A stretch of 64,000 nucleotides of DNA from Verrucomicrobiota bacterium (lineage in GTDB: Bacteria > Verrucomicrobiota > Verrucomicrobiia > Chthoniobacterales > UBA10450), in the NCBI GenBank assembly GCA_019244415.1, contig JAFASN010000130.1, positions 1-64,000 of the forward strand. Direction: 5' to 3'. Position 1 is the first letter of the stretch. Each line of letters starts with the position of its first letter. The notes under the pieces are model-generated. The model was given only the letters and a program-made list of their open reading frames with translations. It had not been told where the DNA came from and did no database searches. Made by a program: the position numbers and the translations under genes. Positions 1 through 64,000 of this stretch are shown here, in pieces.

Positions 1-81
1 TTCTGGATCAATCTGCGTGCCGGTGTGCTACCTCGCCGGAACTGTTGCCCTCGCGGCGCTCTCAGGCGAAAATAGCCGCTC

Positions 82-1101
82 ATGCCTGACCGGCTTTTAA
101 CCGACACCATCGACGCCGAGCTTGTGCCCGGCGCGCGCAACGCCATCCGCGTTTGTCTTCGGGTAAAACCGGAAGAGCGCATCACCATTATCACGGACGA
201 GGAGACTTCCGAGATCGCGGCCGCGTTGCAGGCGGAAATCGAGGAAATCGGGTCAGATTTCCGCGTCTTTTCCCTCGAACATCATACCCGCCGTCCCATG
301 AAGTTCATGCCCGAGCCGATCCTGGAAGATCTCGCCACCTCACAGGTCTCGATTTTCGCCGCCCAATCGAAACCGGGCGAGCTCGCCGCGCGCATGGAGA
401 TGAGCGCGGTGGTTAATCGTCACCGCATCCGCCACGGCCACATGGTGAACATCAGCCGCGAGATCATGCTGGAAGGCATGCGCGCCGATTTCATCGCGGT
501 GGATGCGTTGAGCCAGCGCCTGGTCGAGCGCGCGCGCATGACTCAGCGCGTCCGTTGCCGGACGCCGTACGGCACCGATTTCGAGGCGGAGATTTCGCCC
601 ACACTAAAGTGGCTCAAAACGAGCGGCCTCATCACTCCGGATAAATGGGGCAACCTTCCCGGCGGCGAAATTTTCACCTGCCCTTGGAACACCAACGGAG
701 TCTTCGTCGTGGACGGCGTGGTCGGCGATTACCTTTGCGAGCGCTACGGCGATTTGCAAAGGACGCCGCTCACCATCGAGGTGGAAAATAATCGCATCCG
801 CTCACTCAAGTCCGAGAACAAGGATTTGCGCGACGATTTTCGCGAGTACACCAGCACGGACGAAAACAGCAACCGCGTGGGCGAATTCGCCATCGGCACC
901 AACACCGCATGTACTCACATCATCGGCAATATTCTTCAGGACGAAAAAATTCCCGGTATCCACATCGCATTCGGCCACCCCTACGCTGAGCACACCGGTG
1001 CAAACTGGATTTCCAAGACGCACATCGACTGCGTCGGACGTGATTTCGACATCTGGTTTGATGGCGAGCAAGTGATGAAGAGCGGTAAGTTTCTGATATA
1101 G
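82..1101 (+). CDS. M29 family (AmpS/PepS-like) metallo-aminopeptidase
   Basis: The 339-residue protein has the length and C-terminal signature of M29 aminopeptidases, cytosolic two-metal exopeptidases that release N-terminal residues from peptides. The family's metal site is visible near the C-terminus: GEFAIGTN (Glu268), then Glu288 followed by GIHIAFG (His294), and finally HID (His314, Asp316). The last 20 residues carry the typical IWFDGEQVMKSGKF ending (D-G-x-x-x-x-x-G). No signal peptide or membrane segment is seen. The ATG is the first start after a short upstream gap (1-81) in which I see nothing. The gene lies 8 bp before a small hypothetical gene and may be co-transcribed with it. 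Family assignment is by motif recognition; substrate preference cannot be told. Confidence 0.85.
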   Translation: MPDRLLTDTIDAELVPGARNAIRVCLRVKPEERITIITDEETSEIAAALQAEIEEIGSDFRVFSLEHHTRRPMKFMPEPILEDLATSQVSIFAAQSKPGELAARMEMSAVVNRHRIRHGHMVNISREIMLEGMRADFIAVDALSQRLVERARMTQRVRCRTPYGTDFEAEISPTLKWLKTSGLITPDKWGNLPGGEIFTCPWNTNGVFVVDGVVGDYLCERYGDLQRTPLTIEVENNRIRSLKSENKDLRDDFREYTSTDENSNRVGEFAIGTNTACTHIIGNILQDEKIPGIHIAFGHPYAEHTGANWISKTHIDCVGRDFDIWFDGEQVMKSGKFLI

Positions 1102-1109
1102 TACGGCGC

Positions 1110-1328
1110 ATGATCGCTGATGTGCGGGAAAGGCTTGATAAAATCCCGTTCGAAGCATTCGTGATCCGGCAGTCGGACGGGCGGCAGTATCCTGTGCCGA
1201 CTCGAGACCACGCGCATATTTCGCCGCGGGGAAATCGAATTGTCGTTTTTCTGGATGATGGCCCGGCAATCACCCTCGGTCCGCTTCACGTCAACAGCAT
1301 CGTCGATTTGCGCTCAACCGCCGGTTAG
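1110..1328 (+). CDS. small conserved hypothetical protein, 72 aa
   Basis: This is a short protein of the pattern RxxLxKxPFExFxIRxSDGRxYPVPxRDHxxxSPRGxxIVVF, ending in a beta-strand-like GPLHVNSIVDL. I recognise this shape as a small uncharacterised family common in Planctomycetota and Verrucomicrobiota; no function is known to me. There is no Cys or His cluster, signal peptide or membrane segment. It begins 8 bp after the peptidase stop and ends 7 bp before the next gene, so it appears to be the middle cistron of a three-gene run. Confidence 0.6.
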   Translation: MIADVRERLDKIPFEAFVIRQSDGRQYPVPTRDHAHISPRGNRIVVFLDDGPAITLGPLHVNSIVDLRSTAG

Positions 1329-1335
1329 CGGCGTC

Positions 1336-2532
1336 GTGGATCCGCAACTTCGCGCCGCCTTCAATGCTGATTTCACGCCGGATAAGTACGCCGCGCTCCT
1401 GCGTTGCGTAAACCAGAGCACGCGGTGGCCGGCTGATTTTCGCGTGGCGGAAACGCCGCTCTTCCTCACCCGTGAATTTCGCGATGAAGCAGTTCGCGCC
1501 GCCACTGAAATCATTGCCCAAACGCGCACGCCTGCTTTCGCCGCGCATGCTGCATCTGCCATTCCGGCCGGCTGGGAAGTACCGAACGAATCGGCGCACC
1601 CTGATTTCCTGATCGTTGACCTGGGCATTTGCGATGTCGGGGGACGTTTGTCCCCGCGACTGATCGAGCTGCAAGCGTTTCCCAGCCTGTTCGGTTTTCA
1701 ATTCCTGCTCCTCGGCTGCATGCGCAAGGCTTACCCGGTTATCCCGCCCGACTGGACCTCTGCCTTCGGCGGCTTGCACGACCAGGAATACATCGAGCTG
1801 CTCCGGCGAACGATCGTGGCCGACAGCAATCCCGAAAACGTGGTGCTCCTCGAAATCGACCCGGAGCATCAGAAAACGCGCATTGATTTCGCCTGCACCG
1901 CATCGCTGTTCGGTACGCCGATTGTTTCGCTTGCTACGGTAAAGAAGCGCGGCCGCAGCCTCTTTTACGAGCGCGCCGGGCGCGAAGTACGGATCGAGCG
2001 CATCTACAACCGGGTGATCTTCGACGAACTCGAGCGGCGGGGCGATTTACATCTGCCATTCCGGTTCCAGGACGAACTTGATGTCACCTGGGTGACGCAC
2101 CCGAATTGGTACTATCGGATCAGCAAACATTCGCTTCCGTTTTTGAAGACGGAGCACACCTCGCTCGCGTTCTTTGCGGACGAATTTCCCGCGAGCGAAT
2201 CAATCGCCGATTACGTACTCAAGCCGCTCTACTCGTTTGCCGGTTTGGGCGTGGAAATGGAACCTACGCGTGAAAAGCTGGCCGCGTTGCCCAACCCGCA
2301 CCAATGGATTCTGCAAAGGAAAGTTGAGTACGGCGCGTTTTTACCAGCACCGGACGGTGCACGCTCGAAGGCTGAGCTGCGCATGATGTTTGTCTGGCCG
2401 CAATCTGACAAGAATCCGACGCTGGTGAACAATCTGGTGCGGATGAGCCAGGGCAAAATGATGGGCGTCAATTTTAACAAGGAAAAAACCTGGGTGGGCT
2501 CGAGCATCGCCCTGCACGAACGCGAGACCTAA
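1336..2532 (+). CDS. ATP-grasp-like conserved hypothetical protein
   Basis: The protein is about 398 aa. The GTG at 1336 (VDPQLRAAF) is preferred because it directly follows the stop of the previous gene; a longer reading would overlap that gene. The C-terminal half has ATP-grasp-like features: a nucleotide-binding-type strand with Lys (YVLKPLYSFAGLGVEM), a second strand with WILQRKVEYGAF, and an acidic/basic strand ELRMMFVW, followed by a VNFNKEKTWVG tail. I infer a carboxylate-amine ligase or related ATP-dependent enzyme, perhaps circularly permuted. The N-terminal half (PDFLIVDLGI, LIELQAFPS) is not one I can name. No secretion signal is seen. The substrate is unknown. Confidence 0.55.
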   Translation: MDPQLRAAFNADFTPDKYAALLRCVNQSTRWPADFRVAETPLFLTREFRDEAVRAATEIIAQTRTPAFAAHAASAIPAGWEVPNESAHPDFLIVDLGICDVGGRLSPRLIELQAFPSLFGFQFLLLGCMRKAYPVIPPDWTSAFGGLHDQEYIELLRRTIVADSNPENVVLLEIDPEHQKTRIDFACTASLFGTPIVSLATVKKRGRSLFYERAGREVRIERIYNRVIFDELERRGDLHLPFRFQDELDVTWVTHPNWYYRISKHSLPFLKTEHTSLAFFADEFPASESIADYVLKPLYSFAGLGVEMEPTREKLAALPNPHQWILQRKVEYGAFLPAPDGARSKAELRMMFVWPQSDKNPTLVNNLVRMSQGKMMGVNFNKEKTWVGSSIALHERET

Positions 2533-2540
2533 CGAGTTAT

Positions 2541-2891
2541 ATGCGAGACGAATATTCCTGGATTGAAATGTGCCCCGGCATTCGGCGTCGCACGCATGCT
2601 CACGGCCGGACCATGTACCAACAGATCGCTGAGCTCGACGCCGGAAGTACCATGCCGGCGCATTCGCATCCGCACGAACAGATCGTGCACATTCTTTCCG
2701 GGCGCATGAAACTCATCGTCGATGGGATCGCCCATGAGCTGAAGACCGGCGACTCGTTTTATCTGCCGAGTAACGTCGCGCACGGTGTGGAGACAATCGA
2801 GAGCACGCGCGTACTCGATACCTTCAGCCCGCCGCGCGAGGATTATCTCGCAGCCGACGAGTCATCTCGGGATGCGGATGTTCAGGACTGA
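2541..2891 (+). CDS. cupin-domain protein
   Basis: This is a single-domain cupin of 116 aa. Cupin motif 1 is [18 protein letters not shown] (residues about 41-58), with three His and one Glu as metal ligands; motif 2 is [15 protein letters not shown], with the last metal His. Such small cupins bind Fe, Mn or Zn and act as isomerases, dioxygenases or sensors; the exact role is not inferable. It starts 8 bp after the ATP-grasp-like gene, so it is probably its partner, and it overlaps the convergent kbl 3' end by 10 bp. Confidence 0.8.
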
Positions 2892-4066
2892 AGCTCGGCG
2901 TTCGTCTCGCTAAAGGCGTTCGCCGCAAAATCCAGGTCCTCCCGCGAATGGGCGGCGCTAACCTGCGTGCGCACGCGCGCGGTGCCGTGCGGCACGACGG
3001 GATAAAAGAAGCCGATGACGTACACGCCTTTCTCCAGCATGCGCGCGGCGAATTTCTGCGACCTGGCGGCGTCGCCAATCATGATCGGCACAATCGGATG
3101 CATGCCGGCCTTGATCGTCAGTCCGCGTTTCGTTAGCTCGGCGCGAAAATGCTTTGTGTTCTCCTCGAGTGTGTCGCGCAGCTCGGTAGAGGCGGTGAGC
3201 AACTCGAGCGCTTTCAACGTCGCCGCCACGATATGCGGCGCCACACTGTTCGAGAAAAGATACGGTCGCGAGCGTTGCCGCAGCAGCTCAACGATGTGCC
3301 TGCGCCCGCTGGTAAAACCGCCGCTCGCGCCGCCAAGCGCTTTGCCGAGCGTGCCCGTGATGATGTCAATCCGGCCCATTACCTCGCGGTACTCATGCGT
3401 GCCACGGCCGCGTTTCCCCAGGAAGCCCGTGGCGTGCGCATCATCAATCATGGTGAGCGCGCCGTACTTATCGGCCAGGGCACAGATCGCGCCGAGATCC
3501 GCGATTGTTCCGTCCATGGAAAAACAGCCATCGGTCGCGATCAGTTTTACGGGCGCATCTTTCGCCTCGCGCAACTTCGCTTCGAGATCGGCCATGTCGT
3601 TGTGCCTGTAGCGGAAGCGCTGCGCCTTACAGAGCCGGATGCCGTCGATGATCGAGGCGTGATTTAATTCATCCGAGATAACGGCGTCCTTCTCGCCGAG
3701 CAGCGTCTCGAATAAGCCGCCGTTCGCGTCGAAGGCGCTCGGGTACAGGATCGTGTCTTCGGTGCCGAGGAACTTCGTCAACGCGTCTTCCAGCTCCTTG
3801 TGAATGTCCTGCGTGCCGCAGATGAAACGGACGCTGGCCATGCCGAAACCATGCGTGTCGAGCGCCTCTTTCGCGGCAGCGATGAGCGCCGGGTGATCAG
3901 CCAAACCAAGATAATTATTCGCGCACATATTCAGCACGCGTTTGCCATCAGCCACCGCGATGTGCGCGTCCTGCGGCGTGGTGATGACGCGCTCCGTTTT
4001 GTACAAACCCTGCGCTTTGATGTCGTCGAGGGTGCGCGTGAGTTGCTGATCGAATTGGGCGAGCAT
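2882..4066 (-). CDS. kbl: glycine C-acetyltransferase (2-amino-3-ketobutyrate CoA ligase)
   Basis: This is a PLP enzyme of the alpha-oxoamine synthase family, 394 aa from the ATG at 4066 (MLAQFDQQL); Kbl is normally about 398 aa, so a longer reading to 4219 is not needed. It converts 2-amino-3-oxobutyrate and CoA to glycine and acetyl-CoA in threonine breakdown. Visible motifs are [10 protein letters not shown], the pyridine-stacking [12 protein letters not shown] region, [10 protein letters not shown] (Asp binding the pyridine N) and [10 protein letters not shown], whose Lys forms the Schiff base. The C-terminus has [16 protein letters not shown], typical of the family. No tdh partner is nearby in the window, so BioF or another alpha-oxoamine synthase is the alternative, but Kbl fits best. 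Confidence 0.9.
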
Positions 4067-4159
4067 GCGGCAATCTCCGCGTGAACGTGGCGCGATGCAA
4101 AAAGCGCCGGCTGAGTACGGGCGTGGAGAAGCGGTGGAAAAAAGAAGAGGCTTGCGCTT

Positions 4160-4180
4160 GTGAATAACTGGTGAATAACT
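4160..4180. promoter_or_regulatory. tandem direct repeat GTGAATAACT x2 in a divergent promoter region
   Basis: GTGAATAACT occurs at 4160-4169 and again at 4171-4180, an 11-bp period close to one helical turn. It lies in the 129-bp divergent gap between kbl and the 3D-domain lipoprotein gene, 16 bp before the latter's ATG. Tandem boxes one turn apart suggest a side-by-side dimer binding site. The first copy also reads as a DnaA-like 9-mer (TTATTCACA on the other strand). Confidence 0.4.
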
Positions 4181-4195
4181 TCGCTCCATTCCGGG

Positions 4196-4978
4196 ATGAT
4201 CGAACGCGCGCAGTTCCATCTGCTCGTCTCGCTCGCGCTCGCGTGCGTGCTGGCCATTCTTCTCTCTTCGTGCGGCACAACGACGGTTTCACGCTCTTTG
4301 CCGCCGTACGAGCCGCCAATTGCCAGGGCGAATTTGCAGACGGTGCACACCACGGCCTACACCGATACTGAGGCCGATCACCTTGAGTACACCAACCACA
4401 ACGCGCTGGGCGGAGTACTGCACGCGGCAAGCGCGCCGATGCGCCGCGTGGAGGATTCGCCCCGTGCGCTACCGGTGAAAGTGGCGCTCCACGAACGCAG
4501 CGAGTACCGGATGGCATCCTATTCCGCCGGGCCGCAGCCATTCTCACTCGACGGCGACGCTGCGCCGGCGACCCGGCCCACTCACCGCGTCGAGCGCGCG
4601 CGCAAGGTCGTCGTGAAAACGCGTCACGGGCGCAAAGTTGTGGTGAAAAAAGTACAGCCGCTGGTTATTGGCAGCGCCGCGGCAGACTGGTCGCGCTGGC
4701 CAGCGGGCACGACGTTCCGTGTACTTTCCACCGGGCAGATTTACCGCGTGGACGATTACGGCTGGGCGCTGGCCGGCCGTAACACGATCGATCTGTACAT
4801 GGCCACGCGCGGCGACATGGATCGCTGGGGAGCACGCGAGGAGCCGATCGAGATTCTGCGCTGGGGCGACGCCGAGGAAAGTCTGCGCCTGCTTGAGCCG
4901 CACGAAGACTATAGACACATCAAGCGCATGGTGCTCGAGCTGAAAGGGCGCGAGCAGGAAGCAGCGCAATTACACTGA
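4196..4978 (+). CDS. 3D-domain lipoprotein (MltA/Rpf-like fold)
   Basis: This 260-aa protein has a lipoprotein signal (hydrophobic run about residues 8-25 ending in LLSSC, Cys26). The mature part starts with [13 protein letters not shown], then a linker with basic residues ([19 protein letters not shown]), then the 3D domain. The three Asp of that domain are visible in [18 protein letters not shown] and [10 protein letters not shown], followed by W-G-R-type residues. 3D domains occur in the double-psi beta-barrel of lytic transglycosylases such as MltA and in resuscitation factors. I infer an outer-membrane lipoprotein acting on or binding peptidoglycan. The split between the TAYT element and the Asp elements by a basic linker is unusual. 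It overlaps the convergent histidine-kinase gene end by 9 bp. Confidence 0.7.
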
Positions 4979-6154
4979 CGCGGGCTTTCCGGCTTCGAGC
5001 ATTCGCACGCGCTGGTCGGCGTAGGGCAGGCGAATGGTCAGCGTCAAGCCTTTGCCCTCGGTACTTTCGATCGCGAGTTCACCGCCATGTTCGCGCACAA
5101 TGCGCCGGACAATGAGCAGGCCCAAGCCTGATCCTTCCGCTTTGGTGGTATAGTACGGCTCGAAAACACGGCTGAGCGCATCCGCGGACATGCCGCCGCC
5201 GTTATCTGTGAAACTCACGCGCACGTGTGATTCATCTGCATCAGTGCGAATGCGCAAAATGCCGCGGCTTTTCATCGCCTCAAAACTGTTCTTGATGATG
5301 TTGTAGAACGCCTGCTTCATCTGGTCGCGATCCAGCTGGAGCAGCGGCAGGTCCGGGCGCAGCTCCGTTTCCACCACGATGTCGCGCGAGCCAATTTCCG
5401 GCCCGAAGAATTGCACGGCTTCCTCCACCAGCGCATTGATGTTCTCCGGTTTTAACTGCGGCTTGGACGGACGAATGGCCCGCAGGAACTGGGTCACGAT
5501 GGAATCCAGCCGGCTGATCTCGCCGCGCGCTATGTCGATCGATTCCTGCAACTGCCCTCGCGGGCGGCCCTCCGGTTTGCGCACCTCGCGCTCCATCAGC
5601 TGAAGGTGGATGTTCAATGAGTTCAGCGGGTTCCCGATCTCGTGCGCGACGCCCGCGGCGAGCAGCGTGAGCGCATTGAGCCGCTCGCCTTCCAGCGCCT
5701 TCTCCGCGCTGCGCCGGCTCTCCGTGATGTCGCGCAAAATGATCGCGTATCCGACTTGGCCTGCTGCGCCGTCGCTGTCCGCATCCCGATGCTCGATCAC
5801 CAGCGGCACTATGTAGAAGTTGATGAACCTGTTTGCCGGATAAAAAATCTCGAGGTCACGCGTGACGGGACCGCCGCTGCGCGTCAACGACTGCCAGTCG
5901 AGGCCGCGGACACGTTCGTCCAGGCGCTTGCCGACGGAATCGTGGCCGTCAAGGCCAAACAGCTCGCACGCGCCGTCGTTTAAGTACGTAATCCGGCCGC
6001 TCGAATCGGTGACGATGATTCCCTCCTGGATGGCGTTAAAAACCGTCTCGAGAAAACCTCTCTCCTGCGCCAGACGGAGCAGGTAATTCTGCACATCCTC
6101 CGGCCCGATTTTCCCAAGACGGGAAATGAGTTTTTCGAGGAACCCGGATTTCAC
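4970..6154 (-). CDS. PAS-domain sensor histidine kinase (NtrB-like architecture)
   Basis: This is a soluble kinase of 394 aa with a GTG start. After an N-terminal helix comes a PAS domain (about residues 34-140: FNAIQEGIIVTDSSGRITYLND, IILRDITESR), then a DHp domain with the phospho-acceptor His in LAAGVAHEIGNPLNSL. The catalytic domain follows with N box (NIIKNSFEAM), G1 (DNGGGM) and G2 (GSGLGLLIVRR). There is no transmembrane segment, so the signal is sensed in the cytoplasm through the PAS domain. The H box GVAHEIGNPLNSL resembles NtrB/AtoS-type kinases that pair with NtrC-type regulators, but no response regulator is adjacent. It lies 102 bp downstream of pnp on the same strand. Confidence 0.85.
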   Translation of the reverse strand: MKSGFLEKLISRLGKIGPEDVQNYLLRLAQERGFLETVFNAIQEGIIVTDSSGRITYLNDGACELFGLDGHDSVGKRLDERVRGLDWQSLTRSGGPVTRDLEIFYPANRFINFYIVPLVIEHRDADSDGAAGQVGYAIILRDITESRRSAEKALEGERLNALTLLAAGVAHEIGNPLNSLNIHLQLMEREVRKPEGRPRGQLQESIDIARGEISRLDSIVTQFLRAIRPSKPQLKPENINALVEEAVQFFGPEIGSRDIVVETELRPDLPLLQLDRDQMKQAFYNIIKNSFEAMKSRGILRIRTDADESHVRVSFTDNGGGMSADALSRVFEPYYTTKAEGSGLGLLIVRRIVREHGGELAIESTEGKGLTLTIRLPYADQRVRMLEAGKPASV

Positions 6155-6256
6155 GCTGGCGGCACAAGGTTATCTGTACTATCGCGAGCGGTGAGCGATT
6201 GCGCAGCATAGGCGCGAAATCGCGCATGCTGCCACATCGCCTCATTGTGCCGCACG

Positions 6257-8407
6257 TCAGTGCGTACCTGCTGGCTCGAGTTTCTCCCCGCCGGCCTCAG
6301 CTTCGGCGCGCTCTTTCAGTGCAGCTTTCCGGGAAAGTTTTACGCGTCCCTTGTCGTCAATGCCGATGCATTTGACCCAGACGATATCGCCCATTTTTGC
6401 CACGTCTTCCGTTTTGCGGACGCGGAAATCGGCTAGCTCCGAGATGTGTACCAGGCCGTCCTTGCCCGGAAAAACCTCGACGAACGCGCCAAATTCCTTG
6501 GTCGAAACGACGCGCCCTTGATAGGTCTGGCCAACCTCAATCTCGCGCGTCATCCCGCCGATGATTTCCTTCGCGCGCTTCATCGACTCGCCGTTGGTGG
6601 CGTAAATGTGCACCGACCCGTCGTCCTCGATGTTAATCTCGGCGCCGGTCTCCGCCACGATTCCTTTGATCGTCTTGCCGCCGGGACCGATGAGCGCGCC
6701 AATCTTCTCCGGGTTGATCTTGATTGTCTCGATGCGCGGGGCGTACTTGGAAAGCTCGGCGCGCGGTTTATCGATCGCCTGGTGCATGATCTCGAGAATC
6801 TTCATGCGCGCTTCTTTTGCGCGGTAGATTGCCTGAGCGAGGATTTCGCGGCTGACGCCGGGTAACTTTAAGTCAAGTTGGTAACCGGTCACGCCGTTCG
6901 CCGTGCCGCAAAGTTTAAAGTCCATGTCGCCGAAGTGGTCTTCCGACCCGATGATATCGGTAAGAAGTTCGTACCGCTTCAACTGCGCGCCATCGTACTC
7001 AGTCACAAGACCGATGGAAATCCCCGCGACCACATCCTTCACCGGCACGCCCGCATCCATCAGCGCGAGCATCCCGCCGCAGACGCTGGCCATGGAAGTG
7101 GAGCCGTTCGATTCCATCACTTCGCTGGAAATGCGAATGGCGTAACGGAACTCGTTCTCGCTTGGTACTACCGGCTCGAGCGAGCGCTCCGCGAGCGCGC
7201 CGTGCCCGATTTCTCGCCGGCTCGCGCCGCCGAAGCGGCCGGTTTCGCCGACGGAAAACGGCGGGAAATTGTAGTGCAGCAAAAAGCGTTTCGACTGCTC
7301 TCCACCGCCGTAGGCATCAATCATCTGCGCTTCTTCCATCGGCGCCAATGTGGCCAGGGCAAGGGCCTGCGTTTCGCCTCGCTGGAAAATAGCGGAGCCG
7401 TGCGCACGCGGGAGCACGCCTACTTCGCACGTGATCGGCCGCAAATCCTGGTAACCGCGCCCGTCCATGCGCTGGCGTTTCTCCAGCACGCTGATGCGGA
7501 ACGCCTTCTTCTGTACATAATCAAATGCCTGCGAGATGGCGAACTTGTCCGCCTCCGGGTGCTTCTCGAGCACGGCTTTCTTGACCTCCTCGCGCAACGT
7601 TTCCACCGCTTTCGCGCGAGCCACTTTGCCGGGCGTGTACAGTGCGGCTTCAATGCGAGACCCAGCGACCTGGTACGCGATCTCGAGCAACTCCGGATTC
7701 ACGCTCAACAGCGGCATTTCGCGTTTCGGCTTGCCCACCTGCGCGGCCAGCTCTTTCTGGATGCGGATCATCTCGCGGGCATGCACGTGCGCGAACTCGA
7801 GCGCCTTGATGAATTCCTCCTCCGGCAATTGATTTGCCGCGCCCTCGATCATGATGACGTCGTTTTCTGTGCCAACGTAAATCAGATCAAGGTCGCTCTC
7901 GATCCGCTGCGAGTGCGTCGGGTTTGCCACGAATTCGCCATTCACCCGGCCGACACGCACCGCGCCGATCGGCCCCGCAAACGGAATATCTGAAACGGTC
8001 AACGCAGCCGAAGCGCCATTGATCGCGAGAATATCGGGATCATTTTCACCGTCTGCGCTCAGCAGGATCGAAATCACCTGCGTGTCGTAAAAGTAGCCCG
8101 CCGGAAACAATGGCCGCAGCGGCCGATCCGTCATGCGCGACGTGAGCGTCTCTTTTTCCGTGGGCCGCCCCTCGCGTTTGAAATAGCCGCCCGGAATCTT
8201 GCCGGCTGCCGCCGCTTTCTCCCGGTAATCAACCGTAAGCGGGAAGAAATCCTGCCCTTCCTTGATGGTTGTGGCCGAGACCGCGCTCGCCATCACCATG
8301 GTATCGCCGCACGACACCACGACGGAACCATCCGCCAGCTTGGCGATTTTACCTGTTTCGATACTAATCTCGTGGGCGCCAATTTGCGCCGTGACCTTCT
8401 GTTGCAT
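6257..8407 (-). CDS. pnp: polyribonucleotide nucleotidyltransferase (PNPase)
   Basis: The full-length protein (716 aa) is the phosphorolytic 3'-5' exoribonuclease of the RNA degradosome. The order is: first RNase PH domain, helical linker, second (catalytic) RNase PH domain with [17 protein letters not shown] domain with [15 protein letters not shown], and C-terminal S1 domain with [26 protein letters not shown]. The ATG at 8407 is the family start ([19 protein letters not shown]). It follows rpsO on the same strand, the classic rpsO-pnp order; the 181-bp gap holds a long nested hairpin (see 8435-8521), a candidate autoregulatory leader. The iterated RAGTAC word that is dense elsewhere is sparse here. 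Confidence 0.97.
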
Positions 8408-8434
8408 TGTCCTGTACTCCTGGATGTGCGAATT

Positions 8435-8521
8435 CCAGGCCGGTCACCCTGATTGTAGGTTTCAGCCCCGAAGCGCCGCTTCGAGTCTGAAACCTAAACT
8501 CAAGGTGCCTTTTCGGCCTGG
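8435..8521 (-). promoter_or_regulatory. long nested stem-loop in the pnp leader
   Basis: Three co-axial arm pairs are visible. CCAGGCCG (8435-8442) pairs with CGGCCTGG (8514-8521), and CACC (8445-8448) with GGTG (8504-8507). TAGGTTTCAG (8456-8465) pairs perfectly with CTGAAACCTA (8487-8496), and CGAAGCG (8469-8475) with CGCTTCG (8477-8483) at the tip. In the minus-strand transcript the structure ends 27 nt before the pnp start codon. In Escherichia coli a comparable stem in the rpsO-pnp leader is cut by RNase III and mediates PNPase autoregulation; the same role here is inference. A dispersed palindromic repeat is the alternative. Confidence 0.6.
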
Positions 8522-8562
8522 CCTCGCGTTTATTTTTTGTGGCTCACTTTGAACTCGCGCCC

Positions 8563-8581
8563 CGTCGGCCAGAGGCCGACG
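8563..8581. repeat. REP-like palindrome after rpsO
   Basis: CGTCGGCC-AGA-GGCCGACG is a perfect 8-bp palindrome, 7 bp past the rpsO stop codon. It has no T-run, so it is a weak candidate for an intrinsic terminator. The form with flanking GGCTACA looks like a dispersed intergenic repeat I associate with Verrucomicrobiota and relatives. It may protect the rpsO 3' end or mark an RNA-processing point before pnp. Confidence 0.5.
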
Positions 8582-8588
8582 GCTACAG

Positions 8589-8852
8589 CTAATGGCGCAG
8601 CTTCAGCTTCTCGATCACCTTCTTGTAGCGCTCGTTATTCGAGCGGTCGAGGTAATCAAGTAAACTGCGCCGCTGCGCGACCATCTTCAACAGCCCTCGC
8701 CGTGAAGAATGATCTTTGGCATGCGTCTTGAGGTGTTCGGTTAACTGCGCGATACGCCGCGTCAGAAGCGCTACTTGCACATCCGCGCTGCCGGTATCGT
8801 TTTCGTGTAGTTGGAACTCCGCCAACTCCGCCGTTTGCGTGTTCTCGGCCAT
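8589..8852 (-). CDS. rpsO: 30S ribosomal protein S15
   Basis: The protein has 87 aa, matching the S15 length of about 88. The conserved core [39 protein letters not shown] and [17 protein letters not shown] is complete; these helices bind 16S rRNA helices 20-22 early in small-subunit assembly. The N-terminus ([17 protein letters not shown]) is slightly diverged from the usual KxxIIxEF. It is upstream of pnp as in most bacteria. Confidence 0.97.
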
Positions 8853-8898
8853 CTAAGGCGCGCAGTCTAGCCGAACAATCCGCAACTGCAACTGTGAC

Positions 8899-9159
8899 CT
8901 ACGCCGTGACGAAAAACCTCGTGTAGATAAACAACACAATAATGGCGCCGATCACGGACATGACAAAGCCGGCCGGGTGAAACGCCGATCCTGGCTCCGG
9001 GCGCGAGAATAGTCGCGCGATCAAACCACCAACAATGCCGCCGATGATGCCGAGCAGTGTGGTCATGATGATGCCCATGTGTTGCGCCCCGGGCATGACA
9101 GCGCGCGCGATGAGACCGATCACGAACCCGACGATGATGTGCCAGATGATGTGTAGCAT
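8899..9159 (-). CDS. GlsB/YeaQ/YmgE family stress membrane protein
   Basis: This is a small integral membrane protein of 86 aa with three hydrophobic segments. The family's Gly-rich pattern is visible: GFVIGLIARAVMPGAQHMGII, TTLLGIIGGIVGGLIAR, and a last helix MSVIGAIIVLFIYTRFF. Such proteins are induced by general or envelope stress; the mechanism is unknown. It stands 46 bp upstream of rpsO on the same strand. The ATG at 9159 is the first start and begins the first helix. Confidence 0.85.
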   Translation of the reverse strand: MLHIIWHIIVGFVIGLIARAVMPGAQHMGIIMTTLLGIIGGIVGGLIARLFSRPEPGSAFHPAGFVMSVIGAIIVLFIYTRFFVTA

Positions 9160-9244
9160 AGTTTTTTGCGGTTAGTTCGCGGAGAATACACAGAGCGGTT
9201 TGCCATTGACCATCCTTTTTTCTACCCGTCAGAGCACCCCCTGT

Positions 9245-9976
9245 TTACCTGGTTTCCCGTTCGCCGCCGTACCAAAGATCCAAGTTTGCACGCGAGGTCA
9301 CCACTCGCGGGCCGCGCAGCGTGATTGCCACAAGCTGCCGCAACAGCTTCGCGGCTGAGTACAGGCGCAGCTTGCGGGCCGATGTTGTCGCCGGCTCCGG
9401 CAATAACTTGAACCCGCCAACCTTTCGCAATGCCAGCGAAAAGAAAAACTCTTCCGCCGCGAAGTAGTTCTCATCGAACCCGCCGATGAGGTCGAAATTA
9501 GTTCGAGTAGTAAACAGAAACGCGCCCGCGCCGAGCCGCAGAAGACGAAAGTAAAGCAGCGTGAACATCGCAAAGAATGGTCTGACCCATGAAGGAACCT
9601 TACGATCAAAGCGGAGCCACGCGCCGCCACCGGCAATCCCACCCGCGAGCGTTCGCAGCACCCCGGTTACATGGGCGGAGCTGATGTGCGTATCCGCATC
9701 GACAAAAACCAGCACGTTGCCACGCGCCGCTCGCGCGCCGGCATTCCGTGCCGCCGCGATTTGCCGCCGCTGAATGTCAACAATCCGCGCGCCGAGCTGG
9801 CGAGCGACTTCCCGCGTTTGATCAGTCGAGCCGTCATTCACCACGACGACCTCGTAAGTACAACCAGCTTCCTGCGCCGCACGTGCGATGCACCGCAGCG
9901 TCGCTGGCAATTCCCGTTCCTCGTTGTATGCGGGGACCACAAACGAAACAGCCGGTACGCGCTCCTCTGTACTCAC
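9245..9976 (-). CDS. family 2 glycosyltransferase
   Basis: This is a GT-A fold transferase of 243 aa with a GTG start. The nucleotide-sugar site begins at VSFVVPAYNEERELPATL, continues with VVVNDGSTDQT, and the metal-binding DxD is in LVFVDADTHIS. Later GAFLFTTRTNFDLIGGFDENYFAAEEFFFSLAL carries the acceptor-loop ED-like pair (AAEEFFF). A hydrophobic stretch (FFAMFTLLYFRLL) may associate with the membrane. It is the last gene of a minus-strand surface-polysaccharide block. Donor and acceptor cannot be inferred. Confidence 0.85.
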   Translation of the reverse strand: MSTEERVPAVSFVVPAYNEERELPATLRCIARAAQEAGCTYEVVVVNDGSTDQTREVARQLGARIVDIQRRQIAAARNAGARAARGNVLVFVDADTHISSAHVTGVLRTLAGGIAGGGAWLRFDRKVPSWVRPFFAMFTLLYFRLLRLGAGAFLFTTRTNFDLIGGFDENYFAAEEFFFSLALRKVGGFKLLPEPATTSARKLRLYSAAKLLRQLVAITLRGPRVVTSRANLDLWYGGERETR

Positions 9977-10039
9977 TCCGGCAATAGATCCGCGCCGGCG
10001 GCGTCGAACGCTTCGCTCATGTTCGGCAGCTCGCGATAG

Positions 10040-11164
10040 TTACGCAGCAACCTGCCCCAGACCTTCGTAGGTTTCCTCGACCACGTGATCGACTACTGCT
10101 TTCATGTTCTGCGTAGCATTCCACGCGGCAAGCTGCCGGTCAGCCCCTGTTCCCTCCCGTAAAATTCGCTCGATATGCTGCATTTCTCGCTCGCTGCCGA
10201 GCTCACGTACTTCGGCGGCGATGAATTCGAGTAGTTCGTTGATCAGCGACCGGGTTTCCGCTTCCGATTCCTTACCGAAATCGATCATTCGACCATCAAT
10301 CCCGTAGCGGGAAGCTCGCCACCTGTTTTCATCAAGTAAACGCCGGCGGTAAATGCGGAAGGTAGTATTCTGCCGCAGTAGCTTGAACAAGCGTGCGACG
10401 ATTGCCTGAATAAGCGCGGCAATCGCCAGGGTGTCATCTACTCGCGACTGCGCATCGCAGACTCGTACTTCAAGCGTGTCAAAAAACGGATGCAGCCGAA
10501 TGTCCCACCAGATCTTCTTGGCGTTATCAATGCAGCCGGTCTTAACCAATAACTTGCAGTAGTCCTCGTACTCAGAAAGTGACTCAAAGGAATCTGGAAT
10601 ACCTGTGCGCGGAAACCGCTCAAACACTTTTAAACGGTAGCCCTTGAGCCCTGTGTCGTGTCCAACCCAGAAAGGAGAGTTAACGGAAAGCGCATAGATA
10701 TGAGGCAGGAAATACCGCGCCTGGTTCATCACGTGGATAGCTGATTCCCGGTCAGGTATTCCCACGTGGACATGAAGCCCGAAGATAAGATTGGCACGTG
10801 CGAGTAGCTGCATGTCGCGCACAATCTCCTTGTAGCGCTCGCCTTCGGTAATGAGTTGATCGCGCCAGTGTGAAAAAGGATGTGTCCCGAGCGAGGCGAT
10901 GCGCAGGCCACTGCGGTTCGCCAGCGCGGCGAGATCACTGCGAAGCTTTGTCACGTGCCGCCGGGCATCTGCGATGTCCCGGCAAATCTCGGTCCCGAGC
11001 TCAACCACCGACTGGTGCATCTCGGGCTTAATCTGTTCCTTCAGCGTCACCTTGCCGCCTTCAAGGATCTCCTGAATGTGCGAGCGAAGCTCGCGTGTGG
11101 CCGGGTCGATGATGGCGAACTCTTCCTCGATGCCGAGAGTGAAGACGTGCTCCTTTGGCTTCAT
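10040..11164 (-). CDS. YbdK-type carboxylate-amine ligase (GCS2 family), copy 1
   Basis: This is an ATP-dependent carboxylate-amine ligase of the glutamate-cysteine ligase 2 family, 374 aa. Signatures are TLGIEEEFAIIDPATRELRS at the N-terminus, SLGTHPFSHW, LHVHVGIPDRE, a long SEYEDY...GCIDNAKKIWWDIRLHP segment, and RVCDAQSRVDD. YbdK of E. coli shows weak gamma-glutamylcysteine synthesis, and the true role in this subgroup is not settled. A close paralogue is present at 35114-36241 in this window. It lies 65 bp downstream of the sulfite-oxidase-like gene. Confidence 0.85.
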   Translation of the reverse strand: MKPKEHVFTLGIEEEFAIIDPATRELRSHIQEILEGGKVTLKEQIKPEMHQSVVELGTEICRDIADARRHVTKLRSDLAALANRSGLRIASLGTHPFSHWRDQLITEGERYKEIVRDMQLLARANLIFGLHVHVGIPDRESAIHVMNQARYFLPHIYALSVNSPFWVGHDTGLKGYRLKVFERFPRTGIPDSFESLSEYEDYCKLLVKTGCIDNAKKIWWDIRLHPFFDTLEVRVCDAQSRVDDTLAIAALIQAIVARLFKLLRQNTTFRIYRRRLLDENRWRASRYGIDGRMIDFGKESEAETRSLINELLEFIAAEVRELGSEREMQHIERILREGTGADRQLAAWNATQNMKAVVDHVVEETYEGLGQVAA

Positions 11165-11229
11165 CGCTCTGCCAGTCTCGCGCTGGCAACGAGGGTTGTC
11201 ATCCCGAGTGGAAAAAAAAAGTACTCAAT

Positions 11230-12831
11230 CTATGCGTAAATGTGCACGACAATTTTGTGAAAGCCGGTGATCCCGGAAGTGAATTCCCGATCTTCTTCAA
11301 ATTCCTGCACGTCGCCCTGCCCGTCAGTGGCGCGGACGACCAACACGTAGTCCCCGGATTCATCCGGCTTCCATTCGTATCGCCACAAGGCCCATGTTAG
11401 TTTTGTGCCGGAATAGGTTATTGTAGCGTCGTCCCAGCTTTCGGCGTCATCTGTACTTAGTTCTACTTGTGAAATGCCGCGGTCACCGCCGAAAGCCACA
11501 CCTTTTACCACGACACCTTTCTGGGACAGCTCAGCAAGCTTGTACCAGCTCTCGTTAGCCGGTAAATCGATTCGCGATCGCGTAGGCACAATAAAGTCCG
11601 GCCCCCAGCCTTGTTCTTCGTAGAAACCTTTCGCGTCTCGACCCGTGACTTCAATGCGCGTCAGCCATTTCACATGTTTTTCGCCGAAGTAACCGGGCAC
11701 AATGGCGCGCGCAGGGAAACCGTGGCGATCCGGCAACCGCTCGCCATTCATCTCAAACGCGATCATGGTTGTCGATTCAAGGGCCTTCTCCAGCGGAACC
11801 GTATCGGTGTAATTATCGACGCCGTATAGTTTCACGCGCGCCGCGCCCGGCAGCGGACCGGCCGCTTGTAACAAATCCGGCATGGCCACGCCGCGCCAGA
11901 TCGCGTTACTCATCAAGCCGGCATCGAGTCCGTTACTGATACACATTAACGTGGTCTCCTGGTCGATCATGCCCATCGCCTGCAAGTCCTGCATCCGGTA
12001 GGTGCGCGGGTTCTGGACGAGACCGCAGATTTCGAGATGCCATAGGCCTTCGTTAACGCGCGGGTCAACTACGTTCTTAGTTACGCAATAGAACTGGTCG
12101 TTCGGCGTGATTGGTTGCACGGCCGGACCTTTGTACTGAGTACCGTCATAGCTAAACGTCGCTATCGTGAATAGCTTTCGGGCGATAGCTGCGACGCCGC
12201 CGGTAAGTAAAAGACCTGCGGTACTTAGTAGAAACGCGCGGCGTCCGATAGCTGGCGTAAACTCGCGTGATAACTCGCTGGTTTGCGATCCGCCACTTGT
12301 CAGGAATAGATAACTAAGTACGAGCACGCGCTCGAAGATAAAAAAGCAAAGCGCCAGAGTTAACGAAGTAGTAATACGGGCGGCATCAATTGGCAGGCCG
12401 GCATAATGCGTGCCGAGTACGGGCCAGAGCAGAATGAGGCTAAGAACCATCGGCAGGAAAATGAAAGCAGCCGCGGTCTCGCGCCAAGGTACCGGCCGCG
12501 TCCTTTGCACCAGCGCGTAAAGCATTCCACCTATGCCACCAAGTAGAAGTTGTGCCAGCGCCGTGGAGCTAACTCCAAGCTGCTTCAAGTGGTTGTAGCC
12601 ACCTACCCGCCCCATGATCCAGAAAAACGGTTTAGGCGAAATAAAAACGCTCAGCCGATCGCCCACGATGAAAAGCGGAGTGGCGATGCGCAGTTTCCAC
12701 GCGAGCAAAAGCATGGCCAGGGTCATCGCCATTGCTGCAACGATTCCTGCCAGAAACCCGAGGCCAGCGGCTCCCGGTTTGTGAAGAGTGGCGCTGTGCA
12801 AACGCGTGCGGGTTTGTAGCGGTTCGTTCAC
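11230..12831 (-). CDS. membrane-anchored sulfite-oxidase/YedY-like molybdopterin oxidoreductase
   Basis: The 533-aa protein has two parts. Residues 1-180 hold about four membrane helices (near 22-46, 90-108, 120-142, 155-178). At 196-212 there is an RRAFLLSTAGLLLTGG segment resembling an internal twin-arginine anchor. The rest is an Oxidored_molyb domain with the Mo-ligand Cys297 in TTLMCISNGL and an Ig-like C-terminal dimer domain (SQVELSTDDAESWDDA, WALWRYEWKPDESGDY). It should oxidise or reduce a small oxyanion or sulfoxide at the periplasmic face. The start is GTG; the first four bases overlap the stop of the upstream gene (12828-12831). The fused membrane part replaces a separate cytochrome subunit. 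Confidence 0.8.
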   Translation of the reverse strand: MNEPLQTRTRLHSATLHKPGAAGLGFLAGIVAAMAMTLAMLLLAWKLRIATPLFIVGDRLSVFISPKPFFWIMGRVGGYNHLKQLGVSSTALAQLLLGGIGGMLYALVQRTRPVPWRETAAAFIFLPMVLSLILLWPVLGTHYAGLPIDAARITTSLTLALCFFIFERVLVLSYLFLTSGGSQTSELSREFTPAIGRRAFLLSTAGLLLTGGVAAIARKLFTIATFSYDGTQYKGPAVQPITPNDQFYCVTKNVVDPRVNEGLWHLEICGLVQNPRTYRMQDLQAMGMIDQETTLMCISNGLDAGLMSNAIWRGVAMPDLLQAAGPLPGAARVKLYGVDNYTDTVPLEKALESTTMIAFEMNGERLPDRHGFPARAIVPGYFGEKHVKWLTRIEVTGRDAKGFYEEQGWGPDFIVPTRSRIDLPANESWYKLAELSQKGVVVKGVAFGGDRGISQVELSTDDAESWDDATITYSGTKLTWALWRYEWKPDESGDYVLVVRATDGQGDVQEFEEDREFTSGITGFHKIVVHIYA

Positions 12832-13517
12832 CCTCTGGCCAGCGCGATTCGCGCGAAGGTGGCGATGATCCTTGCGCCGGCCAGCAACGTGCCCCGGAAG
12901 CTGCCGGATACCTTCGACACGCCGCCTGCGCGACAGCGGTGATTCACCGGAACCTCGAGAATGCGTAAGCCGGCGCGAGCAGCTTTCATCTGCATCTCAA
13001 GGTTCCAGCCGTATGTCTCCTCGCGCATGCCGAGCTGCGCCAGCGACTCGCGGCGAATGGCGCGGAACGGGCACATATCGGTGTAACGGACCCCGTAAAG
13101 CAGCCGAATGAGCAAACCGGCGAGGCATCCGGCAGTAATCTGCTGCGCGTTCATGCTGCCCCCCTCCCGTTGCCCGCGAGTACGGGAGCCGATAACGAAA
13201 TCGTATTCGCCGCGCGCGATCGGATCAACCAGCGCCGGGATAAACTCAGGGCAATCGCTGCCATCGCCATCGAGAAAAACAATGACCTCGCATTCGGGCG
13301 CAACGGCCGCGACACCGGCGGCGCAGGCACGCCCATAGCCGCGAGGAGCGCGGGCTACGCGCGCCCCAGCAGCCCGGGCGAACTCGCTGGTGCGATCGGT
13401 ACTCTCATTGTCCACGACGATGACTTCGCGAGCCGTGTTTGTACTCAGACACTCGCGTACTACGCCGGCGATCGGTTCTTCTTCGTTCAAGGCGGGAATA
13501 ACGACCGACACGTTCAC
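12828..13517 (-). CDS. family 2 glycosyltransferase (dolichyl-phosphate-mannose-synthase-like)
   Basis: This is a GT2 enzyme of 229 aa beginning SVVIPALNEEEPIAGVV, with EVIVVDNESTDRTSE and the metal-binding motif VIFLDGDGSDCPEFIP. Downstream VIGSRTRG, LLYGVRYTDMCPFRAIRRE and W-N-L-E-M-Q-M-K match the DPM1/DPG-synthase-like group that loads sugar onto a polyprenyl phosphate. There is no C-terminal membrane pair. Start (GTG, 13517) and stop overlap both neighbours by 4 bp as GTGA, so translation is probably coupled across the block. Confidence 0.85.
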   Translation of the reverse strand: MNVSVVIPALNEEEPIAGVVRECLSTNTAREVIVVDNESTDRTSEFARAAGARVARAPRGYGRACAAGVAAVAPECEVIVFLDGDGSDCPEFIPALVDPIARGEYDFVIGSRTRGQREGGSMNAQQITAGCLAGLLIRLLYGVRYTDMCPFRAIRRESLAQLGMREETYGWNLEMQMKAARAGLRILEVPVNHRCRAGGVSKVSGSFRGTLLAGARIIATFARIALARG

Positions 13518-14341
13518 TGTGCCCGCTCTGCCAGTTCATTCGCGATCTGCTGGAGCATTTCGAGCCTCGCCTGCGGTGGCCGCTCGCCGCCCCGCGAAAG
13601 CGTGACGTAAAACTCATGTCCGGACGTGGGGTGAAAGGCCAGCTCTTTAAGTTGAATCAACTCGAGGTCTAACAAATCACGAACCAAAAGCCGAAACGAT
13701 GTGGGCGTGAAACACCATTCGTGGATATCGAGGTAAGCGGTCTTTTCGGTCATGGCCCGCTTCGCCTCGCCCACGGAATGCCGCAGCGCGTACTCGCCGG
13801 TTTCGCCTTTGCTCCAGCCAAGGCGGCCTCCTTTTTGCACCACGTCGAGAAAGTACTCGGCTGCGCTGCCGGCAGAGTGGGCGCGCCGCCCCGTTTGCGC
13901 GGCATCGATGACACGGCCCAGCGAGCTGGGCGCACGAAAATGATCAAAGCACCAGCGCATATCGGGAATGGCGAGGGAGAGTACGCCGTCCGATTTCAAG
14001 AGCGCGTCGCAATCGTTCAGGAACCCAACGAGGTCCGTACTATGCTCGATGACGTGCGAAGCGATGATCCAATCATAAGTACAAGTGCGCCCGACAAGCT
14101 CTGGGAAAGGGCGACCGTCCCAGATGAAATCCACCGGCTCGATTTTCGTGAGATCGACGCCGTGCTCGCGGTACTTTTCGATCAACTGCTCGCGACTGGC
14201 GTGGTCGAGGACATGGACATGGAACCCGGCTGCTTTGGGCGCGATGGGCGCATGCGCCGGGCCGATCTCGAGCCCAAGGCCATGCCGCTTCACATGAGCA
14301 AGGATAATCTCATCGCGGTTCGTTGCGCGTGTGGAGCTCAC
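13514..14341 (-). CDS. SAM-dependent methyltransferase, glycan-associated
   Basis: I place the start at GTG 14341 because it forms the same 4-bp GTGA overlap with the upstream epimerase gene as its neighbours do and leaves the conserved part intact (275 aa). Motif I is GLGLEIGPAHAPIAPK; motif II-III is YDWIIASHVIEHSTDLVGFLNDC, and LLKSDGVLSLAIPD is motif IV. The HVIEH pattern is common in methyltransferases of polysaccharide clusters acting on sugars or sugar nucleotides. A longer reading to 14440 adds a basic unstructured tail and is less likely. Confidence 0.75.
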   Translation of the reverse strand: MSSTRATNRDEIILAHVKRHGLGLEIGPAHAPIAPKAAGFHVHVLDHASREQLIEKYREHGVDLTKIEPVDFIWDGRPFPELVGRTCTYDWIIASHVIEHSTDLVGFLNDCDALLKSDGVLSLAIPDMRWCFDHFRAPSSLGRVIDAAQTGRRAHSAGSAAEYFLDVVQKGGRLGWSKGETGEYALRHSVGEAKRAMTEKTAYLDIHEWCFTPTSFRLLVRDLLDLELIQLKELAFHPTSGHEFYVTLSRGGERPPQARLEMLQQIANELAERAQ

Positions 14342-15483
14342 GAGGGCTGCTTGACGGCGCGATGCACGATCCCTTTTTTGCGCAGAATGTCCGCCGCTTC
14401 GCTGAAGTAATCCCGCACGTCGCTTTGCGAGCGAATCCAATCGAGGTAGCGGCGGATACCTTCGGCAAGATCAACCTGCGGAGTGTACCCGGCCGCCCGA
14501 ATACGTTCGGTGCCGCTGGTGAGATGCCGCATCTCTCCGGGACGAAATTCGCCGTTCGTTTCGGGCTCGATCTGAATGCCGAGCGCGCCGGAAATCTGCG
14601 CGGCGATCTGGCGAATCGGCACGCCTTTGCCGCTGCCGACGTTCACCGGCAGGCCGTCGAGTGCGCCTGTCGTCGCCGCGAGTAGATTTGCGCGGGCGAT
14701 GTCTTCCACAAAGGAGAAATCGCGCGTTTGTTCGCCGTCTTCGTAAAGTACGGGCGGCAGGTCATTGAGCAGTCGTGTGCAGAAAATCGCAATCACGCCC
14801 GTGTAAGGATTGAAGATCGATTGTCGCGGGCCGTAAGTACACGAATAACGCAGCGCGACGGTGGGGATGCCGACCTGTTTTCCCCATAGGAGCACCAGCT
14901 TTTCCTGGTCAACTTTGGTGAGCCCGTAAACGGTCTCGCCGCCGACTGGCGCGTTTTCTGGCGTAGGCACGCTGCGCGTCCCCTGATCGCAAAACGGGCA
15001 ATGAACAGACCAATCTCCACGGCGCAGTTGCTCGATCGGGCGCACAGCCGGAAAAACCAGCCCGTGGCGCGCGCACTCGCCCGCCCCTTCACTGTAAACC
15101 GCCTGCGAGCTGGCCACGATCACCTTCTTTATCGGCAAGTTTTTCTCACGAATGACTTCGAGCATCTGCGCTGTGCCGAACGAATTTACCTGCACGTACT
15201 TGGCAATTTCCGGCATGTACCCGCCGTAGGCTGCCTGATGGAAAACGGTGTCGATCCCGTCCAGTGCAGCTTCCATGACCCCGCGATCTCGCACGTCACC
15301 TTCGGCAAACTCAGCGCGCTCGTTGAGCCAGCCCGGCTTGCCGCGCTTATGCGTGTTCCGCTCCAGATTATCGAGGATGCGGACCTGCCATCCTTCCCGT
15401 ACGAGCAGGTCCGTCAGGTGCGAGCCGATCAATCCCGCGCCGCCGGTGACAAGCGCACGTTTGCCGTTGGCGCTGTTGTGCAT
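14338..15483 (-). CDS. NAD-dependent sugar-nucleotide epimerase, dTDP-L-rhamnose 4-epimerase-like
   Basis: This is an extended SDR of 381 aa from ATG 15483 (MHNSANGKRALV). The Rossmann motif is VTGGAGLIGSH; the catalytic set is SSQAVY (Ser), and YGLTK (Tyr and Lys). Between them sits an insert with CARHG and HCPFC, which resembles the zinc-ribbon insert of dTDP-L-rhamnose 4-epimerases, although one of the usual four Cys looks replaced by His. DFSFVEDIARANL and the NVGSGKGVPI motif are typical of the family. It heads the GTGA-coupled run epimerase-methyltransferase-GT2-oxidoreductase. A UDP-glucose 4-epimerase-like activity is the alternative. Confidence 0.75.
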   Translation of the reverse strand: MHNSANGKRALVTGGAGLIGSHLTDLLVREGWQVRILDNLERNTHKRGKPGWLNERAEFAEGDVRDRGVMEAALDGIDTVFHQAAYGGYMPEIAKYVQVNSFGTAQMLEVIREKNLPIKKVIVASSQAVYSEGAGECARHGLVFPAVRPIEQLRRGDWSVHCPFCDQGTRSVPTPENAPVGGETVYGLTKVDQEKLVLLWGKQVGIPTVALRYSCTYGPRQSIFNPYTGVIAIFCTRLLNDLPPVLYEDGEQTRDFSFVEDIARANLLAATTGALDGLPVNVGSGKGVPIRQIAAQISGALGIQIEPETNGEFRPGEMRHLTSGTERIRAAGYTPQVDLAEGIRRYLDWIRSQSDVRDYFSEAADILRKKGIVHRAVKQPS

Positions 15484-15558
15484 TGAACGTGTTGTTGTAA
15501 AAGGGGGCGCTATCGCGCGCAAATGGGATTTCGACGATACGCGGCAGGAACACCGCCG

Positions 15559-16302
15559 CTATTCCGGCCAAATTCTTTCGCGACCTTCGGACGCGATCAA
15601 CTGCTCGAGGAGCTCTTTCGTGGCCGGCGCAGTGGCGCTGCCCCCGTGTTCCAGCAGCTCGTGACAAAGTCGGCTGAGACTCGCCGCGTCATCGACGTCG
15701 GAGAACGGGGGCAGCATTTCGACCTTCAGCTTGCTTTCCCTCGCACGTTCCAGCGTCTGCTCGAGTACGCACGGCGTGCTCCAGTCGATTTCGCGGAAAA
15801 GCCGCGGGCAGAGTCGTTGCATTCCGATGAGGTAATAGCCACCGTCATGTGACGGCCCGATGACGATGCGGTCATGGCCGAGCTTCTCGACAGCAGCGGC
15901 AAACACGGACGCCGGCACGGTGGGACTGTCGGAATCAATGAGGCAACAGGCGCGAAACCCGGCTCCGAGCAAGTCGCTCACCGCATTGTGCAGCCGCTCG
16001 CCGAAAGCGTCGCCGCGTTGCGGGATGAAATAGAAGTCCGGCGGCAGGATTCCATCGTAAGCTGATACGCTGCTCGCGGGGGTGAACACCGCGACGCCTT
16101 GGGCCGCGGCGCCTGCGGAGCTGATTGCGCTCGCCGTGTCGCGCAATAAACAAACGTTAAGCGCTGCTGCTTCCATGGCCGTGAGCGGCGGCTGCAACCG
16201 CGTCTTTACCATACCGGGAACGGGCGCCTTGGTCATGATGCCGAGCGCGCAGAACCCGGGCGGAACCTGATCCGGAACGCCGACCTTTAGCAGACGAGGC
16301 AT
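15559..16302 (-). CDS. TIGR04282-like (CofC/DUF2064) nucleotidyl/glycosyl transferase
   Basis: The 247-aa GT-A-like protein begins with the family's signature GIMTKAPVPGMVKTRLQPPL, then CCLIDSDSPTVP (metal-binding-like) and IGPSHDGGYYLIG, all diagnostic of the DUF2064/TIGR04282 group. CofC-like guanylyltransferases share the fold, but members next to glycan genes are usually called glycosyltransferases; the real reaction is unknown. It lies 75 bp upstream of the epimerase and 33 bp downstream of a methyltransferase gene on the same strand. Confidence 0.8.
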   Translation of the reverse strand: MPRLLKVGVPDQVPPGFCALGIMTKAPVPGMVKTRLQPPLTAMEAAALNVCLLRDTASAISSAGAAAQGVAVFTPASSVSAYDGILPPDFYFIPQRGDAFGERLHNAVSDLLGAGFRACCLIDSDSPTVPASVFAAAVEKLGHDRIVIGPSHDGGYYLIGMQRLCPRLFREIDWSTPCVLEQTLERARESKLKVEMLPPFSDVDDAASLSRLCHELLEHGGSATAPATKELLEQLIASEGRERIWPE

Positions 16303-16335
16303 GGCCGCGCTCTTTTCGTCAGCGCCGGGCCAGCG

Positions 16336-17061
16336 TCAACCTTTTTGGCAGACCGCGTACTGATAGCGGCCGGCGCGCCAGAGATCGACTTGCGCCCATG
16401 GCTGCGTCTTGACTAAGGCACGGAATTGATCGCGCGAGAGCACTGTTGCGTTTGTCGGTTCCCGGTACTCGCCCCAGTAGCCGCTTAAGCGGGCAAGGAG
16501 CCGCATCACCATTAACGGAATTGACGCGGACATGGCAAAGCGCGGTTCGGCAATGAAGCATTTGCCGCCTGGACTGAGTACACGGAAAATCTCGGCGACG
16601 CCGCGCTCACGCCGTGGAAGTACAGTGAAAAGGCGGGATGCGATCACAGCATTGAAAGCGTCGGCTGGCTGGGCGAGATCAAGCACATTTCCGCGCTCGA
16701 ATCGGCAGTTTGGCACGCGGCATTGGCGCGCTTTGTCACGTGCGTACTCGAGCTGGCGCTTGGAGCTGTCGATCCCGGTGACGTTCGCCCTTGGAAAACG
16801 CGCTGCCAGTGTTCGCGAGTAAAAACCGGGCCCGCAGCCGAGTTCGAGGATTTCCGTGCGAGGCGGCGGCTGACCTTGCGGCCACAATTTGCGAACGATC
16901 CGGTGAGTATCATCCCGGAAAACTTTTTCCCGGCAGAAAATGTAGATCCAGGCAAAACGCTCGAACAGGCTCTCCGCGGGCTGCGAGTCGAGTCCTGATC
17001 GCCGGGACGGTGCGACGACGGAAGGGGCGGGCGGCGTCAGCGGCTTGGCGACGGGGTTCAT
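16336..17061 (-). CDS. class I SAM-dependent methyltransferase
   Basis: The protein has 241 aa. Motif I is ILELGCGPGFYSRTLA (about residues 71-86), then the acidic motif II NVTGIDSSKRQLEYA, and NAVIASRLFTVLPRRE with LSPGGKCFIAEP as the post motifs. The arrangement is that of UbiE/Methyltransf_11 enzymes. There is a proline-rich, possibly disordered N-terminus (1-30). The substrate cannot be inferred. It is the first gene of the minus-strand block that runs down to 9.2 kb; the divergent region upstream carries several short direct repeats. Confidence 0.8.
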   Translation of the reverse strand: MNPVAKPLTPPAPSVVAPSRRSGLDSQPAESLFERFAWIYIFCREKVFRDDTHRIVRKLWPQGQPPPRTEILELGCGPGFYSRTLAARFPRANVTGIDSSKRQLEYARDKARQCRVPNCRFERGNVLDLAQPADAFNAVIASRLFTVLPRRERGVAEIFRVLSPGGKCFIAEPRFAMSASIPLMVMRLLARLSGYWGEYREPTNATVLSRDQFRALVKTQPWAQVDLWRAGRYQYAVCQKG

Positions 17062-17139
17062 GCTCGGAGCGAGTTGTACACCGGATGGTTCTGATTGTTT
17101 AATTTACGTCCAATGAATTCTTCACCTTCTGCTGGCGAA

Positions 17140-17290
17140 TAACTCTGCCGCACCCGCCGTTGCTCCCGGGCGTGAACAACAAACCTGAGGCTGTGAACAA
17201 CACCAGCACTGCTGCTCATTATCCGTGGCACTCCGGAAGCCAGACGCTTCTTGTTAAGAGTTATTCGAAGTTGTTGGCTTCTTGTTGCGC
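17140..17290. promoter_or_regulatory. divergent intergenic region with paired short direct repeats
   Basis: The gap between the methyltransferase gene (minus) and the cyclase gene (plus) holds GTGAACAACA at 17172-17181 and 17193-17202 (21-bp period) and GCTTCTTGTT at 17246-17255 and 17277-17286. GAATAACTC-like words flank these. The GTGAAYAAC word resembles the tandem repeat at 4160-4180. No clear sigma-70 promoter was picked out. A shared transcription factor or weak DnaA-like boxes are possible readings. Confidence 0.3.
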
Positions 17291-17310
17291 AATCGGTTAA
17301 CAGCATCTGC

Positions 17311-18147
17311 GTGAAAGCTTCGTCAGTCGTGCGCGCATTGGTCGTCGGTTCTTCCGTCCTCCTCCTGCTGGCGCCTCGTGCAATGGCGAGAGAACCCGTC
17401 ACACTCGCGGATGTACAGCGGGTCCTTGCGGGGAAAAAGTTCGTTGATCTCACCCATGCGTTTGCTCCCGGGATCCCGCACTGGCCCGGATTTCCCGATG
17501 AGCAGCGCAAGACCATTTACTGGTACGACAAACAGCCGGGCATGATGGGCGACGGGTTCTTCGCTGAAGTTTTCACGCATGTCGGGCAATGGGGCACGCA
17601 CGTCGATCCGCCGGCGCATTTCCATAAAGGCCTGCGCACAGTCGACCAGATCGAACCCAGGGAAATGATCCTGCCGCTGGTCTGCATCGATGTGCATGAG
17701 GAATGCGCCGCCAATCCCGATTACACCCTCACGCTCGAACGCGTGCAAAAATGGGAGGGCGACCACGGTGAAATCCCCGCCGGCGCGTTTGTGGCCATGC
17801 GCAGCGATTGGTCAAAGCGCTGGCCTGATGGGGCAAAAATGGAGAACAAAGACGCGCAAGGCGTCGCCCATTATCCCGGCTGGAGTTTGCCAGTGCTGAA
17901 GTTGCTTTACGAACAACGCAAGATCACCGCCTCCGGCCACGAGACTACCGATACCGATCCAGGCCTCGCCACGACGAAAGACGATTACACCCTCGAGAGC
18001 TACGTCCTCGGTACTAACCATTACCAGATCGAGCTGCTGGCCAATCTCGACCAGGTGCCCGAATCAGGCGCGCTCATCGTGGCCGCGTTCCCGAAGCCAA
18101 AAGGCGGCTCGGGATTTCCCGCGCGCGTTTTTGCCATTCTCCCCTGA
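17311..18147 (+). CDS. secreted cyclase/kynurenine-formamidase-like metal hydrolase
   Basis: This is a cyclase-family (PF04199-type) protein. The metal-binding motif is WGTHVDPPAHFHKG (canonical HxGTHxDxPxHF with Trp in place of the usual residue before GTH), and DLTHAFAPGIPHWPG lies near the N-terminus, both typical. GTG at 17311 is my chosen start (278 aa), because it gives a clean signal peptide (ALVVGSSVLLLLAPRAMA), so the enzyme is exported. Known members hydrolyse formylkynurenine, isatin or cyclic amides; the substrate here is unknown. It is 14 bp before the next membrane-protein gene. Confidence 0.75.
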   Translation: MKASSVVRALVVGSSVLLLLAPRAMAREPVTLADVQRVLAGKKFVDLTHAFAPGIPHWPGFPDEQRKTIYWYDKQPGMMGDGFFAEVFTHVGQWGTHVDPPAHFHKGLRTVDQIEPREMILPLVCIDVHEECAANPDYTLTLERVQKWEGDHGEIPAGAFVAMRSDWSKRWPDGAKMENKDAQGVAHYPGWSLPVLKLLYEQRKITASGHETTDTDPGLATTKDDYTLESYVLGTNHYQIELLANLDQVPESGALIVAAFPKPKGGSGFPARVFAILP

Positions 18148-18161
18148 AGCGCGGCGAGTTT

Positions 18162-19730
18162 GTGGTCGCGCGAGAGAAGCGGCTGTTGTGGTCCGCGCTT
18201 GGCATCTACGCCGTCGCGGCGGCCGTTTTCGGGACGGCGCAGGCCGGTTTCGTGAATGCGGACTTTGTCGCTTATGCCACAATCGCGCACCGCTGGCAGG
18301 AACACCAGCCCACAATCTCTGGCTGCTGGTCACCGCTGTTTTCGTGGATGCTGACACCGCTTATTTCCGTCGGCATTAATGATCTGCTCGCCGGCCGTTT
18401 TCTCCTTGTCGGTTTCGGCGCAATTTACGTTGCCGCTGTACTCACCTTTGCCGGGCGGGTTTTGCCGGAAGGAATGCCGGCACGATTCGCCGTAATGTCA
18501 GGGACGGTTGCCTGCGCGATTTTGCAGGCGACGCTCTGGGCAAATTACCTCCTCGATCCCGACCTCATCGCCTGCGCATTATTCTTTTGTTATCTCACAT
18601 TGAGCCGTGCTGGTCTCGAACGCGAGAGCAAGGCTCTTTTTGCAGGCGTCGCGGGCGGTATGGCGTTTCTGGCCAAAGCGTACTTTCTGCCGTTCATTCT
18701 GGTACACGCTCTCTTGCTTCGCGTGTTTTCGCGCAGCAGCTTCCCGAAATTTTTAGCCGGAATGCTAGCCATCGCATTGCCGTGGATCGTCGTACTCAGC
18801 GTTCAGTACCATCACTTCACGGTTTCCACGGCGGGCGCTTCCAATCACGCCAATCTTAGCCCTGCAAATTACGGCCGAAATTTGCTCTGGAAACCGGGCC
18901 TCGTGCGCGACTACATCATCGATCCGCGGCTCGGGCCGGATTGGTCGCCATTCCATGACCGGGCGCACCTGCAACATCAGGCAGGCCTCATCGGGAAAAA
19001 CGTATTCGACAGCATCTCACAAATCGCTCCCTGGCTTCTCCTGGTGATAATCGCGATCGCCTCACTTGTACTCAGCGGCGGCCGACGACAAGAGCGGAAC
19101 GGTGCATTGCGAGGAGTGGTCGCGCGAAGCGTTATCACCGCCGTACTCTCGGCAGCAGGCTACTGGCTTGTGCAAATCCAGCCGCGGTACTTTGCGCCAG
19201 TGGCGGCACCACTTCTCTGTCTCGCAGGGCTGGCGTGCTTCGCGCGCGCGGCGCAGCGACTTCGGCTCGCATTAACACCAACCATGGCATTCATCATCGT
19301 CGGCGCCTTCTCGGTTCAGGATGGTTACAGGCTCGTCCAGACCGCAACGCGCCATCCGCAATCACATTACCTTCCTGAGTACGGCAAAATTGCCGCGCAA
19401 ATCCAGGAATTTGGCGGGCTCGATCATCTCGTCGCCTGCAATCGGTGGCACGATGGGCTGATCGTCGCCTACGCAGCAAATCGCGTCGGCGAGTACTTGG
19501 GAACTCCAAACCCCCGCACAAACCAAAGCATCCAGCAACAGCTCGAATCCGCTCGCGCCGCCAGTTACATTCGCTGGGCCAATCCCGCCGCCAGTCCATC
19601 AGCCTTGCCGCCGGTGGATCAGTTTGTTCCAGGAGCGCCGTGGCATCGAATGGTCACGTTCGCGAATCCGGCGAACGCGGCTGAGCAGATCGAGTTCTAC
19701 ACGCGTGGTGCGTTGACCGAAGGCCATTGA
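18162..19730 (+). CDS. polytopic membrane protein, GT-C glycosyltransferase-like
   Basis: The 522-aa protein (GTG start) has about nine to ten predicted membrane helices. It begins LLWSALGIYAVAAAVFGTAQ and has an early extracytoplasmic loop with GFVNADFVAYATIAHRW, where the Asp and the aromatic context recall the catalytic loop of PMT/ArnT-like GT-C enzymes. The C-terminal 120 residues are soluble (EYGKIAAQIQEFGGLDHLVACN). I infer a lipid-linked sugar transferase, but no diagnostic motif is certain. The gene is unusually rich in the RAGTAC/GTACTY word: nine of its ten GTAC tetranucleotides have A before or T after. Confidence 0.6.
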   Translation: MVAREKRLLWSALGIYAVAAAVFGTAQAGFVNADFVAYATIAHRWQEHQPTISGCWSPLFSWMLTPLISVGINDLLAGRFLLVGFGAIYVAAVLTFAGRVLPEGMPARFAVMSGTVACAILQATLWANYLLDPDLIACALFFCYLTLSRAGLERESKALFAGVAGGMAFLAKAYFLPFILVHALLLRVFSRSSFPKFLAGMLAIALPWIVVLSVQYHHFTVSTAGASNHANLSPANYGRNLLWKPGLVRDYIIDPRLGPDWSPFHDRAHLQHQAGLIGKNVFDSISQIAPWLLLVIIAIASLVLSGGRRQERNGALRGVVARSVITAVLSAAGYWLVQIQPRYFAPVAAPLLCLAGLACFARAAQRLRLALTPTMAFIIVGAFSVQDGYRLVQTATRHPQSHYLPEYGKIAAQIQEFGGLDHLVACNRWHDGLIVAYAANRVGEYLGTPNPRTNQSIQQQLESARAASYIRWANPAASPSALPPVDQFVPGAPWHRMVTFANPANAAEQIEFYTRGALTEGH

Positions 19731-19752
19731 CAGCTTAATCCGGCAAGACGGC

Positions 19753-21600
19753 ATGAATCTGCTCGAAGAACTCGAGGAACGCATCATTTGCGGTGACGGT
19801 GCCATGGGCACGCTGTTGCTCGACCAAGGCCTCCCGGTGGAGAGTTGCCTCGAAGAGATTTGCGTCAGTGACCCTGACCGGGTGCTCCGTATCCACGAAG
19901 ATTACATCGCCGCCGGTGCGCGTGTGATTGAAACAGACAGCTTCGGGGCGAATGCGGTCCGCCTGAGGCGATTTGGGTTTGAACACCGAGTACGCGAATT
20001 TAACACCGCGGCGGCGAAACTGGCGACGCAAGCCGCCGCGGGAAAGGACATCTGCGTCGCTGGGAGCGTCGGGCCACTAGGTCTCAGTGCGATCGAGGCG
20101 GAAGCGCGCGGAATTGATCGGGCACATTGCTTTCACGAGCAGATCGAGGCGCTCCTCGCAGGCGGGGTGAACGCGATATTTCTCGAGACGTTCATGGACG
20201 AAAGCGAAATGGAGATCGCACTGGCGGCGAAAAACTCGCTGAGCGATTGCACCACCATTTGCACGTTCGCGTGCGAGCCGGAGGGACGTCTTGCATCGGG
20301 CGCGCCCATCGCCACGGCTTTCGCGAAACTGCGCGCGAATGGTGCGCATATCACCGGCGCAAATTGCATGAACGGCCCGAACGGCATGGTCCAGCTCTTC
20401 CGGCACATTCCGCTCGCCGGTTATCTCGCGGCCTACCCAAACGCCGGCTATCCAAAGTACACGGACGGACGGTTCACCTATCACGCCGCGCCGGAGTATT
20501 TTGCGCAAGCCGCGCGCGAGTTGGCTGGGCAGGGCGCCCGCCTCATTGGCGGCTGTTGCGGCACGAACCCCCGGGCCGTCGCCGCCATCGCGCGTGCGAT
20601 CGCGGCGCTTGCTCCGGTAAAGTCGAAGCCGGTCCAAGTCGTAGAGACGGCGCCTTCCGTACAGCAGAAGGTCTCGGCACAGGAAGAGGAAAGCCTGCTC
20701 GACAAAATCGCCGCTGGAAAACGCATCGTTATTTGTGAGCTTGACCCGCCGAAAACGCTCTCGCTTGACCGGTACTTCTGCGGTGCTCAGCAGCTCATGC
20801 AAGCCGGTTGCGATGCCATTACGCTGGCTGACAACTCTTTAGCCATATTGCGAGTGAGCAATCTCGCGATTGGCGCAATGCTCAAAGAGCGCTTCGGCAT
20901 CACGCCTTTGCTTCATCTGAGTTGCCGTGACAAGAATGTGCTCGGCCTTCAGAGTGAGCTGCTCGGGATGGCCGCACTCGGCATGCGCCATGTACTACCG
21001 CTGACCGGCGATCCCGCGCGCGTTGGCGATCACCCGAACGCCGCTTCCGTCTACGATGTGAATTCGATCGAGCTGATTTCAATCATCCGCAAATTGAATG
21101 AGGGATTCACGCACGCAGGCAAATCGCTCAAGACGCAAACGCGATTTGTCACTGGTTGCACGTTTAACCCGAATGCACGAAACATGGACGCTCAGGTGGA
21201 TCGTCTCGAACGGAAAGTCGCCGCCGGCGCCGCCTTTGCCATGACCCAGCCGGTCTTTGAGCCCGCTCTCGTGGAGCAGACGAAAACACGCACGGCACAC
21301 TTACGCATCCCGGTCTTTATCGGCGTGTGGCCGTTGCGAAGTGCAAAACAGGCTAATTTTCTCCACAACGAAGTACCGGGCATTGTTTTGCCGGAGAAGG
21401 TGCGGGCCAGGATGAACCAGCAAAGTCCTGAGGCGGAGCAAGCGACGGGCCTCGCGATTGCCGAGGAGATGATCACCGCTATCGGAAACGAATTCCCGGG
21501 CGTATATCTCATCACGCCATTCCTGCACTTTGAATCGACCTGTCACCTGGCGAAAATGGCGCGACAGCAGCAGCCCTCGACGGAGCCAGCAGCGACCTAA
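19753..21600 (+). CDS. bifunctional homocysteine S-methyltransferase / methylenetetrahydrofolate reductase
   Basis: This is a two-domain enzyme of 615 aa like Bacillus YitJ. Residues about 1-285 form the homocysteine methyltransferase barrel with GDGAMGTLL, ETDSFGAN and the Zn ligands in GANCMN and IGGCCGTNP. Residues about 315-600 form an MTHFR-like FAD barrel (ICELDPPKTLSLDRYF, PLTGDPARVGDHP, FVTGCTFNPNA, FAMTQPVFEP). Together they would reduce CH2-THF and use the methyl group to make methionine without cobalamin, though YitJ-type proteins may instead use SAM or SMM as donor. It is 9 bp before mnmG. Confidence 0.9.
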   Translation: MNLLEELEERIICGDGAMGTLLLDQGLPVESCLEEICVSDPDRVLRIHEDYIAAGARVIETDSFGANAVRLRRFGFEHRVREFNTAAAKLATQAAAGKDICVAGSVGPLGLSAIEAEARGIDRAHCFHEQIEALLAGGVNAIFLETFMDESEMEIALAAKNSLSDCTTICTFACEPEGRLASGAPIATAFAKLRANGAHITGANCMNGPNGMVQLFRHIPLAGYLAAYPNAGYPKYTDGRFTYHAAPEYFAQAARELAGQGARLIGGCCGTNPRAVAAIARAIAALAPVKSKPVQVVETAPSVQQKVSAQEEESLLDKIAAGKRIVICELDPPKTLSLDRYFCGAQQLMQAGCDAITLADNSLAILRVSNLAIGAMLKERFGITPLLHLSCRDKNVLGLQSELLGMAALGMRHVLPLTGDPARVGDHPNAASVYDVNSIELISIIRKLNEGFTHAGKSLKTQTRFVTGCTFNPNARNMDAQVDRLERKVAAGAAFAMTQPVFEPALVEQTKTRTAHLRIPVFIGVWPLRSAKQANFLHNEVPGIVLPEKVRARMNQQSPEAEQATGLAIAEEMITAIGNEFPGVYLITPFLHFESTCHLAKMARQQQPSTEPAAT

Positions 21601-21609
21601 AACTCTCGT

Positions 21610-23439
21610 GTGACTGACGCTGACGTTATCATAATTGGCAGCGGCCACGCGGGCATCGAAGCGGCACTCGCAGCCGCGCGGCTCGGCTGCGACACGGTCG
21701 TACTTACGCAAAATCTCGATACCGTCGGACAGATGTCGTGCAACCCGGCAATCGGCGGGTCAGCGAAAAGCCATATCGTAGGGGAGATCGACGCGCTCGG
21801 TGGTGCTATGGCGTTGAACGCTGATGCCACCGGGATTCAGTTTCGCGTTTTGAACAAGAGCAAAGGCCCGGCGGTTTGGGCAAAGAGGGTCCAATGCGAC
21901 AAAAAGGCGTACCAGTACCGACTGAAAGCGGTCCTCGAGCGAACGCCCGGTGTCCGACTACTGCAAAGCACTGTGACGCGTCTCTTGTGCGACGGCGCGA
22001 GAGTAGTCGGAGTTTCGACTGACCTTGGCATTGACTTGCTCGCCGGCGCTGTCGTCGTCACGGCGGGAACTTTCCTAGGCGCGCTGCTGCACGTCGGTGA
22101 CCAATCGAAATCGGGCGGACGTATGGCGGACGCCAGCTCGAACCTGAGCGACAGCTTGCGGGGGCTCGGGCTCGAAAGCGGGCGGTTCAAAACAGGAACA
22201 CCTTGCCGTGTGCGTCGTGGGTCGATTGATTTTGCCGGGTTGCAAATTCAAGCCGGAGACGAACCGGCGCCGCGCTTATCGCAGGCGGTGGATTTTCGGC
22301 GCGAGGACGACGTTTTCACGTTGAATTTTGACAATCATGGCGTGTTCCACGTGGAACAAATCCCATGCTGGCTCACGCACACGACGCGCCAAACGGCCGA
22401 GATCATCCGCGCAAATTTGCATCGCTCGCCCTTATTTCAACGACGGATCCAGGGTACGGGCACCCGGTACTGCCCGTCCATCGAAGATAAAATTGTTCGC
22501 TTCGCCGAACGCGAATCTCATCACATTTTTCTTGAACCCGAGGGGAGGCACTCCGAGGAAATCTACGTCAACGGACTCTCTACCAGCCTGCCGTTTGATG
22601 TCCAAATCGCCTTACTCAGGACGATTCCAGGTATGTACTCAGCTGAAATCGTGCGACCGGGGTACGCGGTTGAGTACGATTTTTTCCCGCCGACAGAGTT
22701 GAAGCGAACGCTAGAAACGAAGCGCATCGAGCGCCTATATCTCGCAGGGCAGGTGAATGGCACATCCGGGTACGAGGAAGCGGCCGGCCAGGGGCTCGTG
22801 GCGGGCATTAATGCAGCCCTAAAGACACAAGGGCGCGGAGAATTCACGCTGGCTCGAGAAACGAGTTACATCGGAGTGATGATCGATGACCTTGTCACAC
22901 GGGGAACTGACGAGCCGTACCGCATGTTCACAAGCCGGGCGGAGAACCGGCTGAATTTGCGGCAAGATAATGCTGACCTGAGACTCACGGAACTAGGAGC
23001 GAGCATTGGCCTCGTCGATTCCGACCGGCTCACACGTTTCCGCGCCAAACGCGAGGAGATAACGCGCGTTCAGGCCAAAGCCGATGCGCTTCACGTGAAC
23101 GGAAAAGCACTACTCGCAGCGATGCGCTCGCCCGAGTTCCGGCTCGGTGATCTGCCTGCGGAAATACGCGCTCAGGCTTCCGATGACGTCTGGCGGCATC
23201 TTTGGATCGAGAGCCGCTACGCCGGGTACATCGCTCGCCAGACAAGCGCCCGGCCCGAAGAACGAATGTTGATACCGGGTTCAGTGGATCTCACGCGCGC
23301 TCCAGGACTTCGTAACGAGACGCGTGAAAAGCTCGCTTTGCTTAAGCCGAGTTCATGGACCGAAGCAGCGCGAATCCCTGGGTTGACAGCAGCCGATCTC
23401 GCAATCCTTCAAGTCTGGATACGGAAGCACAGTTGTTGA
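21610..23439 (+). CDS. mnmG: tRNA uridine-34 5-carboxymethylaminomethyl modification enzyme MnmG (GidA)
   Basis: This is an FAD protein of 609 aa (GTG start) that with MnmE installs the cmnm5 group at the tRNA wobble uridine. Signatures are the dinucleotide-binding [45 protein letters not shown] (catalytic Cys region), [14 protein letters not shown] in the form [31 protein letters not shown] and the helical C-terminal MnmE-binding domain (YAGYIARQ). All core motifs look intact. Its stop codon overlaps a TTG start for plsY (TTGA, 23436-23439). mnmE is not in the window. Confidence 0.96.
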
Positions 23440-24050
23440 AATACCTAGTACTCAGCTCTGTCGCGGCGTACCTTGTTGGCTCGATCCCCTTCGGGTATTT
23501 AGCCGGGCGATGTGCCGGAATCGATGTACGCCAGCATGGAAGTGGTAACATCGGTGCTACTAACGTTTTACGCGTTCTTGGAAAGCAGTATGGATATAGT
23601 GTCTTCGCAGCTGACACTCTCAAGGGTTTTTTACCGGTCCGGTTCGCGCTTTGGCTCGGTCACGCCGGCGGCGCTCCGGTGTACTTTGGCATCGTTGCGG
23701 CGGTATGCGCCGTGTTGGGGCACTCGTTTCCGGTTTGGCTCCGCTTTCGCGGCGGGAAGGGAGTAGCGACTTCCGCCGGCGCCTGCTTTGGACTGCTTCC
23801 GCTTGAGACGGCAATCTGCGCGGCGGTTTGGATCATTGCATTCTTGCTTTTGCGCTACGTTTCCCTCGCCTCCATTTGCGCCGTGATTGCGCTTCCCCTG
23901 AGTACATGGCTGCTGCTGCCGCCGGTAAATACCGGCCACCGCTTACTCCTGCTTTTCAGCGTCGCGATTGCGGTTTTAGTCGTACTGCGGCATCGAGGAA
24001 ACATTCGACGCCTGATTGAAGGCACTGAGCCACGGTTCTCTCGAAAGTGA
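23436..24050 (+). CDS. plsY: glycerol-3-phosphate acyltransferase PlsY
   Basis: This is an integral membrane enzyme that acylates glycerol-3-phosphate with acyl-phosphate, the first step of phospholipid synthesis. From the TTG at 23436, overlapping the mnmG stop as TTGA, it is 204 aa, the usual size. The three PlsY motifs are visible: [10 protein letters not shown] near the N-terminus, [16 protein letters not shown], and [16 protein letters not shown]. About five hydrophobic helices follow. A longer reading from 23355 would add 27 residues of shadow sequence inside mnmG. It overlaps gpsA by 4 bp (GTGA), which supplies its co-pathway enzyme. Confidence 0.92.
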
Positions 24051-25042
24051 AAACGACCGCAATCATCGGCGCGGGCAGCTGGGGCACAGCGCTGGCGGCG
24101 TTATGGGCAAAGGACGGGCGGCCAATTACGATTTGGGGAAAGCGTCCGGAGCTGATGGCCTCAATGCTGCGTACGCGCGAGAACGCCGATTATTTGCCCG
24201 GCGTTCGCATTCCTAAGAACATCCAGCCAACCAGCGATTTCGCTGATTGTTCCGGTGCCGAGCTGCTCGTATTCGTCACACCATCGATGGCTCTCCGGCA
24301 GATTGCGGCGAGCGTGCGCGCGGCCGGCGTTCGCTCAGGCGCGACGTTGCTCAGCTGCACGAAAGGGATCGAACATGGCAGCGGAAAACGGATGAGCGAA
24401 ATTCTCGAGGACGTATTTCCGGGCCATGCAATCGCCGTACTTTCCGGGCCGAACCTGGCCATCGAAGTCGCGCGCGGATTACCCACCGCCACAGTGATCG
24501 GATGCGCGCACGAAAGCTGCGCAAAAGAATTGCAGAGTTTCCTCGGCAGCGAGCTGTTCCGCGTTTACACGAGTACAGACCTCGTCAGCATCGAACTCGG
24601 GGGCGCGTTGAAAAATGTCTTCGCGCTTCCCGCGGGTGTCGTGGACGGTCTGAGTCTCGGCGATAATTCCAAAGCGGCACTCGTGACGCGCTGCATGGCT
24701 GAGATGTTGCGGCTCGGCACCGCGATGGGCGGAAACGCACGCACGTTTTACGGGTTAAGCGGCGCGGGCGATCTGATTGCCACCTGTTTCAGCCAGCACA
24801 GCCGCAATCGACGCGTCGGTGAACGGCTTGGGCGGGCGGAAACGCTGGCCCAAATCCAAGCCGATATGCAGATGGTGGCGGAGGGAATTCCGACGGCGAA
24901 AAGCGCTTATGAGTGCGCGCGCCGCCTGGGCGTTGACACACCGATCATAGACCAGGTTTACGCGGTGCTCTACGAAGACAAACCGCTTTTGTTCGCCATG
25001 CAGGAACTGCTCGGGCGCGATCCCAAAGCCGAGCGGCTCTAA
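24047..25042 (+). CDS. gpsA: NAD(P)-dependent glycerol-3-phosphate dehydrogenase
   Basis: The 331-aa cytosolic enzyme makes sn-glycerol-3-phosphate from DHAP, feeding the adjacent PlsY. The Rossmann motif IIGAGSWGTALAAL starts at residue 5, LLSCTKGIE and AVLSGPNLAIEVARG follow, and the catalytic region is IELGGALKNVFALPAGVVDGL (Lys) with GNARTFYGLSGAGDLIATCFS. The GTG start at 24047 forms a GTGA overlap with the plsY stop. The 3' end overlaps convergent purN by 4 bp. Confidence 0.95.
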   Translation: MKTTAIIGAGSWGTALAALWAKDGRPITIWGKRPELMASMLRTRENADYLPGVRIPKNIQPTSDFADCSGAELLVFVTPSMALRQIAASVRAAGVRSGATLLSCTKGIEHGSGKRMSEILEDVFPGHAIAVLSGPNLAIEVARGLPTATVIGCAHESCAKELQSFLGSELFRVYTSTDLVSIELGGALKNVFALPAGVVDGLSLGDNSKAALVTRCMAEMLRLGTAMGGNARTFYGLSGAGDLIATCFSQHSRNRRVGERLGRAETLAQIQADMQMVAEGIPTAKSAYECARRLGVDTPIIDQVYAVLYEDKPLLFAMQELLGRDPKAERL

Positions 25043-25626
25043 GCGGCGGACGCGTACTGCGCGAAGACCTGCCGGAGAGCTTCCGGATAGAGCGCGTGCT
25101 CGGCTTGCTGGATGCGCTTGTGCAATGAGTCGGGCGTGTCTGTTTCCAGCACCGGTACTTCGCGTTGAGCAATGATGTCACCATGGTCGATCAGTTCATC
25201 GACGTAATGCACGGTCACGCCGGTGATTTTTTCCCTCGCTGCAAGCGCTTGTTCCCACGCGCGCAATCCGGGGAATTTCGGAAGCAACGAAGGATGAATG
25301 TTAATGATCCGCCGAGGAAACGCGTTCAGTATCGCTTTTTTCAAGATCCGCATGAACCCGGCGAGTACGACAAACTCGGTGTTCGCTTCACGCAGTATTC
25401 TCACCAACTCCGCTTCGGCGCCTGGGTCGAGCCGAGTACGGAAATCACCTGGCGAGAGACAGGTATGCGGGACGCCGAATTCTCGCGCGATCTCCAGAAT
25501 GGGCGCGTTCTTCACATCGGAAATCACCGCCACCGGCGTTGCGGCGAGCCGGCCTTCACGAACGGCTTGGAGAATTGCGCGGCAGTTTGAACCTTTGCCC
25601 GAGCCAAGGATTGCGATCTTAACCAT
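25039..25626 (-). CDS. purN: phosphoribosylglycinamide formyltransferase
   Basis: This 10-formyl-THF-dependent GAR transformylase of purine synthesis has 195 aa from ATG 25626 (MVKIAILGSGKGSNCRAIL). The phosphate loop is GSGKGSN, the folate/catalytic region VVLAGFMRIL and NIHPSLLPKFPG (Asn and His of the catalytic triad), and the Asp is in HYVDELIDHGDIIAQ. The start overlaps the 3' end of the rfaE2-like gene by 8 bp, so the two are translationally coupled although their pathways are unrelated. Confidence 0.93.
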   Translation of the reverse strand: MVKIAILGSGKGSNCRAILQAVREGRLAATPVAVISDVKNAPILEIAREFGVPHTCLSPGDFRTRLDPGAEAELVRILREANTEFVVLAGFMRILKKAILNAFPRRIINIHPSLLPKFPGLRAWEQALAAREKITGVTVHYVDELIDHGDIIAQREVPVLETDTPDSLHKRIQQAEHALYPEALRQVFAQYASAA

Positions 25627-26098
25627 TCCGCATCTTGTCCAGTAACGCCGTGGTGGAGTACCCCGCTTGGAACGGGATGATCTCAACCTTCGCGCCGAAG
25701 TCTGCGACCATGCGCCGTTCTTCCCGATCAAGCGAGTCGATGTTGTAATCGCCGCCTTTCACATAGATGGCCGGTTGCGCCGCTTCGAGGAAGCGCGTCG
25801 CAAGTTCCTCATGAAAAATGGTCACGTAAGTGACCGATTCGAGCGCGGCGAGTACTTCGGCGCGGTCCCGTTCGGTATTGAGCGGCCGGCTTTCCCCTTT
25901 CAGCATACGCACGGAGGCATCACCATTGAGCCCGACGGCGAGCGCGTCTCCGAGCCGGCGCGCCGCGGCAAGGTAACGCACATGCCCGACGTGAAGAATG
26001 TCGAAGCAGCCGTTCGTTGCCACAAGCGATTTGCCTTGGGCGCGTAGCCGGCGGGACTCCTCGCGCAATTGAGAAAGATCGAGGATTTTCTCTCTCAT
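25619..26098 (-). CDS. rfaE2: D-glycero-beta-D-manno-heptose 1-phosphate adenylyltransferase
   Basis: This is a nucleotidyltransferase of 159 aa matching the C-terminal domain of HldE as a stand-alone protein. The adenylyl-binding motif is NGCFDILHVGHVRYL (HxGH), then NGDASVRMLKG, and the end-of-domain YVKGGDYN and YSTTALLDK. It activates heptose-1-P for ADP-heptose, an inner-core LPS precursor, so a Gram-negative LPS is expected. The kinase half (HldE N-domain) is not in the window. ATG 26098 overlaps the lipid-kinase stop as ATGA. Confidence 0.9.
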   Translation of the reverse strand: MREKILDLSQLREESRRLRAQGKSLVATNGCFDILHVGHVRYLAAARRLGDALAVGLNGDASVRMLKGESRPLNTERDRAEVLAALESVTYVTIFHEELATRFLEAAQPAIYVKGGDYNIDSLDREERRMVADFGAKVEIIPFQAGYSTTALLDKMRNG

Positions 26099-26988
26099 GG
26101 GGTGAACCCGACACAGTGCAGCGCTTTCGGCAGCAACTCGAAAACCGCTGGCTCATTGCCGATCATTTCACCATCTACGTTGAACCACATCCCGGGTCGC
26201 GAAGTAATCGCCACCTTTTGCGCCCGCCGGAAGATCACTGCATCGGAGCCAAGATGTCGCCCCAGCAAAATTTGCGCAGCGACGATGGCGAGCTCGGCCG
26301 GGCCGCGCTCCGGAATTAAGACGACATCGAGCAATCCATCGTCGATCTTCGCTTCCGGTGCGATCGGAACACCGCCCGCGACATAGCGGCCGTTCGCGAT
26401 GACGACGTTGTATAAATCAGTTTCCCAGCCGGGTGTATCATCCAGCGCGACGGTGGTGGTGTAGCCGCGCAGCTCGGAAAAGGCAGCCGCCGCCGAACGC
26501 AAGTACGCCAGCGGTCCCCACGTCTGCTTCATTTCGGGCGTAAGTTTTTCATCAACCACGCCGCTGAACCCGCCCGAGGAGACGTTCAGGAAATAGCGGA
26601 CCCGGTCACTCGTCACACGCACGAGGTCAACATCGCGCGTCTGGCCGGCGCGGATGATCTCGACCGCAGTTTCCACGTCGCCGGGCAGCCCAAGTGTGCG
26701 GGCGAAATCGTTGCCGGTGCCGAGCGGCACGATTCCGAGCGCGGTGCCGCAATGCTCGGTCGCGATTCCATTCACCACTTCATTGAGCGTGCCATCACCG
26801 CCGGCCGACACGATTAACTCCGCTCCTGCCCGCGCTGCTTCGCGCGCCGCCTGTTCGGCGTGTCCTGGCGCTTGCGTGAGGTGAAATTCGTCCGGTCGCA
26901 ACAGCTCTAATTGCCTGCGGATCGCATCAGTCTCTCTCACCGACCCGGCGATTGGATTGAGAATGACTGCGGTGCGCACGAACGACAC
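26095..26988 (-). CDS. diacylglycerol-kinase-family lipid kinase (DgkB/YegS-like)
   Basis: The 297-aa protein (GTG start) carries the ATP-binding motifs ILNPIAGSVRETD, VSAGGDGTLNEVVNG and IVPLGTGNDFARTLGLP of the DAGK catalytic family. The C-terminal beta-sandwich is present, with NVDGEMIGNEPAVFELLP near the end. Lipid kinases of this type phosphorylate diacylglycerol or sphingoid lipids in phospholipid recycling. It heads a coupled three-gene run with rfaE2 and purN. Its start overlaps the 5' end of the divergent DUF4912 gene. Confidence 0.85.
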   Translation of the reverse strand: MSFVRTAVILNPIAGSVRETDAIRRQLELLRPDEFHLTQAPGHAEQAAREAARAGAELIVSAGGDGTLNEVVNGIATEHCGTALGIVPLGTGNDFARTLGLPGDVETAVEIIRAGQTRDVDLVRVTSDRVRYFLNVSSGGFSGVVDEKLTPEMKQTWGPLAYLRSAAAAFSELRGYTTTVALDDTPGWETDLYNVVIANGRYVAGGVPIAPEAKIDDGLLDVVLIPERGPAELAIVAAQILLGRHLGSDAVIFRRAQKVAITSRPGMWFNVDGEMIGNEPAVFELLPKALHCVGFTP

Positions 26989-27748
26989 TCAGCCGCCGGA
27001 AGCGGCGAAGCAACGCTCCTTTTCGCTTGCCGAACGAGTAAGTGAATGGTTCAACGCGGGAATGCCAACACGGCCGGCTGATTTCGCCATCTCGAGCGAT
27101 CCCGTTCCCGCCCGAACTGCGGATTTGGCGGAGCAATCGTCTCAGCCGGAGCTGTACTCAGGGCCGGCGTCGCTCTTCGCCGTCGCGCGCAATCCCACCA
27201 CGCTGTTCGTTTGCTGGAATGTGAATTGGGCAGCGGTCTTTGCACACGCGCTGCCGGTGGATCGCAGAGCGCACGTGAAGTTGAGGTCGGCGCGCGGCGA
27301 GCGTACTCACCCTGTCGAGCCGCTGAGCGGAACTTGTTGCATTGGCGACTTGGAACCTGGAGACACGTACGAGATCGAGCTCGGTTTCATTCCTGCGCCC
27401 GAGCAATGGCAACCGATCACTTCAGCTCCGGCGGTGGAGCTGCCGCGGCAAACGATCGCGATCGACAGCGCGATCGTGGATGTTGCCAGCGTGCCGTTCC
27501 ATCTTGAATTTCAGGAGCTGGTGGAATTATTCGACGGTAACGGGAGGGTCGCCGAAGCGCTGGCGGAACTCGAGCGACGCGCGGCCGAGAGCGATCTCAG
27601 CGCCCGTGTGGATCAGGAGCCGGCGCGCGTACTCAAACTCTCCGCCGAAACGTTGCAGAAAATCACGGCCACGCGCGAAAAGCTAACGAGATCCCAACCG
27701 CGGCGCCTCGAGCGGGAGCAATGGCTCGGCAGCAGTTTGCACGGATGA
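26963..27748 (+). CDS. DUF4912-domain protein
   Basis: This is about 261 aa from ATG 26963. The centre (LYSGPASLFAVARNPTTLFV onward to CWNVNW) has the DUF4912 pattern (aromatic start, RNPxxxxVxWxV), followed by a beta-rich part with DLEPGDTYEIELGFI. The C-terminus is helical and charged (EFQELVELFDGNGRVAEALAELE). The role of DUF4912 is unknown to me. The start is uncertain: ATG 26963 overlaps the divergent lipid-kinase gene by 26 bp, and the in-frame ATG at 27062 is an alternative. It ends 5 bp from the convergent Crp/Fnr gene. Confidence 0.6.
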   Translation: MTAVRTNDTQPPEAAKQRSFSLAERVSEWFNAGMPTRPADFAISSDPVPARTADLAEQSSQPELYSGPASLFAVARNPTTLFVCWNVNWAAVFAHALPVDRRAHVKLRSARGERTHPVEPLSGTCCIGDLEPGDTYEIELGFIPAPEQWQPITSAPAVELPRQTIAIDSAIVDVASVPFHLEFQELVELFDGNGRVAEALAELERRAAESDLSARVDQEPARVLKLSAETLQKITATREKLTRSQPRRLEREQWLGSSLHG

Positions 27749-27753
27749 GCTGA

Positions 27754-28476
27754 CTACATCTGGCCAAGGTGCTGCTCGAGCAGCTTCTGCATCTCGCGCG
27801 GCTTGGTAAGAATGATGGAGTTCCCTTTGACCTCGAGCAGTTCCTGGGCGCGCAATTTGGCGAGAGTACGGGAAAGCGTTTCGCTGGTGCTGCCCATTTC
27901 GGCGGCAAGTACACGCTTGGTGCGGTCGAGGCGAATTTCGCAGTCCTTTTGCGGGAGCGGTCGCGGGCAACGTTTCAGGAGCCAGTTGGCCAGTCGCGTT
28001 TCCATGTCTTTGAGGGTGAGATCGTCGAGAAGTCCCACGATCACGCGCAGGTGCTGGCTCATTGAGCCGAGCATGCGCAGCGCGAGCTCCGGCCGTTTAC
28101 GCACAAGCTCCACGAACTCCGTTTTAGGGACGAGCAACACTGTACTTTGCTCAGTGGCGCGAGCGTTGGCTGGATAGCCCGTTTCGGACGCGAGCGATGC
28201 TTCCGCGAACGATTCCACAGGGCGGAAAAGGTAAATCGTCTGTTCTTTCCCCGCTGCGCTGACGCGATGAACATTGATCGCGCCTCTCTGCACAATGTAA
28301 AAACCTTCCGAGCGTGCGCCTTCGCGAAACAGGTACTCACCTTTGGCCAGCTGCTTGGTCACGGCGAAGGACGCGATGGCATCGATGTCGCTCTGCGCCA
28401 GGCCGACAAAAAGCTGGCAGCTGCGTAATGTACTCGCGACGACAATCTGCCGGAAGCCGCTCCCGTCCAGTGGCAT
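27754..28476 (-). CDS. Crp/Fnr-family regulator, likely nitrogen-oxide/denitrification regulator (Dnr-like)
   Basis: The 240-aa protein has a cNMP-type sensor barrel (YLFREGARSEGFYIVQRGAIN), dimer helix (about 130-160) and a C-terminal winged helix with EMGSTSETLSRTLAKLRAQ. The recognition helix carries E-x-x-S-R, the set that reads TTGAT-N4-ATCAA in FNR and DNR. The N-terminal Fe-S cysteines of FNR are absent, as in DNR/NnrR proteins that sense NO through haem. It is the last gene of the nos operon, 24 bp after DUF2249, and a perfect matching palindrome lies before the first gene (35045-35058), which suggests autoregulation. Sensing of NO rather than another signal is inference. Confidence 0.8.
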   Translation of the reverse strand: MPLDGSGFRQIVVASTLRSCQLFVGLAQSDIDAIASFAVTKQLAKGEYLFREGARSEGFYIVQRGAINVHRVSAAGKEQTIYLFRPVESFAEASLASETGYPANARATEQSTVLLVPKTEFVELVRKRPELALRMLGSMSQHLRVIVGLLDDLTLKDMETRLANWLLKRCPRPLPQKDCEIRLDRTKRVLAAEMGSTSETLSRTLAKLRAQELLEVKGNSIILTKPREMQKLLEQHLGQM

Positions 28477-28500
28477 GGGCAGAAGCCTAACGCGCCGCGG

Positions 28501-28731
28501 CTATTCGTCGCGCCAAAAATGCGTCAGCCAGCCGCCGGAGAGCCTTTCCACCCGCGAGCGAAATCCTTCGCCGGCCAGCTTCTCGATAAGCGGCGCGGGA
28601 AGAAACGGCGACGAAATCGTGAGTCCCTCGCCGGGCGCGAGCGCCTCAATGGCGGCGCGTATTTCGGGTAACGGCTCCGTTCCCTGCGCGATGATCGGCC
28701 GCACATCGAACATTTTGAATTTCACCGTCAC
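28501..28731 (-). CDS. DUF2249-family small protein
   Basis: This is about 76 aa from GTG 28731, which overlaps the nosY stop as GTGA. The pattern KMFDVRPIIAQGTEPLPEIRAAIEALAPGEGL with FLPAPLIEKLAGEGFRSRVERL matches DUF2249, a TusA-like alpha/beta domain (D-x-R-P near the N-terminus). DUF2249 proteins often sit in denitrification or NO-related loci; the function is unknown. The TusA active-site Cys is not present. The location between nosY and the regulator supports a role in the nos system. Confidence 0.7.
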   Translation of the reverse strand: MTVKFKMFDVRPIIAQGTEPLPEIRAAIEALAPGEGLTISSPFLPAPLIEKLAGEGFRSRVERLSGGWLTHFWRDE

Positions 28732-29501
28732 CCTTCCCACTGTTTCAGCCTCGCACTGGCGAAGTGAGTGAGCGCTCCGGCCCAGACCAGCGCGATGAAT
28801 CCAAACCAGAGAGCTGCATGCGCGATCCACCACGCCGCCAGCGGCGTCGTGCCGGCTGCTTCCGCGGGAATTTGCTGCAAGGCGAAAAGCGCTTCGATGC
28901 GAAAGGCGTCGAGCGGATTCAACATCAAGCACGCCGTCCAGATCTCAGGAACGCGCTGAAGTACAGGCCACCGCGCAGCGAAGAGCGCCACCAAATCAAT
29001 GCCGACGAGCATTAGCAGCCATGCGCTGACGGCGGTGATGAGCGCCTGCGCACGATCGCGCGCGAGAAAGCCGCAAGCGAGGCCAAGGGCGACGAAAGCC
29101 GCCGCCAGCAGAAGCGTTTGCGAAAACAGCAGCGCGAGCGAAGCGAGCGTTGCTCCTGCGAAGAAAGCCGGAACAAACAACAGCAGCAGTACCGAACCGA
29201 AAATCGAGAAGAGCGCAAAAAATTTGCAGATCACAAACGTGCGGCGTCGTAAAGGCTGACTCAACAGGAGCGGCCATTCCTCGCGTTCGCCTTGCGCGCT
29301 GCTCACTCCCGCCAGCAACGAGAACAGCGAGACAAAGTACAGCGCGACCTGAAGAATGAAGAACCCGGTCGCGTTTGCATCCTCGGCAAACAGCAGGGCA
29401 GCCACTCCGCCCAGCAGCGCCAGAGCCGAGAACACCTGAAAATAACGGTTGATTACGACCGAGCGAAGCTCGCGACGAAACACCGCACGCGAAACATGCA
29501 T
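28728..29501 (-). CDS. nosY: NosY, ABC-type permease of the nitrous oxide reductase copper-site machinery
   Basis: The 257-aa protein from ATG 29501 (MHVSRAVFRREL) starts 1 bp after the nosF stop. It has about six membrane segments, beginning YFQVFSALALLGGVAALLFA, and the SSAQGEREEWPLLLSQPLRRRTFV cytoplasmic coupling region typical of ABC-2 permeases such as NosY. NosDFY move a sulfur species or copper-related substrate used to build the tetranuclear CuZ site of NosZ. An alternative start at 29564 would overlap nosF by 62 bp and is unlikely. Confidence 0.87.
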   Translation of the reverse strand: MHVSRAVFRRELRSVVINRYFQVFSALALLGGVAALLFAEDANATGFFILQVALYFVSLFSLLAGVSSAQGEREEWPLLLSQPLRRRTFVICKFFALFSIFGSVLLLLFVPAFFAGATLASLALLFSQTLLLAAAFVALGLACGFLARDRAQALITAVSAWLLMLVGIDLVALFAARWPVLQRVPEIWTACLMLNPLDAFRIEALFALQQIPAEAAGTTPLAAWWIAHAALWFGFIALVWAGALTHFASARLKQWEG

Positions 29502-29502
29502 G

Positions 29503-30219
29503 TCAGACCGCAGCGACATTTTCGCGATCGCCCTCACGCGGCGCGAACCGCTCAAGCTCTTCAAAATCGTGCGGAAGATCGTTCGGATGCAGCTCGCACT
29601 CTATCCTTCCCTCACGGCAAAGCAGGCAATGATCGGCCACGCCGTTCCATTCCGCGATCAGGTGAGTGGTCACGAGCACGGTTTTCCCGCGCTCCGCTTC
29701 GCTTTGCAGGATTTCCTGCAGCCGCTTTCGCCAACGCGGGTCAAGACTCAGCCCCGGTTCATCGAGTAAAAGTACCGGCGCGTCCGGCAGCAGCAGCAAG
29801 GCAAGCCCGAGGCGCTGACGCATCCCGCCGGACAGCGCTGCCGTGCGAACGCGCTCGACATCCTGCACGCCGGCCAGCTCGAGCATCGCTCCCGGTCTCG
29901 ATGGCGCGACGCCGCGCAATTGCCCATAGAAGCGCAACAGTTCGCCACCCGTAAGACGCGCGTGAAAGCTCGGGCTCTGCGGTAAGTACGAGAGCGATCG
30001 CAGAGCCGCCAGCCGGTCGTGCGCAATGTCGATGCGGTTCACGTGCGCGCTGCCCCGATCCGCTTTCACCAGCCCGGCGAGAATCTTCATGGTGGTACTT
30101 TTGCCGGCGCCATTTGCGCCCACGAGCAGGGTTATTGCGCCGCGCTGGGCGCGCAGATTCAGCCCGCGCAGCACTTCTTTGCCCGCGAAGCTTTTTCGCA
30201 GATCGCGCGCGACAATCAT
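29503..30219 (-). CDS. nosF: NosF, ABC ATPase of the nitrous oxide reductase maturation complex
   Basis: The 238-aa ATPase has Walker A GANGAGKST (34-42), Q-loop near LPQSP, ABC signature LSGGMRQ (129-135), Walker B VLLLDEPG (about 149-156) and an H-loop in TTHLIAE. It powers the NosY permease; the periplasmic partner NosD is encoded 16 bp upstream. All catalytic motifs are intact. By motif alone it could be any ABC-2 ATPase, but its place between nosD and nosY fixes the call. Confidence 0.92.
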   Translation of the reverse strand: MIVARDLRKSFAGKEVLRGLNLRAQRGAITLLVGANGAGKSTTMKILAGLVKADRGSAHVNRIDIAHDRLAALRSLSYLPQSPSFHARLTGGELLRFYGQLRGVAPSRPGAMLELAGVQDVERVRTAALSGGMRQRLGLALLLLPDAPVLLLDEPGLSLDPRWRKRLQEILQSEAERGKTVLVTTHLIAEWNGVADHCLLCREGRIECELHPNDLPHDFEELERFAPREGDRENVAAV

Positions 30220-30235
30220 CCCGCTTGCTCTCCCT

Positions 30236-31732
30236 TCACCTCGCCCCGGCCGCGGTGCTGGCGCGTCGCGCTCGTATTTTCCAGAACTCCCGCGTAAGCG
30301 GCGCCGGATCTTCGATCGAGCTCACTCCGGGAATTTGCGCGCGCTGGTTCGCAAACTGGAGCAGCTTTACCGCCGGGCTGCCGGACAGAAACGCGATTGG
30401 CGGAAAATTGCGCCGCAGCAAACCGAACAGGTCCACCTCACGATGCGGCAAATCTCCGATGCCGTCGTGGTTCAGGTCGATCTCGGCGCCGTTGTCCCAC
30501 AAATTCCCGACGCCGTTTACAGCCCACGCGTTTTGCTCGATGTCCGAGCCGCCGGTTTCGACCGTGTGCAGGTTTCCGGCAAACACATTCTCGGTGAACT
30601 GGTTGCTGTCCTGGTTGGCCGCGAATTTCAGGCCAATGTAATTGTCACAAACGCGGTTGCGCGCGATCTCGTTGCCGTTGCATTGATTGAACGAGAGACC
30701 GACCGCGTCTTTCTCGACCACGTTGTCTTCGAATCGGCAGCGGTCACTCGATTGCACGATGAGGCCGTATGCCCGCTGGCCGCGATTGCTGAGGAAACGA
30801 TTCCCGCGCACGAGCGCTTCTTTTGAAAACATGATTGCGCCGCCCGCGGCGTTATCGCTGAAGGTGTTGTTCACCACCGCATTCGTGTCGGAGTACATGT
30901 AGTGCAGCCCGTAGCGCGTCTGGTGCACGTAATTGTTTTCCGCCCGGGAGTTGTTGGTGAACGAGAAGTAAATTCCGTCGCGCGTATCGCTAATGTCGTT
31001 CCCGCGAATGAGATTACCGTCGCAATTCCACTGGTGCACACCGTTGCCGCGCCAGTTGTTGAGCAGCGCGGTGTCGCAATTTTCGGTACTTTGGCCCACG
31101 CCCTTTTCCACCGGCTCGCCTGAAACCGGAATCGTCGTTTTGCCTTGAATGCGATTCTCGAGTACGCGCGCGCCGGAAACTTTCTTGAGGTAAACGCCAT
31201 GAAGCGAATTGGCGATGACGCAATGTTCGATCGTCACGCGATTGCCGGTGACGAACACCGCCGCGTCATCCTCGAGCAGTTTCAATCCCGAGCCGGTGAT
31301 CCGCAGATCGCGGAGAGTAACGTCGTTCGCCGCAATGGTGACGACTTTGCCGGTGTGATCACCGCGAATCTCCGCGCCGGCGTCACCGGCAAGCGTCAGC
31401 GGTTTGTTAATAACGAGCGCGCCGTTATGAACGCCCGCTTCGATGCGAATGGTGGAATGCGGAGCGGCCGCATCGATTCGCTGTTGCAGCGGGAGCGTCG
31501 CGGCAAGCAGCGGTTGTGAAAACAATAACAGCGCCGCAAAGGCCTGGGGAGCGCACGCGACCTCGCGTGTATGTTTCGGCGCCCTCGCCGAAACCACCCT
31601 CCTAGAGACGAACGGCGAGTCGTCGTTCGCAGCACGCGAGTCGCGTGCGCTCCGCAGAAAATATCGCGCGCGAACGGCGCGTACGACGCCGAGTCGGAGT
31701 ACGGACCGAAGCGTAACGGGCGCGAGCGTCAT
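30236..31732 (-). CDS. nosD: NosD, periplasmic beta-helix copper-site assembly protein
   Basis: The protein is 498 aa from ATG 31732, which overlaps the upstream gene as ATGA. The mature part is a right-handed parallel beta-helix of repeated N-x-I/V elements (CASH domain): RVLENRIQGK, NLIRGNDISDTRDGIYFSF, NRAENNYVHQTRYGLHYMYSDTN in pieces, NAVVNNTFSDN, GLIVQSSDRCRFEDN. Odd: the hydrophobic signal core (QAFAALLLFSQPLLAA) only begins at residue 63, after 62 basic residues encoded largely by a palindromic repeat cluster (31551-31720). A downstream start near residue 46-55 is possible. The C-terminus ends with an NFPPIAFLSGSPAVKLLQF segment. It assembles the CuZ centre of NosZ with NosF and NosY. 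Confidence 0.88.
   Translation of the reverse strand: MTLAPVTLRSVLRLGVVRAVRARYFLRSARDSRAANDDSPFVSRRVVSARAPKHTREVACAPQAFAALLLFSQPLLAATLPLQQRIDAAAPHSTIRIEAGVHNGALVINKPLTLAGDAGAEIRGDHTGKVVTIAANDVTLRDLRITGSGLKLLEDDAAVFVTGNRVTIEHCVIANSLHGVYLKKVSGARVLENRIQGKTTIPVSGEPVEKGVGQSTENCDTALLNNWRGNGVHQWNCDGNLIRGNDISDTRDGIYFSFTNNSRAENNYVHQTRYGLHYMYSDTNAVVNNTFSDNAAGGAIMFSKEALVRGNRFLSNRGQRAYGLIVQSSDRCRFEDNVVEKDAVGLSFNQCNGNEIARNRVCDNYIGLKFAANQDSNQFTENVFAGNLHTVETGGSDIEQNAWAVNGVGNLWDNGAEIDLNHDGIGDLPHREVDLFGLLRRNFPPIAFLSGSPAVKLLQFANQRAQIPGVSSIEDPAPLTREFWKIRARRASTAAGAR
31551..31720. repeat. REPIN-like cluster of four hairpins inside the 5' end of nosD
   Basis: Four perfect palindromes lie within 95 bp: CACGCG/CGCGTG (31554-31569), GTTTCGGCG/CGCCGAAAC (31573-31594), CGAACG/CGTTCG (31609-31629) and GCACGCG/CGCGTGC (31632-31648). 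The outer two share the GCACGCG word and the order is mirrored, which is the layout of two REP units in opposite orientation. More GC-palindromic DNA continues to about 31720. The cluster is read through in the nosD frame and encodes a basic N-terminal extension. Confidence 0.6.
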
Positions 31733-32358
31733 GCAAACGGTTCCTTTCGCGAGAACCAGCCGGCCAGCATGATCATCAAGACCGACGCGCAGAGCAGAAT
31801 GGCGCCGAGCTGCGGGAAGCTGTACTCACGGAAGTTCGCGATCTGTTTTACCCCGATGAGCAGCGGCGTGAACGGCTTGATGCGCACCGGCGCGTGTGGG
31901 TCGAGGTTGTGCCCGTAGGTGTAGAGCCGGTACCAGAACGACGCGATGGAAAAGATGCCGAAGTAGCAGTAAACGGCGAAGAGATCGACGAGGTTGCCCA
32001 TGCTGCCGAACACGATCGAGCGCAGGATCATGAGGATGATCAAACCGAACACGAACGGCATCCAGCGCATCTCCAGGAAATCGGCCTGCTGGATCGGCTT
32101 CATGCCGATGTAATGATTCAGGCCGTTAATTTCGTTCAGGTGCTGCCCGTTCAATCCGCCGCCGACGATCTTGTAGGTGTAGATGTAGAGATCGAGCCCG
32201 TCTGAGTACTGCGGTGCGACGAGGTGCATGCGCCAGAGCGGAAAGAAGAGCGAGACCGCGATCGTGATCGCCGCGGCGAGCAGCAGCAAACGAGACCTCA
32301 AGTTCAGCGGCCGGCTCAGAAACCGGAATTCTCGCCGGAGCAGCTCGGAAATGTTCAT
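31729..32358 (-). CDS. NosB-like membrane protein downstream of nosZ
   Basis: The 209-aa membrane protein starts at ATG 32358 (MNISELLRREFRFLSRPL); the longer reading adds only shadow sequence of nosZ. There are four likely helices: about 24-44 (LLLLAAAITIAVSLFFPLW), 99-117 (PFVFGLIILMILRSIVF), 124-147 and 180-200 (AILLCASVLMIMLAG). The pattern is characteristic of the membrane protein found immediately after clade II nosZ genes (nosB in Wolinella); its function is unsettled, perhaps electron transfer or anchoring. It lies 55 bp after nosZ and overlaps nosD by 4 bp. The name rests on position and topology only. Confidence 0.65.
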   Translation of the reverse strand: MNISELLRREFRFLSRPLNLRSRLLLLAAAITIAVSLFFPLWRMHLVAPQYSDGLDLYIYTYKIVGGGLNGQHLNEINGLNHYIGMKPIQQADFLEMRWMPFVFGLIILMILRSIVFGSMGNLVDLFAVYCYFGIFSIASFWYRLYTYGHNLDPHAPVRIKPFTPLLIGVKQIANFREYSFPQLGAILLCASVLMIMLAGWFSRKEPFA

Positions 32359-32413
32359 GGCCAAATCGTTCGTCGCAGCTGGAGCGGGGGTACTCCAGCC
32401 GGGCAAACGGTCA

Positions 32414-34507
32414 TTACGGTTGCGGTGACGCGCTCTCGGCGGGGCTTGCCGGCGCGCTTGCATTCGAGCTCGCAGACGAAGCAGCGTTGGGGCTCGCGGG
32501 CGGGATGGGCGGACCCGCTTCGGGATTCTCGGTTGCGGGTACCGGCGATTCCGTCGCGGTTCCCTTGGTGTCAACACTTGGAATTGTTGGGCCGGGCTGC
32601 GGTGCGCCTGGCGTATTCGTGTAAACGGCGCCCGGCATGGGCTGGCCTGTGTTTGCAAACACCAGGTAACCCTGCATTTCCTGGTGCAAAGCCGAGCAGA
32701 AGTTCGTGCAGTAGAACGGGAACACGCCCGGCTTGGTCACTTTCATGTGCAGCGTCTTGGTTTCGCCGGGATCCATCACCATGTTGATGTTGTTTTCGAC
32801 AACACCGAACCCGTGGATCATGTCCCGCGTTTGCTCGACGTTGGTGACATGGATCGTGAGGTCATCGCCCACCTGCGCATCGATGCGGTCCGGGATGAAG
32901 CGGCTGCGAATGGCGATCACCTTCGCTTCCACCTTGTTGCCGTTGCGAGTCACACCGGTCTGTGCCTTATCCCAAACGGCGTTCGGATCGTGGTTCTCCT
33001 GTTTCGGATACGCCTCGATCGGCTGCACGTCGCTCACTTTCAGGATTTGCGCGAAATGCGGCTCCGCCTCTGTGTACGTTTCGTACACCATCTTCATCTT
33101 CGCGCCGGTAATGTCGATGAGTTGACTGGACTCCGGCTGTGAGGGCCCGACGTTGATGTGGCGTCCGGCGGAAAGCTTGTTCATCGCGACGAGCCATTTC
33201 CCGTACGGATGCGCGGTGTCGCTGCCGGCGACGACGAGGTGACCCGTGCTGTAATGCGTCGGTACTTTATCCAGCACCGTTTTGGTCATGTCTTTGCGTT
33301 CGTCGTCACTCCAGGGCGGGAGCTTCCATTTAGTAATATTCGAGTCGATGAAGAGCGAGGTGTAGGCATTGCCCACGCCGTCGAACTGCGTGTGCAGCGG
33401 CCCCAGCCCGACCGGCACTTCGCCTTCAACGACCGCCTCGTACTTAACCACCGGAATTCCGCGTACTTCGCCGCTGAACGTTTTGTTATCGATCGCGGCT
33501 TTCAGTTTCTCGAAGTTCACCACGGTCACTGAAGGCTGCAATTTGCCGCCGTAGGCGAGCCATTTACCGGTCGGATCGGTGTCCACGCCGTGCGGCGATT
33601 TGCCGATGGGCAGAAAGTACAAGATACCCGGCACCTTGGCCGGATCGAGCACCGGCACGCCGGCCATTTCCTGCGCTTTGCCCTGCGCCACGGCCTGCTC
33701 AGCCGCGCGCCAGTTCACAATGGCGGAATAATCGCGATCCATTTGGGTCGAGTTCACTTCGAGAACGTCGTGCGCCATTTCGCTGTTGTAGCTGGTCCAG
33801 AACGCCCATCCGCTCGAAGGGCCTTTGCCGGTCGACGCGAGGTCCCAATCAAATGGCGGCGTGAGGATTTGCCAGGCCACACTCATGTTGCCGGTTTGCG
33901 GATCGACTTTGATCGCGCTCACCATGCCGTTGAATTCTTTCGGGTAGTCGTTCGGATCAGCGACGCGGCCCTTCGGCAGCGGGACGGAGAAACGCGTCGC
34001 CACGAGCAGGTACTCAGTGTTCTCGGTGACAAACGACGAACCGTGATTGCCCATCGAGTTCGGGATTGGGCCGAGGATCTGGTGCGTTTTGAAATCGCGC
34101 AGATCGATGCGCGCCACGCGGTTGTTGGCGTTGTCGTTCACAAACAGCCAGCGGCCGTCGTACTTCGACTGTGTTTGCGAGAGCGCGGGATGATGCACAT
34201 CGCCCCAGGTGTACTGGCCGAGCATCTTTTTCGATTCCTCATCGTAGCCATAGCCGGTGCCTGAGTACGGCGAGAACACCGGGATGGTGGTGATGTGACG
34301 CATCGAAGGAATGCCGGCGACAAACACCTGGCCCGAGTGCCCGCCCGAATAGAACAGGTAGTACTCGTCCTTCTCCCCTGGCGCGACGTAAGTGGCTGAT
34401 GCGTTGGCCGCGCGATAGCCTTTGTTCGTGCTGCTGCTTTCAAAGCAGCTCGTCAGCGAAAACGCGGCGCACGCAACCGTTCCCGCAAACAGCAACTTCG
34501 TTTTCAT
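32414..34507 (-). CDS. nosZ: nitrous oxide reductase, clade II (Sec/lipoprotein) type
   Basis: This 697-aa periplasmic enzyme reduces N2O to N2, the last step of denitrification. It starts at ATG 34507 with a strong AAGGAG Shine-Dalgarno; a Sec lipoprotein signal (AGTVACAAFSLTSC, Cys21) replaces the Tat signal, as in clade II enzymes. The beta-propeller CuZ ligands are visible: His57-region (SGGHSG), His105-His106 (WGDVHHPALS), His306 (PHGVD), His372 (LHTQFD), His433, His450 and His484 (EPHF). The CuA cupredoxin domain has His565 and C600-TNF-C604-SAL-H608-QEM611. The last 75 residues are a Pro/Ala/Ser-rich tail of unknown role. It is the second gene of the operon, 17 bp after the azurin-like gene. 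Confidence 0.97.
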   Translation of the reverse strand: MKTKLLFAGTVACAAFSLTSCFESSSTNKGYRAANASATYVAPGEKDEYYLFYSGGHSGQVFVAGIPSMRHITTIPVFSPYSGTGYGYDEESKKMLGQYTWGDVHHPALSQTQSKYDGRWLFVNDNANNRVARIDLRDFKTHQILGPIPNSMGNHGSSFVTENTEYLLVATRFSVPLPKGRVADPNDYPKEFNGMVSAIKVDPQTGNMSVAWQILTPPFDWDLASTGKGPSSGWAFWTSYNSEMAHDVLEVNSTQMDRDYSAIVNWRAAEQAVAQGKAQEMAGVPVLDPAKVPGILYFLPIGKSPHGVDTDPTGKWLAYGGKLQPSVTVVNFEKLKAAIDNKTFSGEVRGIPVVKYEAVVEGEVPVGLGPLHTQFDGVGNAYTSLFIDSNITKWKLPPWSDDERKDMTKTVLDKVPTHYSTGHLVVAGSDTAHPYGKWLVAMNKLSAGRHINVGPSQPESSQLIDITGAKMKMVYETYTEAEPHFAQILKVSDVQPIEAYPKQENHDPNAVWDKAQTGVTRNGNKVEAKVIAIRSRFIPDRIDAQVGDDLTIHVTNVEQTRDMIHGFGVVENNINMVMDPGETKTLHMKVTKPGVFPFYCTNFCSALHQEMQGYLVFANTGQPMPGAVYTNTPGAPQPGPTIPSVDTKGTATESPVPATENPEAGPPIPPASPNAASSASSNASAPASPAESASPQP

Positions 34508-34524
34508 TTCATTCTCCTTCTTGA

Positions 34525-35010
34525 TCACTGCGCTTTCACTGTGAACGTGCCTTTCATTCCCTGCGTGGCGTGCCCCGGGAAAGTACAGGCGAAGTCGTAA
34601 TCGCCGGGCACGTACGGCGCCGTAAACGTGACGCTGTCGCTTTCGCCGGGCCCGAGCAGTTTCGTGTGGGCGATCACATCCCTGGCCGAGGCGGGCGGGA
34701 CGTAATCGTGCGCGGCATCCATGGAAGCGTTCTCGACGAACTGGTTCCAATTCACGCCTTTGTTCAGCAGGACGAAGTTGTGGCCCATCGACGCTTTGGG
34801 CGAGGTGCCTTTGTTCGAGAGCGTCACCGTGACCTGCTGGCCAGGTACGGCTTCGAGCGCAGTGGTGCTGAATTTCATCTTGTCATCGGCGCTGAGCTCG
34901 AGCGTCTTCGGGGGCGCCGATGGAGCGCGGTTACAGCCAGCAAGTGAAAGGAATAGCGCACCGCAGCCGACGATGACCGCCGGCAGCGCATGAAGGGCAG
35001 ATTTTCTCAT
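34525..35010 (-). CDS. azurin-like blue-copper lipoprotein, first gene of the nos operon
   Basis: This is a 161-aa cupredoxin with a lipoprotein signal (HALPAVIVGCGALFLSLAGC, Cys26 region). The type I copper ligands are visible: the N-terminal His in SMGHNFVLLN, and DFACTFPGHATQGMKG with Cys, His and Met. The ASARDVIAHTKLLGPGESDSVTF region is azurin-specific. As a soluble or membrane-tethered carrier it is a plausible electron donor to NosZ, since nosR/nosG/nosC-type donors are absent from the window. There is no Shine-Dalgarno before the ATG, and the FNR-type box centre lies 41-42 bp upstream, so the mRNA may be leaderless. Confidence 0.88.
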   Translation of the reverse strand: MRKSALHALPAVIVGCGALFLSLAGCNRAPSAPPKTLELSADDKMKFSTTALEAVPGQQVTVTLSNKGTSPKASMGHNFVLLNKGVNWNQFVENASMDAAHDYVPPASARDVIAHTKLLGPGESDSVTFTAPYVPGDYDFACTFPGHATQGMKGTFTVKAQ

Positions 35011-35044
35011 TGGAGCAAAATGGGAAGTCCGCCCTCACCGCGCT

Positions 35045-35058
35045 TTGATGCAGATCAA
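35045..35058. promoter_or_regulatory. perfect FNR/DNR box TTGATGCAGATCAA
   Basis: This 14-bp palindrome, TTGAT-GCAG-ATCAA, matches the FNR/DNR consensus exactly. It sits in the 103-bp divergent gap between the azurin-nosZ operon and the second YbdK gene. For the nos operon, CATTTT at 35022-35017 on the minus strand lies where a class II FNR promoter would place its -10, putting the start of transcription at or next to the azurin ATG. The operon's own Crp/Fnr protein has the matching E-x-x-S-R helix. Regulation of the divergent gene is possible but I see no good -10 there. Confidence 0.85.
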
Positions 35059-35113
35059 CCCCGAGCGAATTTCCTGTCGAACTGCGCTAGTGTGCGGGTT
35101 CAGTTCTCCTCTT

Positions 35114-36241
35114 ATGCAAGGTCGCCAGCACGTTTTCACTCTCGGCATCGAGGAGGAATTCCAGATCATCGATCCGGATACGCGCGAGCTGCGTTCGCAC
35201 ATCCAGGAAATCCTGGCCGACGGCAAGATGCTGTTGCGCGAGCACGTGAAGCCGGAGATGCACCAGTCCGTCGTCGAGCTGGGCACGGAAGTTTGCAGTG
35301 ATACCAGGAGCGCGCGCCAGCAGGTCGTGAAACTGCGCAGCGGGCTGGCTGGATTGGCTGAACGGCACGGTCTGAAGATCGCGTCAGCCGGCACGCATCC
35401 GTTTTCGCATTGGATGGATCAACAGATCACGGCAGACGAGCGCTACGCCACCATCGTGCAGGACATGCAGCAAATCGCGCGTGCCAATCTCATCTTTGGC
35501 CTGCACGTTCACGTGGGCATTCCGGATCGCGAGACCGGCATCCAGGTGATGAACCAGGCGCGCTATTTCCTGCCGCACTTTTACGCGCTCTCCACGAACT
35601 CCCCGTTCTGGCTGGGCCAGAACACCGGGCTCAAGGCCTACCGCCAGATGATTTTCGAGCGTTTCCCGCGCACGGGCGTGCCGGACACGTTTGAAAGTCT
35701 CTCTGAGTACGAAGATTACCTCAAGCTGCTCGTCTCCACGGGCTGCATCGATAACGCTAAAAAAATCTGGTGGGACGTTCGTCTCCACCCGTTTTTCGAC
35801 ACGATCGAGTTCCGCATCTGCGACGCGCAATCACGCGTGGACGACACCCTTGCACTGGCCGCCCTCATGCAAGCTGTCGTACTCAAGCTGCACAAATTCC
35901 TCCGCCAAAATGTCACCTTTCGCATGTACCGGCGGCGGCTGATCGACGAAAACCGCTGGCGTGCCGGGCGCTACGGCCTCGACGGGAAGCTGATCGATTT
36001 CGGCCGCGCCTGCGAAGTAGATGAGCGTGATCTCATTCACGAAATCCTGCATTTCGTTGCGCCGGAAGTGGACGAACTGGGCAGCCACGCGGAGATGGCG
36101 CACGTCGAGAGAATTCTACAGGAAGGGACCGGCGCCGACCGCCAGCTGCGTGTCTGGGAGCAAACCGGGAATATCCGAGCCGTCGTGGACCACATCGTCG
36201 GCGAGACGTATGAAGCGCTCGAGCTTGGCCGCGAAGCGTGA
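35114..36241 (+). CDS. YbdK-type carboxylate-amine ligase (GCS2 family), copy 2
   Basis: The ligase has 375 aa from ATG 35114 (MQGRQHVFTLGIEEEFQI), the start that aligns with the paralogue at 10040-11164; a reading from 35045 would begin inside the FNR box. The two copies are closely similar throughout (for example LHVHVGIPDRE, LSEYEDY, GCIDNAKKIWWD, DAQSRVDDTLA are shared), so this is a recent duplication or a paired function. It is divergent from the nos operon and overlaps the SCO gene by 32 bp. The biochemical product is unknown; gamma-glutamyl-amide or thiol formation is the family expectation. Confidence 0.85.
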   Translation: MQGRQHVFTLGIEEEFQIIDPDTRELRSHIQEILADGKMLLREHVKPEMHQSVVELGTEVCSDTRSARQQVVKLRSGLAGLAERHGLKIASAGTHPFSHWMDQQITADERYATIVQDMQQIARANLIFGLHVHVGIPDRETGIQVMNQARYFLPHFYALSTNSPFWLGQNTGLKAYRQMIFERFPRTGVPDTFESLSEYEDYLKLLVSTGCIDNAKKIWWDVRLHPFFDTIEFRICDAQSRVDDTLALAALMQAVVLKLHKFLRQNVTFRMYRRRLIDENRWRAGRYGLDGKLIDFGRACEVDERDLIHEILHFVAPEVDELGSHAEMAHVERILQEGTGADRQLRVWEQTGNIRAVVDHIVGETYEALELGREA

Positions 36242-37214
36242 GACGCGACAGCAGAATCGACCTGGCCGGCGTGAAGCCGACCGCGCGCCTGTCGGCGTTG
36301 TTGTCTCTGATAAGAGGCGGTTCCGCGTAACCGTCGGCGCGATTCTTTTGGTCGCGGCGCTTTCGGTACTCAGCGGCTGCAATCGTGGAAAGCAGGAGCC
36401 GGCGCCCCGTACTTACCATGTGCGCGGCATCGTGCGGGGGATTTCGCCAGATCGGACAACGATCGATATTGAGCACGAAGCGATTCCGGGATTCATGCCA
36501 TCAATGACCATGCCGTTTAGCGCGGCCGATCCGAATGAGGTGGCGCATTTCAACGCCGATGACGCGGTCAGCTTTGAGCTGCTCGTGACGGAGAAGGAGG
36601 CGACCGTGAAAAATATCAGGCGCATCGCCGCCGCCGAAGTACATCTGCCCACGCCCTCGCCGCCGGTTCCAAGTACGAGCACGATCACGAGCTTGAGCCC
36701 AAGGTTAAAAGAAGGCGATGAGATGCCGGTCTTCACGCTCACCAACGAGCGCGGCGAAAAGATCACGCTCGATTCTTTCCGCGGCCGGCCGTTCGTACTC
36801 ACGTTTATTTACACGCGCTGCCCGCTGCCAAATTTTTGCCCTCGCATCTCGAGAGATTTTGCAGCGCTGCAGGATGCGATTGAGCACGGCGCAGGGCCGC
36901 TGGCCGAGACACGACTGCTGAGCATTACTCTCGATCCGAAGTTTGACACGCCGCAGGTGCTGAGCGCCTACGGCAAAAGCGAAAATGCCGACCCCAAAAT
37001 CTGGAGTTTCGCAACTGGCGATTCCGCGGAAATCGATGCGCTTACGCAAGCCTTCGCTGTGTACCGGCAGAACGAAGGGGGGACGCTGAGTCACGGCCTC
37101 GCGACCGCGCTTGTCACCTCCGGCGGAAAAGTCGCGAAGCTTTGGCGTGGCAACGGCTGGACACCGGCCGAAGTTACCGCCGCGATCGCGCATCTAAACG
37201 GCGCCGGGGACTAA
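36210..37214 (+). CDS. SCO/SenC copper chaperone with N-terminal CusF-like domain
   Basis: This is about 334 aa from ATG 36210 (start uncertain; TTG 36225 is an alternative). A lipoprotein-like anchor (TVGAILLVAALSVLSGC) is followed by a copper-binding domain of the CusF type (VRGIVRGISPDRTTIDIEHE, IPGFMPSMTMPF with the Met motif). The thioredoxin-like SCO domain follows, with FIYTRCPLPNFCPRIS and a His in GTLSHGLATALV. The metal Cys pair is CX5C (C-PLPNF-C) instead of the common CX3C. SCO proteins load CuA sites of cytochrome oxidase; NosZ also has CuA, and the neighbouring nos operon makes it the probable client here, which is inference. No nosL is present. Confidence 0.8.
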   Translation: MKRSSLAAKRETRQQNRPGRREADRAPVGVVVSDKRRFRVTVGAILLVAALSVLSGCNRGKQEPAPRTYHVRGIVRGISPDRTTIDIEHEAIPGFMPSMTMPFSAADPNEVAHFNADDAVSFELLVTEKEATVKNIRRIAAAEVHLPTPSPPVPSTSTITSLSPRLKEGDEMPVFTLTNERGEKITLDSFRGRPFVLTFIYTRCPLPNFCPRISRDFAALQDAIEHGAGPLAETRLLSITLDPKFDTPQVLSAYGKSENADPKIWSFATGDSAEIDALTQAFAVYRQNEGGTLSHGLATALVTSGGKVAKLWRGNGWTPAEVTAAIAHLNGAGD

Positions 37215-37387
37215 GTACGCCGGCTGAGATTCGAGTCTTTAGAAAACAAATCAATCGGCTGCGGCTGCAAACCTAAAGCAAGTAGGCAGACTTCCGTACT
37301 CATCCGCGAGTCGTGGCGTTATTCGGCGAACGAGACCCGAAGCGCGCTGTGGAAGTACAAGCAACGATTGCCCATCAATGGTTTGTA

Positions 37388-37415
37388 TTGCACATATAGT
37401 ATAACTACATATGAT
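37388..37415 (+). promoter_or_regulatory. PadR promoter with operator palindrome
   Basis: A -35 TTGCAC (37388-37393) and -10 TATGAT (37410-37415) are 16 bp apart. The spacer holds an interrupted palindrome, CATATAGT-ATA-ACTACATATG (37393-37413), a suitable PadR-type operator, so repressor and RNA polymerase would compete. Transcription would begin about 37422, next to the ATG at 37424, which has no Shine-Dalgarno: a possible leaderless mRNA. Confidence 0.6.
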
Positions 37416-37423
37416 AATCCAAT

Positions 37424-37756
37424 ATGCGTGACCGCGAGCTGAAGAAAGGAAGTGCGGAGCTGCTCGTGCTTTCGCTGCTGGAGCATCGGCCGCGGCACGG
37501 CTACGAAATCGGGCAACTGATTGAATTGCGTTCACACGGTGCGCTCCGATTTAATGTCGCCTCACTTTACCCGCTGCTTTACCGGCTGGAGAAACGCGGC
37601 TGGATTCGTGGCCGCTGGATCGAGAAAGCCGGGCAACGCCGCCGCCGTTTCTACCGGCTGACGCCAGCGGGCAGGCGCATGCTGGCGCAACAGCGCGAGG
37701 GCTGGCTCAAATTCGTCGAGGCCATCGGCCGTGTCGCTGCAATCGAGTATGCCTGA
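37424..37756 (+). CDS. PadR-family transcriptional repressor
   Basis: This 110-aa winged-helix protein has the PadR pattern: KKGSAELLVLSLLEHRPRHGYEIGQLI, then ASLYPLLYRLEKRGWIRGRW (recognition helix and wing) and RRRRFYRLTPAGRRML. It resembles the short PadR regulators that precede acidobacterial-type duplicated permeases, and its stop overlaps the ADOP permease start by 8 bp. It probably represses its own operon through the palindrome at 37393-37413 and releases on binding a small ligand, which is unknown. Confidence 0.9.
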   Translation: MRDRELKKGSAELLVLSLLEHRPRHGYEIGQLIELRSHGALRFNVASLYPLLYRLEKRGWIRGRWIEKAGQRRRRFYRLTPAGRRMLAQQREGWLKFVEAIGRVAAIEYA

Positions 37757-40448
37757 TTTCAAGGAAGAGATTCGGCGCAGGCTGGCTCCACTGGAGCTCA
37801 CGCCAGCGCGTGAGGCGGAAATTACCGAAGAGTTGTCGCAGCACCTCGAAGAAGAGTATGAGCACGCCCTAAGTACGGGGGCAACGGCAGCGGAAGCAAA
37901 CGGCGCTGTACTCAAGGAGTTGAACAGCACAGACCTGTTCGCTCGGGAATTCCAAGGTGGGGAGCGCCGCGACGGGAAGGATCGCGATGTTCTCGGCCTA
38001 TGGAGGAGAAGAAGCGCATGGGCAGATATTTTGCAGGATTTGCGCTTTGCCTTCCGCACGCTCGGAAACAATCCCGGGTTCGCCATCGTCGCCGTGCTTG
38101 CGCTGGCGCTCGGCATTGGCGCAAACAGCGCGATTTTCAGTGTGGTCAACACGTTGCTGCTCCGGCCGCTGCCGTACAAGAATGCGCAGCAGCTTGTCAT
38201 GATATGGGAAAACGCCGCCCATCTCGGATTTTCAAAGAACACGCCATCGCCGGCGAATTTTCTCGACTGGCAGAAGCAGAACACGGTTTTCGAGGACATG
38301 GCTGCGTTTGCCGAGCGCAGTTTCAATCTTACCGCTGCGGGACAACCTGAACGGCTCGACGGCCGCCGCGTGTCCGCAAATCTGTTCAGCTTGCTCGGCA
38401 TGAAGCCGATCGTTGGCCGCGACTTCGTGCCACAGGATGATCAGCCGGGAACAAAGGTCGCGCTTCTGAACGAAACCCTGTGGAAGGGCCGCTTCGGCGG
38501 GGACCCGGATGTCGTCGGGCGCGCGATTATGCTCAACGGCGAAAGCTACACTGTGGTCGGTGTGATGCCGGGCAGCGTGCGTTTACCTGCGTTCGGTAAC
38601 TGGCGCGACCAGGTCTGGGTGCCGCTCGCGTTTTCATCCGCGGAAGCGGCAGATCGGGGCGACCATTTTCTCCAGGTGATCGGGCGCATGAAACCCGGCG
38701 TCACCCTGGATAAAGCGCAGGCGGAGATGGAAACGATCGCCGCGCGGCTGGCGCAGGAATATCCTAAGTACAACACAAGGATCGGCGCGGTCGTGCGCCC
38801 GCTGCACGAAGAGATTGTCGGCAACATGAAACCGGCGCTGCTTGTGTTATCAGGGGCAGTTGCGTTCGTGCTGCTGATTGCGTGCGCGAATGTGGCGAAT
38901 CTTCTGCTCGCCCGCGCAGCCGTGCGGCAAAAGGAGATCGCGCTGCGCCTCGCCCTCGGCGCTGACCGGCTTCGACTGACCAAGCAGTTGCTTGTGGAAA
39001 GTGTAATGCTTTCGCTGCTCGGCGGCATCGCTGGCCTGGCGCTCGCCTACGCGGGGCTTCAGCTGCTGGCGCGCTTCATTCCGCAAGACATCGCCCAGCC
39101 GGGGCTCATCGGCATTAATGCTAACGTACTCATTTTCACCTTTGCCGTGGCGATAGTCACGGGACTCGTCTTCGGCCTGGTGCCAGCCACTCAGGCGTCC
39201 CGCTTCAACCTAAGCGACACGTTAAAGGAAGGCGGCCGCGGATCCGGCGCGGGCGGTCCCGGGAAACGGCTGCGCCGCGTACTCGTCATTACTGAAGTGG
39301 CCGTGTCGTTCGTTTTACTCATCGGTGCGGGGTTGCTCATCAACAGCTTTATGCATTTGCGCAATCTCAATCCCGGTTTTCGCGTCGATCATTTGCTCGT
39401 CATGAATGTGGACTTAGCCGAAGTGAAGTACCCGGATAACGCGCGGCGCACCGCGTTCTTCGACGAAGTGGTCAGGCGTGTGCGAGTGCTGCCGGGCGTG
39501 CATTCCGTCGCAGTGGCAGGGAATTTGCCGCTCACGTACAACGGCGATTCAATGAGCATCGCAGTGGAAGGCATTCCTGATCCGCCGCCGGATCAATGGC
39601 CGGACGTGATCTATCGCGCGGTCGGTCCCGGTTATTTCAGTACGATGGGAATTCCGCTGGTGCGCGGGCGCGATTTCAATGACGAGGACAAGATGGACTC
39701 CACCCTGACGGTGGTGGTGAGCGAAAGAACCGCGGACCATTATTGGCCCAGCGAAAACCCGATCGGCAAACGCCTGAAACCCGGCTCGAGTACATCGGCA
39801 ACTCCGTGGCGCACCGTCATCGGAGTCGTCAAAGACGTGCGGCAAAACGATTTCATCGCTGAGCCGAAGATGCAGATGTACTTTAGCTATCGGCAACTCA
39901 CCAACCTCGTTCCGAACGCGCTGGTCGTACGGACGACAGTCGAGCCGTTGAGTGTAGCCGCATCAGTGCGCAACGCCATCTGGGCGGTGGACAAAGACCA
40001 GCCCGTCTCGAACATCGATTCGATGGAACACGTCGTTGCCACCGCCCTCGCGCGGGAACGGTTCAGCATGCTGCTGCTCGCGATTTTCGCTGGAATCGCG
40101 CTTGTCCTCGCGGCCGTTGGTATTTACGGCGTGATGAGTTACTCCGTCGCGCAACAAACGCAGGAGATCGGAATCCGCATAGCTCTCGGGGCGAAGCGCA
40201 GCGACGTATTAAAGATGACGGTTGCGCAAGGACTGAAGCTCGTCGGGATTGGGCTCGCGTGTGGCCTGGCCATCGCCATTGTACTCACACGCGTGATGGC
40301 GACTTTGCTCTTCGGCATCAGCGCGACTGATCCGGTCACGTTCCTCAGCATCACGCTCGTGCTGCTCGCGGTGGCGCTGCTGGCCAGCTACATCCCGGCG
40401 TCGCGCGCCACGAAAGTGGATCCAATGATGGCGCTACGCGCGCAGTGA
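37749..40448 (+). CDS. ADOP-family duplicated ABC permease (MacB/FtsX-like)
   Basis: This is an 899-aa permease from ATG 37749 (MPDFKEEIRRRLAPLELTP). An N-terminal HAAS-like helical domain (REAEITEELSQHLEEEYEHAL) is followed by two MacB_PCD-FtsX modules. Each has a membrane helix near its start (FAIVAVLALALGIGANSAIF), a large periplasmic part, and an FtsX core (LLIACANVANLLLARAAVRQ; the second at GIALVLAAVGIYGVMSYSVA). The order matches the acidobacterial duplicated orphan permeases that lack their own ATPase. It may export a toxic or antibiotic molecule; the PadR gene regulates it. I see no ATPase gene beside it. Confidence 0.9.
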   Translation: MPDFKEEIRRRLAPLELTPAREAEITEELSQHLEEEYEHALSTGATAAEANGAVLKELNSTDLFAREFQGGERRDGKDRDVLGLWRRRSAWADILQDLRFAFRTLGNNPGFAIVAVLALALGIGANSAIFSVVNTLLLRPLPYKNAQQLVMIWENAAHLGFSKNTPSPANFLDWQKQNTVFEDMAAFAERSFNLTAAGQPERLDGRRVSANLFSLLGMKPIVGRDFVPQDDQPGTKVALLNETLWKGRFGGDPDVVGRAIMLNGESYTVVGVMPGSVRLPAFGNWRDQVWVPLAFSSAEAADRGDHFLQVIGRMKPGVTLDKAQAEMETIAARLAQEYPKYNTRIGAVVRPLHEEIVGNMKPALLVLSGAVAFVLLIACANVANLLLARAAVRQKEIALRLALGADRLRLTKQLLVESVMLSLLGGIAGLALAYAGLQLLARFIPQDIAQPGLIGINANVLIFTFAVAIVTGLVFGLVPATQASRFNLSDTLKEGGRGSGAGGPGKRLRRVLVITEVAVSFVLLIGAGLLINSFMHLRNLNPGFRVDHLLVMNVDLAEVKYPDNARRTAFFDEVVRRVRVLPGVHSVAVAGNLPLTYNGDSMSIAVEGIPDPPPDQWPDVIYRAVGPGYFSTMGIPLVRGRDFNDEDKMDSTLTVVVSERTADHYWPSENPIGKRLKPGSSTSATPWRTVIGVVKDVRQNDFIAEPKMQMYFSYRQLTNLVPNALVVRTTVEPLSVAASVRNAIWAVDKDQPVSNIDSMEHVVATALARERFSMLLLAIFAGIALVLAAVGIYGVMSYSVAQQTQEIGIRIALGAKRSDVLKMTVAQGLKLVGIGLACGLAIAIVLTRVMATLLFGISATDPVTFLSITLVLLAVALLASYIPASRATKVDPMMALRAQ

Positions 40449-40618
40449 TCGTCAACGATCCATCGCGAGCGTCTTGGAAGAGACGACCTCGGATGGCCGA
40501 AGTACTGGCGCGACCGATTCCGTTGCAGCAGTTCCTTTGAAAACGATCAACCGCTTCGCTCCCGACCGGCGACTCCGTCCCGAGGCGTCATGCCGGCGCG
40601 ATTCCCGCAGACGTTCGG

Positions 40619-41101
40619 CTATGTCGCCGCGGCGGCTGCTTTCTTCTTACGGCCAGCGGCAGCCGGCTGTTCCTCCGGCGCTTTCTCCTTTTTGCCTTTT
40701 CGAGATTTCGACTCTTCCGGCGCGGGTTCTTCGTCCACGACAAACGCGGCATCGACCCATTCCAGATAGGCGATAGGCGCGGCATCGCTTTTACGCTGGC
40801 CAAGTTTGATGATCCGGGTGTAGCCGCCGTTCCGCTCCGCGCTGCGCGGCGCGATATCATCGAACAGCTTCTTCACCGCGTCCTTTTGCCGAAGATAGGC
40901 AAAGGCGGTGCGGCGTGCGTGCAATGAACCGTCCTTGCCTAGCGTGACCATTCGTTCAGCCAGCGGCCGCACCGCTTTGGCTTTGGCCAGGGTGGTCTTG
41001 ATCCGCTGGTGTTCGATCAAGCTGCAAACCTGGTTGGCCAGCAGCGCTTTGCGGTGCTCGGCTTTGCGCCCGAGCTTAACTGTTTTGTTTTGGTGTCTCA
41101 T
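40619..41101 (-). CDS. rplQ: 50S ribosomal protein L17
   Basis: The first 115 residues are standard L17 ([67 protein letters not shown]). L17 is usually 115-130 aa; this one has 160, with a Lys/Ala/Glu/Pro-rich C-terminal extension (about 125-160) likely disordered. It follows rpoA as usual. Upstream genes of the typical alpha operon (rpsM-rpsK-rpsD) are not in the window: the DNA beyond rpoA is divergent to unrelated genes. Confidence 0.96.
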
Positions 41102-41140
41102 GCCTCACGGTTGACGAGTTACGGGGACAGCTACCCTGCT

Positions 41141-41163
41141 CATATGTTGTGATGCAACATATG
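41141..41163. promoter_or_regulatory. perfect palindrome between rpoA and rplQ
   Basis: CATATGTTG-TGATG-CAACATATG is a perfect 9-bp inverted repeat with a 5-bp loop. It lies in the 66-bp gap after rpoA and before rplQ. It is A/T-rich, unlike the GC-rich REP elements, so it looks like an mRNA hairpin or protein site that could set the rpoA:rplQ ratio. No T-run follows, so I do not call it a terminator. Confidence 0.5.
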
Positions 41164-41167
41164 ATGC

Positions 41168-42208
41168 TTATTCTTCGCTCGCGCCGTTTGAGCTGGCGCC
41201 GTCGGCGCTCGCGGCAATCGGCGTCTCCACCAGGCCTGGATCGAATTTCATCCCCAAGCCGAGGCCGAGGGCAGTCAGTTTATCCTTGATCTCGTTCAGC
41301 GATTTCTTGCCGAAATTCCGGTACTTCAGCATCTCAGCTTCGGTTTTTTGCGCGAGCTGGCCGACGGTGGTGATGTTCGCATTGTTAAGGCAATTGGCAG
41401 CCCGCACACTGAGCTCGATTTCATTGACGCTCATATTCAGAAGCTTCTTCAGCTTCATGTTTTCCTCGCTCACGCCGGCCGGCGTTTCGTCGAACTCGAT
41501 CACGTCCTCATTGAAGTTGACGAAGACATCGAGGTGATGACGCATAATGGCGGACGCTTGCAGAAGCGCGTCATCGGGCGTGAGGCGCCCGTCGGTCCAG
41601 ACTTCGAGAATCAGCTTGTCGTAATCGGTGCGCTGGCCGACGCGAGTATTCTCGACCGCGTACTTCACCCGAGTGACGGGCGAGAAGATGGAGTCAATCG
41701 GGATCAATCCAATCGGCTGATCAGCGCGCTTGTTTTCCTCGCCCGTGGCGAAACCGCGCCCGACGCGAACCTCAAGCTCAGCGTCAAACTTGTGCTTCTT
41801 ATCGAGCGTGCAGATGACCTGATCAGGATTCAAAATCTCGTAGCCCTGCGCCAGTTGAATGTCGCCGGCAGTGACTTCACCTTCTTTGTTCACGGTAAGG
41901 TTTAATTTGCGCGGCTCGTGCTCGGCGGCCTTGAATTTTACCCGCTTGAGGTTGAGTACGATGTCGGTGACGTCTTCGACCACGCCGGGCAAAGTGGCGA
42001 ACTCGTGCTGCGCGCCCGCGATTTTCACCGCGGTAATGGCCGCGCCTTCGAGCGACGAAAGCAGTACTCGCCGGAGCGAATTGCCAACGGTATGGCCGTA
42101 TCCGGCTTCAAAAGGTTCTGCGACAAACTTCGCGTAAGTTTCCGTGGACGTCTTCTCGTCCTTCGAGAGCGTCTTGGGCATTTCAAACCGACCGTAACGA
42201 ATAGGCAT
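41168..42208 (-). CDS. rpoA: DNA-directed RNA polymerase alpha subunit
   Basis: This 346-aa alpha subunit starts at ATG 42208 (MPIRYGRFEMPKTL). The N-terminal assembly domain has the signature YGHTVGNSLRRVLLSSLEGAAIT and the linker region. The C-terminal domain (LLNMSVNEIELSVRAANCLNNANITTVGQLAQ, with the helix-hairpin-helix FGKKSLNEIKDKL) binds UP elements and activators such as Crp/Fnr. A short low-complexity tail ends the protein. Upstream sits a repeat-filled region rather than the usual rpsD. Confidence 0.97.
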   Translation of the reverse strand: MPIRYGRFEMPKTLSKDEKTSTETYAKFVAEPFEAGYGHTVGNSLRRVLLSSLEGAAITAVKIAGAQHEFATLPGVVEDVTDIVLNLKRVKFKAAEHEPRKLNLTVNKEGEVTAGDIQLAQGYEILNPDQVICTLDKKHKFDAELEVRVGRGFATGEENKRADQPIGLIPIDSIFSPVTRVKYAVENTRVGQRTDYDKLILEVWTDGRLTPDDALLQASAIMRHHLDVFVNFNEDVIEFDETPAGVSEENMKLKKLLNMSVNEIELSVRAANCLNNANITTVGQLAQKTEAEMLKYRNFGKKSLNEIKDKLTALGLGLGMKFDPGLVETPIAASADGASSNGASEE

Positions 42209-42212
42209 GATT

Positions 42213-42302
42213 AGATTTTCGATTGCCGATTGCCGAGTGCCGATTTGAGGAAAGCGCACGGGCGGCGCCTTCAATCAATCGGCATTCGGCAGTCGACAAT
42301 CT
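42213..42302. repeat. imperfect inverted repeat directly before rpoA
   Basis: The left arm (about 42213-42246, AGATTTTCGATTGCCGATTG and on) pairs with the right arm (about 42272-42302, TCGGCATTCGGCAGTCGACA and on). The left arm carries an extra tandem TTGCCGA unit, so the arms match over about 25 bp when that unit is looped out. It begins 5 bp from the rpoA ATG. It looks like a dispersed intergenic element, and in the rpoA mRNA it would form a stem close to the ribosome site. Confidence 0.55.
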
Positions 42303-42314
42303 ACAGTTCCTTTC

Positions 42315-42380
42315 GCGCCGGGTTCCCCCTGGCGAGTGAAGCTTCGCGTCCAGCGACGGAAACCCAGGGACCAACGGCGC
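42315..42380. repeat. second imperfect inverted repeat in the rpoA upstream gap
   Basis: Arms begin GCGCCG (42315-42320) and end CGGCGC (42375-42380), with CCCCCTGG and CCCAGGGA as inner matches and GAAGCTTC in the centre. The palindrome is imperfect, GC-rich, and adjacent to the previous repeat, which suggests nested insertion of small non-autonomous elements. No terminal duplications could be made out. Confidence 0.4.
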
Positions 42381-42589
42381 AACGATTATTGTGTTACTCG
42401 CTGCGAAGGAGGGGAATAAACACCAGCGCACCGAATTTGCAAGCCATACCGAGCCAAGGTCGCGGAATTGTGTACAGACGTGTCCTGTAACTTTCCGCGG
42501 CTTGTACTTGGGATGCCGCACCGCATGGCGACGATTTCAAATAGGTATAGCCGATGCTACCGTTATCCTGTTACACTGGATGCTGCCTT

Positions 42590-42832
42590 ATGGAGAGCGA
42601 GAGTGACGCGAAGGGAGAAGACCCTGGGCAGTTCGTCAAGAACTCCGTCCTTTACAAAGAGTTCCTGGCTGAGCGCGAAGAAATTTTAAAGCATAAATGG
42701 ATCGAGAGCGAAAAAGCGGGGGCGGACATCGGCTTCGAGAAGGCGCTGCTCGATTGGATCGTAAAACATCGTTCGAACTGGCGGCAAAAACGCCTGAAGG
42801 AGGGTCGCGGCTCGACGCCAGCTAACGCCTAG
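42590..42832 (+). CDS. small conserved helical protein, 80 aa, unrecognised
   Basis: This starts at ATG 42590 (MESESDAKGEDPGQFV). The body is one charged helical domain: VLYKEFLAEREEILKHKWIE and GADIGFEKALLDWIVKHRSN, with a basic end NWRQKRLKE. There are no Cys and no signal or membrane segment. I recognise its general look as a small uncharacterised protein but cannot name a family. It is 46 bp upstream of pyrR on the same strand and may be co-transcribed with the pyr genes. Confidence 0.5.
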   Translation: MESESDAKGEDPGQFVKNSVLYKEFLAEREEILKHKWIESEKAGADIGFEKALLDWIVKHRSNWRQKRLKEGRGSTPANA

Positions 42833-42878
42833 TTTTGCTTTCCTTTAATGCGACCCGGTGAGGCCGCGAAGGAACTGA

Positions 42879-43433
42879 ATGACCGATTCCCGTACTCATC
42901 CTGAGTCGTCCATCCTTCTGATGGACGCGGCTGCGCTTGGGCGCGCCTTGCGGCGCATCGCGCATGAAGTCATCGAGCGCAATCCTGAGCTGCGACAGGT
43001 GGTGCTCGCAGGGATTCCTTCGCGCGGGAATGAGATCGCGCGCCGGATAGCCGGGATCATTTCCGGAATTGAAAAAATCGATCTGCCACTCGGGGTGATC
43101 GACGTAGCGATGCACCGCGACGATGTCGGCAGGCGAGCGGAGTTGCCGGTGGTGCAACCCTCAAGTTTGCCGCTTCCGCTCGAGGATCGCACGGTCATCA
43201 TCGTTGATGATGTACTTTTCACCGGGCGAACGGTGCGCGCTGCGCTCGATGCGATCACGTCGTTCGGACGACCGGCGAAGATTCAGCTGGCAGTCTTGAT
43301 TGATCGCGGCCATCGCGAGTTGCCGATTCGTGCCGATTACGTGGGCAAAAATGTGCCGACCGCGCCGGACGAGCGGGTGCGCCTGCGCTTGGGCGAGGCG
43401 GAGGAAGGTGTGTGGCTCGTGCGCCAGTCATGA
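42879..43433 (+). CDS. pyrR: bifunctional pyrimidine regulator PyrR / uracil phosphoribosyltransferase
   Basis: The 184-aa phosphoribosyltransferase fold has the PRPP loop RTVIIVDDVLFTGRTVRAAL (about residues 103-122) and GIPSRGNEIARRI, AVLIDRGHRELPIRADYVGKN, all PyrR-specific. PyrR binds UMP and an anti-antiterminator RNA to attenuate pyr genes in Gram-positives; outside them it often acts mainly as uracil PRTase. I see no typical PyrR-binding hairpin before pyrB. It is followed 67 bp later by pyrB. Confidence 0.93.
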   Translation: MTDSRTHPESSILLMDAAALGRALRRIAHEVIERNPELRQVVLAGIPSRGNEIARRIAGIISGIEKIDLPLGVIDVAMHRDDVGRRAELPVVQPSSLPLPLEDRTVIIVDDVLFTGRTVRAALDAITSFGRPAKIQLAVLIDRGHRELPIRADYVGKNVPTAPDERVRLRLGEAEEGVWLVRQS

Positions 43434-43500
43434 ACATGACTCGTTTGTCGCGCACTGAAATCGGCGCTGCGGCATGCAGCCGCTTTCCGCGGAGCAAACC

Positions 43501-44430
43501 ATGACGACCCGCTGGAACCGCAAGGATCTTCTCGGCCTGCGCGAGCTTTCCGCCGGCGAGATCAATCTCGTCCTTGAGACGGCCGACGCCTTTAAGCAGG
43601 TCGGCACCCGCGAAATCAAAAAAGTACCGGCGTTGCGCGGTAAAACGCTGGTCAATTTCTTCGTCGAGCCGAGTACGCGAACACGCACCTCATTCGAGCT
43701 GGCAGCGCTGCGTCTCAGCGCGGACATCATCAACATTTCTGCCGAAGCTTCGAGTCTGACCAAAGGCGAAACGCTTAAGGATACGGCGCGGAATCTCGAG
43801 GCACTTCATGCGGACATCCTCGTCATCCGCCATAGTTCCGCTGGCGCGCCGCAGTTTCTGGCGGAGCGGGTCAGCTCGAGCGTGATTAACGCCGGTGACG
43901 GTGCGCACGAGCACCCCACGCAAGGGTTGCTCGATGTGTACACGATTCGGGAACGAAGAGGCCGCATCGAAGGCCTGAACGTCGCGATCGTCGGCGATAT
44001 TCTTTTCAGCCGCGTTGCCCGCTCGAACATCTTCGCCCTTACCAAGCTTGGCGCGCGCGTCACACTCGTGGGCCCAAGTACGCTCGTACCGCGAGAATTC
44101 GAGAAATTTGGCGTGACCGTTTCCCATGATTTGGAATCCGTGCTGCCGCAGGCGGACGTCGTGAATCTCCTGCGTATTCAGCATGAACGGCAGCGCAACG
44201 AGTACTTTCCCGGGCTGGGCGAGTACATCCGGCTTTTCGGCCTCACCAGGGAGCGCGCAAAATTGTTGAAACCTGATTGCCTGATCATGCACCCGGGGCC
44301 GATTAACCGCGGGGTCGAGATCGATAGCGAACTCGCCGATGGCGCGCAGAGCGTCATTCTCGACCAGGTGACGAACGGTCTCGCAGTACGAATGGCGGTA
44401 CTATACTTGTGCGGAGGAATCGCGGCGTGA
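43501..44430 (+). CDS. pyrB: aspartate carbamoyltransferase catalytic subunit
   Basis: The 309-aa enzyme starts at ATG 43501, which has a GGAG ribosome site; an in-frame ATG at 43474 is weaker. It catalyses the first committed step of pyrimidine synthesis. Carbamoyl-phosphate binding is in [28 protein letters not shown] and [15 protein letters not shown], and the aspartate site in [11 protein letters not shown]. No regulatory pyrI is adjacent, so this is likely a PyrR-associated class B or PyrC-associated class. Confidence 0.95.
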
Positions 44431-44524
44431 CGACTTTCATCCCGAGGGCAGCGCAGTGCCGTCGCAAAGCCGGCGCAACCCAGCGCCTCGGGTTGGCTCG
44501 GGATCATTGGTTCGCTGCTTGCTC

Positions 44525-45808
44525 ATGAACGCCACCATTATCCGCAACGGCCGCATCATCGATCCGGCGAATGGACGCGATGAAGTTGGCGATTTGCTCA
44601 TCGTCGATGCAGCGATCGCGGATCTCTCCCAACTCTCATCCGTCAACTCTCCACCGAACGAGATTGATGCACGCGGTCTGATCGTCGCTCCCGGGCTCAT
44701 CGATATTCATGTGCACCTGCGGGAGCCGGGCTTCGCCTGGAAAGAAACGATCGCGACCGGCGCGCTGGCGGCAGCAGCAGGCGGATTCACGACGGTGGTT
44801 TGCATGCCGAATACATCGCCAGCTGCCGATAGCGCCTCAACCGTGACGTGGATCAAAGATCGGGCGCGCGATACAGCTTGCGTCCATGTCCTTCCCGCGG
44901 GCGCTATTTCTAAGAATTTGGCCGGCGAAGAGCTCGCGCCCATCGCGTCGCTCGCCCACAGCGGGGTTGTTGCCATTACAGACGACGGCCATTGCATTCA
45001 AAACCACGAGCTCATGCGCCGCGCCGTGGAGTACGCGCGCATGGTCGGCCTGCCGGTGCTGGATCACTGCCAGGATTATCATCTTGTCGGCAACGGTGTG
45101 GTGAACGAGGGGGAATGGAGTACGCTGCTCGGTTTACCGGGCTGGCCGGCCGCGGGCGAAGAGGCGATCGTGATGCGCAACATTCTGCTGGCGGAGCTTT
45201 GCCAGCATCATATTCACTGTCAGCACATCAGCAGCGCCGGAAGCGTGCGGCTCATCCGCGAAGCTCGCGCACGCGGAGTAAAAATCTCAGGCGAAGTCTG
45301 TCCCCATCACCTTGCCCTGACGGACGCTTCCATTGAGACCTTCGACCCGAAGTTCAAGATGAACCCGCCGCTGCGTAGCGAGCGTGATATCGAGGCGCTG
45401 GTCGATGGAATCGCGGATGGTACTCTCTCCATCCTGTGCAGTGATCACGCGCCGCACGCCGCCTTCGAGAAGGAAGTGGAGTTCGACAAAGCGCCGTTTG
45501 GAATCATCGGCCTGGAAACGGAGCTCGGTCTTTTCATCGATATTCTTGTGCATAAACGCCGCGCCATCTCGATTCGGCGGCTGGTGGAAATGTTCACCGT
45601 CGAACCGGCGAGGCTGCTCAACCTTGACGCTGGTACTTTATCGCTGGGCGCAAAAGCTGACGTCACGTTACTCGATCCCGACATGGAATGGACGGTGGAC
45701 ACGAATCTATTTCGTTCGTTATCGCACAACACGCCGTTTAGCGGCTGGAAACTGCGGGGACGAGCCGTGCGCACGATCGTTGCAGGAGAGACAGTGTTCG
45801 CCTTGTAG
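44525..45808 (+). CDS. pyrC: dihydroorotase
   Basis: This 427-aa amidohydrolase (class I/PyrC type) starts at ATG 44525 (MNATIIRNGRIID). The Zn ligands are in IDIHVHLREPGFAWKETI (HxH, then substrate Arg), LDHCQDYH, HHIHCQHISSAG and SDHAPHA (Asp). It closes dihydroorotate from N-carbamoyl-aspartate made by the adjacent PyrB, from which it is 94 bp away. Its TAG stop (45806-45808) lies inside the left arm of a palindromic repeat, so the element inserted precisely at the end of the gene. Confidence 0.95.
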   Translation: MNATIIRNGRIIDPANGRDEVGDLLIVDAAIADLSQLSSVNSPPNEIDARGLIVAPGLIDIHVHLREPGFAWKETIATGALAAAAGGFTTVVCMPNTSPAADSASTVTWIKDRARDTACVHVLPAGAISKNLAGEELAPIASLAHSGVVAITDDGHCIQNHELMRRAVEYARMVGLPVLDHCQDYHLVGNGVVNEGEWSTLLGLPGWPAAGEEAIVMRNILLAELCQHHIHCQHISSAGSVRLIREARARGVKISGEVCPHHLALTDASIETFDPKFKMNPPLRSERDIEALVDGIADGTLSILCSDHAPHAAFEKEVEFDKAPFGIIGLETELGLFIDILVHKRRAISIRRLVEMFTVEPARLLNLDAGTLSLGAKADVTLLDPDMEWTVDTNLFRSLSHNTPFSGWKLRGRAVRTIVAGETVFAL

Positions 45809-45892
45809 AGGCGGGTGTCCTCACCCGCAGAACCCTGCGTGGCAAATTCGCGGCTGAGGACAGCCGCCCCTACATTAGCCGCCCGTACATTA
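45804..45892. repeat. REP-type palindrome bridging the convergent pyrC and CBS genes
   Basis: The left arm (45804-45828, starting TGTAGAGGCGGGTGTCCTCA) and right arm (45850-45874) are inverted with three mismatches over 25 bp. Each arm is also a local hairpin (GCGGGTG/CACCCGC; GCGGCTG/CAGCCGC). The right end has a tandem 15-mer, GCCGCCCCTACATTA then GCCGCCCGTACATTA (45863-45892). The element contains the pyrC stop at one end and the CBS-gene stop at the other, so it may act as a bidirectional transcript end. Confidence 0.7.
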
Positions 45893-46336
45893 GCTGAATC
45901 CGCCGCTGATGTAGCTTTCGAGATGCTCGATCGTCGCGCTTTGAACGGAGATGACGTGCTTGACCAGGTCGCCGATCGAGATCACCCCGATGAGGTTGCC
46001 GTTTTCCACCACCGGCAAATGCCGGATGTGGCGTTCCGTCATCATGCGCAGGCAATTTTCCACCGGTTCATCCGGAGAGGCGATCGTCAGATTGCTTGAC
46101 ATGATCTCCTCGACGGGCGTCTCGCGTGAGCGGCGGCCGCGCAGGAAAACTTTGCGGGTGTAATCGCGCTCGGAAATTATTCCGGCCAGCTCGTCGCCGC
46201 GCGTGACCAGGAGCGCGCCAACATTTTTATCGGCCATCATCTGGATGGCATCGAACACCGTTGCGTCGGTCGGAATCGAGTAAACGGTGTTTCCCTTTTG
46301 ACCAAGGATTGCGCTGATGGTTCCGCTTACGTCCAT
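45890..46336 (-). CDS. CBS-pair domain protein
   Basis: The 148-aa protein consists of two CBS motifs: VYSIPTDATVFDAIQMMADKN (first) and LTIASPDEPVENCLRMMTERH (second), with GALLVTRGDELAGIISERDY and HLPVVENGNLIGVISIGDLV. Such stand-alone CBS proteins bind adenosyl nucleotides and sense energy charge; the partner is unknown. The final codon and TAA stop lie in the last repeat unit at 45878-45892. There is no membrane segment. Confidence 0.88.
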   Translation of the reverse strand: MDVSGTISAILGQKGNTVYSIPTDATVFDAIQMMADKNVGALLVTRGDELAGIISERDYTRKVFLRGRRSRETPVEEIMSSNLTIASPDEPVENCLRMMTERHIRHLPVVENGNLIGVISIGDLVKHVISVQSATIEHLESYISGGFS

Positions 46337-46400
46337 GAGGAAAACGCCGGACGTTCAGCCTAGGTTGCACGCCGACGAAGCGCAACGATTTTCCGGGGCG

Positions 46401-47729
46401 CTACAAGCTCCGCGCGATTGATCTCCGGAGGTACTCGCCGATCTGCTCATGCGATAAACGCGCGATCGCTTCATCGAGAAAACCCGCGGTCACAAGCTGC
46501 CGCGCCACGTTTGGCGGAATACCGCGGGCGAGAAGATAAAACATCTCCTCCTCATCTATCTGACCGCTTGTTGCGCCGTGGCTGCACTTCACGTTATCAG
46601 CCAGGATCTCCAGGCCGGGCATTGAGTTCGCTTCGGCATCATCGCTAAGCAGAAGGTTGCGCACCGTTTGATACGCGTCGGTAAAATGGGCGTGTGGTTC
46701 GACCCGGATCAGACCGCCGAATGTTGTGCGGGCGCTGTCGTTGAGAGCGTTTTTATAAAGCAGATCGCTGGTCGTGTGCGGGCATTCATGGTCCTGCAAA
46801 GTACGGGCGTCGAATTCGCGCCGGCCCGTGGCGATCCCAATCGCGAGCATGTCGCTGCGCGCGCCTTCGCCTACGAGGCGGCTACGGCTTTCCAGGCGAG
46901 AGTACAACGCGCCGAGGTTCGCATTCAGGCTCATGGCTGAACCATCGCGCTCGACTCGGGTCGAATTCACCTGCACGGTGACGACTTCTTCGCTCCAATC
47001 CTGCACACAAATGTAGCGAACATTCGCGCCGGGGCCGACGATAAGATCGTTCACCCCGCATGCGAAACCGGGCTGATCTCTGAGCGAGCGGAAATGCTCG
47101 ATAACCGTGACTTTCGACATTTCGCCCGCGACCAAGAGCAGATGCGGAAAGACGGCGGCGTTCGGCGTCGCCAGCCAATGGAAAACCTCAATTGGAAGCT
47201 CAATTTCGACCCCGCGCGGCACGTAGAGAAATGCTCCGGCACAAACAAAAGCGCGATGCAACGCGGCAAACCTGGCAGACCCAAGCGTTGGCGGTTCAGC
47301 CATGAAGTTCGGGCGAACCAGGTTTTCGTACTCAGTGATCGCGCGCTCGAGCGGCTGAAAAATCACGCCGTGGCCGCGCAACGAGTCAGCAATGACATCG
47401 CGCTCGAGCAATTGATCATTGGCGAAAACGAGACGTGCAGCTGACTCCGCAAGCGCGGTTGATCGGTCGAGCAATTCGCCGCGTTGCTTATCCGATAACT
47501 CGCTAGTCCGAATGTACTGATCGAGCTTCAGCGCATCGACATTGGCAAAGCGCCAGGCCTGGTCTTTCCGCGAAGGAGGCGGCAGCTTCTGGAACTCGGC
47601 CCAGCCGGCGCGTTGCTGCTCGCGAAACCACGCCGGCAGATCCTTGCCTTCGCCAAATGAGTACAACAGCGACGCCGTACGAGTACGTTGCTCCTTCACC
47701 GGCTCTAGCAAAGCTGTGTCGTTGTTCAT
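46401..47729 (-). CDS. sufD: Fe-S cluster assembly protein SufD
   Basis: The 442-aa right-handed beta-helix protein is the SufB partner in the SufBCD scaffold complex. The conserved N-terminal AWRFANVDALKLDQY and the C-terminal core HECPHTTSDLLYKNALNDSA with SRLVGEGARSDMLAIGIA and KCSHGATSGQIDEEEMFYLLARG are all SufD. SufD pairs with SufB to accept sulfur and iron. It is 44 bp downstream of sufB on the same strand. Confidence 0.92.
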   Translation of the reverse strand: MNNDTALLEPVKEQRTRTASLLYSFGEGKDLPAWFREQQRAGWAEFQKLPPPSRKDQAWRFANVDALKLDQYIRTSELSDKQRGELLDRSTALAESAARLVFANDQLLERDVIADSLRGHGVIFQPLERAITEYENLVRPNFMAEPPTLGSARFAALHRAFVCAGAFLYVPRGVEIELPIEVFHWLATPNAAVFPHLLLVAGEMSKVTVIEHFRSLRDQPGFACGVNDLIVGPGANVRYICVQDWSEEVVTVQVNSTRVERDGSAMSLNANLGALYSRLESRSRLVGEGARSDMLAIGIATGRREFDARTLQDHECPHTTSDLLYKNALNDSARTTFGGLIRVEPHAHFTDAYQTVRNLLLSDDAEANSMPGLEILADNVKCSHGATSGQIDEEEMFYLLARGIPPNVARQLVTAGFLDEAIARLSHEQIGEYLRRSIARSL

Positions 47730-47773
47730 TCGCCAGAACGCTTCCGAATTTACTGGGGATCGCGCCGCGGTTT

Positions 47774-49189
47774 TTACCCGACGCTGCCTTCCATCTCCAG
47801 CTCGATCAATCGCTTCAGCTCGACCGAATATTCCATCGGGAACTGTCGCACGAGATCGTTGACGAAGCCGTTCACGCTCAGGCTCATGGCCTGCGCTTCA
47901 GTCAGGCCGCGCTGTTGCATGTAAAAAATTTGCTCCGCGCTCACCTGCGACACGCTCGCTTCATGTTGAACGGAGTTACCCGTGCCGCGAACGGTTATCG
48001 CAGGGTAGGTGTCGGTGCGGCTCGTCGCGTTGATGAGCAATGCATCGCACTCGGTGTTGTTCTTGCAGTTCTTGAGGTGCCTGGGCACGTGCACCAGTCC
48101 GCGGTAGGTGGCGCGGCCGGTGCCGATGGAGATCGATTTCGAGATGATGTTCGATGTCGTCTCGTCCGCCGCGTGGATCATTTTCGCGCCGGTATCCTGG
48201 TGCTGGCCGTTGCTGGCGAGCGCAATGGAAAGTACTTCGCCGCGCGCTTTGCGGCCCTTGAGTACGACACCCGGGTACTTCATCGTCAGCCGCGAACCGA
48301 TGTTGCAATCGATCCACTTGATCTCGGCCTGTTCGTGCGCGAGCCCGCGTTTGGTCACGAGATTAAACACGTTCGGCGACCAGTTCTGCACCGTGATGTA
48401 CTGAATTTTCGCTCCGCGCATTGCAACCAGCTCGACCACGGCCGAGTGCAACGTCGCCGTGTTGAATTTCGGCGCGGTGCAGCCTTCCATGTAGGTCACC
48501 TCCGCGCCTTCATCCACGATAATGAGCGTGCGCTCGAACTGCCCGAAGTTCTCCGCGTTGATCCGAAAATAGGCCTGGAGCGGGTGCTTCACCTTTACGC
48601 CCGGCGGCACGTAGATGAACGATCCGCCGCTGAACACCGCCGAATTCAGCGCGCTAAACTTGTTGTCGCCGATCGGGATCACTTTGCCGAACCACTTCCG
48701 GAAAATTTCCGGGTGCTGCTTCAGGCCCTCCGTTGAACCAACGAAAATTACGCCCTGCTCGCCCACAGCTTTCTTGATGTTTGAGTACACGGCTTCGCTA
48801 TCGAACTGCGCCTCGACGCCGGCGAGGAATTTGCGTTCCTGCTCCGGAATCCCCAGCCGCTCGAACGTGCGCTTCATGTCCTGCGGCACGTCTTCCCATG
48901 ACCGCGTCGGCCGCTGACCGTGCGCGAGGTAGTAGCGGATTTTCGCGAAATCGATCGCGTTCAGGTCGTCGCTCGCCCAATGCGTCGGCATCGGTTTTTC
49001 GTCAAAAATGCGCAGCGCCTTGAGCCGAAACTCGCGCACCCAATCATCCTCGCCTTTGACGTCGCAGATGTAATTGATGACGCGCTCGTTCAGCCCGACG
49101 CCAGCATCGTAATCGTACTTAACGTCGTAGTGAAAATCGCCGATCGAACGATCAATGTTAACTGCCGATTGTTCCGTTGCCGTAGCCAT
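47774..49189 (-). CDS. sufB: Fe-S cluster assembly protein SufB
   Basis: This 471-aa scaffold starts at ATG 49189 ([13 protein letters not shown]). Signature regions: [21 protein letters not shown], the core [40 protein letters not shown] and [15 protein letters not shown], ending in [20 protein letters not shown]. It is the platform on which the cluster is built with SufC ATPase and SufD. The suf order on this strand is sufC, a broken methyltransferase, sufB, sufD. The cysteine desulfurase sufS is not in the window. Confidence 0.96.
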
Positions 49190-49262
49190 AGGTTGATCCC
49201 GAGGGGGTAATAACATAACGCAGCGCGCCGGTTTTGCTAATGCGCACGAGCTGCGCTGCAAC

Positions 49263-49966
49263 TCAGTCGGGCGTCACGAGGGCGAAGATAAAGCCATCGT
49301 AGCCTTTCGCTCCGACGGTTTGGATTGCGGTTGCACTCACGCGCCGTTCATCGTGCAGCCGCTCGTAAAAACGCCGGATACCGCGAATGTTTTCATCCGC
49401 GGTCTGGTCAATCACTGCGCCTTTGCGCACCACGTTGTCGGCGATGATCAGCGTTCCCGCACGCGACAGGCGCAGCGAGGCATCAAAGTATTCGGCATAA
49501 CTCACCTTATCGGCATCGATGAAGATGAGATCGAATGGCGGATGATGCTGCGCGATCAGCATCTGCAATGTCTCGATCGCGGGTCCGGTGCGAACTTCCA
49601 CGATGTCAGCCAGACCAGCTCGCGAGACGTTTCGCCTCGCTACATCGGCGTACTCGCGTTTCAGTTCGAGCGTTAACAATTGCCGCTCGGCGGGAGCCCG
49701 CGTGCCAGCCAAATTGTGCTGTAGCCGCCAAGCGTGCCGAGTTCGAGAATAGTACGCGCTCCCTGCACTCGAGCGAGCAACATGAGCAATTTGCCCTGCG
49801 CAGGTGACACCTGGATCGGCGGCAGTCCGGAGTGCTCACTCTCATGCAGCGCAGCTGCTAGCGCCTCGTCATTGCCGCCAAGGGATTCGCTGATGAACCG
49901 ATCAACTTCTTCCCAGAGCTCCTCAGGTGAGGAGGACGTGACGCTGCTGTCAGAAGGCGACGACAA
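49263..49966 (-). pseudogene. O-methyltransferase family 3, frameshifted, inside the suf cluster
   Basis: Two overlapping frames make one class I O-methyltransferase. The upstream frame (49966 down to 49673) has PPIQVSPAQGKLLMLLARV and motif I TILELGTLGGYSTIWLARGLP, and ends in a stop right after PPSGNC. The downstream frame (49712 down to 49263) continues LLTLELKREYADVARRNV, FIDADKVSYAEYFDASL and IIADNVVRKGAVID. A single missing base near 49680-49690 (after AGCGG in the gene strand) would restore LPPSG-QLLTLEL, the usual family sequence. Both halves are otherwise well preserved, so this is a very recent mutation or a sequence error. It sits between sufC and sufB. Confidence 0.75.
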
Positions 49967-49974
49967 CGGCGAGC

Positions 49975-50739
49975 CTACGCTATGGCCGGTTCGGCGGCGT
50001 GCTCCCGGATCCAGTCGTAGCCCTTCTCTTCCAGCTCGAGTGCAAGGTCTTTGCCGCCGCTGCGGACAATGCGGCCCTGCACCATCACGTGGACGAAATC
50101 AGGCACGATGTAGTTAAGCAGGCGCTGGTAGTGAGTGATGAGAAGCATGCCGCGCGCGGGGCTGCGCAGTGCGTTGACGCCGTTAGCGACGATCTTGAGC
50201 GCATCGATATCGAGCCCGCTGTCGGTCTCATCCAAAATGGCGTAGCGCGGCTCGACCATAGCCATTTGCAGAATTTCGCAGCGTTTTTTTTCGCCGCCGG
50301 AGAAACCTTCGTTCACTGCGCGCGAGGTGAACGCGCGGGGAATCTCGAGCTGGTCCATTTTTTCGTAGAGGCGGGCGTAGTACTCAGTCGCCTCGAGTTC
50401 TTCGCCTTCGGGCAAACGCGCCTGTACTGCCGCGCGAAGGAAGTTGGCGATCGTTACCCCGGGCACTTCGCTGGGATATTGAAAGGCCATGAAGATGCCT
50501 TTGCGCGCGCGTTCGTCGGGCTCGAGTTCAAGAATATTTTCGCCGTCCATCAATACCTCGCCGCCGCCTACTTCGTAATCGGGATGACCGGCGATGACTT
50601 TCGCCAGCGTACTTTTGCCTGACCCGTTCGGCCCCATGATCGCGTGTACTTCGCCTGCGGCGACGCTGAGGTTCAGCTCGCGGATGATCGGGTTGCCGCC
50701 AATCGCCGCGCTGAGGTTCTTTATTTCGAGCTGCTGCAT
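49975..50739 (-). CDS. sufC: Fe-S cluster assembly ATPase SufC
   Basis: The 254-aa ABC-type ATPase starts at ATG 50739 ([15 protein letters not shown]). Walker A is GPNGSGKST, the Q-loop is in [10 protein letters not shown] (SufC-specific), the signature [16 protein letters not shown], and Walker [30 protein letters not shown] gives the H-loop. It powers the SufBCD complex. It is 8 bp before the frameshifted methyltransferase gene and divergent from the LpxL-like gene. Confidence 0.95.
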
Positions 50740-50865
50740 AGTCCGAGCCCAAAAACATAGCGAGATTTCGAGCCGCGTCATCCCGGCGGTGAACGCGATC
50801 TTCTTTTCTCCGGCCTGACTGTTAGCTTCCGCAGAGCGCCTCGGCTACGATTCGTCCCGCTCCGA

Positions 50866-51846
50866 ATGAGGCGAACTTTGCGCAGGAAAAAAATCCGCCA
50901 GCGGCTGGAGTGGCTGGCCCTGAGTACGGGCATGACGGTCGTTCCATTGCTGCCGCGGCGGCTTTGTTACGGCCTCGGCCAGATGCTCGGCGCCCTCGGC
51001 TACTTCGCCGATGTGAAGGGGCGCGCCGTCGCGCTGGCCAATATCGAAGCGGCACTCGGCTGCAGCGGAAAGGAGTCCCGCAGGACTGCGCAAGGTTCCT
51101 ATCGCACCTTTGCCTGTACATTAATTGACCTACTCTGGAGCTCGCGCCTGACGCCCGAAAATTTCAGGCGCTACATCGACATCGAAGGCCTCGAGCGCGC
51201 GGAAGCTGAAGCGGGCGAGCGGCGTTCGGCCATTGTCATCTCGATCCATTACGGCAACTTCGAATGGCTCAGTCTTGCCATGGGATTCCTCGGGTATGCC
51301 GCCGACATCGTAGCTGAGCGCCAGAAAAATCCGTTGCTTGAACCGCTGATGCATCGTGCGCGCAATCGCTCCGGGCACACCGTCATTCCGCGCAAGGGCG
51401 CCGTCGTGCGTCTCTACAAAACGCTGCGCCGCGGCGGCCGCGTCGCCATTCTCATTGATCTGAATGTGCGCCCCACTCAACCGGCCCTTATCATCCAGTG
51501 TTTCGGCCTCGAGACTTGCGTGACTATTGCCCACGCCTGGCTGCACGAGCGCAGCGGCGCGGCGGTGATTCCGGCGCATTGCGAGCCGCTGCCCGGCGGC
51601 CGTTACCGCGTGGTATGTCACCCGAAGATTGAGATTCCGCCTGGCGCCACCGCGACCGAGATTGCGCAGGCCAGCTGGGATTCATTCGAGCCAGTCATCC
51701 GCAACAATCCCGCTCCCTGGCTCTGGATGTATAAACATTTCCGTTTTCAGCCAAAGACCAGCCCGCGCAAGTACCCGTTTTACGCGAATACTTCGCCGCA
51801 TTTCGAAAAGCTGAAGCGGCGACTCAGCGCGAGCGGCGCCATCTGA
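50866..51846 (+). CDS. LpxL/HtrB-like lipid A acyltransferase
   Basis: This is an inner-membrane-associated acyltransferase of 326 aa. The catalytic HX4E motif is ISIHYGNFEWLS (His128, Glu133), matching HXXXX(D/E) of lauroyl/myristoyl transferases; FFGxE-type substrate-binding appears as CFGLETCVTIAHAW, followed by RNNPAPWLWMYKHFR near the C-terminus. It should add secondary acyl chains to Kdo2-lipid A, in keeping with KdsD and RfaE2 in the window. A highly basic N-terminus (MRRTLRRKKIRQR) precedes a hydrophobic region. Confidence 0.87.
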   Translation: MRRTLRRKKIRQRLEWLALSTGMTVVPLLPRRLCYGLGQMLGALGYFADVKGRAVALANIEAALGCSGKESRRTAQGSYRTFACTLIDLLWSSRLTPENFRRYIDIEGLERAEAEAGERRSAIVISIHYGNFEWLSLAMGFLGYAADIVAERQKNPLLEPLMHRARNRSGHTVIPRKGAVVRLYKTLRRGGRVAILIDLNVRPTQPALIIQCFGLETCVTIAHAWLHERSGAAVIPAHCEPLPGGRYRVVCHPKIEIPPGATATEIAQASWDSFEPVIRNNPAPWLWMYKHFRFQPKTSPRKYPFYANTSPHFEKLKRRLSASGAI

Positions 51847-51950
51847 CCTCGCGGCTTCGAGCGACAACGACCGTCGGCTGAGTACGCGCGCGGTGCGTGC
51901 CTGGTGCTGGCACTTCACGTGCTCGCTTGGGTGTGCTTCCCACCATTCCT

Positions 51951-52631
51951 ATGTCCCACTGTGTTCCTCCCGAAACCGCACTCGAATCCAAAGTCGCCAG
52001 CGAACTGAACAACCTTCTCCAGATCATCTCGGGCACGAGCGCCTTGATCGAGAACGTGTGGGACGGCGCCAAAGGCTCCGAGAAATATTTCGAGATGCTG
52101 CGCACGAGCATTGAGCGCGCGGAACAGGTCACGGCGCAGCTCGTCGCGCGGGCTGGCGGTACCGCGGGCAAAGTTCATCTCCACCTGGATTTCAACGCTC
52201 CTTCAAACGTCGTCACCTTGCCGCCGGCGGAGCCGCGCAAACGCTCGATCCTTATCACCGATGACGAGCCGATGGCCCTGGCGTTGCTGGGAAATCTGCT
52301 CGGCGACGCCGGCTACGAAGTGAGTACAGCACAATCCGGCTTCGAATGCCTCGACCGTTTTCGCCGCGCGCCGCACCTGTTCGATCTCGTCCTGCTCGAT
52401 CTCGCCATGCCTTGCATGAACGGCGAGGAAACCTTCATGCGCCTGCGGCAAATCTTCCCGGCCACGGAAGTCGTACTTATGGCCGGGTTCGTCGAAGCGG
52501 CGCAGCTTGCGCGCATGATGAACAACGGCCTGGCGGGTTTTCTTGCCAAACCGTTCACCTCAGGCGACGCCATCGCGCTCGCCGACTCCGTTATCGAACG
52601 CGCCCGGCAACGCCGGACCGGCACCATGTGA
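51951..52631 (+). CDS. response regulator with an N-terminal histidine-kinase-dimerisation-like remnant
   Basis: The protein has 226 aa from ATG 51951. Residues 15-70 read like the DHp helix of hybrid kinases (ELNNLLQIISGTSALI, then SIERAEQVTAQLVARAG), but the phospho-acceptor His is replaced: KVASELNNLL against the usual VAHDFNNLL. The receiver domain (98-215) is intact: Asp104-Asp105, phospho-Asp150 (VLLDLAMP), Lys200 (LAKPF); the usual Ser/Thr switch residue looks like Ala (VVLMAGF). I infer a phospho-receiver that dimerises through the kinase-like helix. It is followed by a kinase gene 50 bp on and probably pairs with it. Confidence 0.75.
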   Translation: MSHCVPPETALESKVASELNNLLQIISGTSALIENVWDGAKGSEKYFEMLRTSIERAEQVTAQLVARAGGTAGKVHLHLDFNAPSNVVTLPPAEPRKRSILITDDEPMALALLGNLLGDAGYEVSTAQSGFECLDRFRRAPHLFDLVLLDLAMPCMNGEETFMRLRQIFPATEVVLMAGFVEAAQLARMMNNGLAGFLAKPFTSGDAIALADSVIERARQRRTGTM

Positions 52632-52681
52632 CCGGCAAATTCGCGCGCTACGGCATCGCGGCTGCTCATTCCACTGTACTC

Positions 52682-53800
52682 ATGAGCTCTGCCGCGAGCG
52701 CAATTGATCAGCTTTCCCGGAACCGCCTTTTCGAAGGAATCGGCGGCGACGTTCTCGAAAAAATCCGCCCGCAACTGGAAGTACTGCACTTCGATCGCGG
52801 TGAAGTCGTCTTTAACGAAGGCGACCCTGGCGATTCGCTCTTCCTGGTGAGCGAAGGTTCGGTGAAAATCTCGCGGCAGGACAAGCGCGGGCAGCAGCAG
52901 GTGCTCGCGTACATGCACCCGGGCAACTTTTTCGGCGAGCTCGCGATGCTCAATCGCGCCCCGCATTCCGCCATGGCCACGGCGGCTGAACCGACCACGC
53001 TCGGCGCCGTCACCGAAGAAACCTTTCAGCACTTGCTCGAGCTTGCGCCGAGCCGGCTGCATCTGAATTTCCTGCGCTCCGTCAGCGAACATCTGCGCAG
53101 TGTTAACGCCCATTTCATCAGTGAGACCTTGCGCAGCGAGAGGCTTAACCTCGTCGGGTCGATGGCGAACTCCATCATCCATGACTTGAAAAATCCGATC
53201 TGCATTGTGCGTTGCTGCGCGGATTTGATCGCAAGCGAAACGAACGATCCGCGCCTGCGCGAGCTTACCGGCATGCTCGATAGCGCGGTGGATGGCATGC
53301 TCGCCATGACACAGGAGCTGCTCGATTACGCCCGCGGCTCCATGCAGCTGCATAAACAGCTCGTCTCCATCTGGGGAATGCTGGACGAGCTGAACTCGCA
53401 GTCGCTCCGCTTGTTGCCGGGCAAAAACATCCAGTTCGTCAAACACATTCGCTACGACGGCAACATTGAGATCGACCCGGCCCGCTTCATTCGTGTGCTC
53501 GCAAACCTGATTAAAAATTCACGGGAAGCGATGCGCGGTGGCGGCATTCTCACGCTCACGACTGATCTCGTGCACGATCAAGTCGTCCTTCGCATCTCGG
53601 ATACCGGCAAAGGCATTCCACCGGAAGTCGTGCCTAAAGTGTTCGAGCCTTTTGTCACGCATGGCGAGCGCGCCGGCACCGGGCTTGGGCTCGCCATTGC
53701 CCGTTCCGTCATTGAAGCGCACGGCGGCAAAATCTCCATCTCGAGTGTGCAAGGCAGCGGGACAACGGTGGACATTCGTCTGCCCAAACCGCGCGAGTAG
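52682..53800 (+). CDS. histidine kinase with cyclic-nucleotide-binding-type sensor domain
   Basis: This is a soluble kinase of 372 aa from ATG 52682; an upstream GTG at 52628 overlaps the previous stop as GTGA and is an alternative. Residues 14-125 form a Crp-like beta barrel (HFDRGEVVFNEGDPGDSLFLVS, GNFFGELAMLNRAPHSAMA). The phosphate-contact Arg of true cAMP binders is His here, so the ligand may not be cAMP. DHp has His167 in SIIHDLKNPICI; ATPase boxes are NLIKNSREAM, DTGKGIP and GTGLGLAIARSV. It likely phosphorylates the adjacent response regulator. Confidence 0.82.
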   Translation: MSSAASAIDQLSRNRLFEGIGGDVLEKIRPQLEVLHFDRGEVVFNEGDPGDSLFLVSEGSVKISRQDKRGQQQVLAYMHPGNFFGELAMLNRAPHSAMATAAEPTTLGAVTEETFQHLLELAPSRLHLNFLRSVSEHLRSVNAHFISETLRSERLNLVGSMANSIIHDLKNPICIVRCCADLIASETNDPRLRELTGMLDSAVDGMLAMTQELLDYARGSMQLHKQLVSIWGMLDELNSQSLRLLPGKNIQFVKHIRYDGNIEIDPARFIRVLANLIKNSREAMRGGGILTLTTDLVHDQVVLRISDTGKGIPPEVVPKVFEPFVTHGERAGTGLGLAIARSVIEAHGGKISISSVQGSGTTVDIRLPKPRE

Positions 53801-53842
53801 CGGAGGCATTGCGGGTCTGTTTTAGCGCGACGAAGTTGCGCC

Positions 53843-55243
53843 GTGGCATCGCCGCGCAAACCGAGTCTCCTCGTTTTTCTTCCGGACCAGCAGCGGGCGG
53901 ATACCATCACGCCTGAGTACGCGCCGAACCTGGCGAAGCTGGCGCAGCAATCGGTCGTCTTCGAGCGCGCCTATGTCACACACCCGGTCTGCACACCGTC
54001 ACGCTCCGCCATCATGACGGGGACGTGGCCGCACCAAAACGGTTGTACTCACAACAGTGTCCTCTTGCCCGCTAAGTACAAGTGCCTGCCGCAATTCGTA
54101 GACAGTAACTATATCAGTGGCTACTTTGGCAAATGGCATTTGGGCGACGACGGCCGGGCGCAGCGTGGGTTTCAGCATTGGATTTCAACCGAAGGAACAA
54201 GTGACTACAGCCGCTATCTGATTGAACACGGCCAGAAGCCGGACCGGCCAGATAGCAGCTTTTCCGCGCGGTCTGTTAGTAGATTACCTATTGAGTTATC
54301 CAAGACACAATTCCTGGAGAAGCATGCCTGCGACTTCATTGAAAAGTACGGGCGCGAACCTTTCGTTCTGTTTGTCGCGTTTGTAGAACCTCATTCGCCG
54401 TATAATGGGCCGCTGAACGCGATCCACCTCTTGCCTGAGGAAGTAAGTACTCCAGCCGAACTCAGGCGCGATACGCCGCTACGGTATCGCCTGATGCAGG
54501 AGTGGCAGGAAGCGGAAGCGATCCTTGATCGTGAAAGGTTACCCGAGCAATACTACTTCGGCGTTACTCCGGAAGAACGCAGGAGTATACGGCAGCGCTA
54601 CCTCGGGCTAGTTACCCAGGTAGATCAAAGCATAGGAGCTATCCTGGAAACCCTGGTGAACAACGGCGTGTTCGATGAAACGATAATTGTTCATACCAGC
54701 GACCACGGCGACATGCTTGGTGATCATCAACTTTTCGGCAAGGAAGTGATGTTTGAAGAAGCGGTCCGCGTCCCATTGATCGTCAAAATGCCACACCAGC
54801 AGAGTGCGACGCGGTACAGTCATCCCATAAGTCAAATTGATCTATTACCGACATTGGTTGAACTACTCGGCGGCGAGCAGTCCGATCAGTTTGCGGGGAC
54901 AAGCCGGGCCGCTGTTCTACAGGAAACGGTAAGTACGCCGATCGATGATCCTGTATTTGTCGAATGGTCGCCAAACCGTACCAAAATCAAGAAGCGCAGC
55001 ACGCTTGGCTGGCGCTGGCGGATCCGCCGGGCAGCCAACGAATCAACTCGCACCATCATCTGCGCCGACGGCTGGAAATTATCATTGCGCAAAGGCGACG
55101 TGAACGAACTCTACCAGCTAAATCGCGATCCGGCTGAAACGACGAACTTGTTCGCCAAGCCTGAGTACACGCGAGTGATTCACGAGCTGACCGAACAAGT
55201 ACACGCCTGGCAGGAACGGACGCGCGATCCGCTCAAGCTATGA
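53843..55243 (+). CDS. Cys-type sulfatase
   Basis: The protein has 466 aa with GTG start, homologous in layout to alkaline-phosphatase-superfamily sulfatases. The formylglycine site is HPVCTPSRSAIMTG (CxPxR); GYFGKWHLGD follows with the active-site Lys and His, and the second metal site is IVHTSDHGDMLGDHQLFGKE. The N-terminal metal motif reads VFLPDQQRADT instead of the usual DDQR. No signal peptide is seen, so either it is cytoplasmic or the start is wrong. It may act on sulfated glycan or lipid. Its 3' end overlaps the convergent gene by 11 bp. Confidence 0.85.
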   Translation: MASPRKPSLLVFLPDQQRADTITPEYAPNLAKLAQQSVVFERAYVTHPVCTPSRSAIMTGTWPHQNGCTHNSVLLPAKYKCLPQFVDSNYISGYFGKWHLGDDGRAQRGFQHWISTEGTSDYSRYLIEHGQKPDRPDSSFSARSVSRLPIELSKTQFLEKHACDFIEKYGREPFVLFVAFVEPHSPYNGPLNAIHLLPEEVSTPAELRRDTPLRYRLMQEWQEAEAILDRERLPEQYYFGVTPEERRSIRQRYLGLVTQVDQSIGAILETLVNNGVFDETIIVHTSDHGDMLGDHQLFGKEVMFEEAVRVPLIVKMPHQQSATRYSHPISQIDLLPTLVELLGGEQSDQFAGTSRAAVLQETVSTPIDDPVFVEWSPNRTKIKKRSTLGWRWRIRRAANESTRTIICADGWKLSLRKGDVNELYQLNRDPAETTNLFAKPEYTRVIHELTEQVHAWQERTRDPLKL

Positions 55244-56018
55244 TCGAGCGCACCGCCATACCTTTGACTAACTTGCTCCAGCGAGACTGCTCCGGCTCGG
55301 CCAATTCGCCCATCGTCACATAGTTGCCGTTGTCGCGCTGGAACCATGTTGGCAACGACAGGCCGGCTGCCTTGATACTCCGGTAGCAATTTTGAGTGAT
55401 CACTCCACGTTGCGTACTTTCGCCGAAAACGGCGTAGTTATCCCGCGTCACAAACAGCCGCAAATCACCCGGCTTACTGATCTCGTCCTTCAGTTCGTCC
55501 ATGACCTTCGCGTTACGAATATCTGTTTTCATATGTCGGAAAAGATACCGCAGTACTTTGACCCGAATGTATTGGTGGATCCAGATCTGATACCATCTCC
55601 TTCTCTCAAGCAGAACGTCGCCATTGGCAGTAGGACGTGCGCGGGGAAAAAGCGATAGCTCCGGTTTCTCGAGAGTTATGCGGCAACGGCAACAAAGCAG
55701 GGCAGCGACATCGGGCTGAAGGCGAACATGGTCGAATAGTTCAATGAACTTCGGCGTGACTAGTTGGATGGGATACTTATCGTCCGAACACCAGTAAACC
55801 CATTCTTCGTCGTCGAGGTCGTTGATCAGGCGAAGTACCGTGCCAGGTATATCCGCCGGCGTTTCGATGTAATGTTCACGATCTGTGTTTTTGCCTCGTA
55901 GTCTCTGATACGGAATGCGAAAGACAAAGGGGTGATCCGGCCAAAGCCTGGCGTATTGCTCGATCATATGCCGGGTAATCACGCGGTGGCGATCCCAGCT
56001 CAGGACGATGGCTTTCAC
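55233..56018 (-). CDS. glycosyltransferase-like protein (GT-A type), uncharacterised
   Basis: The 261-aa protein begins KAIVLSWDRHRVITRHMIEQY and has a DxD-like site in LDDEEWVYWCSDDKYPIQL (Trp-Cys-Ser-Asp-Asp), with aromatic-rich DNYAVFGESTQRGVIT and NGNYVTMGELAEP toward the C-terminus. This pattern is that of small bacterial GT-A enzymes on surface polysaccharide islands. No signal or membrane helix is seen. Its ATG overlaps the kdsD stop by 4 bp (56015-56018, ATGA), so it is coupled to LPS synthesis. Confidence 0.6.
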   Translation of the reverse strand: MKAIVLSWDRHRVITRHMIEQYARLWPDHPFVFRIPYQRLRGKNTDREHYIETPADIPGTVLRLINDLDDEEWVYWCSDDKYPIQLVTPKFIELFDHVRLQPDVAALLCCRCRITLEKPELSLFPRARPTANGDVLLERRRWYQIWIHQYIRVKVLRYLFRHMKTDIRNAKVMDELKDEISKPGDLRLFVTRDNYAVFGESTQRGVITQNCYRSIKAAGLSLPTWFQRDNGNYVTMGELAEPEQSRWSKLVKGMAVRSIIA

Positions 56019-56986
56019 AGTAGCTTTAGGCGGGTTAAGTCCTGCGAATCGACAATGCCCACCGGGATATTGTCGTCGTTCACCACGACCAGGTCATCGA
56101 TGCGGTGGCGCTCGAGCAGATTGAGTACTTCCACCGCGAGCTTGTTTTCATGGACGGCTACCGGGTTCAGCGTCATCAGGTCAGCGACGAGCCGGTCGCC
56201 AATTTTCGGGTCGGTCTGGAAATGGCGGGCGAAGTCGCCGTGGGTGAAAATGCCAAGCAACCTGCCGTCGCCGTCGGCCACAACGGCCGCCCCGGCGCGT
56301 ACCGTAGTCATTGCCTTGAGCACCTCACGAATCTTTGTGTCGGGCGGCACCATTGCCAGGGCGTCGCGCGGGCGCATCACCTGATGTACTCGCATGAGAA
56401 GGCTGCGGCCGATCATTCCCGCCGGATGATACCGGGCGAAGTCCTCCTTTTTAAAACCGCGCGCCTCGAGAAGTACCATGGCCAGAGCATCGCCGAGCGC
56501 GAGCATGACGGTCGTGCTGGAGGTGGGGGCAAGGTTCAGCGGGCATGCTTCCTGTTCGATCTCGAAGTCCAGTACGATGTGCGCGTTCTGCGCCAGCGTT
56601 GATTCGGCCGCGCCGCAGATGGCGATGATCTTCACTTCAAGGCGCCCGAGCGCCGGTAGAATGCGGAGCAATTCCTCGGTCTCGCCGCTCGCACTGAGCG
56701 CCAGGACGACGTCGCCTTCCGCCACCATGCCGAGATCACCGTGCAGCGCGTTGAGCGAATCGAGCACTACTGCGGGCGAGCCGGTGCTGGTAAGGGTGGC
56801 GGCAATTTTGCTGCCGATGTTTCCCGATTTACCCACGCCGAGTACAACAACTTTGCCCCGCGCATCCGCTGCCTTGCGCAGGATTTCCACCGCATCGCTG
56901 AAATTTTGCCCGAGCCGCTCCCGGACGCGCTGAAGCTCGCGAATCTCAATATCGAGCACACGTGCGGCCTTTTCGAGGTAGTCCAT
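56015..56986 (-). CDS. kdsD: D-arabinose 5-phosphate isomerase (KdsD/KpsF family)
   Basis: The protein has 323 aa from ATG 56986 (MDYLEKAARVLD). The SIS isomerase domain (about 1-200) has GKSGNIGSKIAATLTSTG, LHGDLGMVAEGDVVLALSASG and APTSSTTVMLALGDALAM. It is followed by two CBS domains (RVHQVMRPRDALAMVPPDTKIREVL; LVADLMTLNPVAVHENKLA). It converts ribulose-5-P to arabinose-5-P for Kdo synthesis, in keeping with LpxL and RfaE2. The longer reading to 57244 is a shadow. Confidence 0.93.
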   Translation of the reverse strand: MDYLEKAARVLDIEIRELQRVRERLGQNFSDAVEILRKAADARGKVVVLGVGKSGNIGSKIAATLTSTGSPAVVLDSLNALHGDLGMVAEGDVVLALSASGETEELLRILPALGRLEVKIIAICGAAESTLAQNAHIVLDFEIEQEACPLNLAPTSSTTVMLALGDALAMVLLEARGFKKEDFARYHPAGMIGRSLLMRVHQVMRPRDALAMVPPDTKIREVLKAMTTVRAGAAVVADGDGRLLGIFTHGDFARHFQTDPKIGDRLVADLMTLNPVAVHENKLAVEVLNLLERHRIDDLVVVNDDNIPVGIVDSQDLTRLKLL

Positions 56987-57061
56987 CGAAGTATAATTGT
57001 GAACCGGGGGACGAAGCCGGGCAAGATGCCCGGGCGTTCGCGGCGTGGGAGGAGATTTTGT

Positions 57062-57358
57062 ATGAAACCATTCGTTCTTAGCAGCTTCATTGCGCTGGTA
57101 CTCGCTGGCACGGCATTTGGCCAAACCTTCACCGCGCCCGCGCAGCCGCGGCGCACGACCAGGCCGCAGCCTGCACCGCCAATCACATCGCGTGATGTCG
57201 AGGGCGTAGTACCGCGTGCTGTTCGCGGCGGGAACCCGGCGCAAATGCTTAATCCCCGCGCCCCGGCGAAGTACGGCACGTCCCGACAGAACGTGATGTT
57301 GAAGCCGGACGGCTCGGGCCGCTGGAATGGCATCCGGCTGTTCGTGATTAACTTCTGA
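57062..57358 (+). CDS. small secreted protein, unrecognised
   Basis: The protein is 98 aa from ATG 57062, preceded by an AGGAG ribosome site. A signal peptide (VLSSFIALVLAGTAFGQ, cleavage likely after AFG or GQ) leads to a basic, proline-rich stretch (TAPAQPRRTTRPQPAPP) and a compact end KPDGSGRWNGIRLFVINF. I cannot name a family. It is divergent from kdsD (75 bp) and 4 bp of its end may overlap a CTG start of the next glycosyltransferase gene. Confidence 0.5.
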   Translation: MKPFVLSSFIALVLAGTAFGQTFTAPAQPRRTTRPQPAPPITSRDVEGVVPRAVRGGNPAQMLNPRAPAKYGTSRQNVMLKPDGSGRWNGIRLFVINF

Positions 57359-57426
57359 GCGGCGAAACAGCGAACGCCGAGCTTCCGGTTGTCGCGTCTT
57401 ATTGCGCGACGTTTCTCAAGCCGGAG

Positions 57427-58533
57427 ATGCTGCACATCTATCGGCAGATCACCTCGCTGCGGCGTGTGCGCCCGGTGGTGATCGCGCAAAAGCGGGAGAA
57501 CGCCGACAAATTTCCGTTTGCCCGGCTGGATCTCGTTAGGAAAACGCCGGGGCATTTTCTGCGTCGATTCTGGACCCGCCAGCTGCGCGACACGCCGTGG
57601 CAGCTCACGCGTGCTGAAACCGCGCAGTTGATCTGTGTACTCACTCGGGAAAAAGCGGAGTTGCTGCACATTTATTTCGGTCATATCGCGGTGCATTTGC
57701 TGCCGTTGATCCGCCATTGGCCGCAGCCGTCGATTGTCTCGTTTCATGGCGCTGACGTCGGCGTTGATCTGGAGAAGCGCGCGTATCGCGAAGCGACCCT
57801 GGAGATGCTTTCGGCTGTTCGTCGGGTGCTCGTCCGGTCAGAGTCATTGCGCGACGCGTTGGCCGCGATCGGTTGTGAGGAATCGCGGATTGTCGTCCAG
57901 CGCACCGGCATTCCGCTGGAGGAATTTGCGTTCCGGCAACGAACGGCACCGGCGGACGGACAATGGCGTTTGCTTCAGGCCTGCCGCCTGATCGAGAAAA
58001 AGGGATTGGCCACGACGCTGCGCGCATTCGCGCAATTCCGGCGCAACTTTCCTGGCGCAACGTTGACGATTGCCGGCGACGGCCCACTGCGCAGCGAACT
58101 CGAGGAACTCGCCCGCGAACTTCAGCTCGGTGACGCAGTTCGCTTCACGGGCTTCATCTCGCAAGCGGAGCTGCGCGATTTGCTGTACTCATCGCATGCG
58201 TTTTTTCACCCGAGCGAAACAGGCAGTGACGGCAACCAGGAAGGCGTGCCGAACTCGATACTGGAGGCGATGGCGAGCGGTTTGCCGGTTTTCGCCACGC
58301 GCCACGGCGGAATTCCAGAAGTGGTGGAAAACGGACGCACCGGTTTTCTGGTCAGCGAGCGTGACTTTACCTCGTTAGCTCAGCGATTGATCGAAGCTGT
58401 AAGCAACCCGGAGGAGCTTTTCGCGCTCGGCCGCATGGGCTCGGAAGCGGTGGCGCGCGAGTTTGATCAACGCGAGCAAACCCGTCGGCTGGAAGAGATT
58501 TACCTGAGCGAAATGAATCACCGCTCAGCGTGA
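57427..58533 (+). CDS. family 4 glycosyltransferase
   Basis: The GT-B protein has 368 aa from ATG 57427. The donor half has ACRLIEKKGLATTLRAF, LTIAGDGPLRSELEELA, RFTGFISQAELRDLLYSS and the E-x7-E motif in EGVPNSILEAMASGLPVFA with GGIPEVVENGRTGFLV. The conserved N-terminal strand seems cut: the in-frame sequence upstream, VVASYCATFLKPEMLHIYRQ, is the usual family N-terminus and is open back to a CTG at 57355 that overlaps the previous stop as CTGA. A non-AUG start is therefore likely, adding 24 residues. The acceptor is unknown. Confidence 0.8.
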   Translation: MLHIYRQITSLRRVRPVVIAQKRENADKFPFARLDLVRKTPGHFLRRFWTRQLRDTPWQLTRAETAQLICVLTREKAELLHIYFGHIAVHLLPLIRHWPQPSIVSFHGADVGVDLEKRAYREATLEMLSAVRRVLVRSESLRDALAAIGCEESRIVVQRTGIPLEEFAFRQRTAPADGQWRLLQACRLIEKKGLATTLRAFAQFRRNFPGATLTIAGDGPLRSELEELARELQLGDAVRFTGFISQAELRDLLYSSHAFFHPSETGSDGNQEGVPNSILEAMASGLPVFATRHGGIPEVVENGRTGFLVSERDFTSLAQRLIEAVSNPEELFALGRMGSEAVAREFDQREQTRRLEEIYLSEMNHRSA

Positions 58534-58555
58534 TTCGAACCGGAAAAGGAAGAAA

Positions 58556-59563
58556 TCACAGCTGACAGAAAAAATGCGCAAGACTTTTCCTGCCCGTACT
58601 AAACGATAGTTTCTCCATCGCGATTTCAATTGCGCGTGCCGCTATCGCCCGGCGCTCACCCTCATGCTCCAGCAGTCGCTGCGCAATGGTGATGAGCTGG
58701 TCTGCGGTGCGATCAACGCCGCAGGTTTCTGGGTAGGCGATTGTCTCAGTGGCGCCATCGCCGCCAACGCAAACACTTCGGCAGAGCAGGGCGTCGCCCG
58801 CTACCTGGCCGGGCACACGGCTGCGGTCGAGCTGAAAAACAATCTTGTGGCGCGCGACCTCGCCCAGGTAAGCGCGGTAGCTGGCGCGTTGTTCGTGTAC
58901 CCGTACTTTGGCGAAACCGATCTGCGCGATCATGCGCGCGCCGCGGCGGCGATCAAGATTGAAAACAGTGACGGCTTCACGCGTGGCATCGCTGATCTTT
59001 TTCGCCGCCAGCAGCGCCGCGAGGTGATTCCGCGATGGCACATCGAACTCGCGCGTACCGACGAAAATGCCCGCGCGATGCGCTGCCGACCAGTTCCAGT
59101 TTTCATCGTCAATGGGGCATGGCGTGGGGATAAATGCCACCCGCCTGGATGTGACCAACCGCAGGATCTGCGCGGCGTGCTCCGTACTGGCCACGCAGCC
59201 ATCTGCTGCGCGCGCGATTCGCACGAAGCGCTCAAACTTTCCCGGATCACTCAACTGCTGCGCGATCTGGTGCATGCCGGTTTCCTTGAATGCGACCGCA
59301 ACCGGCCGCTTCGCTCTCCTGAGCTCGCTCAGCGCCCGTTCGGTCGCGCGAAAATCGCCGCGTAACATAAGCAGCACCGGCCAGCCGCTGGCGAGCGCGC
59401 GCTTTGTCTCGCGAAAAACCGCGCCATGCGTGCAGGCGGCGTAGGCGTGAAAGTTGACCGGTGCATGTACTTTGGATGACGCGCGCGCCTGCTCGTCGGA
59501 AAAATGTTGCTCCGGATCGCGCCCGGCGGGATTGAGTACCGCGAGCCGGAAATCATCGGCCAT
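58556..59563 (-). CDS. glycosyltransferase-like hypothetical protein
   Basis: The protein has 335 aa from ATG 59563; a TTG at 59569 overlaps the upstream stop as TTGA and is an alternative. It has Rossmann-like halves: VNFHAYAACTHGAVFRETKR, RVAFIPTPCPID, GIFVGTREFDVPSRNH and FQLDRSRVPGQVAGDALLCR with CVGGDGATETIAYPE near the end, which recalls the donor-binding half of GT-B enzymes. No classical motif is certain. It is the last gene after the PBP on the minus strand and overlaps its stop region. Function is unassigned. Confidence 0.45.
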   Translation of the reverse strand: MADDFRLAVLNPAGRDPEQHFSDEQARASSKVHAPVNFHAYAACTHGAVFRETKRALASGWPVLLMLRGDFRATERALSELRRAKRPVAVAFKETGMHQIAQQLSDPGKFERFVRIARAADGCVASTEHAAQILRLVTSRRVAFIPTPCPIDDENWNWSAAHRAGIFVGTREFDVPSRNHLAALLAAKKISDATREAVTVFNLDRRRGARMIAQIGFAKVRVHEQRASYRAYLGEVARHKIVFQLDRSRVPGQVAGDALLCRSVCVGGDGATETIAYPETCGVDRTADQLITIAQRLLEHEGERRAIAARAIEIAMEKLSFSTGRKSLAHFFCQL

Positions 59564-59565
59564 GC

Positions 59566-62160
59566 TCAATCGCCTGTATCGTCGTCGTTGTTGCTGGGCT
59601 CGACTGGAATCGCGCGCCGTACTTTCGGTGGCGTCGGCGCTGGAGAAGCAGCCTCGACGGGAACGGCACGCCGGATTTCGACAGGCGAATCTGATGGAAC
59701 TGCCGCCGCGGTGTCGGCCGGTGGAGCATCAGCGGCATCATCACGCTGCACCGGTTGAGCCTTGAGTACTGGCTTGCTCGGATCAGGCATCTCTTCGGCG
59801 ACAGCTTTTTCACTCGTCTCGGCTGCCGGCGAAGCTGACGGCGCGGGTGTTGCCGCTGGTTTGAGTTTCAGTGTCGCATGCACCGCATTGTAAGGATCGC
59901 GCTCGGCCAGGAGCGTGGGTCCTTTCGGCGTCACCGGCGTTACGCTGCTTGTATCGGCTGCGAGCGAAGCACGCGGAAACTCGGATGGCGGCAACTCCTG
60001 CGCGAACGAGGCGCGCGCGCCGCCGTGCACGTTGCAAGGTTCCGTCGGTCTTTGCGCCGCTGTTGCCAGCTCGTCATACGTCGTCTTCACCTCGCCATTA
60101 GGCGTTTGCTCGACGCACTTGTCGGTGCCGAGCAAGCCAGATTTTGAGCAAATGTTGACCAACTCAAGGCCGCCCGGCTGCGGGATTTGTTTTGCCGGGA
60201 AATGCTGGGCCGCGGTGTTCATTACGTCCACCCACACCGGGAGCGCGATATCGTGCCCGAAAGCGCCGCGGAAAATGCGCTGCGGTTTATCGAACCCCGC
60301 CCAGACCGCGCAAGTAACCGAGCTGTCGTAACCGGCAAAAAGTACATCGGTGAAATCGTAGGCCGTGCCGGTCTTGCCGCCCGCATCCATCTGCTTAAGG
60401 CCAAACTGTGTGCGCGCTGCTTTGCCCGTACCGTGATCGAGTACATCGCGCAAACAGGAATGTACTTCGTAGGCAATTTCCGGCGCGATAACCTTCTCCA
60501 TCTTGCCGTCGTGCCGTTCAGCATGCCAGATCGTGCCATCTTTCTCCTCGATGCTCTCGAGTACGTGCGGCGCATTCGGCCGCATGCCGCCGTTTGGGAA
60601 AATGGTGTAGGCCAGCGCGAGCTCGGCCAGCGTTACTTCGCTGCTGCCGAGGAATGTTGCCGGGTACGGTCGCAGCGGCGATTTGATCCCGGCGTTGTGC
60701 ATGAGCTCCACCACGCTATCCACGCCGGGCTCCATGCCGATGCGCACGGTTGCGCCGTTCTTTGATTTCGCCAGCGCTTCACGCGCAGTGATCGGCCCTT
60801 CGTAACGGTTATCCGCCGACTCCGGTCCCCACTCGCCCAGAATGCCGGTCCGGCCGCCGATCATCACCGCTCGATTATCCAGCGCGGAATCCTCCACGAT
60901 CGAGCCCGGGAACAGCCCGTCGGCAAACGCCGCCGCGAATACGAATGGCGTTATCGCGGTGCCCGCCGGCCGGCGCGCCTGCAACGCACGGTCATATTGA
61001 TTGTGCTCGAAATCGCGCCCGCCGACGAGCGCGAGAATGCCGCCCGTTTTGTTGTCCAGCGCGATCACCGCCCCCTGCAAGTACTCCGGGCGCGGCTCCG
61101 AATCGCTGTGGCCTTTGCGGAAATTGGCCGCGTACTCAGCGTAGGTTTGATGATCATAGCCGGGATGTTTCTCCGCAGCATCAAGATGCGAACGCAGCGA
61201 TTCCTCGGCCGCCTTTTGCAGATCAGCGTCAATCGTGGTGTGAATGCGAAATCCTTCGTTCATGGCGCGGTCCCAGCCGACTGTCTCGATGACTTTCTGC
61301 CGGATCAGATCCACCGCATAAGTCTGTCCCTGCGCGCTTTGGCGGTCGCCCACGAGCAGGTCTGTTGATTGCGCACTTTCGCAGCGCTGGCGATCGATAA
61401 AACCGAGCTCGCGCATCCGCGCCAGCACCACATTGCGCGTCTCGCGCGCGGCGGCGCGGTCGGTCCACGGCGAGAGCCGGTTTGGGCTTTTGATCAATCC
61501 CGCCAGCGTGGCGCATTCGGTCAGCGTCATCTGGCTCGCCGGTTTATCGAAATAACCGCGCGCTGCCGCTTCCGCGCCATAGAGGCCGCCGCCGAAGTAA
61601 ATGCGGTTGAGATACAGCTCCATGATCTTCTGCTTGCCGAGCGCATGCTCGATTCGTTCTGCCAAAAAGATCTCCAGCAGCTTGCGGCGGAACGTTCGCT
61701 CCTTAAGGGAGAAACTGTTTCGCGCGAGTTGCTGCGTGATCGTACTTGCTCCCTGCCGCACGTGACCAGCCGTCACATTCTTGAGTGCGGCGCGCACGAT
61801 TCCCCACGGATCGTAGCCGCCGTGCTGATAAAATTTGCTGTCCTCCGTGGCGACGACAGCGTTGACCAGATCGCGCGGGATTTGGTCATAGGGGATTGTC
61901 TGCCGGTTCTCGACGTAAATCTGACCGAAGATTTTGCCGTTGCGATCGAGGATCACGCTCGCGGATTCCATCTGGTCGAGTTTGCTCAGGTCGTAGGTCG
62001 TGGCTTGCGCCTTGAGCTGCGAAGCGAGCAGCGCGAAGTAAATGGCCCCGGCAAATAGTAGCAGGAGTACGATGACGGCCGGGACGTAGAATACCGGGCG
62101 TGCATACCAGGCTCGCCGGTACTTATAACTCAGTGGCGGGACGAGGAACGATGTCGGCAT
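59566..62160 (-). CDS. class A penicillin-binding protein with degenerate transpeptidase active site
   Basis: This 864-aa membrane protein has one N-terminal helix (about 24-47). The GT51 glycosyltransferase domain is intact: VVATEDSKFYQHGGYDPWG (catalytic Glu106), GASTITQQLARN, KIMELYLNRIYFGGGLYGAE. The transpeptidase domain keeps SKN (466-468) and GGKTGTA (596-598) but the SxxK motif is missing: residues 397-406 read RPAGTAITPF where R-x-P-G-S-x-F-K-P-F is normal, so Ser and Lys are both Thr (401, 404). The transpeptidase is probably inactive or rewired. The C-terminal 130 residues are a Pro/Ala-rich tail ending in acidic NNDDDTGD. It is divergent from the MidA-type gene. Confidence 0.85.
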   Translation of the reverse strand: MPTSFLVPPLSYKYRRAWYARPVFYVPAVIVLLLLFAGAIYFALLASQLKAQATTYDLSKLDQMESASVILDRNGKIFGQIYVENRQTIPYDQIPRDLVNAVVATEDSKFYQHGGYDPWGIVRAALKNVTAGHVRQGASTITQQLARNSFSLKERTFRRKLLEIFLAERIEHALGKQKIMELYLNRIYFGGGLYGAEAAARGYFDKPASQMTLTECATLAGLIKSPNRLSPWTDRAAARETRNVVLARMRELGFIDRQRCESAQSTDLLVGDRQSAQGQTYAVDLIRQKVIETVGWDRAMNEGFRIHTTIDADLQKAAEESLRSHLDAAEKHPGYDHQTYAEYAANFRKGHSDSEPRPEYLQGAVIALDNKTGGILALVGGRDFEHNQYDRALQARRPAGTAITPFVFAAAFADGLFPGSIVEDSALDNRAVMIGGRTGILGEWGPESADNRYEGPITAREALAKSKNGATVRIGMEPGVDSVVELMHNAGIKSPLRPYPATFLGSSEVTLAELALAYTIFPNGGMRPNAPHVLESIEEKDGTIWHAERHDGKMEKVIAPEIAYEVHSCLRDVLDHGTGKAARTQFGLKQMDAGGKTGTAYDFTDVLFAGYDSSVTCAVWAGFDKPQRIFRGAFGHDIALPVWVDVMNTAAQHFPAKQIPQPGGLELVNICSKSGLLGTDKCVEQTPNGEVKTTYDELATAAQRPTEPCNVHGGARASFAQELPPSEFPRASLAADTSSVTPVTPKGPTLLAERDPYNAVHATLKLKPAATPAPSASPAAETSEKAVAEEMPDPSKPVLKAQPVQRDDAADAPPADTAAAVPSDSPVEIRRAVPVEAASPAPTPPKVRRAIPVEPSNNDDDTGD

Positions 62161-62260
62161 TCAGCAGAGACGAAACGAGGCAAACCTTAGGCGTAAATTC
62201 AGGGAAAAGCGATTCGCGGCTGACCAAGGCTCTGTTGTGAGCGAAACCGATCCCCATCCT

Positions 62261-62352
62261 GTCATTCCGAGCGCAGCGGAGCGGAGCCGAGGAATCCCGA
62301 CAAGTGACCGGACAGCTACGCTACGGGATCCCTCGGCTTCGCTCGGGATGAC
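62261..62352. repeat. palindromic repeat that supplies the next gene's start codon
   Basis: The left arm begins GTCATTCCGAGCGCAGCGGA (62261) and the right arm ends GGGATGAC (62352); GGGATCCCTCGGCTTCGCTC in the right arm pairs with the left AGCCGAGGAATCCC. This is a widespread bacterial REP-type element in form. The ATG of the following methyltransferase gene (62348-62350) is the ATG in the terminal GGGATGAC. Confidence 0.7.
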
Positions 62353-63361
62353 GCTATTGGGGGAAATCATCCGCGAAGAAATTGTTGCGCACGGCCCGAT
62401 GACCTTTGCCCGTTTCATGGAACTTGCGCTTTATCACCCACAGCACGGCTACTATGGCAGCGGGCAGGCGCAAATCGGTCGCGGCGGCGATTTCTTCACC
62501 AACGTGAGCGTCGGTGCGATTTTCGGCAAATTGCTCGCGGCGTACTTTATTGAATGGTGGCAAAAGCTGGGGCGGCCTGACGAGTTCACCGTCCTCGAGC
62601 AAGGCGCGCACGACGGGCAATTTGCCCACGACGTACTCAGCGCTCTCGCTCGCAGCCAGTGCTTTGAATCCATTCGCTACTTGATCGTTGAGCCATTCCC
62701 GATCTGGCGCGAACGCCAGCAGCAAAAACTCGCGACTTTTTCCGGGAAATGCTTCTGGGCCGAATCAATCCAGGAGGTCGAGCCGTTCATCGGCATTCAT
62801 TTTTCTAACGAGCTCTTCGACGCCTTACCTGTTCATTTGCTTGATGGGGAAGGCGGCGAATGTCTTGTCTCTTTCGATGGCGGTCGTTTTCATCTAGATA
62901 AGTACGCGTCCCGCGAAGAAAGTACAGACGCGCCAAAACTCATGCGCGAAATTGCGGGGAAACTTTCGCGCGGCGTTATTCTCGTCATCGACTACGGCTA
63001 CACCCGCGAGCAACTGGCCGCGCGCACGGAAACTTCGCTGCGCGTCCGCGCCCGACATCGAGTTCTCGCGTCGCCGTTCGCTGAAATCGGTCAGGCCGAC
63101 ATCTCAGCGCATGTAAACTGGACCGCTCTCATCGAAGCGGCGCAATCAGCCGGCGCGCAGCTAATTGGCCTCGAGGATCAACATCACTTTATCACCGGGA
63201 TTCTGCGCGAGCTGGTGCCAGCGGCTGACGTGCAACATTTCTCCGCGTCAGACAAACGCGGCCTGCAAACATTGCTCCACCCAGAAATGCTCGGCCGGAG
63301 CTTCCACGCGCTTGCGTTGGGCAAAAACTTCTCCTCTCCTCTTGCCGGTTTCGGTCCGTAA
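62348..63361 (+). CDS. MidA/NDUFAF7-type SAM-dependent methyltransferase
   Basis: The 337-aa enzyme begins at ATG 62348 (MTLLGEIIREEIVAHGPMTF). The DUF185/MidA pattern is clear: FARFMELALYHPQHGYYGSG, RGGDFFTNVSVGAIFGKLLA, VLEQGAHDGQFAHDVL (SAM loop), HFSNELFDALPVHLL and VILVIDYGYTREQL. The eukaryotic relative methylates an Arg in respiratory complex I; bacterial substrates are unknown. A longer reading from 62237 would translate the palindromic repeat and is not credible. The start codon is part of that repeat. Confidence 0.88.
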   Translation: MTLLGEIIREEIVAHGPMTFARFMELALYHPQHGYYGSGQAQIGRGGDFFTNVSVGAIFGKLLAAYFIEWWQKLGRPDEFTVLEQGAHDGQFAHDVLSALARSQCFESIRYLIVEPFPIWRERQQQKLATFSGKCFWAESIQEVEPFIGIHFSNELFDALPVHLLDGEGGECLVSFDGGRFHLDKYASREESTDAPKLMREIAGKLSRGVILVIDYGYTREQLAARTETSLRVRARHRVLASPFAEIGQADISAHVNWTALIEAAQSAGAQLIGLEDQHHFITGILRELVPAADVQHFSASDKRGLQTLLHPEMLGRSFHALALGKNFSSPLAGFGP

Positions 63362-63451
63362 TCTCCGGTCAGTACGCTGAAGCTGTTGGTGCCTAACCTT
63401 TGCTCTGGAAAAAACGGAAGATTGGCCTCACATTCTCCAGCCAGGTTGATC

Positions 63452-64000
63452 ATGGGCGATCCCGTTAATCCCGACGTCACGGCAGTACAACGCGCTGAGC
63501 TGCCCAATGGTGAGCGCGCGGCCACTCAAACACCGGAACGGGCTGATCTCCGGCCGGAAAGTATTCAGGATGCAGTCATTCGGCTGGCGGGCAACTCTCA
63601 GGATGGTATCCAGACGGCCGGCGCATTTCTCGCGCGGCTCGCCGGCCGCAGCGACCAGGAAGTCATGACGTACATGACGATTCCCGCGACCATTTCCGGC
63701 GGCCCGTCCATATTCCAAGTACGCATCGGCTCGGGCGAAGTACTTTCACCGGGCGATGAGGCAGACTTTCTCGTCGCGTTTTACCAGCATAGCTATCAGG
63801 ACCACGTCAGCTTCCTCAAAGAAGGCGGCGTGCTGCTTTATGATTCGGACAACGTTGAGCCAAATCTCGAAGACAAGCGCTACGTTTATGTAGGCGTCCC
63901 GGTCACCGGGCTCACCGTCGAGGCGCTCGGTGGCACCGCCAAGGATAAAGGCAAAAACATTTTCGTACTCGGGCTGATCGCGAAGATTTTCCATCTCGAT
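63452..64000 (+). CDS. 2-oxoacid:ferredoxin oxidoreductase alpha subunit (KorA-like), 5' part
   Basis: This partial gene runs off the end: 183 codons from ATG 63452 with no stop. The start is MGDPVNPDVTAVQRAELPNG. The gamma-type domain is visible: VIRLAGNSQDGIQTAGAFLA, DQEVMTYMTIPATISGGPSI, QVRIGSGEVLSPGDEADFLV and KEGGVLLYDSDNVEP. In fused KorA proteins this domain precedes the pyruvate-oxoglutarate alpha domain. The complex oxidatively decarboxylates 2-oxoglutarate (or another 2-oxoacid) to acyl-CoA with ferredoxin as acceptor. A KorB gene is expected just outside the window. Confidence 0.8.
   Translation, partial: MGDPVNPDVTAVQRAELPNGERAATQTPERADLRPESIQDAVIRLAGNSQDGIQTAGAFLARLAGRSDQEVMTYMTIPATISGGPSIFQVRIGSGEVLSPGDEADFLVAFYQHSYQDHVSFLKEGGVLLYDSDNVEPNLEDKRYVYVGVPVTGLTVEALGGTAKDKGKNIFVLGLIAKIFHLD

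Follow-up and report, generated by a model that had tools for sequence, protein, structure and literature searches.

The iterated word in the window and in the genome

The host, a Verrucomicrobiota MAG from soil placed near Chthoniobacterales, is available as a draft assembly of 134 contigs (92.57% complete, 2.17% contaminated). In the window, i.e. the whole 64,000-bp stretch that was analysed, the hexamer RAGTAC, read as GTACTY on the opposite strand, is iterated through genes and spacers; an Rfam scan of the same 64 kb gave zero matches at the gathering score. The features referred to below are:

1..64000, both strands: iterated word RAGTAC/GTACTY, 213 copies, 106 versus 107 by orientation, about 1 per 300 bp
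6257..8407, minus strand: pnp, with 2 RAGTAC copies versus 1.3 expected
11219..11226, no strand assigned: intergenic AAGTACTC, both orientations overlapping on the GTAC core
25100..40448, no strand assigned: stretch counted in the original prediction, 71 GTAC and 55 RAGTAC/GTACTY
37213..37218, plus strand: AAGTAC just behind the end of an ORF (36021–37214)
37296..37301, minus strand: intergenic GTACTC, read on the minus strand as GAGTAC and there in its preferred form TGAGTACG

GTAC occurs 299 times in the window. AAGTAC (103 copies) and GAGTAC (110 copies) are in excess there, base composition predicting 19.2 and 28.1. The 57 genes called with a simple ORF caller of our own contain 197 copies of RAGTAC/GTACTY, compared with 60.4 +/- 6.2 under a null of synonymous-codon shuffling, and all six orientation/frame classes are in excess (1.85 to 8.1 times expectation). 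Another 17 copies lie in 4,946 bp of intergenic DNA; genic and intergenic copies together outnumber the total, presumably because called genes overlap. The original prediction had counted about 71 GTAC and about 54 words between 25,100 and 40,448 (71 and 55 on recounting) and had placed the word in all frames, on both strands and at three intergenic positions, all of which carry it. Its central proposal, a genome-wide iterated word comparable to HIP1 or uptake sequences, describes a real excess for which codon choice or a single frame is insufficient: the score is far from zero, here under codon shuffling rather than a Markov model, and the enrichment is present in every frame. Under a maximal-order Markov model of the window, AGTAC was the top 5-mer and RAGTAC was not among the top 6-mers.

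Letter-by-letter reading covered about 1.43 of the 3.15 Mb of the host genome. In 649 kb scored against the synonymous-shuffle null, AAGTAC and GAGTAC were the top two hexamers; five loci (L110, L111, L127, L145 and L167) were dropped from this scoring, their sequence being all N. The density in the genome is about 2.45 per kb on both strands. No excess was found outside genes (453 copies in 192 kb of intergenic DNA, or 2.36 per kb, vs 2.46 per kb in coding DNA). Spacing, with a median of 248 bp and a mean of 394 bp, showed no regular, periodic or paired pattern among 2,101 gaps in 893 kb, and coverage is near-random and even (dispersion index of 1.32 over 737 genes). The earlier suggestion that strongly conserved genes resist the word does not hold, as genes sharing 75% identity or more with a relative contain 124 copies vs 39.0 expected (3.18x); genes without a match in a small set of relatives have 2.84 times the expected number. 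The sparse pnp and the wordless rpsO, offered as examples of resistance, are uninformative, with expectations of 1.3 and 0.0 for their 2 and 0 copies.

The excess in all six frames under the synonymous shuffle rules out codon or codon-pair bias as the cause, and an RNA-level function is ruled out by gene strands carrying 939 and 938 copies. Enrichment in six frames and outside genes shows that the force behind the word acts at the level of DNA and not of RNA or protein.

Form of the word and its distribution among relatives

RAGTAC has a strict AGTAC core and graded flanks, as a protein-read site would show; the best form is TGAGTACG, and the flank preference at position -1 runs T, A, C, G. 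Counts of mismatched forms show grading in the flanks and none in the core: one-mismatch core forms are not enriched (at most 1.24x), and several neighbours of TRAGTACR are somewhat depleted (0.31–0.83x at many core positions). Enrichment by context is 1.18x for GTAC and about 2.9x for RAGTAC. A longer or bipartite motif was rejected, there being little flank information past the neighbouring bases. The word is non-palindromic, and the palindromic 8-mer RAGTACTY is not favoured (2.72x vs 2.88x for RAGTAC overall).

On draft contigs without a chromosome map, the orientation of the word in 38 loci did not depart significantly from 1:1 (p 0.095), nor did it correlate with GC skew (p 0.70), and its correlation with TA skew was weak (p 0.011). 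The two orientations were also not significantly different in position along genes (p 0.086). Chi and segregation words of the KOPS type, which are overrepresented, short and non-palindromic like RAGTAC, are polar relative to replication, whereas RAGTAC shows no significant orientation bias on these contigs, which speaks against such polar words. The earlier reading of RAGTAC as a selected mark is partly supported: the iterated word is real, and among the uses proposed for it (uptake, repair, segregation or methylation) segregation is disfavoured.

In whole-genome counts, none of the 82 further members of its family and none of 386 others drawn from the phylum came near the density of the host. 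Within this sample of genomes, RAGTAC is private to one species, not to a clade; its congeners avoid GTAC words. At 28 words with one-base differences to relatives, the difference lies in the GTAC core in 27 and in the flank in 1, and the differences comprise several distinct changes at positions 2–6.

These comparisons bear on two explanations in which the word has no use. An assembly or base-calling artefact would fit a draft of 134 contigs and a word private to the host, but amino-acid identity to relatives is 0.758 at words vs 0.768 elsewhere (46 pairs) and, for closer relatives, 0.861 vs 0.839 (37 pairs). Amino acids at words are thus as conserved as elsewhere, making sequencing error unlikely, and the excess is missing from 3 of 74 loci within this assembly; we consider an artefact highly improbable. 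A sequence-specific mutation or repair process producing RAGTAC could explain the somewhat depleted neighbours of TRAGTACR at many core positions, but the words differ from the sequences of relatives by several kinds of change at positions 2–6. Furthermore, Val-Leu is spelled GTACTY in 514 of 1,932 cases in the host vs 15 of 673 in relatives, which would be above the usual mutational context bias, and such a process seems improbable.

Other words were also noted. A clade of the Opitutales iterates a different word, the octamer CGGGAACG, still more strongly than the host does RAGTAC; six strong carriers of this octamer stand against 49 non-carriers. Besides CG-rich words, no iterated words of their own stood out in the small samples of congeners. 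The same word scan over 80 loci gave a strong signal at L053 and single words with z of 6.6–7.6 at L029, L048 and L080. GTCGAC is avoided in the host only (27 vs 152.1 expected; congeners, 78 vs 74.8). RAGTAC itself was rejected as the site of a resident type II restriction system, since the host has an excess of it and not avoidance.

Methyltransferases, islands and competence genes

Elhai reportedly proposed a ratchet of methylation and mismatch repair for HIP1. Applied to the host, a GTAC/RAGTAC methyltransferase together with mismatch repair would turn near-miss sites into the word. Methyltransferases are present in the host genome, less than half of which was covered by our methyltransferase motif scan, and its seven matches to the DNA-methylase family PF01555 are more than in any of the 28 other genomes searched (one with six, one with four, the rest with at most 3). 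As is seen in HIP genomes, enrichment of the core is largely tied to the full context. Exceptional HIPs are described in passages of PMC4390886 as sporadic, each with its own methyltransferase, and a 6mA motif RAGTACTY is recorded for Pseudomonas syringae in part of PMC11850005. However, the word is non-palindromic, and no preference is seen for the palindromic RAGTACTY. Two host methyltransferases, C134 and C9, were rejected as the cause because their homologues, whose targets may differ, sit in genomes without enrichment: GAGTAC has a density of 0.05–0.29 per kb in 8 other genomes with C134 homologues and of 0–0.44 per kb in 17 with C9 homologues (our arithmetic from phylum counts), compared with 1.29 per kb in the host. 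A ratchet on a methylated core should act on the flank, yet 27 of the 28 differences lie in the core, their direction being unsure because congeners avoid GTAC. We regard a HIP-like origin as rather unlikely.

RAGTAC is scarce in the defence island L180 (3 copies vs 10.7 expected), and the Type III enzyme of this island and an HsdM-like gene (L226, by our own motif reading) contain zero copies. Binding of RAGTAC by a protein of the nucleoid or chromosome, with selection for dense coverage of the resident chromosome, would agree with this scarcity, the near-random even coverage, the graded flanks and the lack of either excess or deficit outside genes. Chromosome proteins are usually conserved, yet the word is absent from congeners; its arrangement is not polar, and a RAGTAC-binding chromosome protein was not identified. 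This architectural role is unlikely.

ComEC, the competence DNA channel, is encoded in the host and in 17 of the 19 other genomes searched; it permits an uptake model but, being shared with most relatives, is no specific support for one. No RAGTAC-reading protein or uptake receptor was identified in the analysed host sequence.

Comparison with known words and a possible role in DNA uptake

The word resembles the uptake sequences DUS of Neisseriaceae and USS of Pasteurellaceae, which are likewise non-palindromic, present in thousands of copies on both strands and free of chromosome orientation bias, with a short essential core, graded flanks and lineage-specific variants. Passages of PMC1939737 describe the lack of palindromy and orientation bias, a gradual overrepresentation of mismatched forms and, citing other work, more copies in non-coding DNA than expected; part of PMC3630211 gives the short essential core and densities of up to 5,918 copies in 2.4 Mb, and part of PMC2346458 an intragenic bias dependent on orientation. 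RAGTAC shares the strong genome-wide overrepresentation on both strands. It differs in its shorter core (AGTAC, 5 bp vs the published 9–10 bp), its restriction to one species, its receptor, which is a prediction, its one-mismatch core forms, which are not enriched, its two orientations, which are not significantly different along genes, and its lack of excess outside genes, although a non-coding excess is perhaps not defining for DUS/USS.

HIP1 and the alternate cyanobacterial HIPs, according to passages of PMC4390886, are also short words running through genes and spacers at a density of similar order, and change sporadically between genomes. They differ as 8-bp palindromes tied to methyltransferases; RAGTAC is non-palindromic and its cognate methyltransferase putative. 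The Pseudomonas syringae motif contains RAGTAC on both strands, but it is a palindrome with 300 occurrences there (PMC11850005, in part), whereas the host shows no preference for the palindrome above the half word. By title and abstract start, the literature matches listed do not report RAGTAC as an iterated word, which is weak evidence of absence. The SlmA binding site of Escherichia coli, a palindrome containing TGAGTAC, is rare, in contrast to the thousands of half words in the host.

We tentatively favour, at somewhat less than even chances, the view that RAGTAC is an uptake-sequence-like self-DNA tag. A protein would read RAGTAC in double-stranded DNA; this reader would belong to the competence machinery as a predicted DNA-uptake receptor; and tagged DNA from the same population, replacing resident DNA time after time, would have raised the copy number. 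Counted for the tag are the six-frame excess, strand symmetry, strict core with graded flanks, private distribution, non-palindromic form, lack of significant orientation bias and scarcity in L180, and also the unrelated word of the Opitutales clade, which beside the private RAGTAC is reminiscent of DUS dialects. Against it, competence in the lineage is indicated by ComEC alone, which is common to most relatives, and with a strict core of 5 bp, shorter than uptake sequences of 9–10 bp, foreign DNA would be told apart only weakly. The unenriched one-mismatch core forms, the lack of excess outside genes, the orientations that do not differ significantly along genes and the confinement to one species count against the tag as well. 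It is conceivable, if doubtful, that Verrucomicrobiota evolved genome-wide self-DNA tags more than once, with unrelated words (RAGTAC in one soil species and CGGGAACG in an Opitutales clade) and independently of Neisseriaceae and Pasteurellaceae, and that a word with a core shunned by congeners rose to be the most enriched hexamer of a single genome within its genus.

Few groups are known to carry iterated words, and how such words arise is disputed. One species with thousands of copies, among congeners that avoid the core, makes the gain of such a word open to study between relatives, and the second iterated word in the same phylum serves as a replicate. The density of RAGTAC may help to tell some acquired from resident DNA in the host. 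Should RAGTAC prove to be an uptake tag, DNA exchange guided by sequence marks would have arisen in a soil phylum too.

Abundance of RAGTAC in the window and the genome

As originally noted, the hexamer RAGTAC (GTACTY on the opposite strand) is iterated through the window, with 213 copies (103 AAGTAC and 110 GAGTAC) divided between the orientations as 106 and 107 by direct count over positions 1–64,000. The earlier hand count of about 71 GTAC and 54 hexamers between 25,100 and 40,448 proved nearly exact, the region containing 71 and 55, respectively. As a null model, synonymous codons were shuffled within each of 57 window genes found with a simple ORF caller, preserving protein and codon use. 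Against 60.4 ± 6.2 words expected, 197 were observed, and each orientation-and-frame class (six in all) was above expectation, by 1.85 to 8.1 times. The excess thus survives a codon-aware null and is not confined to one frame. An ADOP-family duplicated permease, a family name known from Acidobacteria, is encoded here in Verrucomicrobiota at window positions 37731–40448.

Under synonymous shuffling of 649 kb of the genome, AAGTAC (721 vs. 231.9 expected) and GAGTAC (756 vs. 277.6) were the top scorers among all hexamers. When the window alone was fitted with a maximal-order Markov model, AGTAC ranked first among 5-mers (254 vs. 182.4) and RAGTAC was not among the top 6-mers; such a model is less telling for RAGTAC, whose component parts it already assumes. 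In 1.43 Mb of the genome 3,498 copies were counted (2.45 per kb). Of 425 Glu-Tyr pairs, 302 are encoded by GAGTAC (relatives, 26 of 131); of 255 Lys-Tyr pairs, 194 by AAGTAC (relatives, 14 of 105); and of 1,932 Val-Leu pairs, 514 by GTACTY (relatives, 15 of 673). The odds ratios, about 10, 21 and 16, stem partly from avoidance in the relatives.

At 98 aligned words in 46 genes compared with relatives, amino acid identity was 0.758 vs. 0.768 overall, and in the closer pairs (n = 37) 0.861 vs. 0.839. The relative was identical in 7 of the 98 and one base off in 28, these differences spanning word positions 2 to 6 with several change types, their direction being ambiguous since the congeners avoid GTAC. 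Systematic read error is an unlikely source, as it would give another pattern, and a single directed mutation would likewise leave a different picture.

Form and distribution of the word

The AGTAC core is strict: any substitution at its five positions (in the context TRAGTACR) reduced enrichment to 1.24x or less. Enrichment is graded by the base directly 5' of the core (8.2x for G, 5.1x for A, 3.3x for T and 1.1x for C) and by the next base upstream (7.1x for T, 4.0x for A, 2.4x for C and 1.8x for G), while more distant flanks carry little information; TGAGTACG reaches 7.9x (199 vs. 25.3 expected) and GGAGTACG 1.1x. The palindrome RAGTACTY is not preferred: it is enriched 2.72x (330 vs. 121.5), and RAGTAC as a whole 2.88x. 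With its strict core and graded flanks, the word resembles the site of a predicted DNA-binding protein, and a chromosome-binding protein may own the word, a live rival explanation that we regard as unlikely.

No coding-strand bias was found (939 vs. 938), nor a significant deviation from 1:1 orientation across 38 loci (p 0.095), a correlation of orientation with GC skew (p 0.70) or a significant difference between orientations in position along genes (p 0.086); orientation correlated weakly with TA skew (rho -0.41, p 0.011). Density is similar in genes and spacers (2.46 vs. 2.36 per kb), and within the 649-kb sample intergenic DNA contains 2.51 words per kb (206 in 81.9 kb) vs. 0.12 (5 in 40.2 kb) in congeners. 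The dispersion index was 1.32 across 737 genes. Conserved genes had been thought to resist the word, but it is as abundant in them as in others. Median enrichment over 74 loci of the genome was 3.03x, with three below 1.5x (L180, L135 and L222).

Four loci of the genome with RAGTAC enrichment under the median
L180 (contig C84), 0.28x: word-poor defence island with a Type III modification enzyme, PADLOC defence matches and a PD-T4-6/mad6-like kinase
L135, 0.98x: encodes a phage-type DNA methyltransferase
L222, 1.08x
L140 (contig C44), 1.76x: phage terminase, primase and integrase matches

Occurrence in related genomes

The assembly (134 contigs, 3.15 Mb, 92.57% complete) has a pnp gene 91% identical to the closest named record, with matches pointing to soil Verrucomicrobiota near Chthoniobacterales. 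None of 80 related loci around pnp was enriched in RAGTAC (largest z 1.5), and many were depleted. The genome contains 4,075 copies of GAGTAC and 1,197 of the reversed control word; ten congeners have between 259 and 524 GAGTAC each. Among 387 genomes of the phylum, this one included, its 1.29 per kb is followed by 0.55 in G123, as read from the rows, and four genomes (G139, G193, G208 and G404) have no copy. For TGAGTAC the count is 1,893 here and no higher than 174 in any of 82 other family genomes. GTAC overall is avoided in congeners (0.44x expectation) and not here (1.18x); with the word excess, the genome therefore differs from its congeners twice, GTAC avoidance being gone and the AGTAC word specifically in excess.

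Elsewhere in Verrucomicrobiota, G042, G041, G054 and other genomes have only a handful of GAGTAC copies, genomes free of or poor in GAGTAC still have hundreds of copies of the reversed word, and GAGTAC levels can vary inside one genus.

Candidate roles and a second iterated word

A methylation-repair ratchet is a live rival as the origin of the word, if on the improbable side. Seven PF01555 matches are present in the genome; the methyltransferase-motif scan covered less than half of it. One methyltransferase, close in sequence to PDB 2zie, lies just past the window end (C134:72014-72814) and has homologues in eight others of the 387 genomes, the nearest 77% identical; all eight genomes have GAGTAC at 0.05 to 0.29 per kb. 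Another, on contig C9, has homologues in 17 other genomes (0 to 0.44 per kb). The reciprocal best hit of a third one (287 aa) is a congener protein with 69.7% identity. Homologues in unenriched genomes weaken the methylation link, though targets may differ.

The 2zie-like enzyme adjoins a 239-aa protein lacking a family match (L178:7298-8814, C134:71298-72814, about 8 kb past the window), which is perhaps an unclassified restriction enzyme. At L117:4576-6369 the C9 methyltransferase precedes a 204-aa reading frame for a BglII-family nuclease and another short frame. In the 649-kb sample this genome, unlike its congeners, strongly avoids GTCGAC (27 vs. 152.1 expected; congeners 78 vs. 74.8), and CTGCAG is also low (50 vs. 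189.2; congeners 42 vs. 71.8). Site avoidance is what a restriction system usually leaves behind; RAGTAC shows the opposite, an excess.

The original likening to HIP1 or uptake sequences held in part. Judged by its features, RAGTAC best fits an uptake-like sequence, a tentative assignment: like uptake sequences it is non-palindromic, lacks orientation bias, has graded flanks and is a lineage-specific word, and its density is comparable to the highest published for such a sequence (5,918 copies in 2.4 Mb, according to the available part of PMC3630211). It differs from those described in the available part of PMC1939737 in that its core is only 5 bp long, one-mismatch core forms are not enriched and density is not raised outside genes. 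HIP1, as far as covered by the available part of PMC4390886, shares its ubiquity and sporadic occurrence but is symmetric, while RAGTAC is not palindromic. A search for ComEC was positive for this genome and for 17 of the 19 relatives included.

One of the 80 related loci, L053 (Opitutales bacterium RGIG9148, JAGBIL010000020.1; genome G437), has a different iterated word, the non-palindromic CGGGAACG, with 5,434 copies in its 2.0-Mb genome, where the reversed word has 91. Of 57 genomes searched, that of L053 included, 6 exceed 5,000 copies, two others have 1,362 and 546, and none of the other 49 has over 464. The phylum thus has at least two iterated words that are non-palindromic, lineage-restricted and unrelated in sequence.
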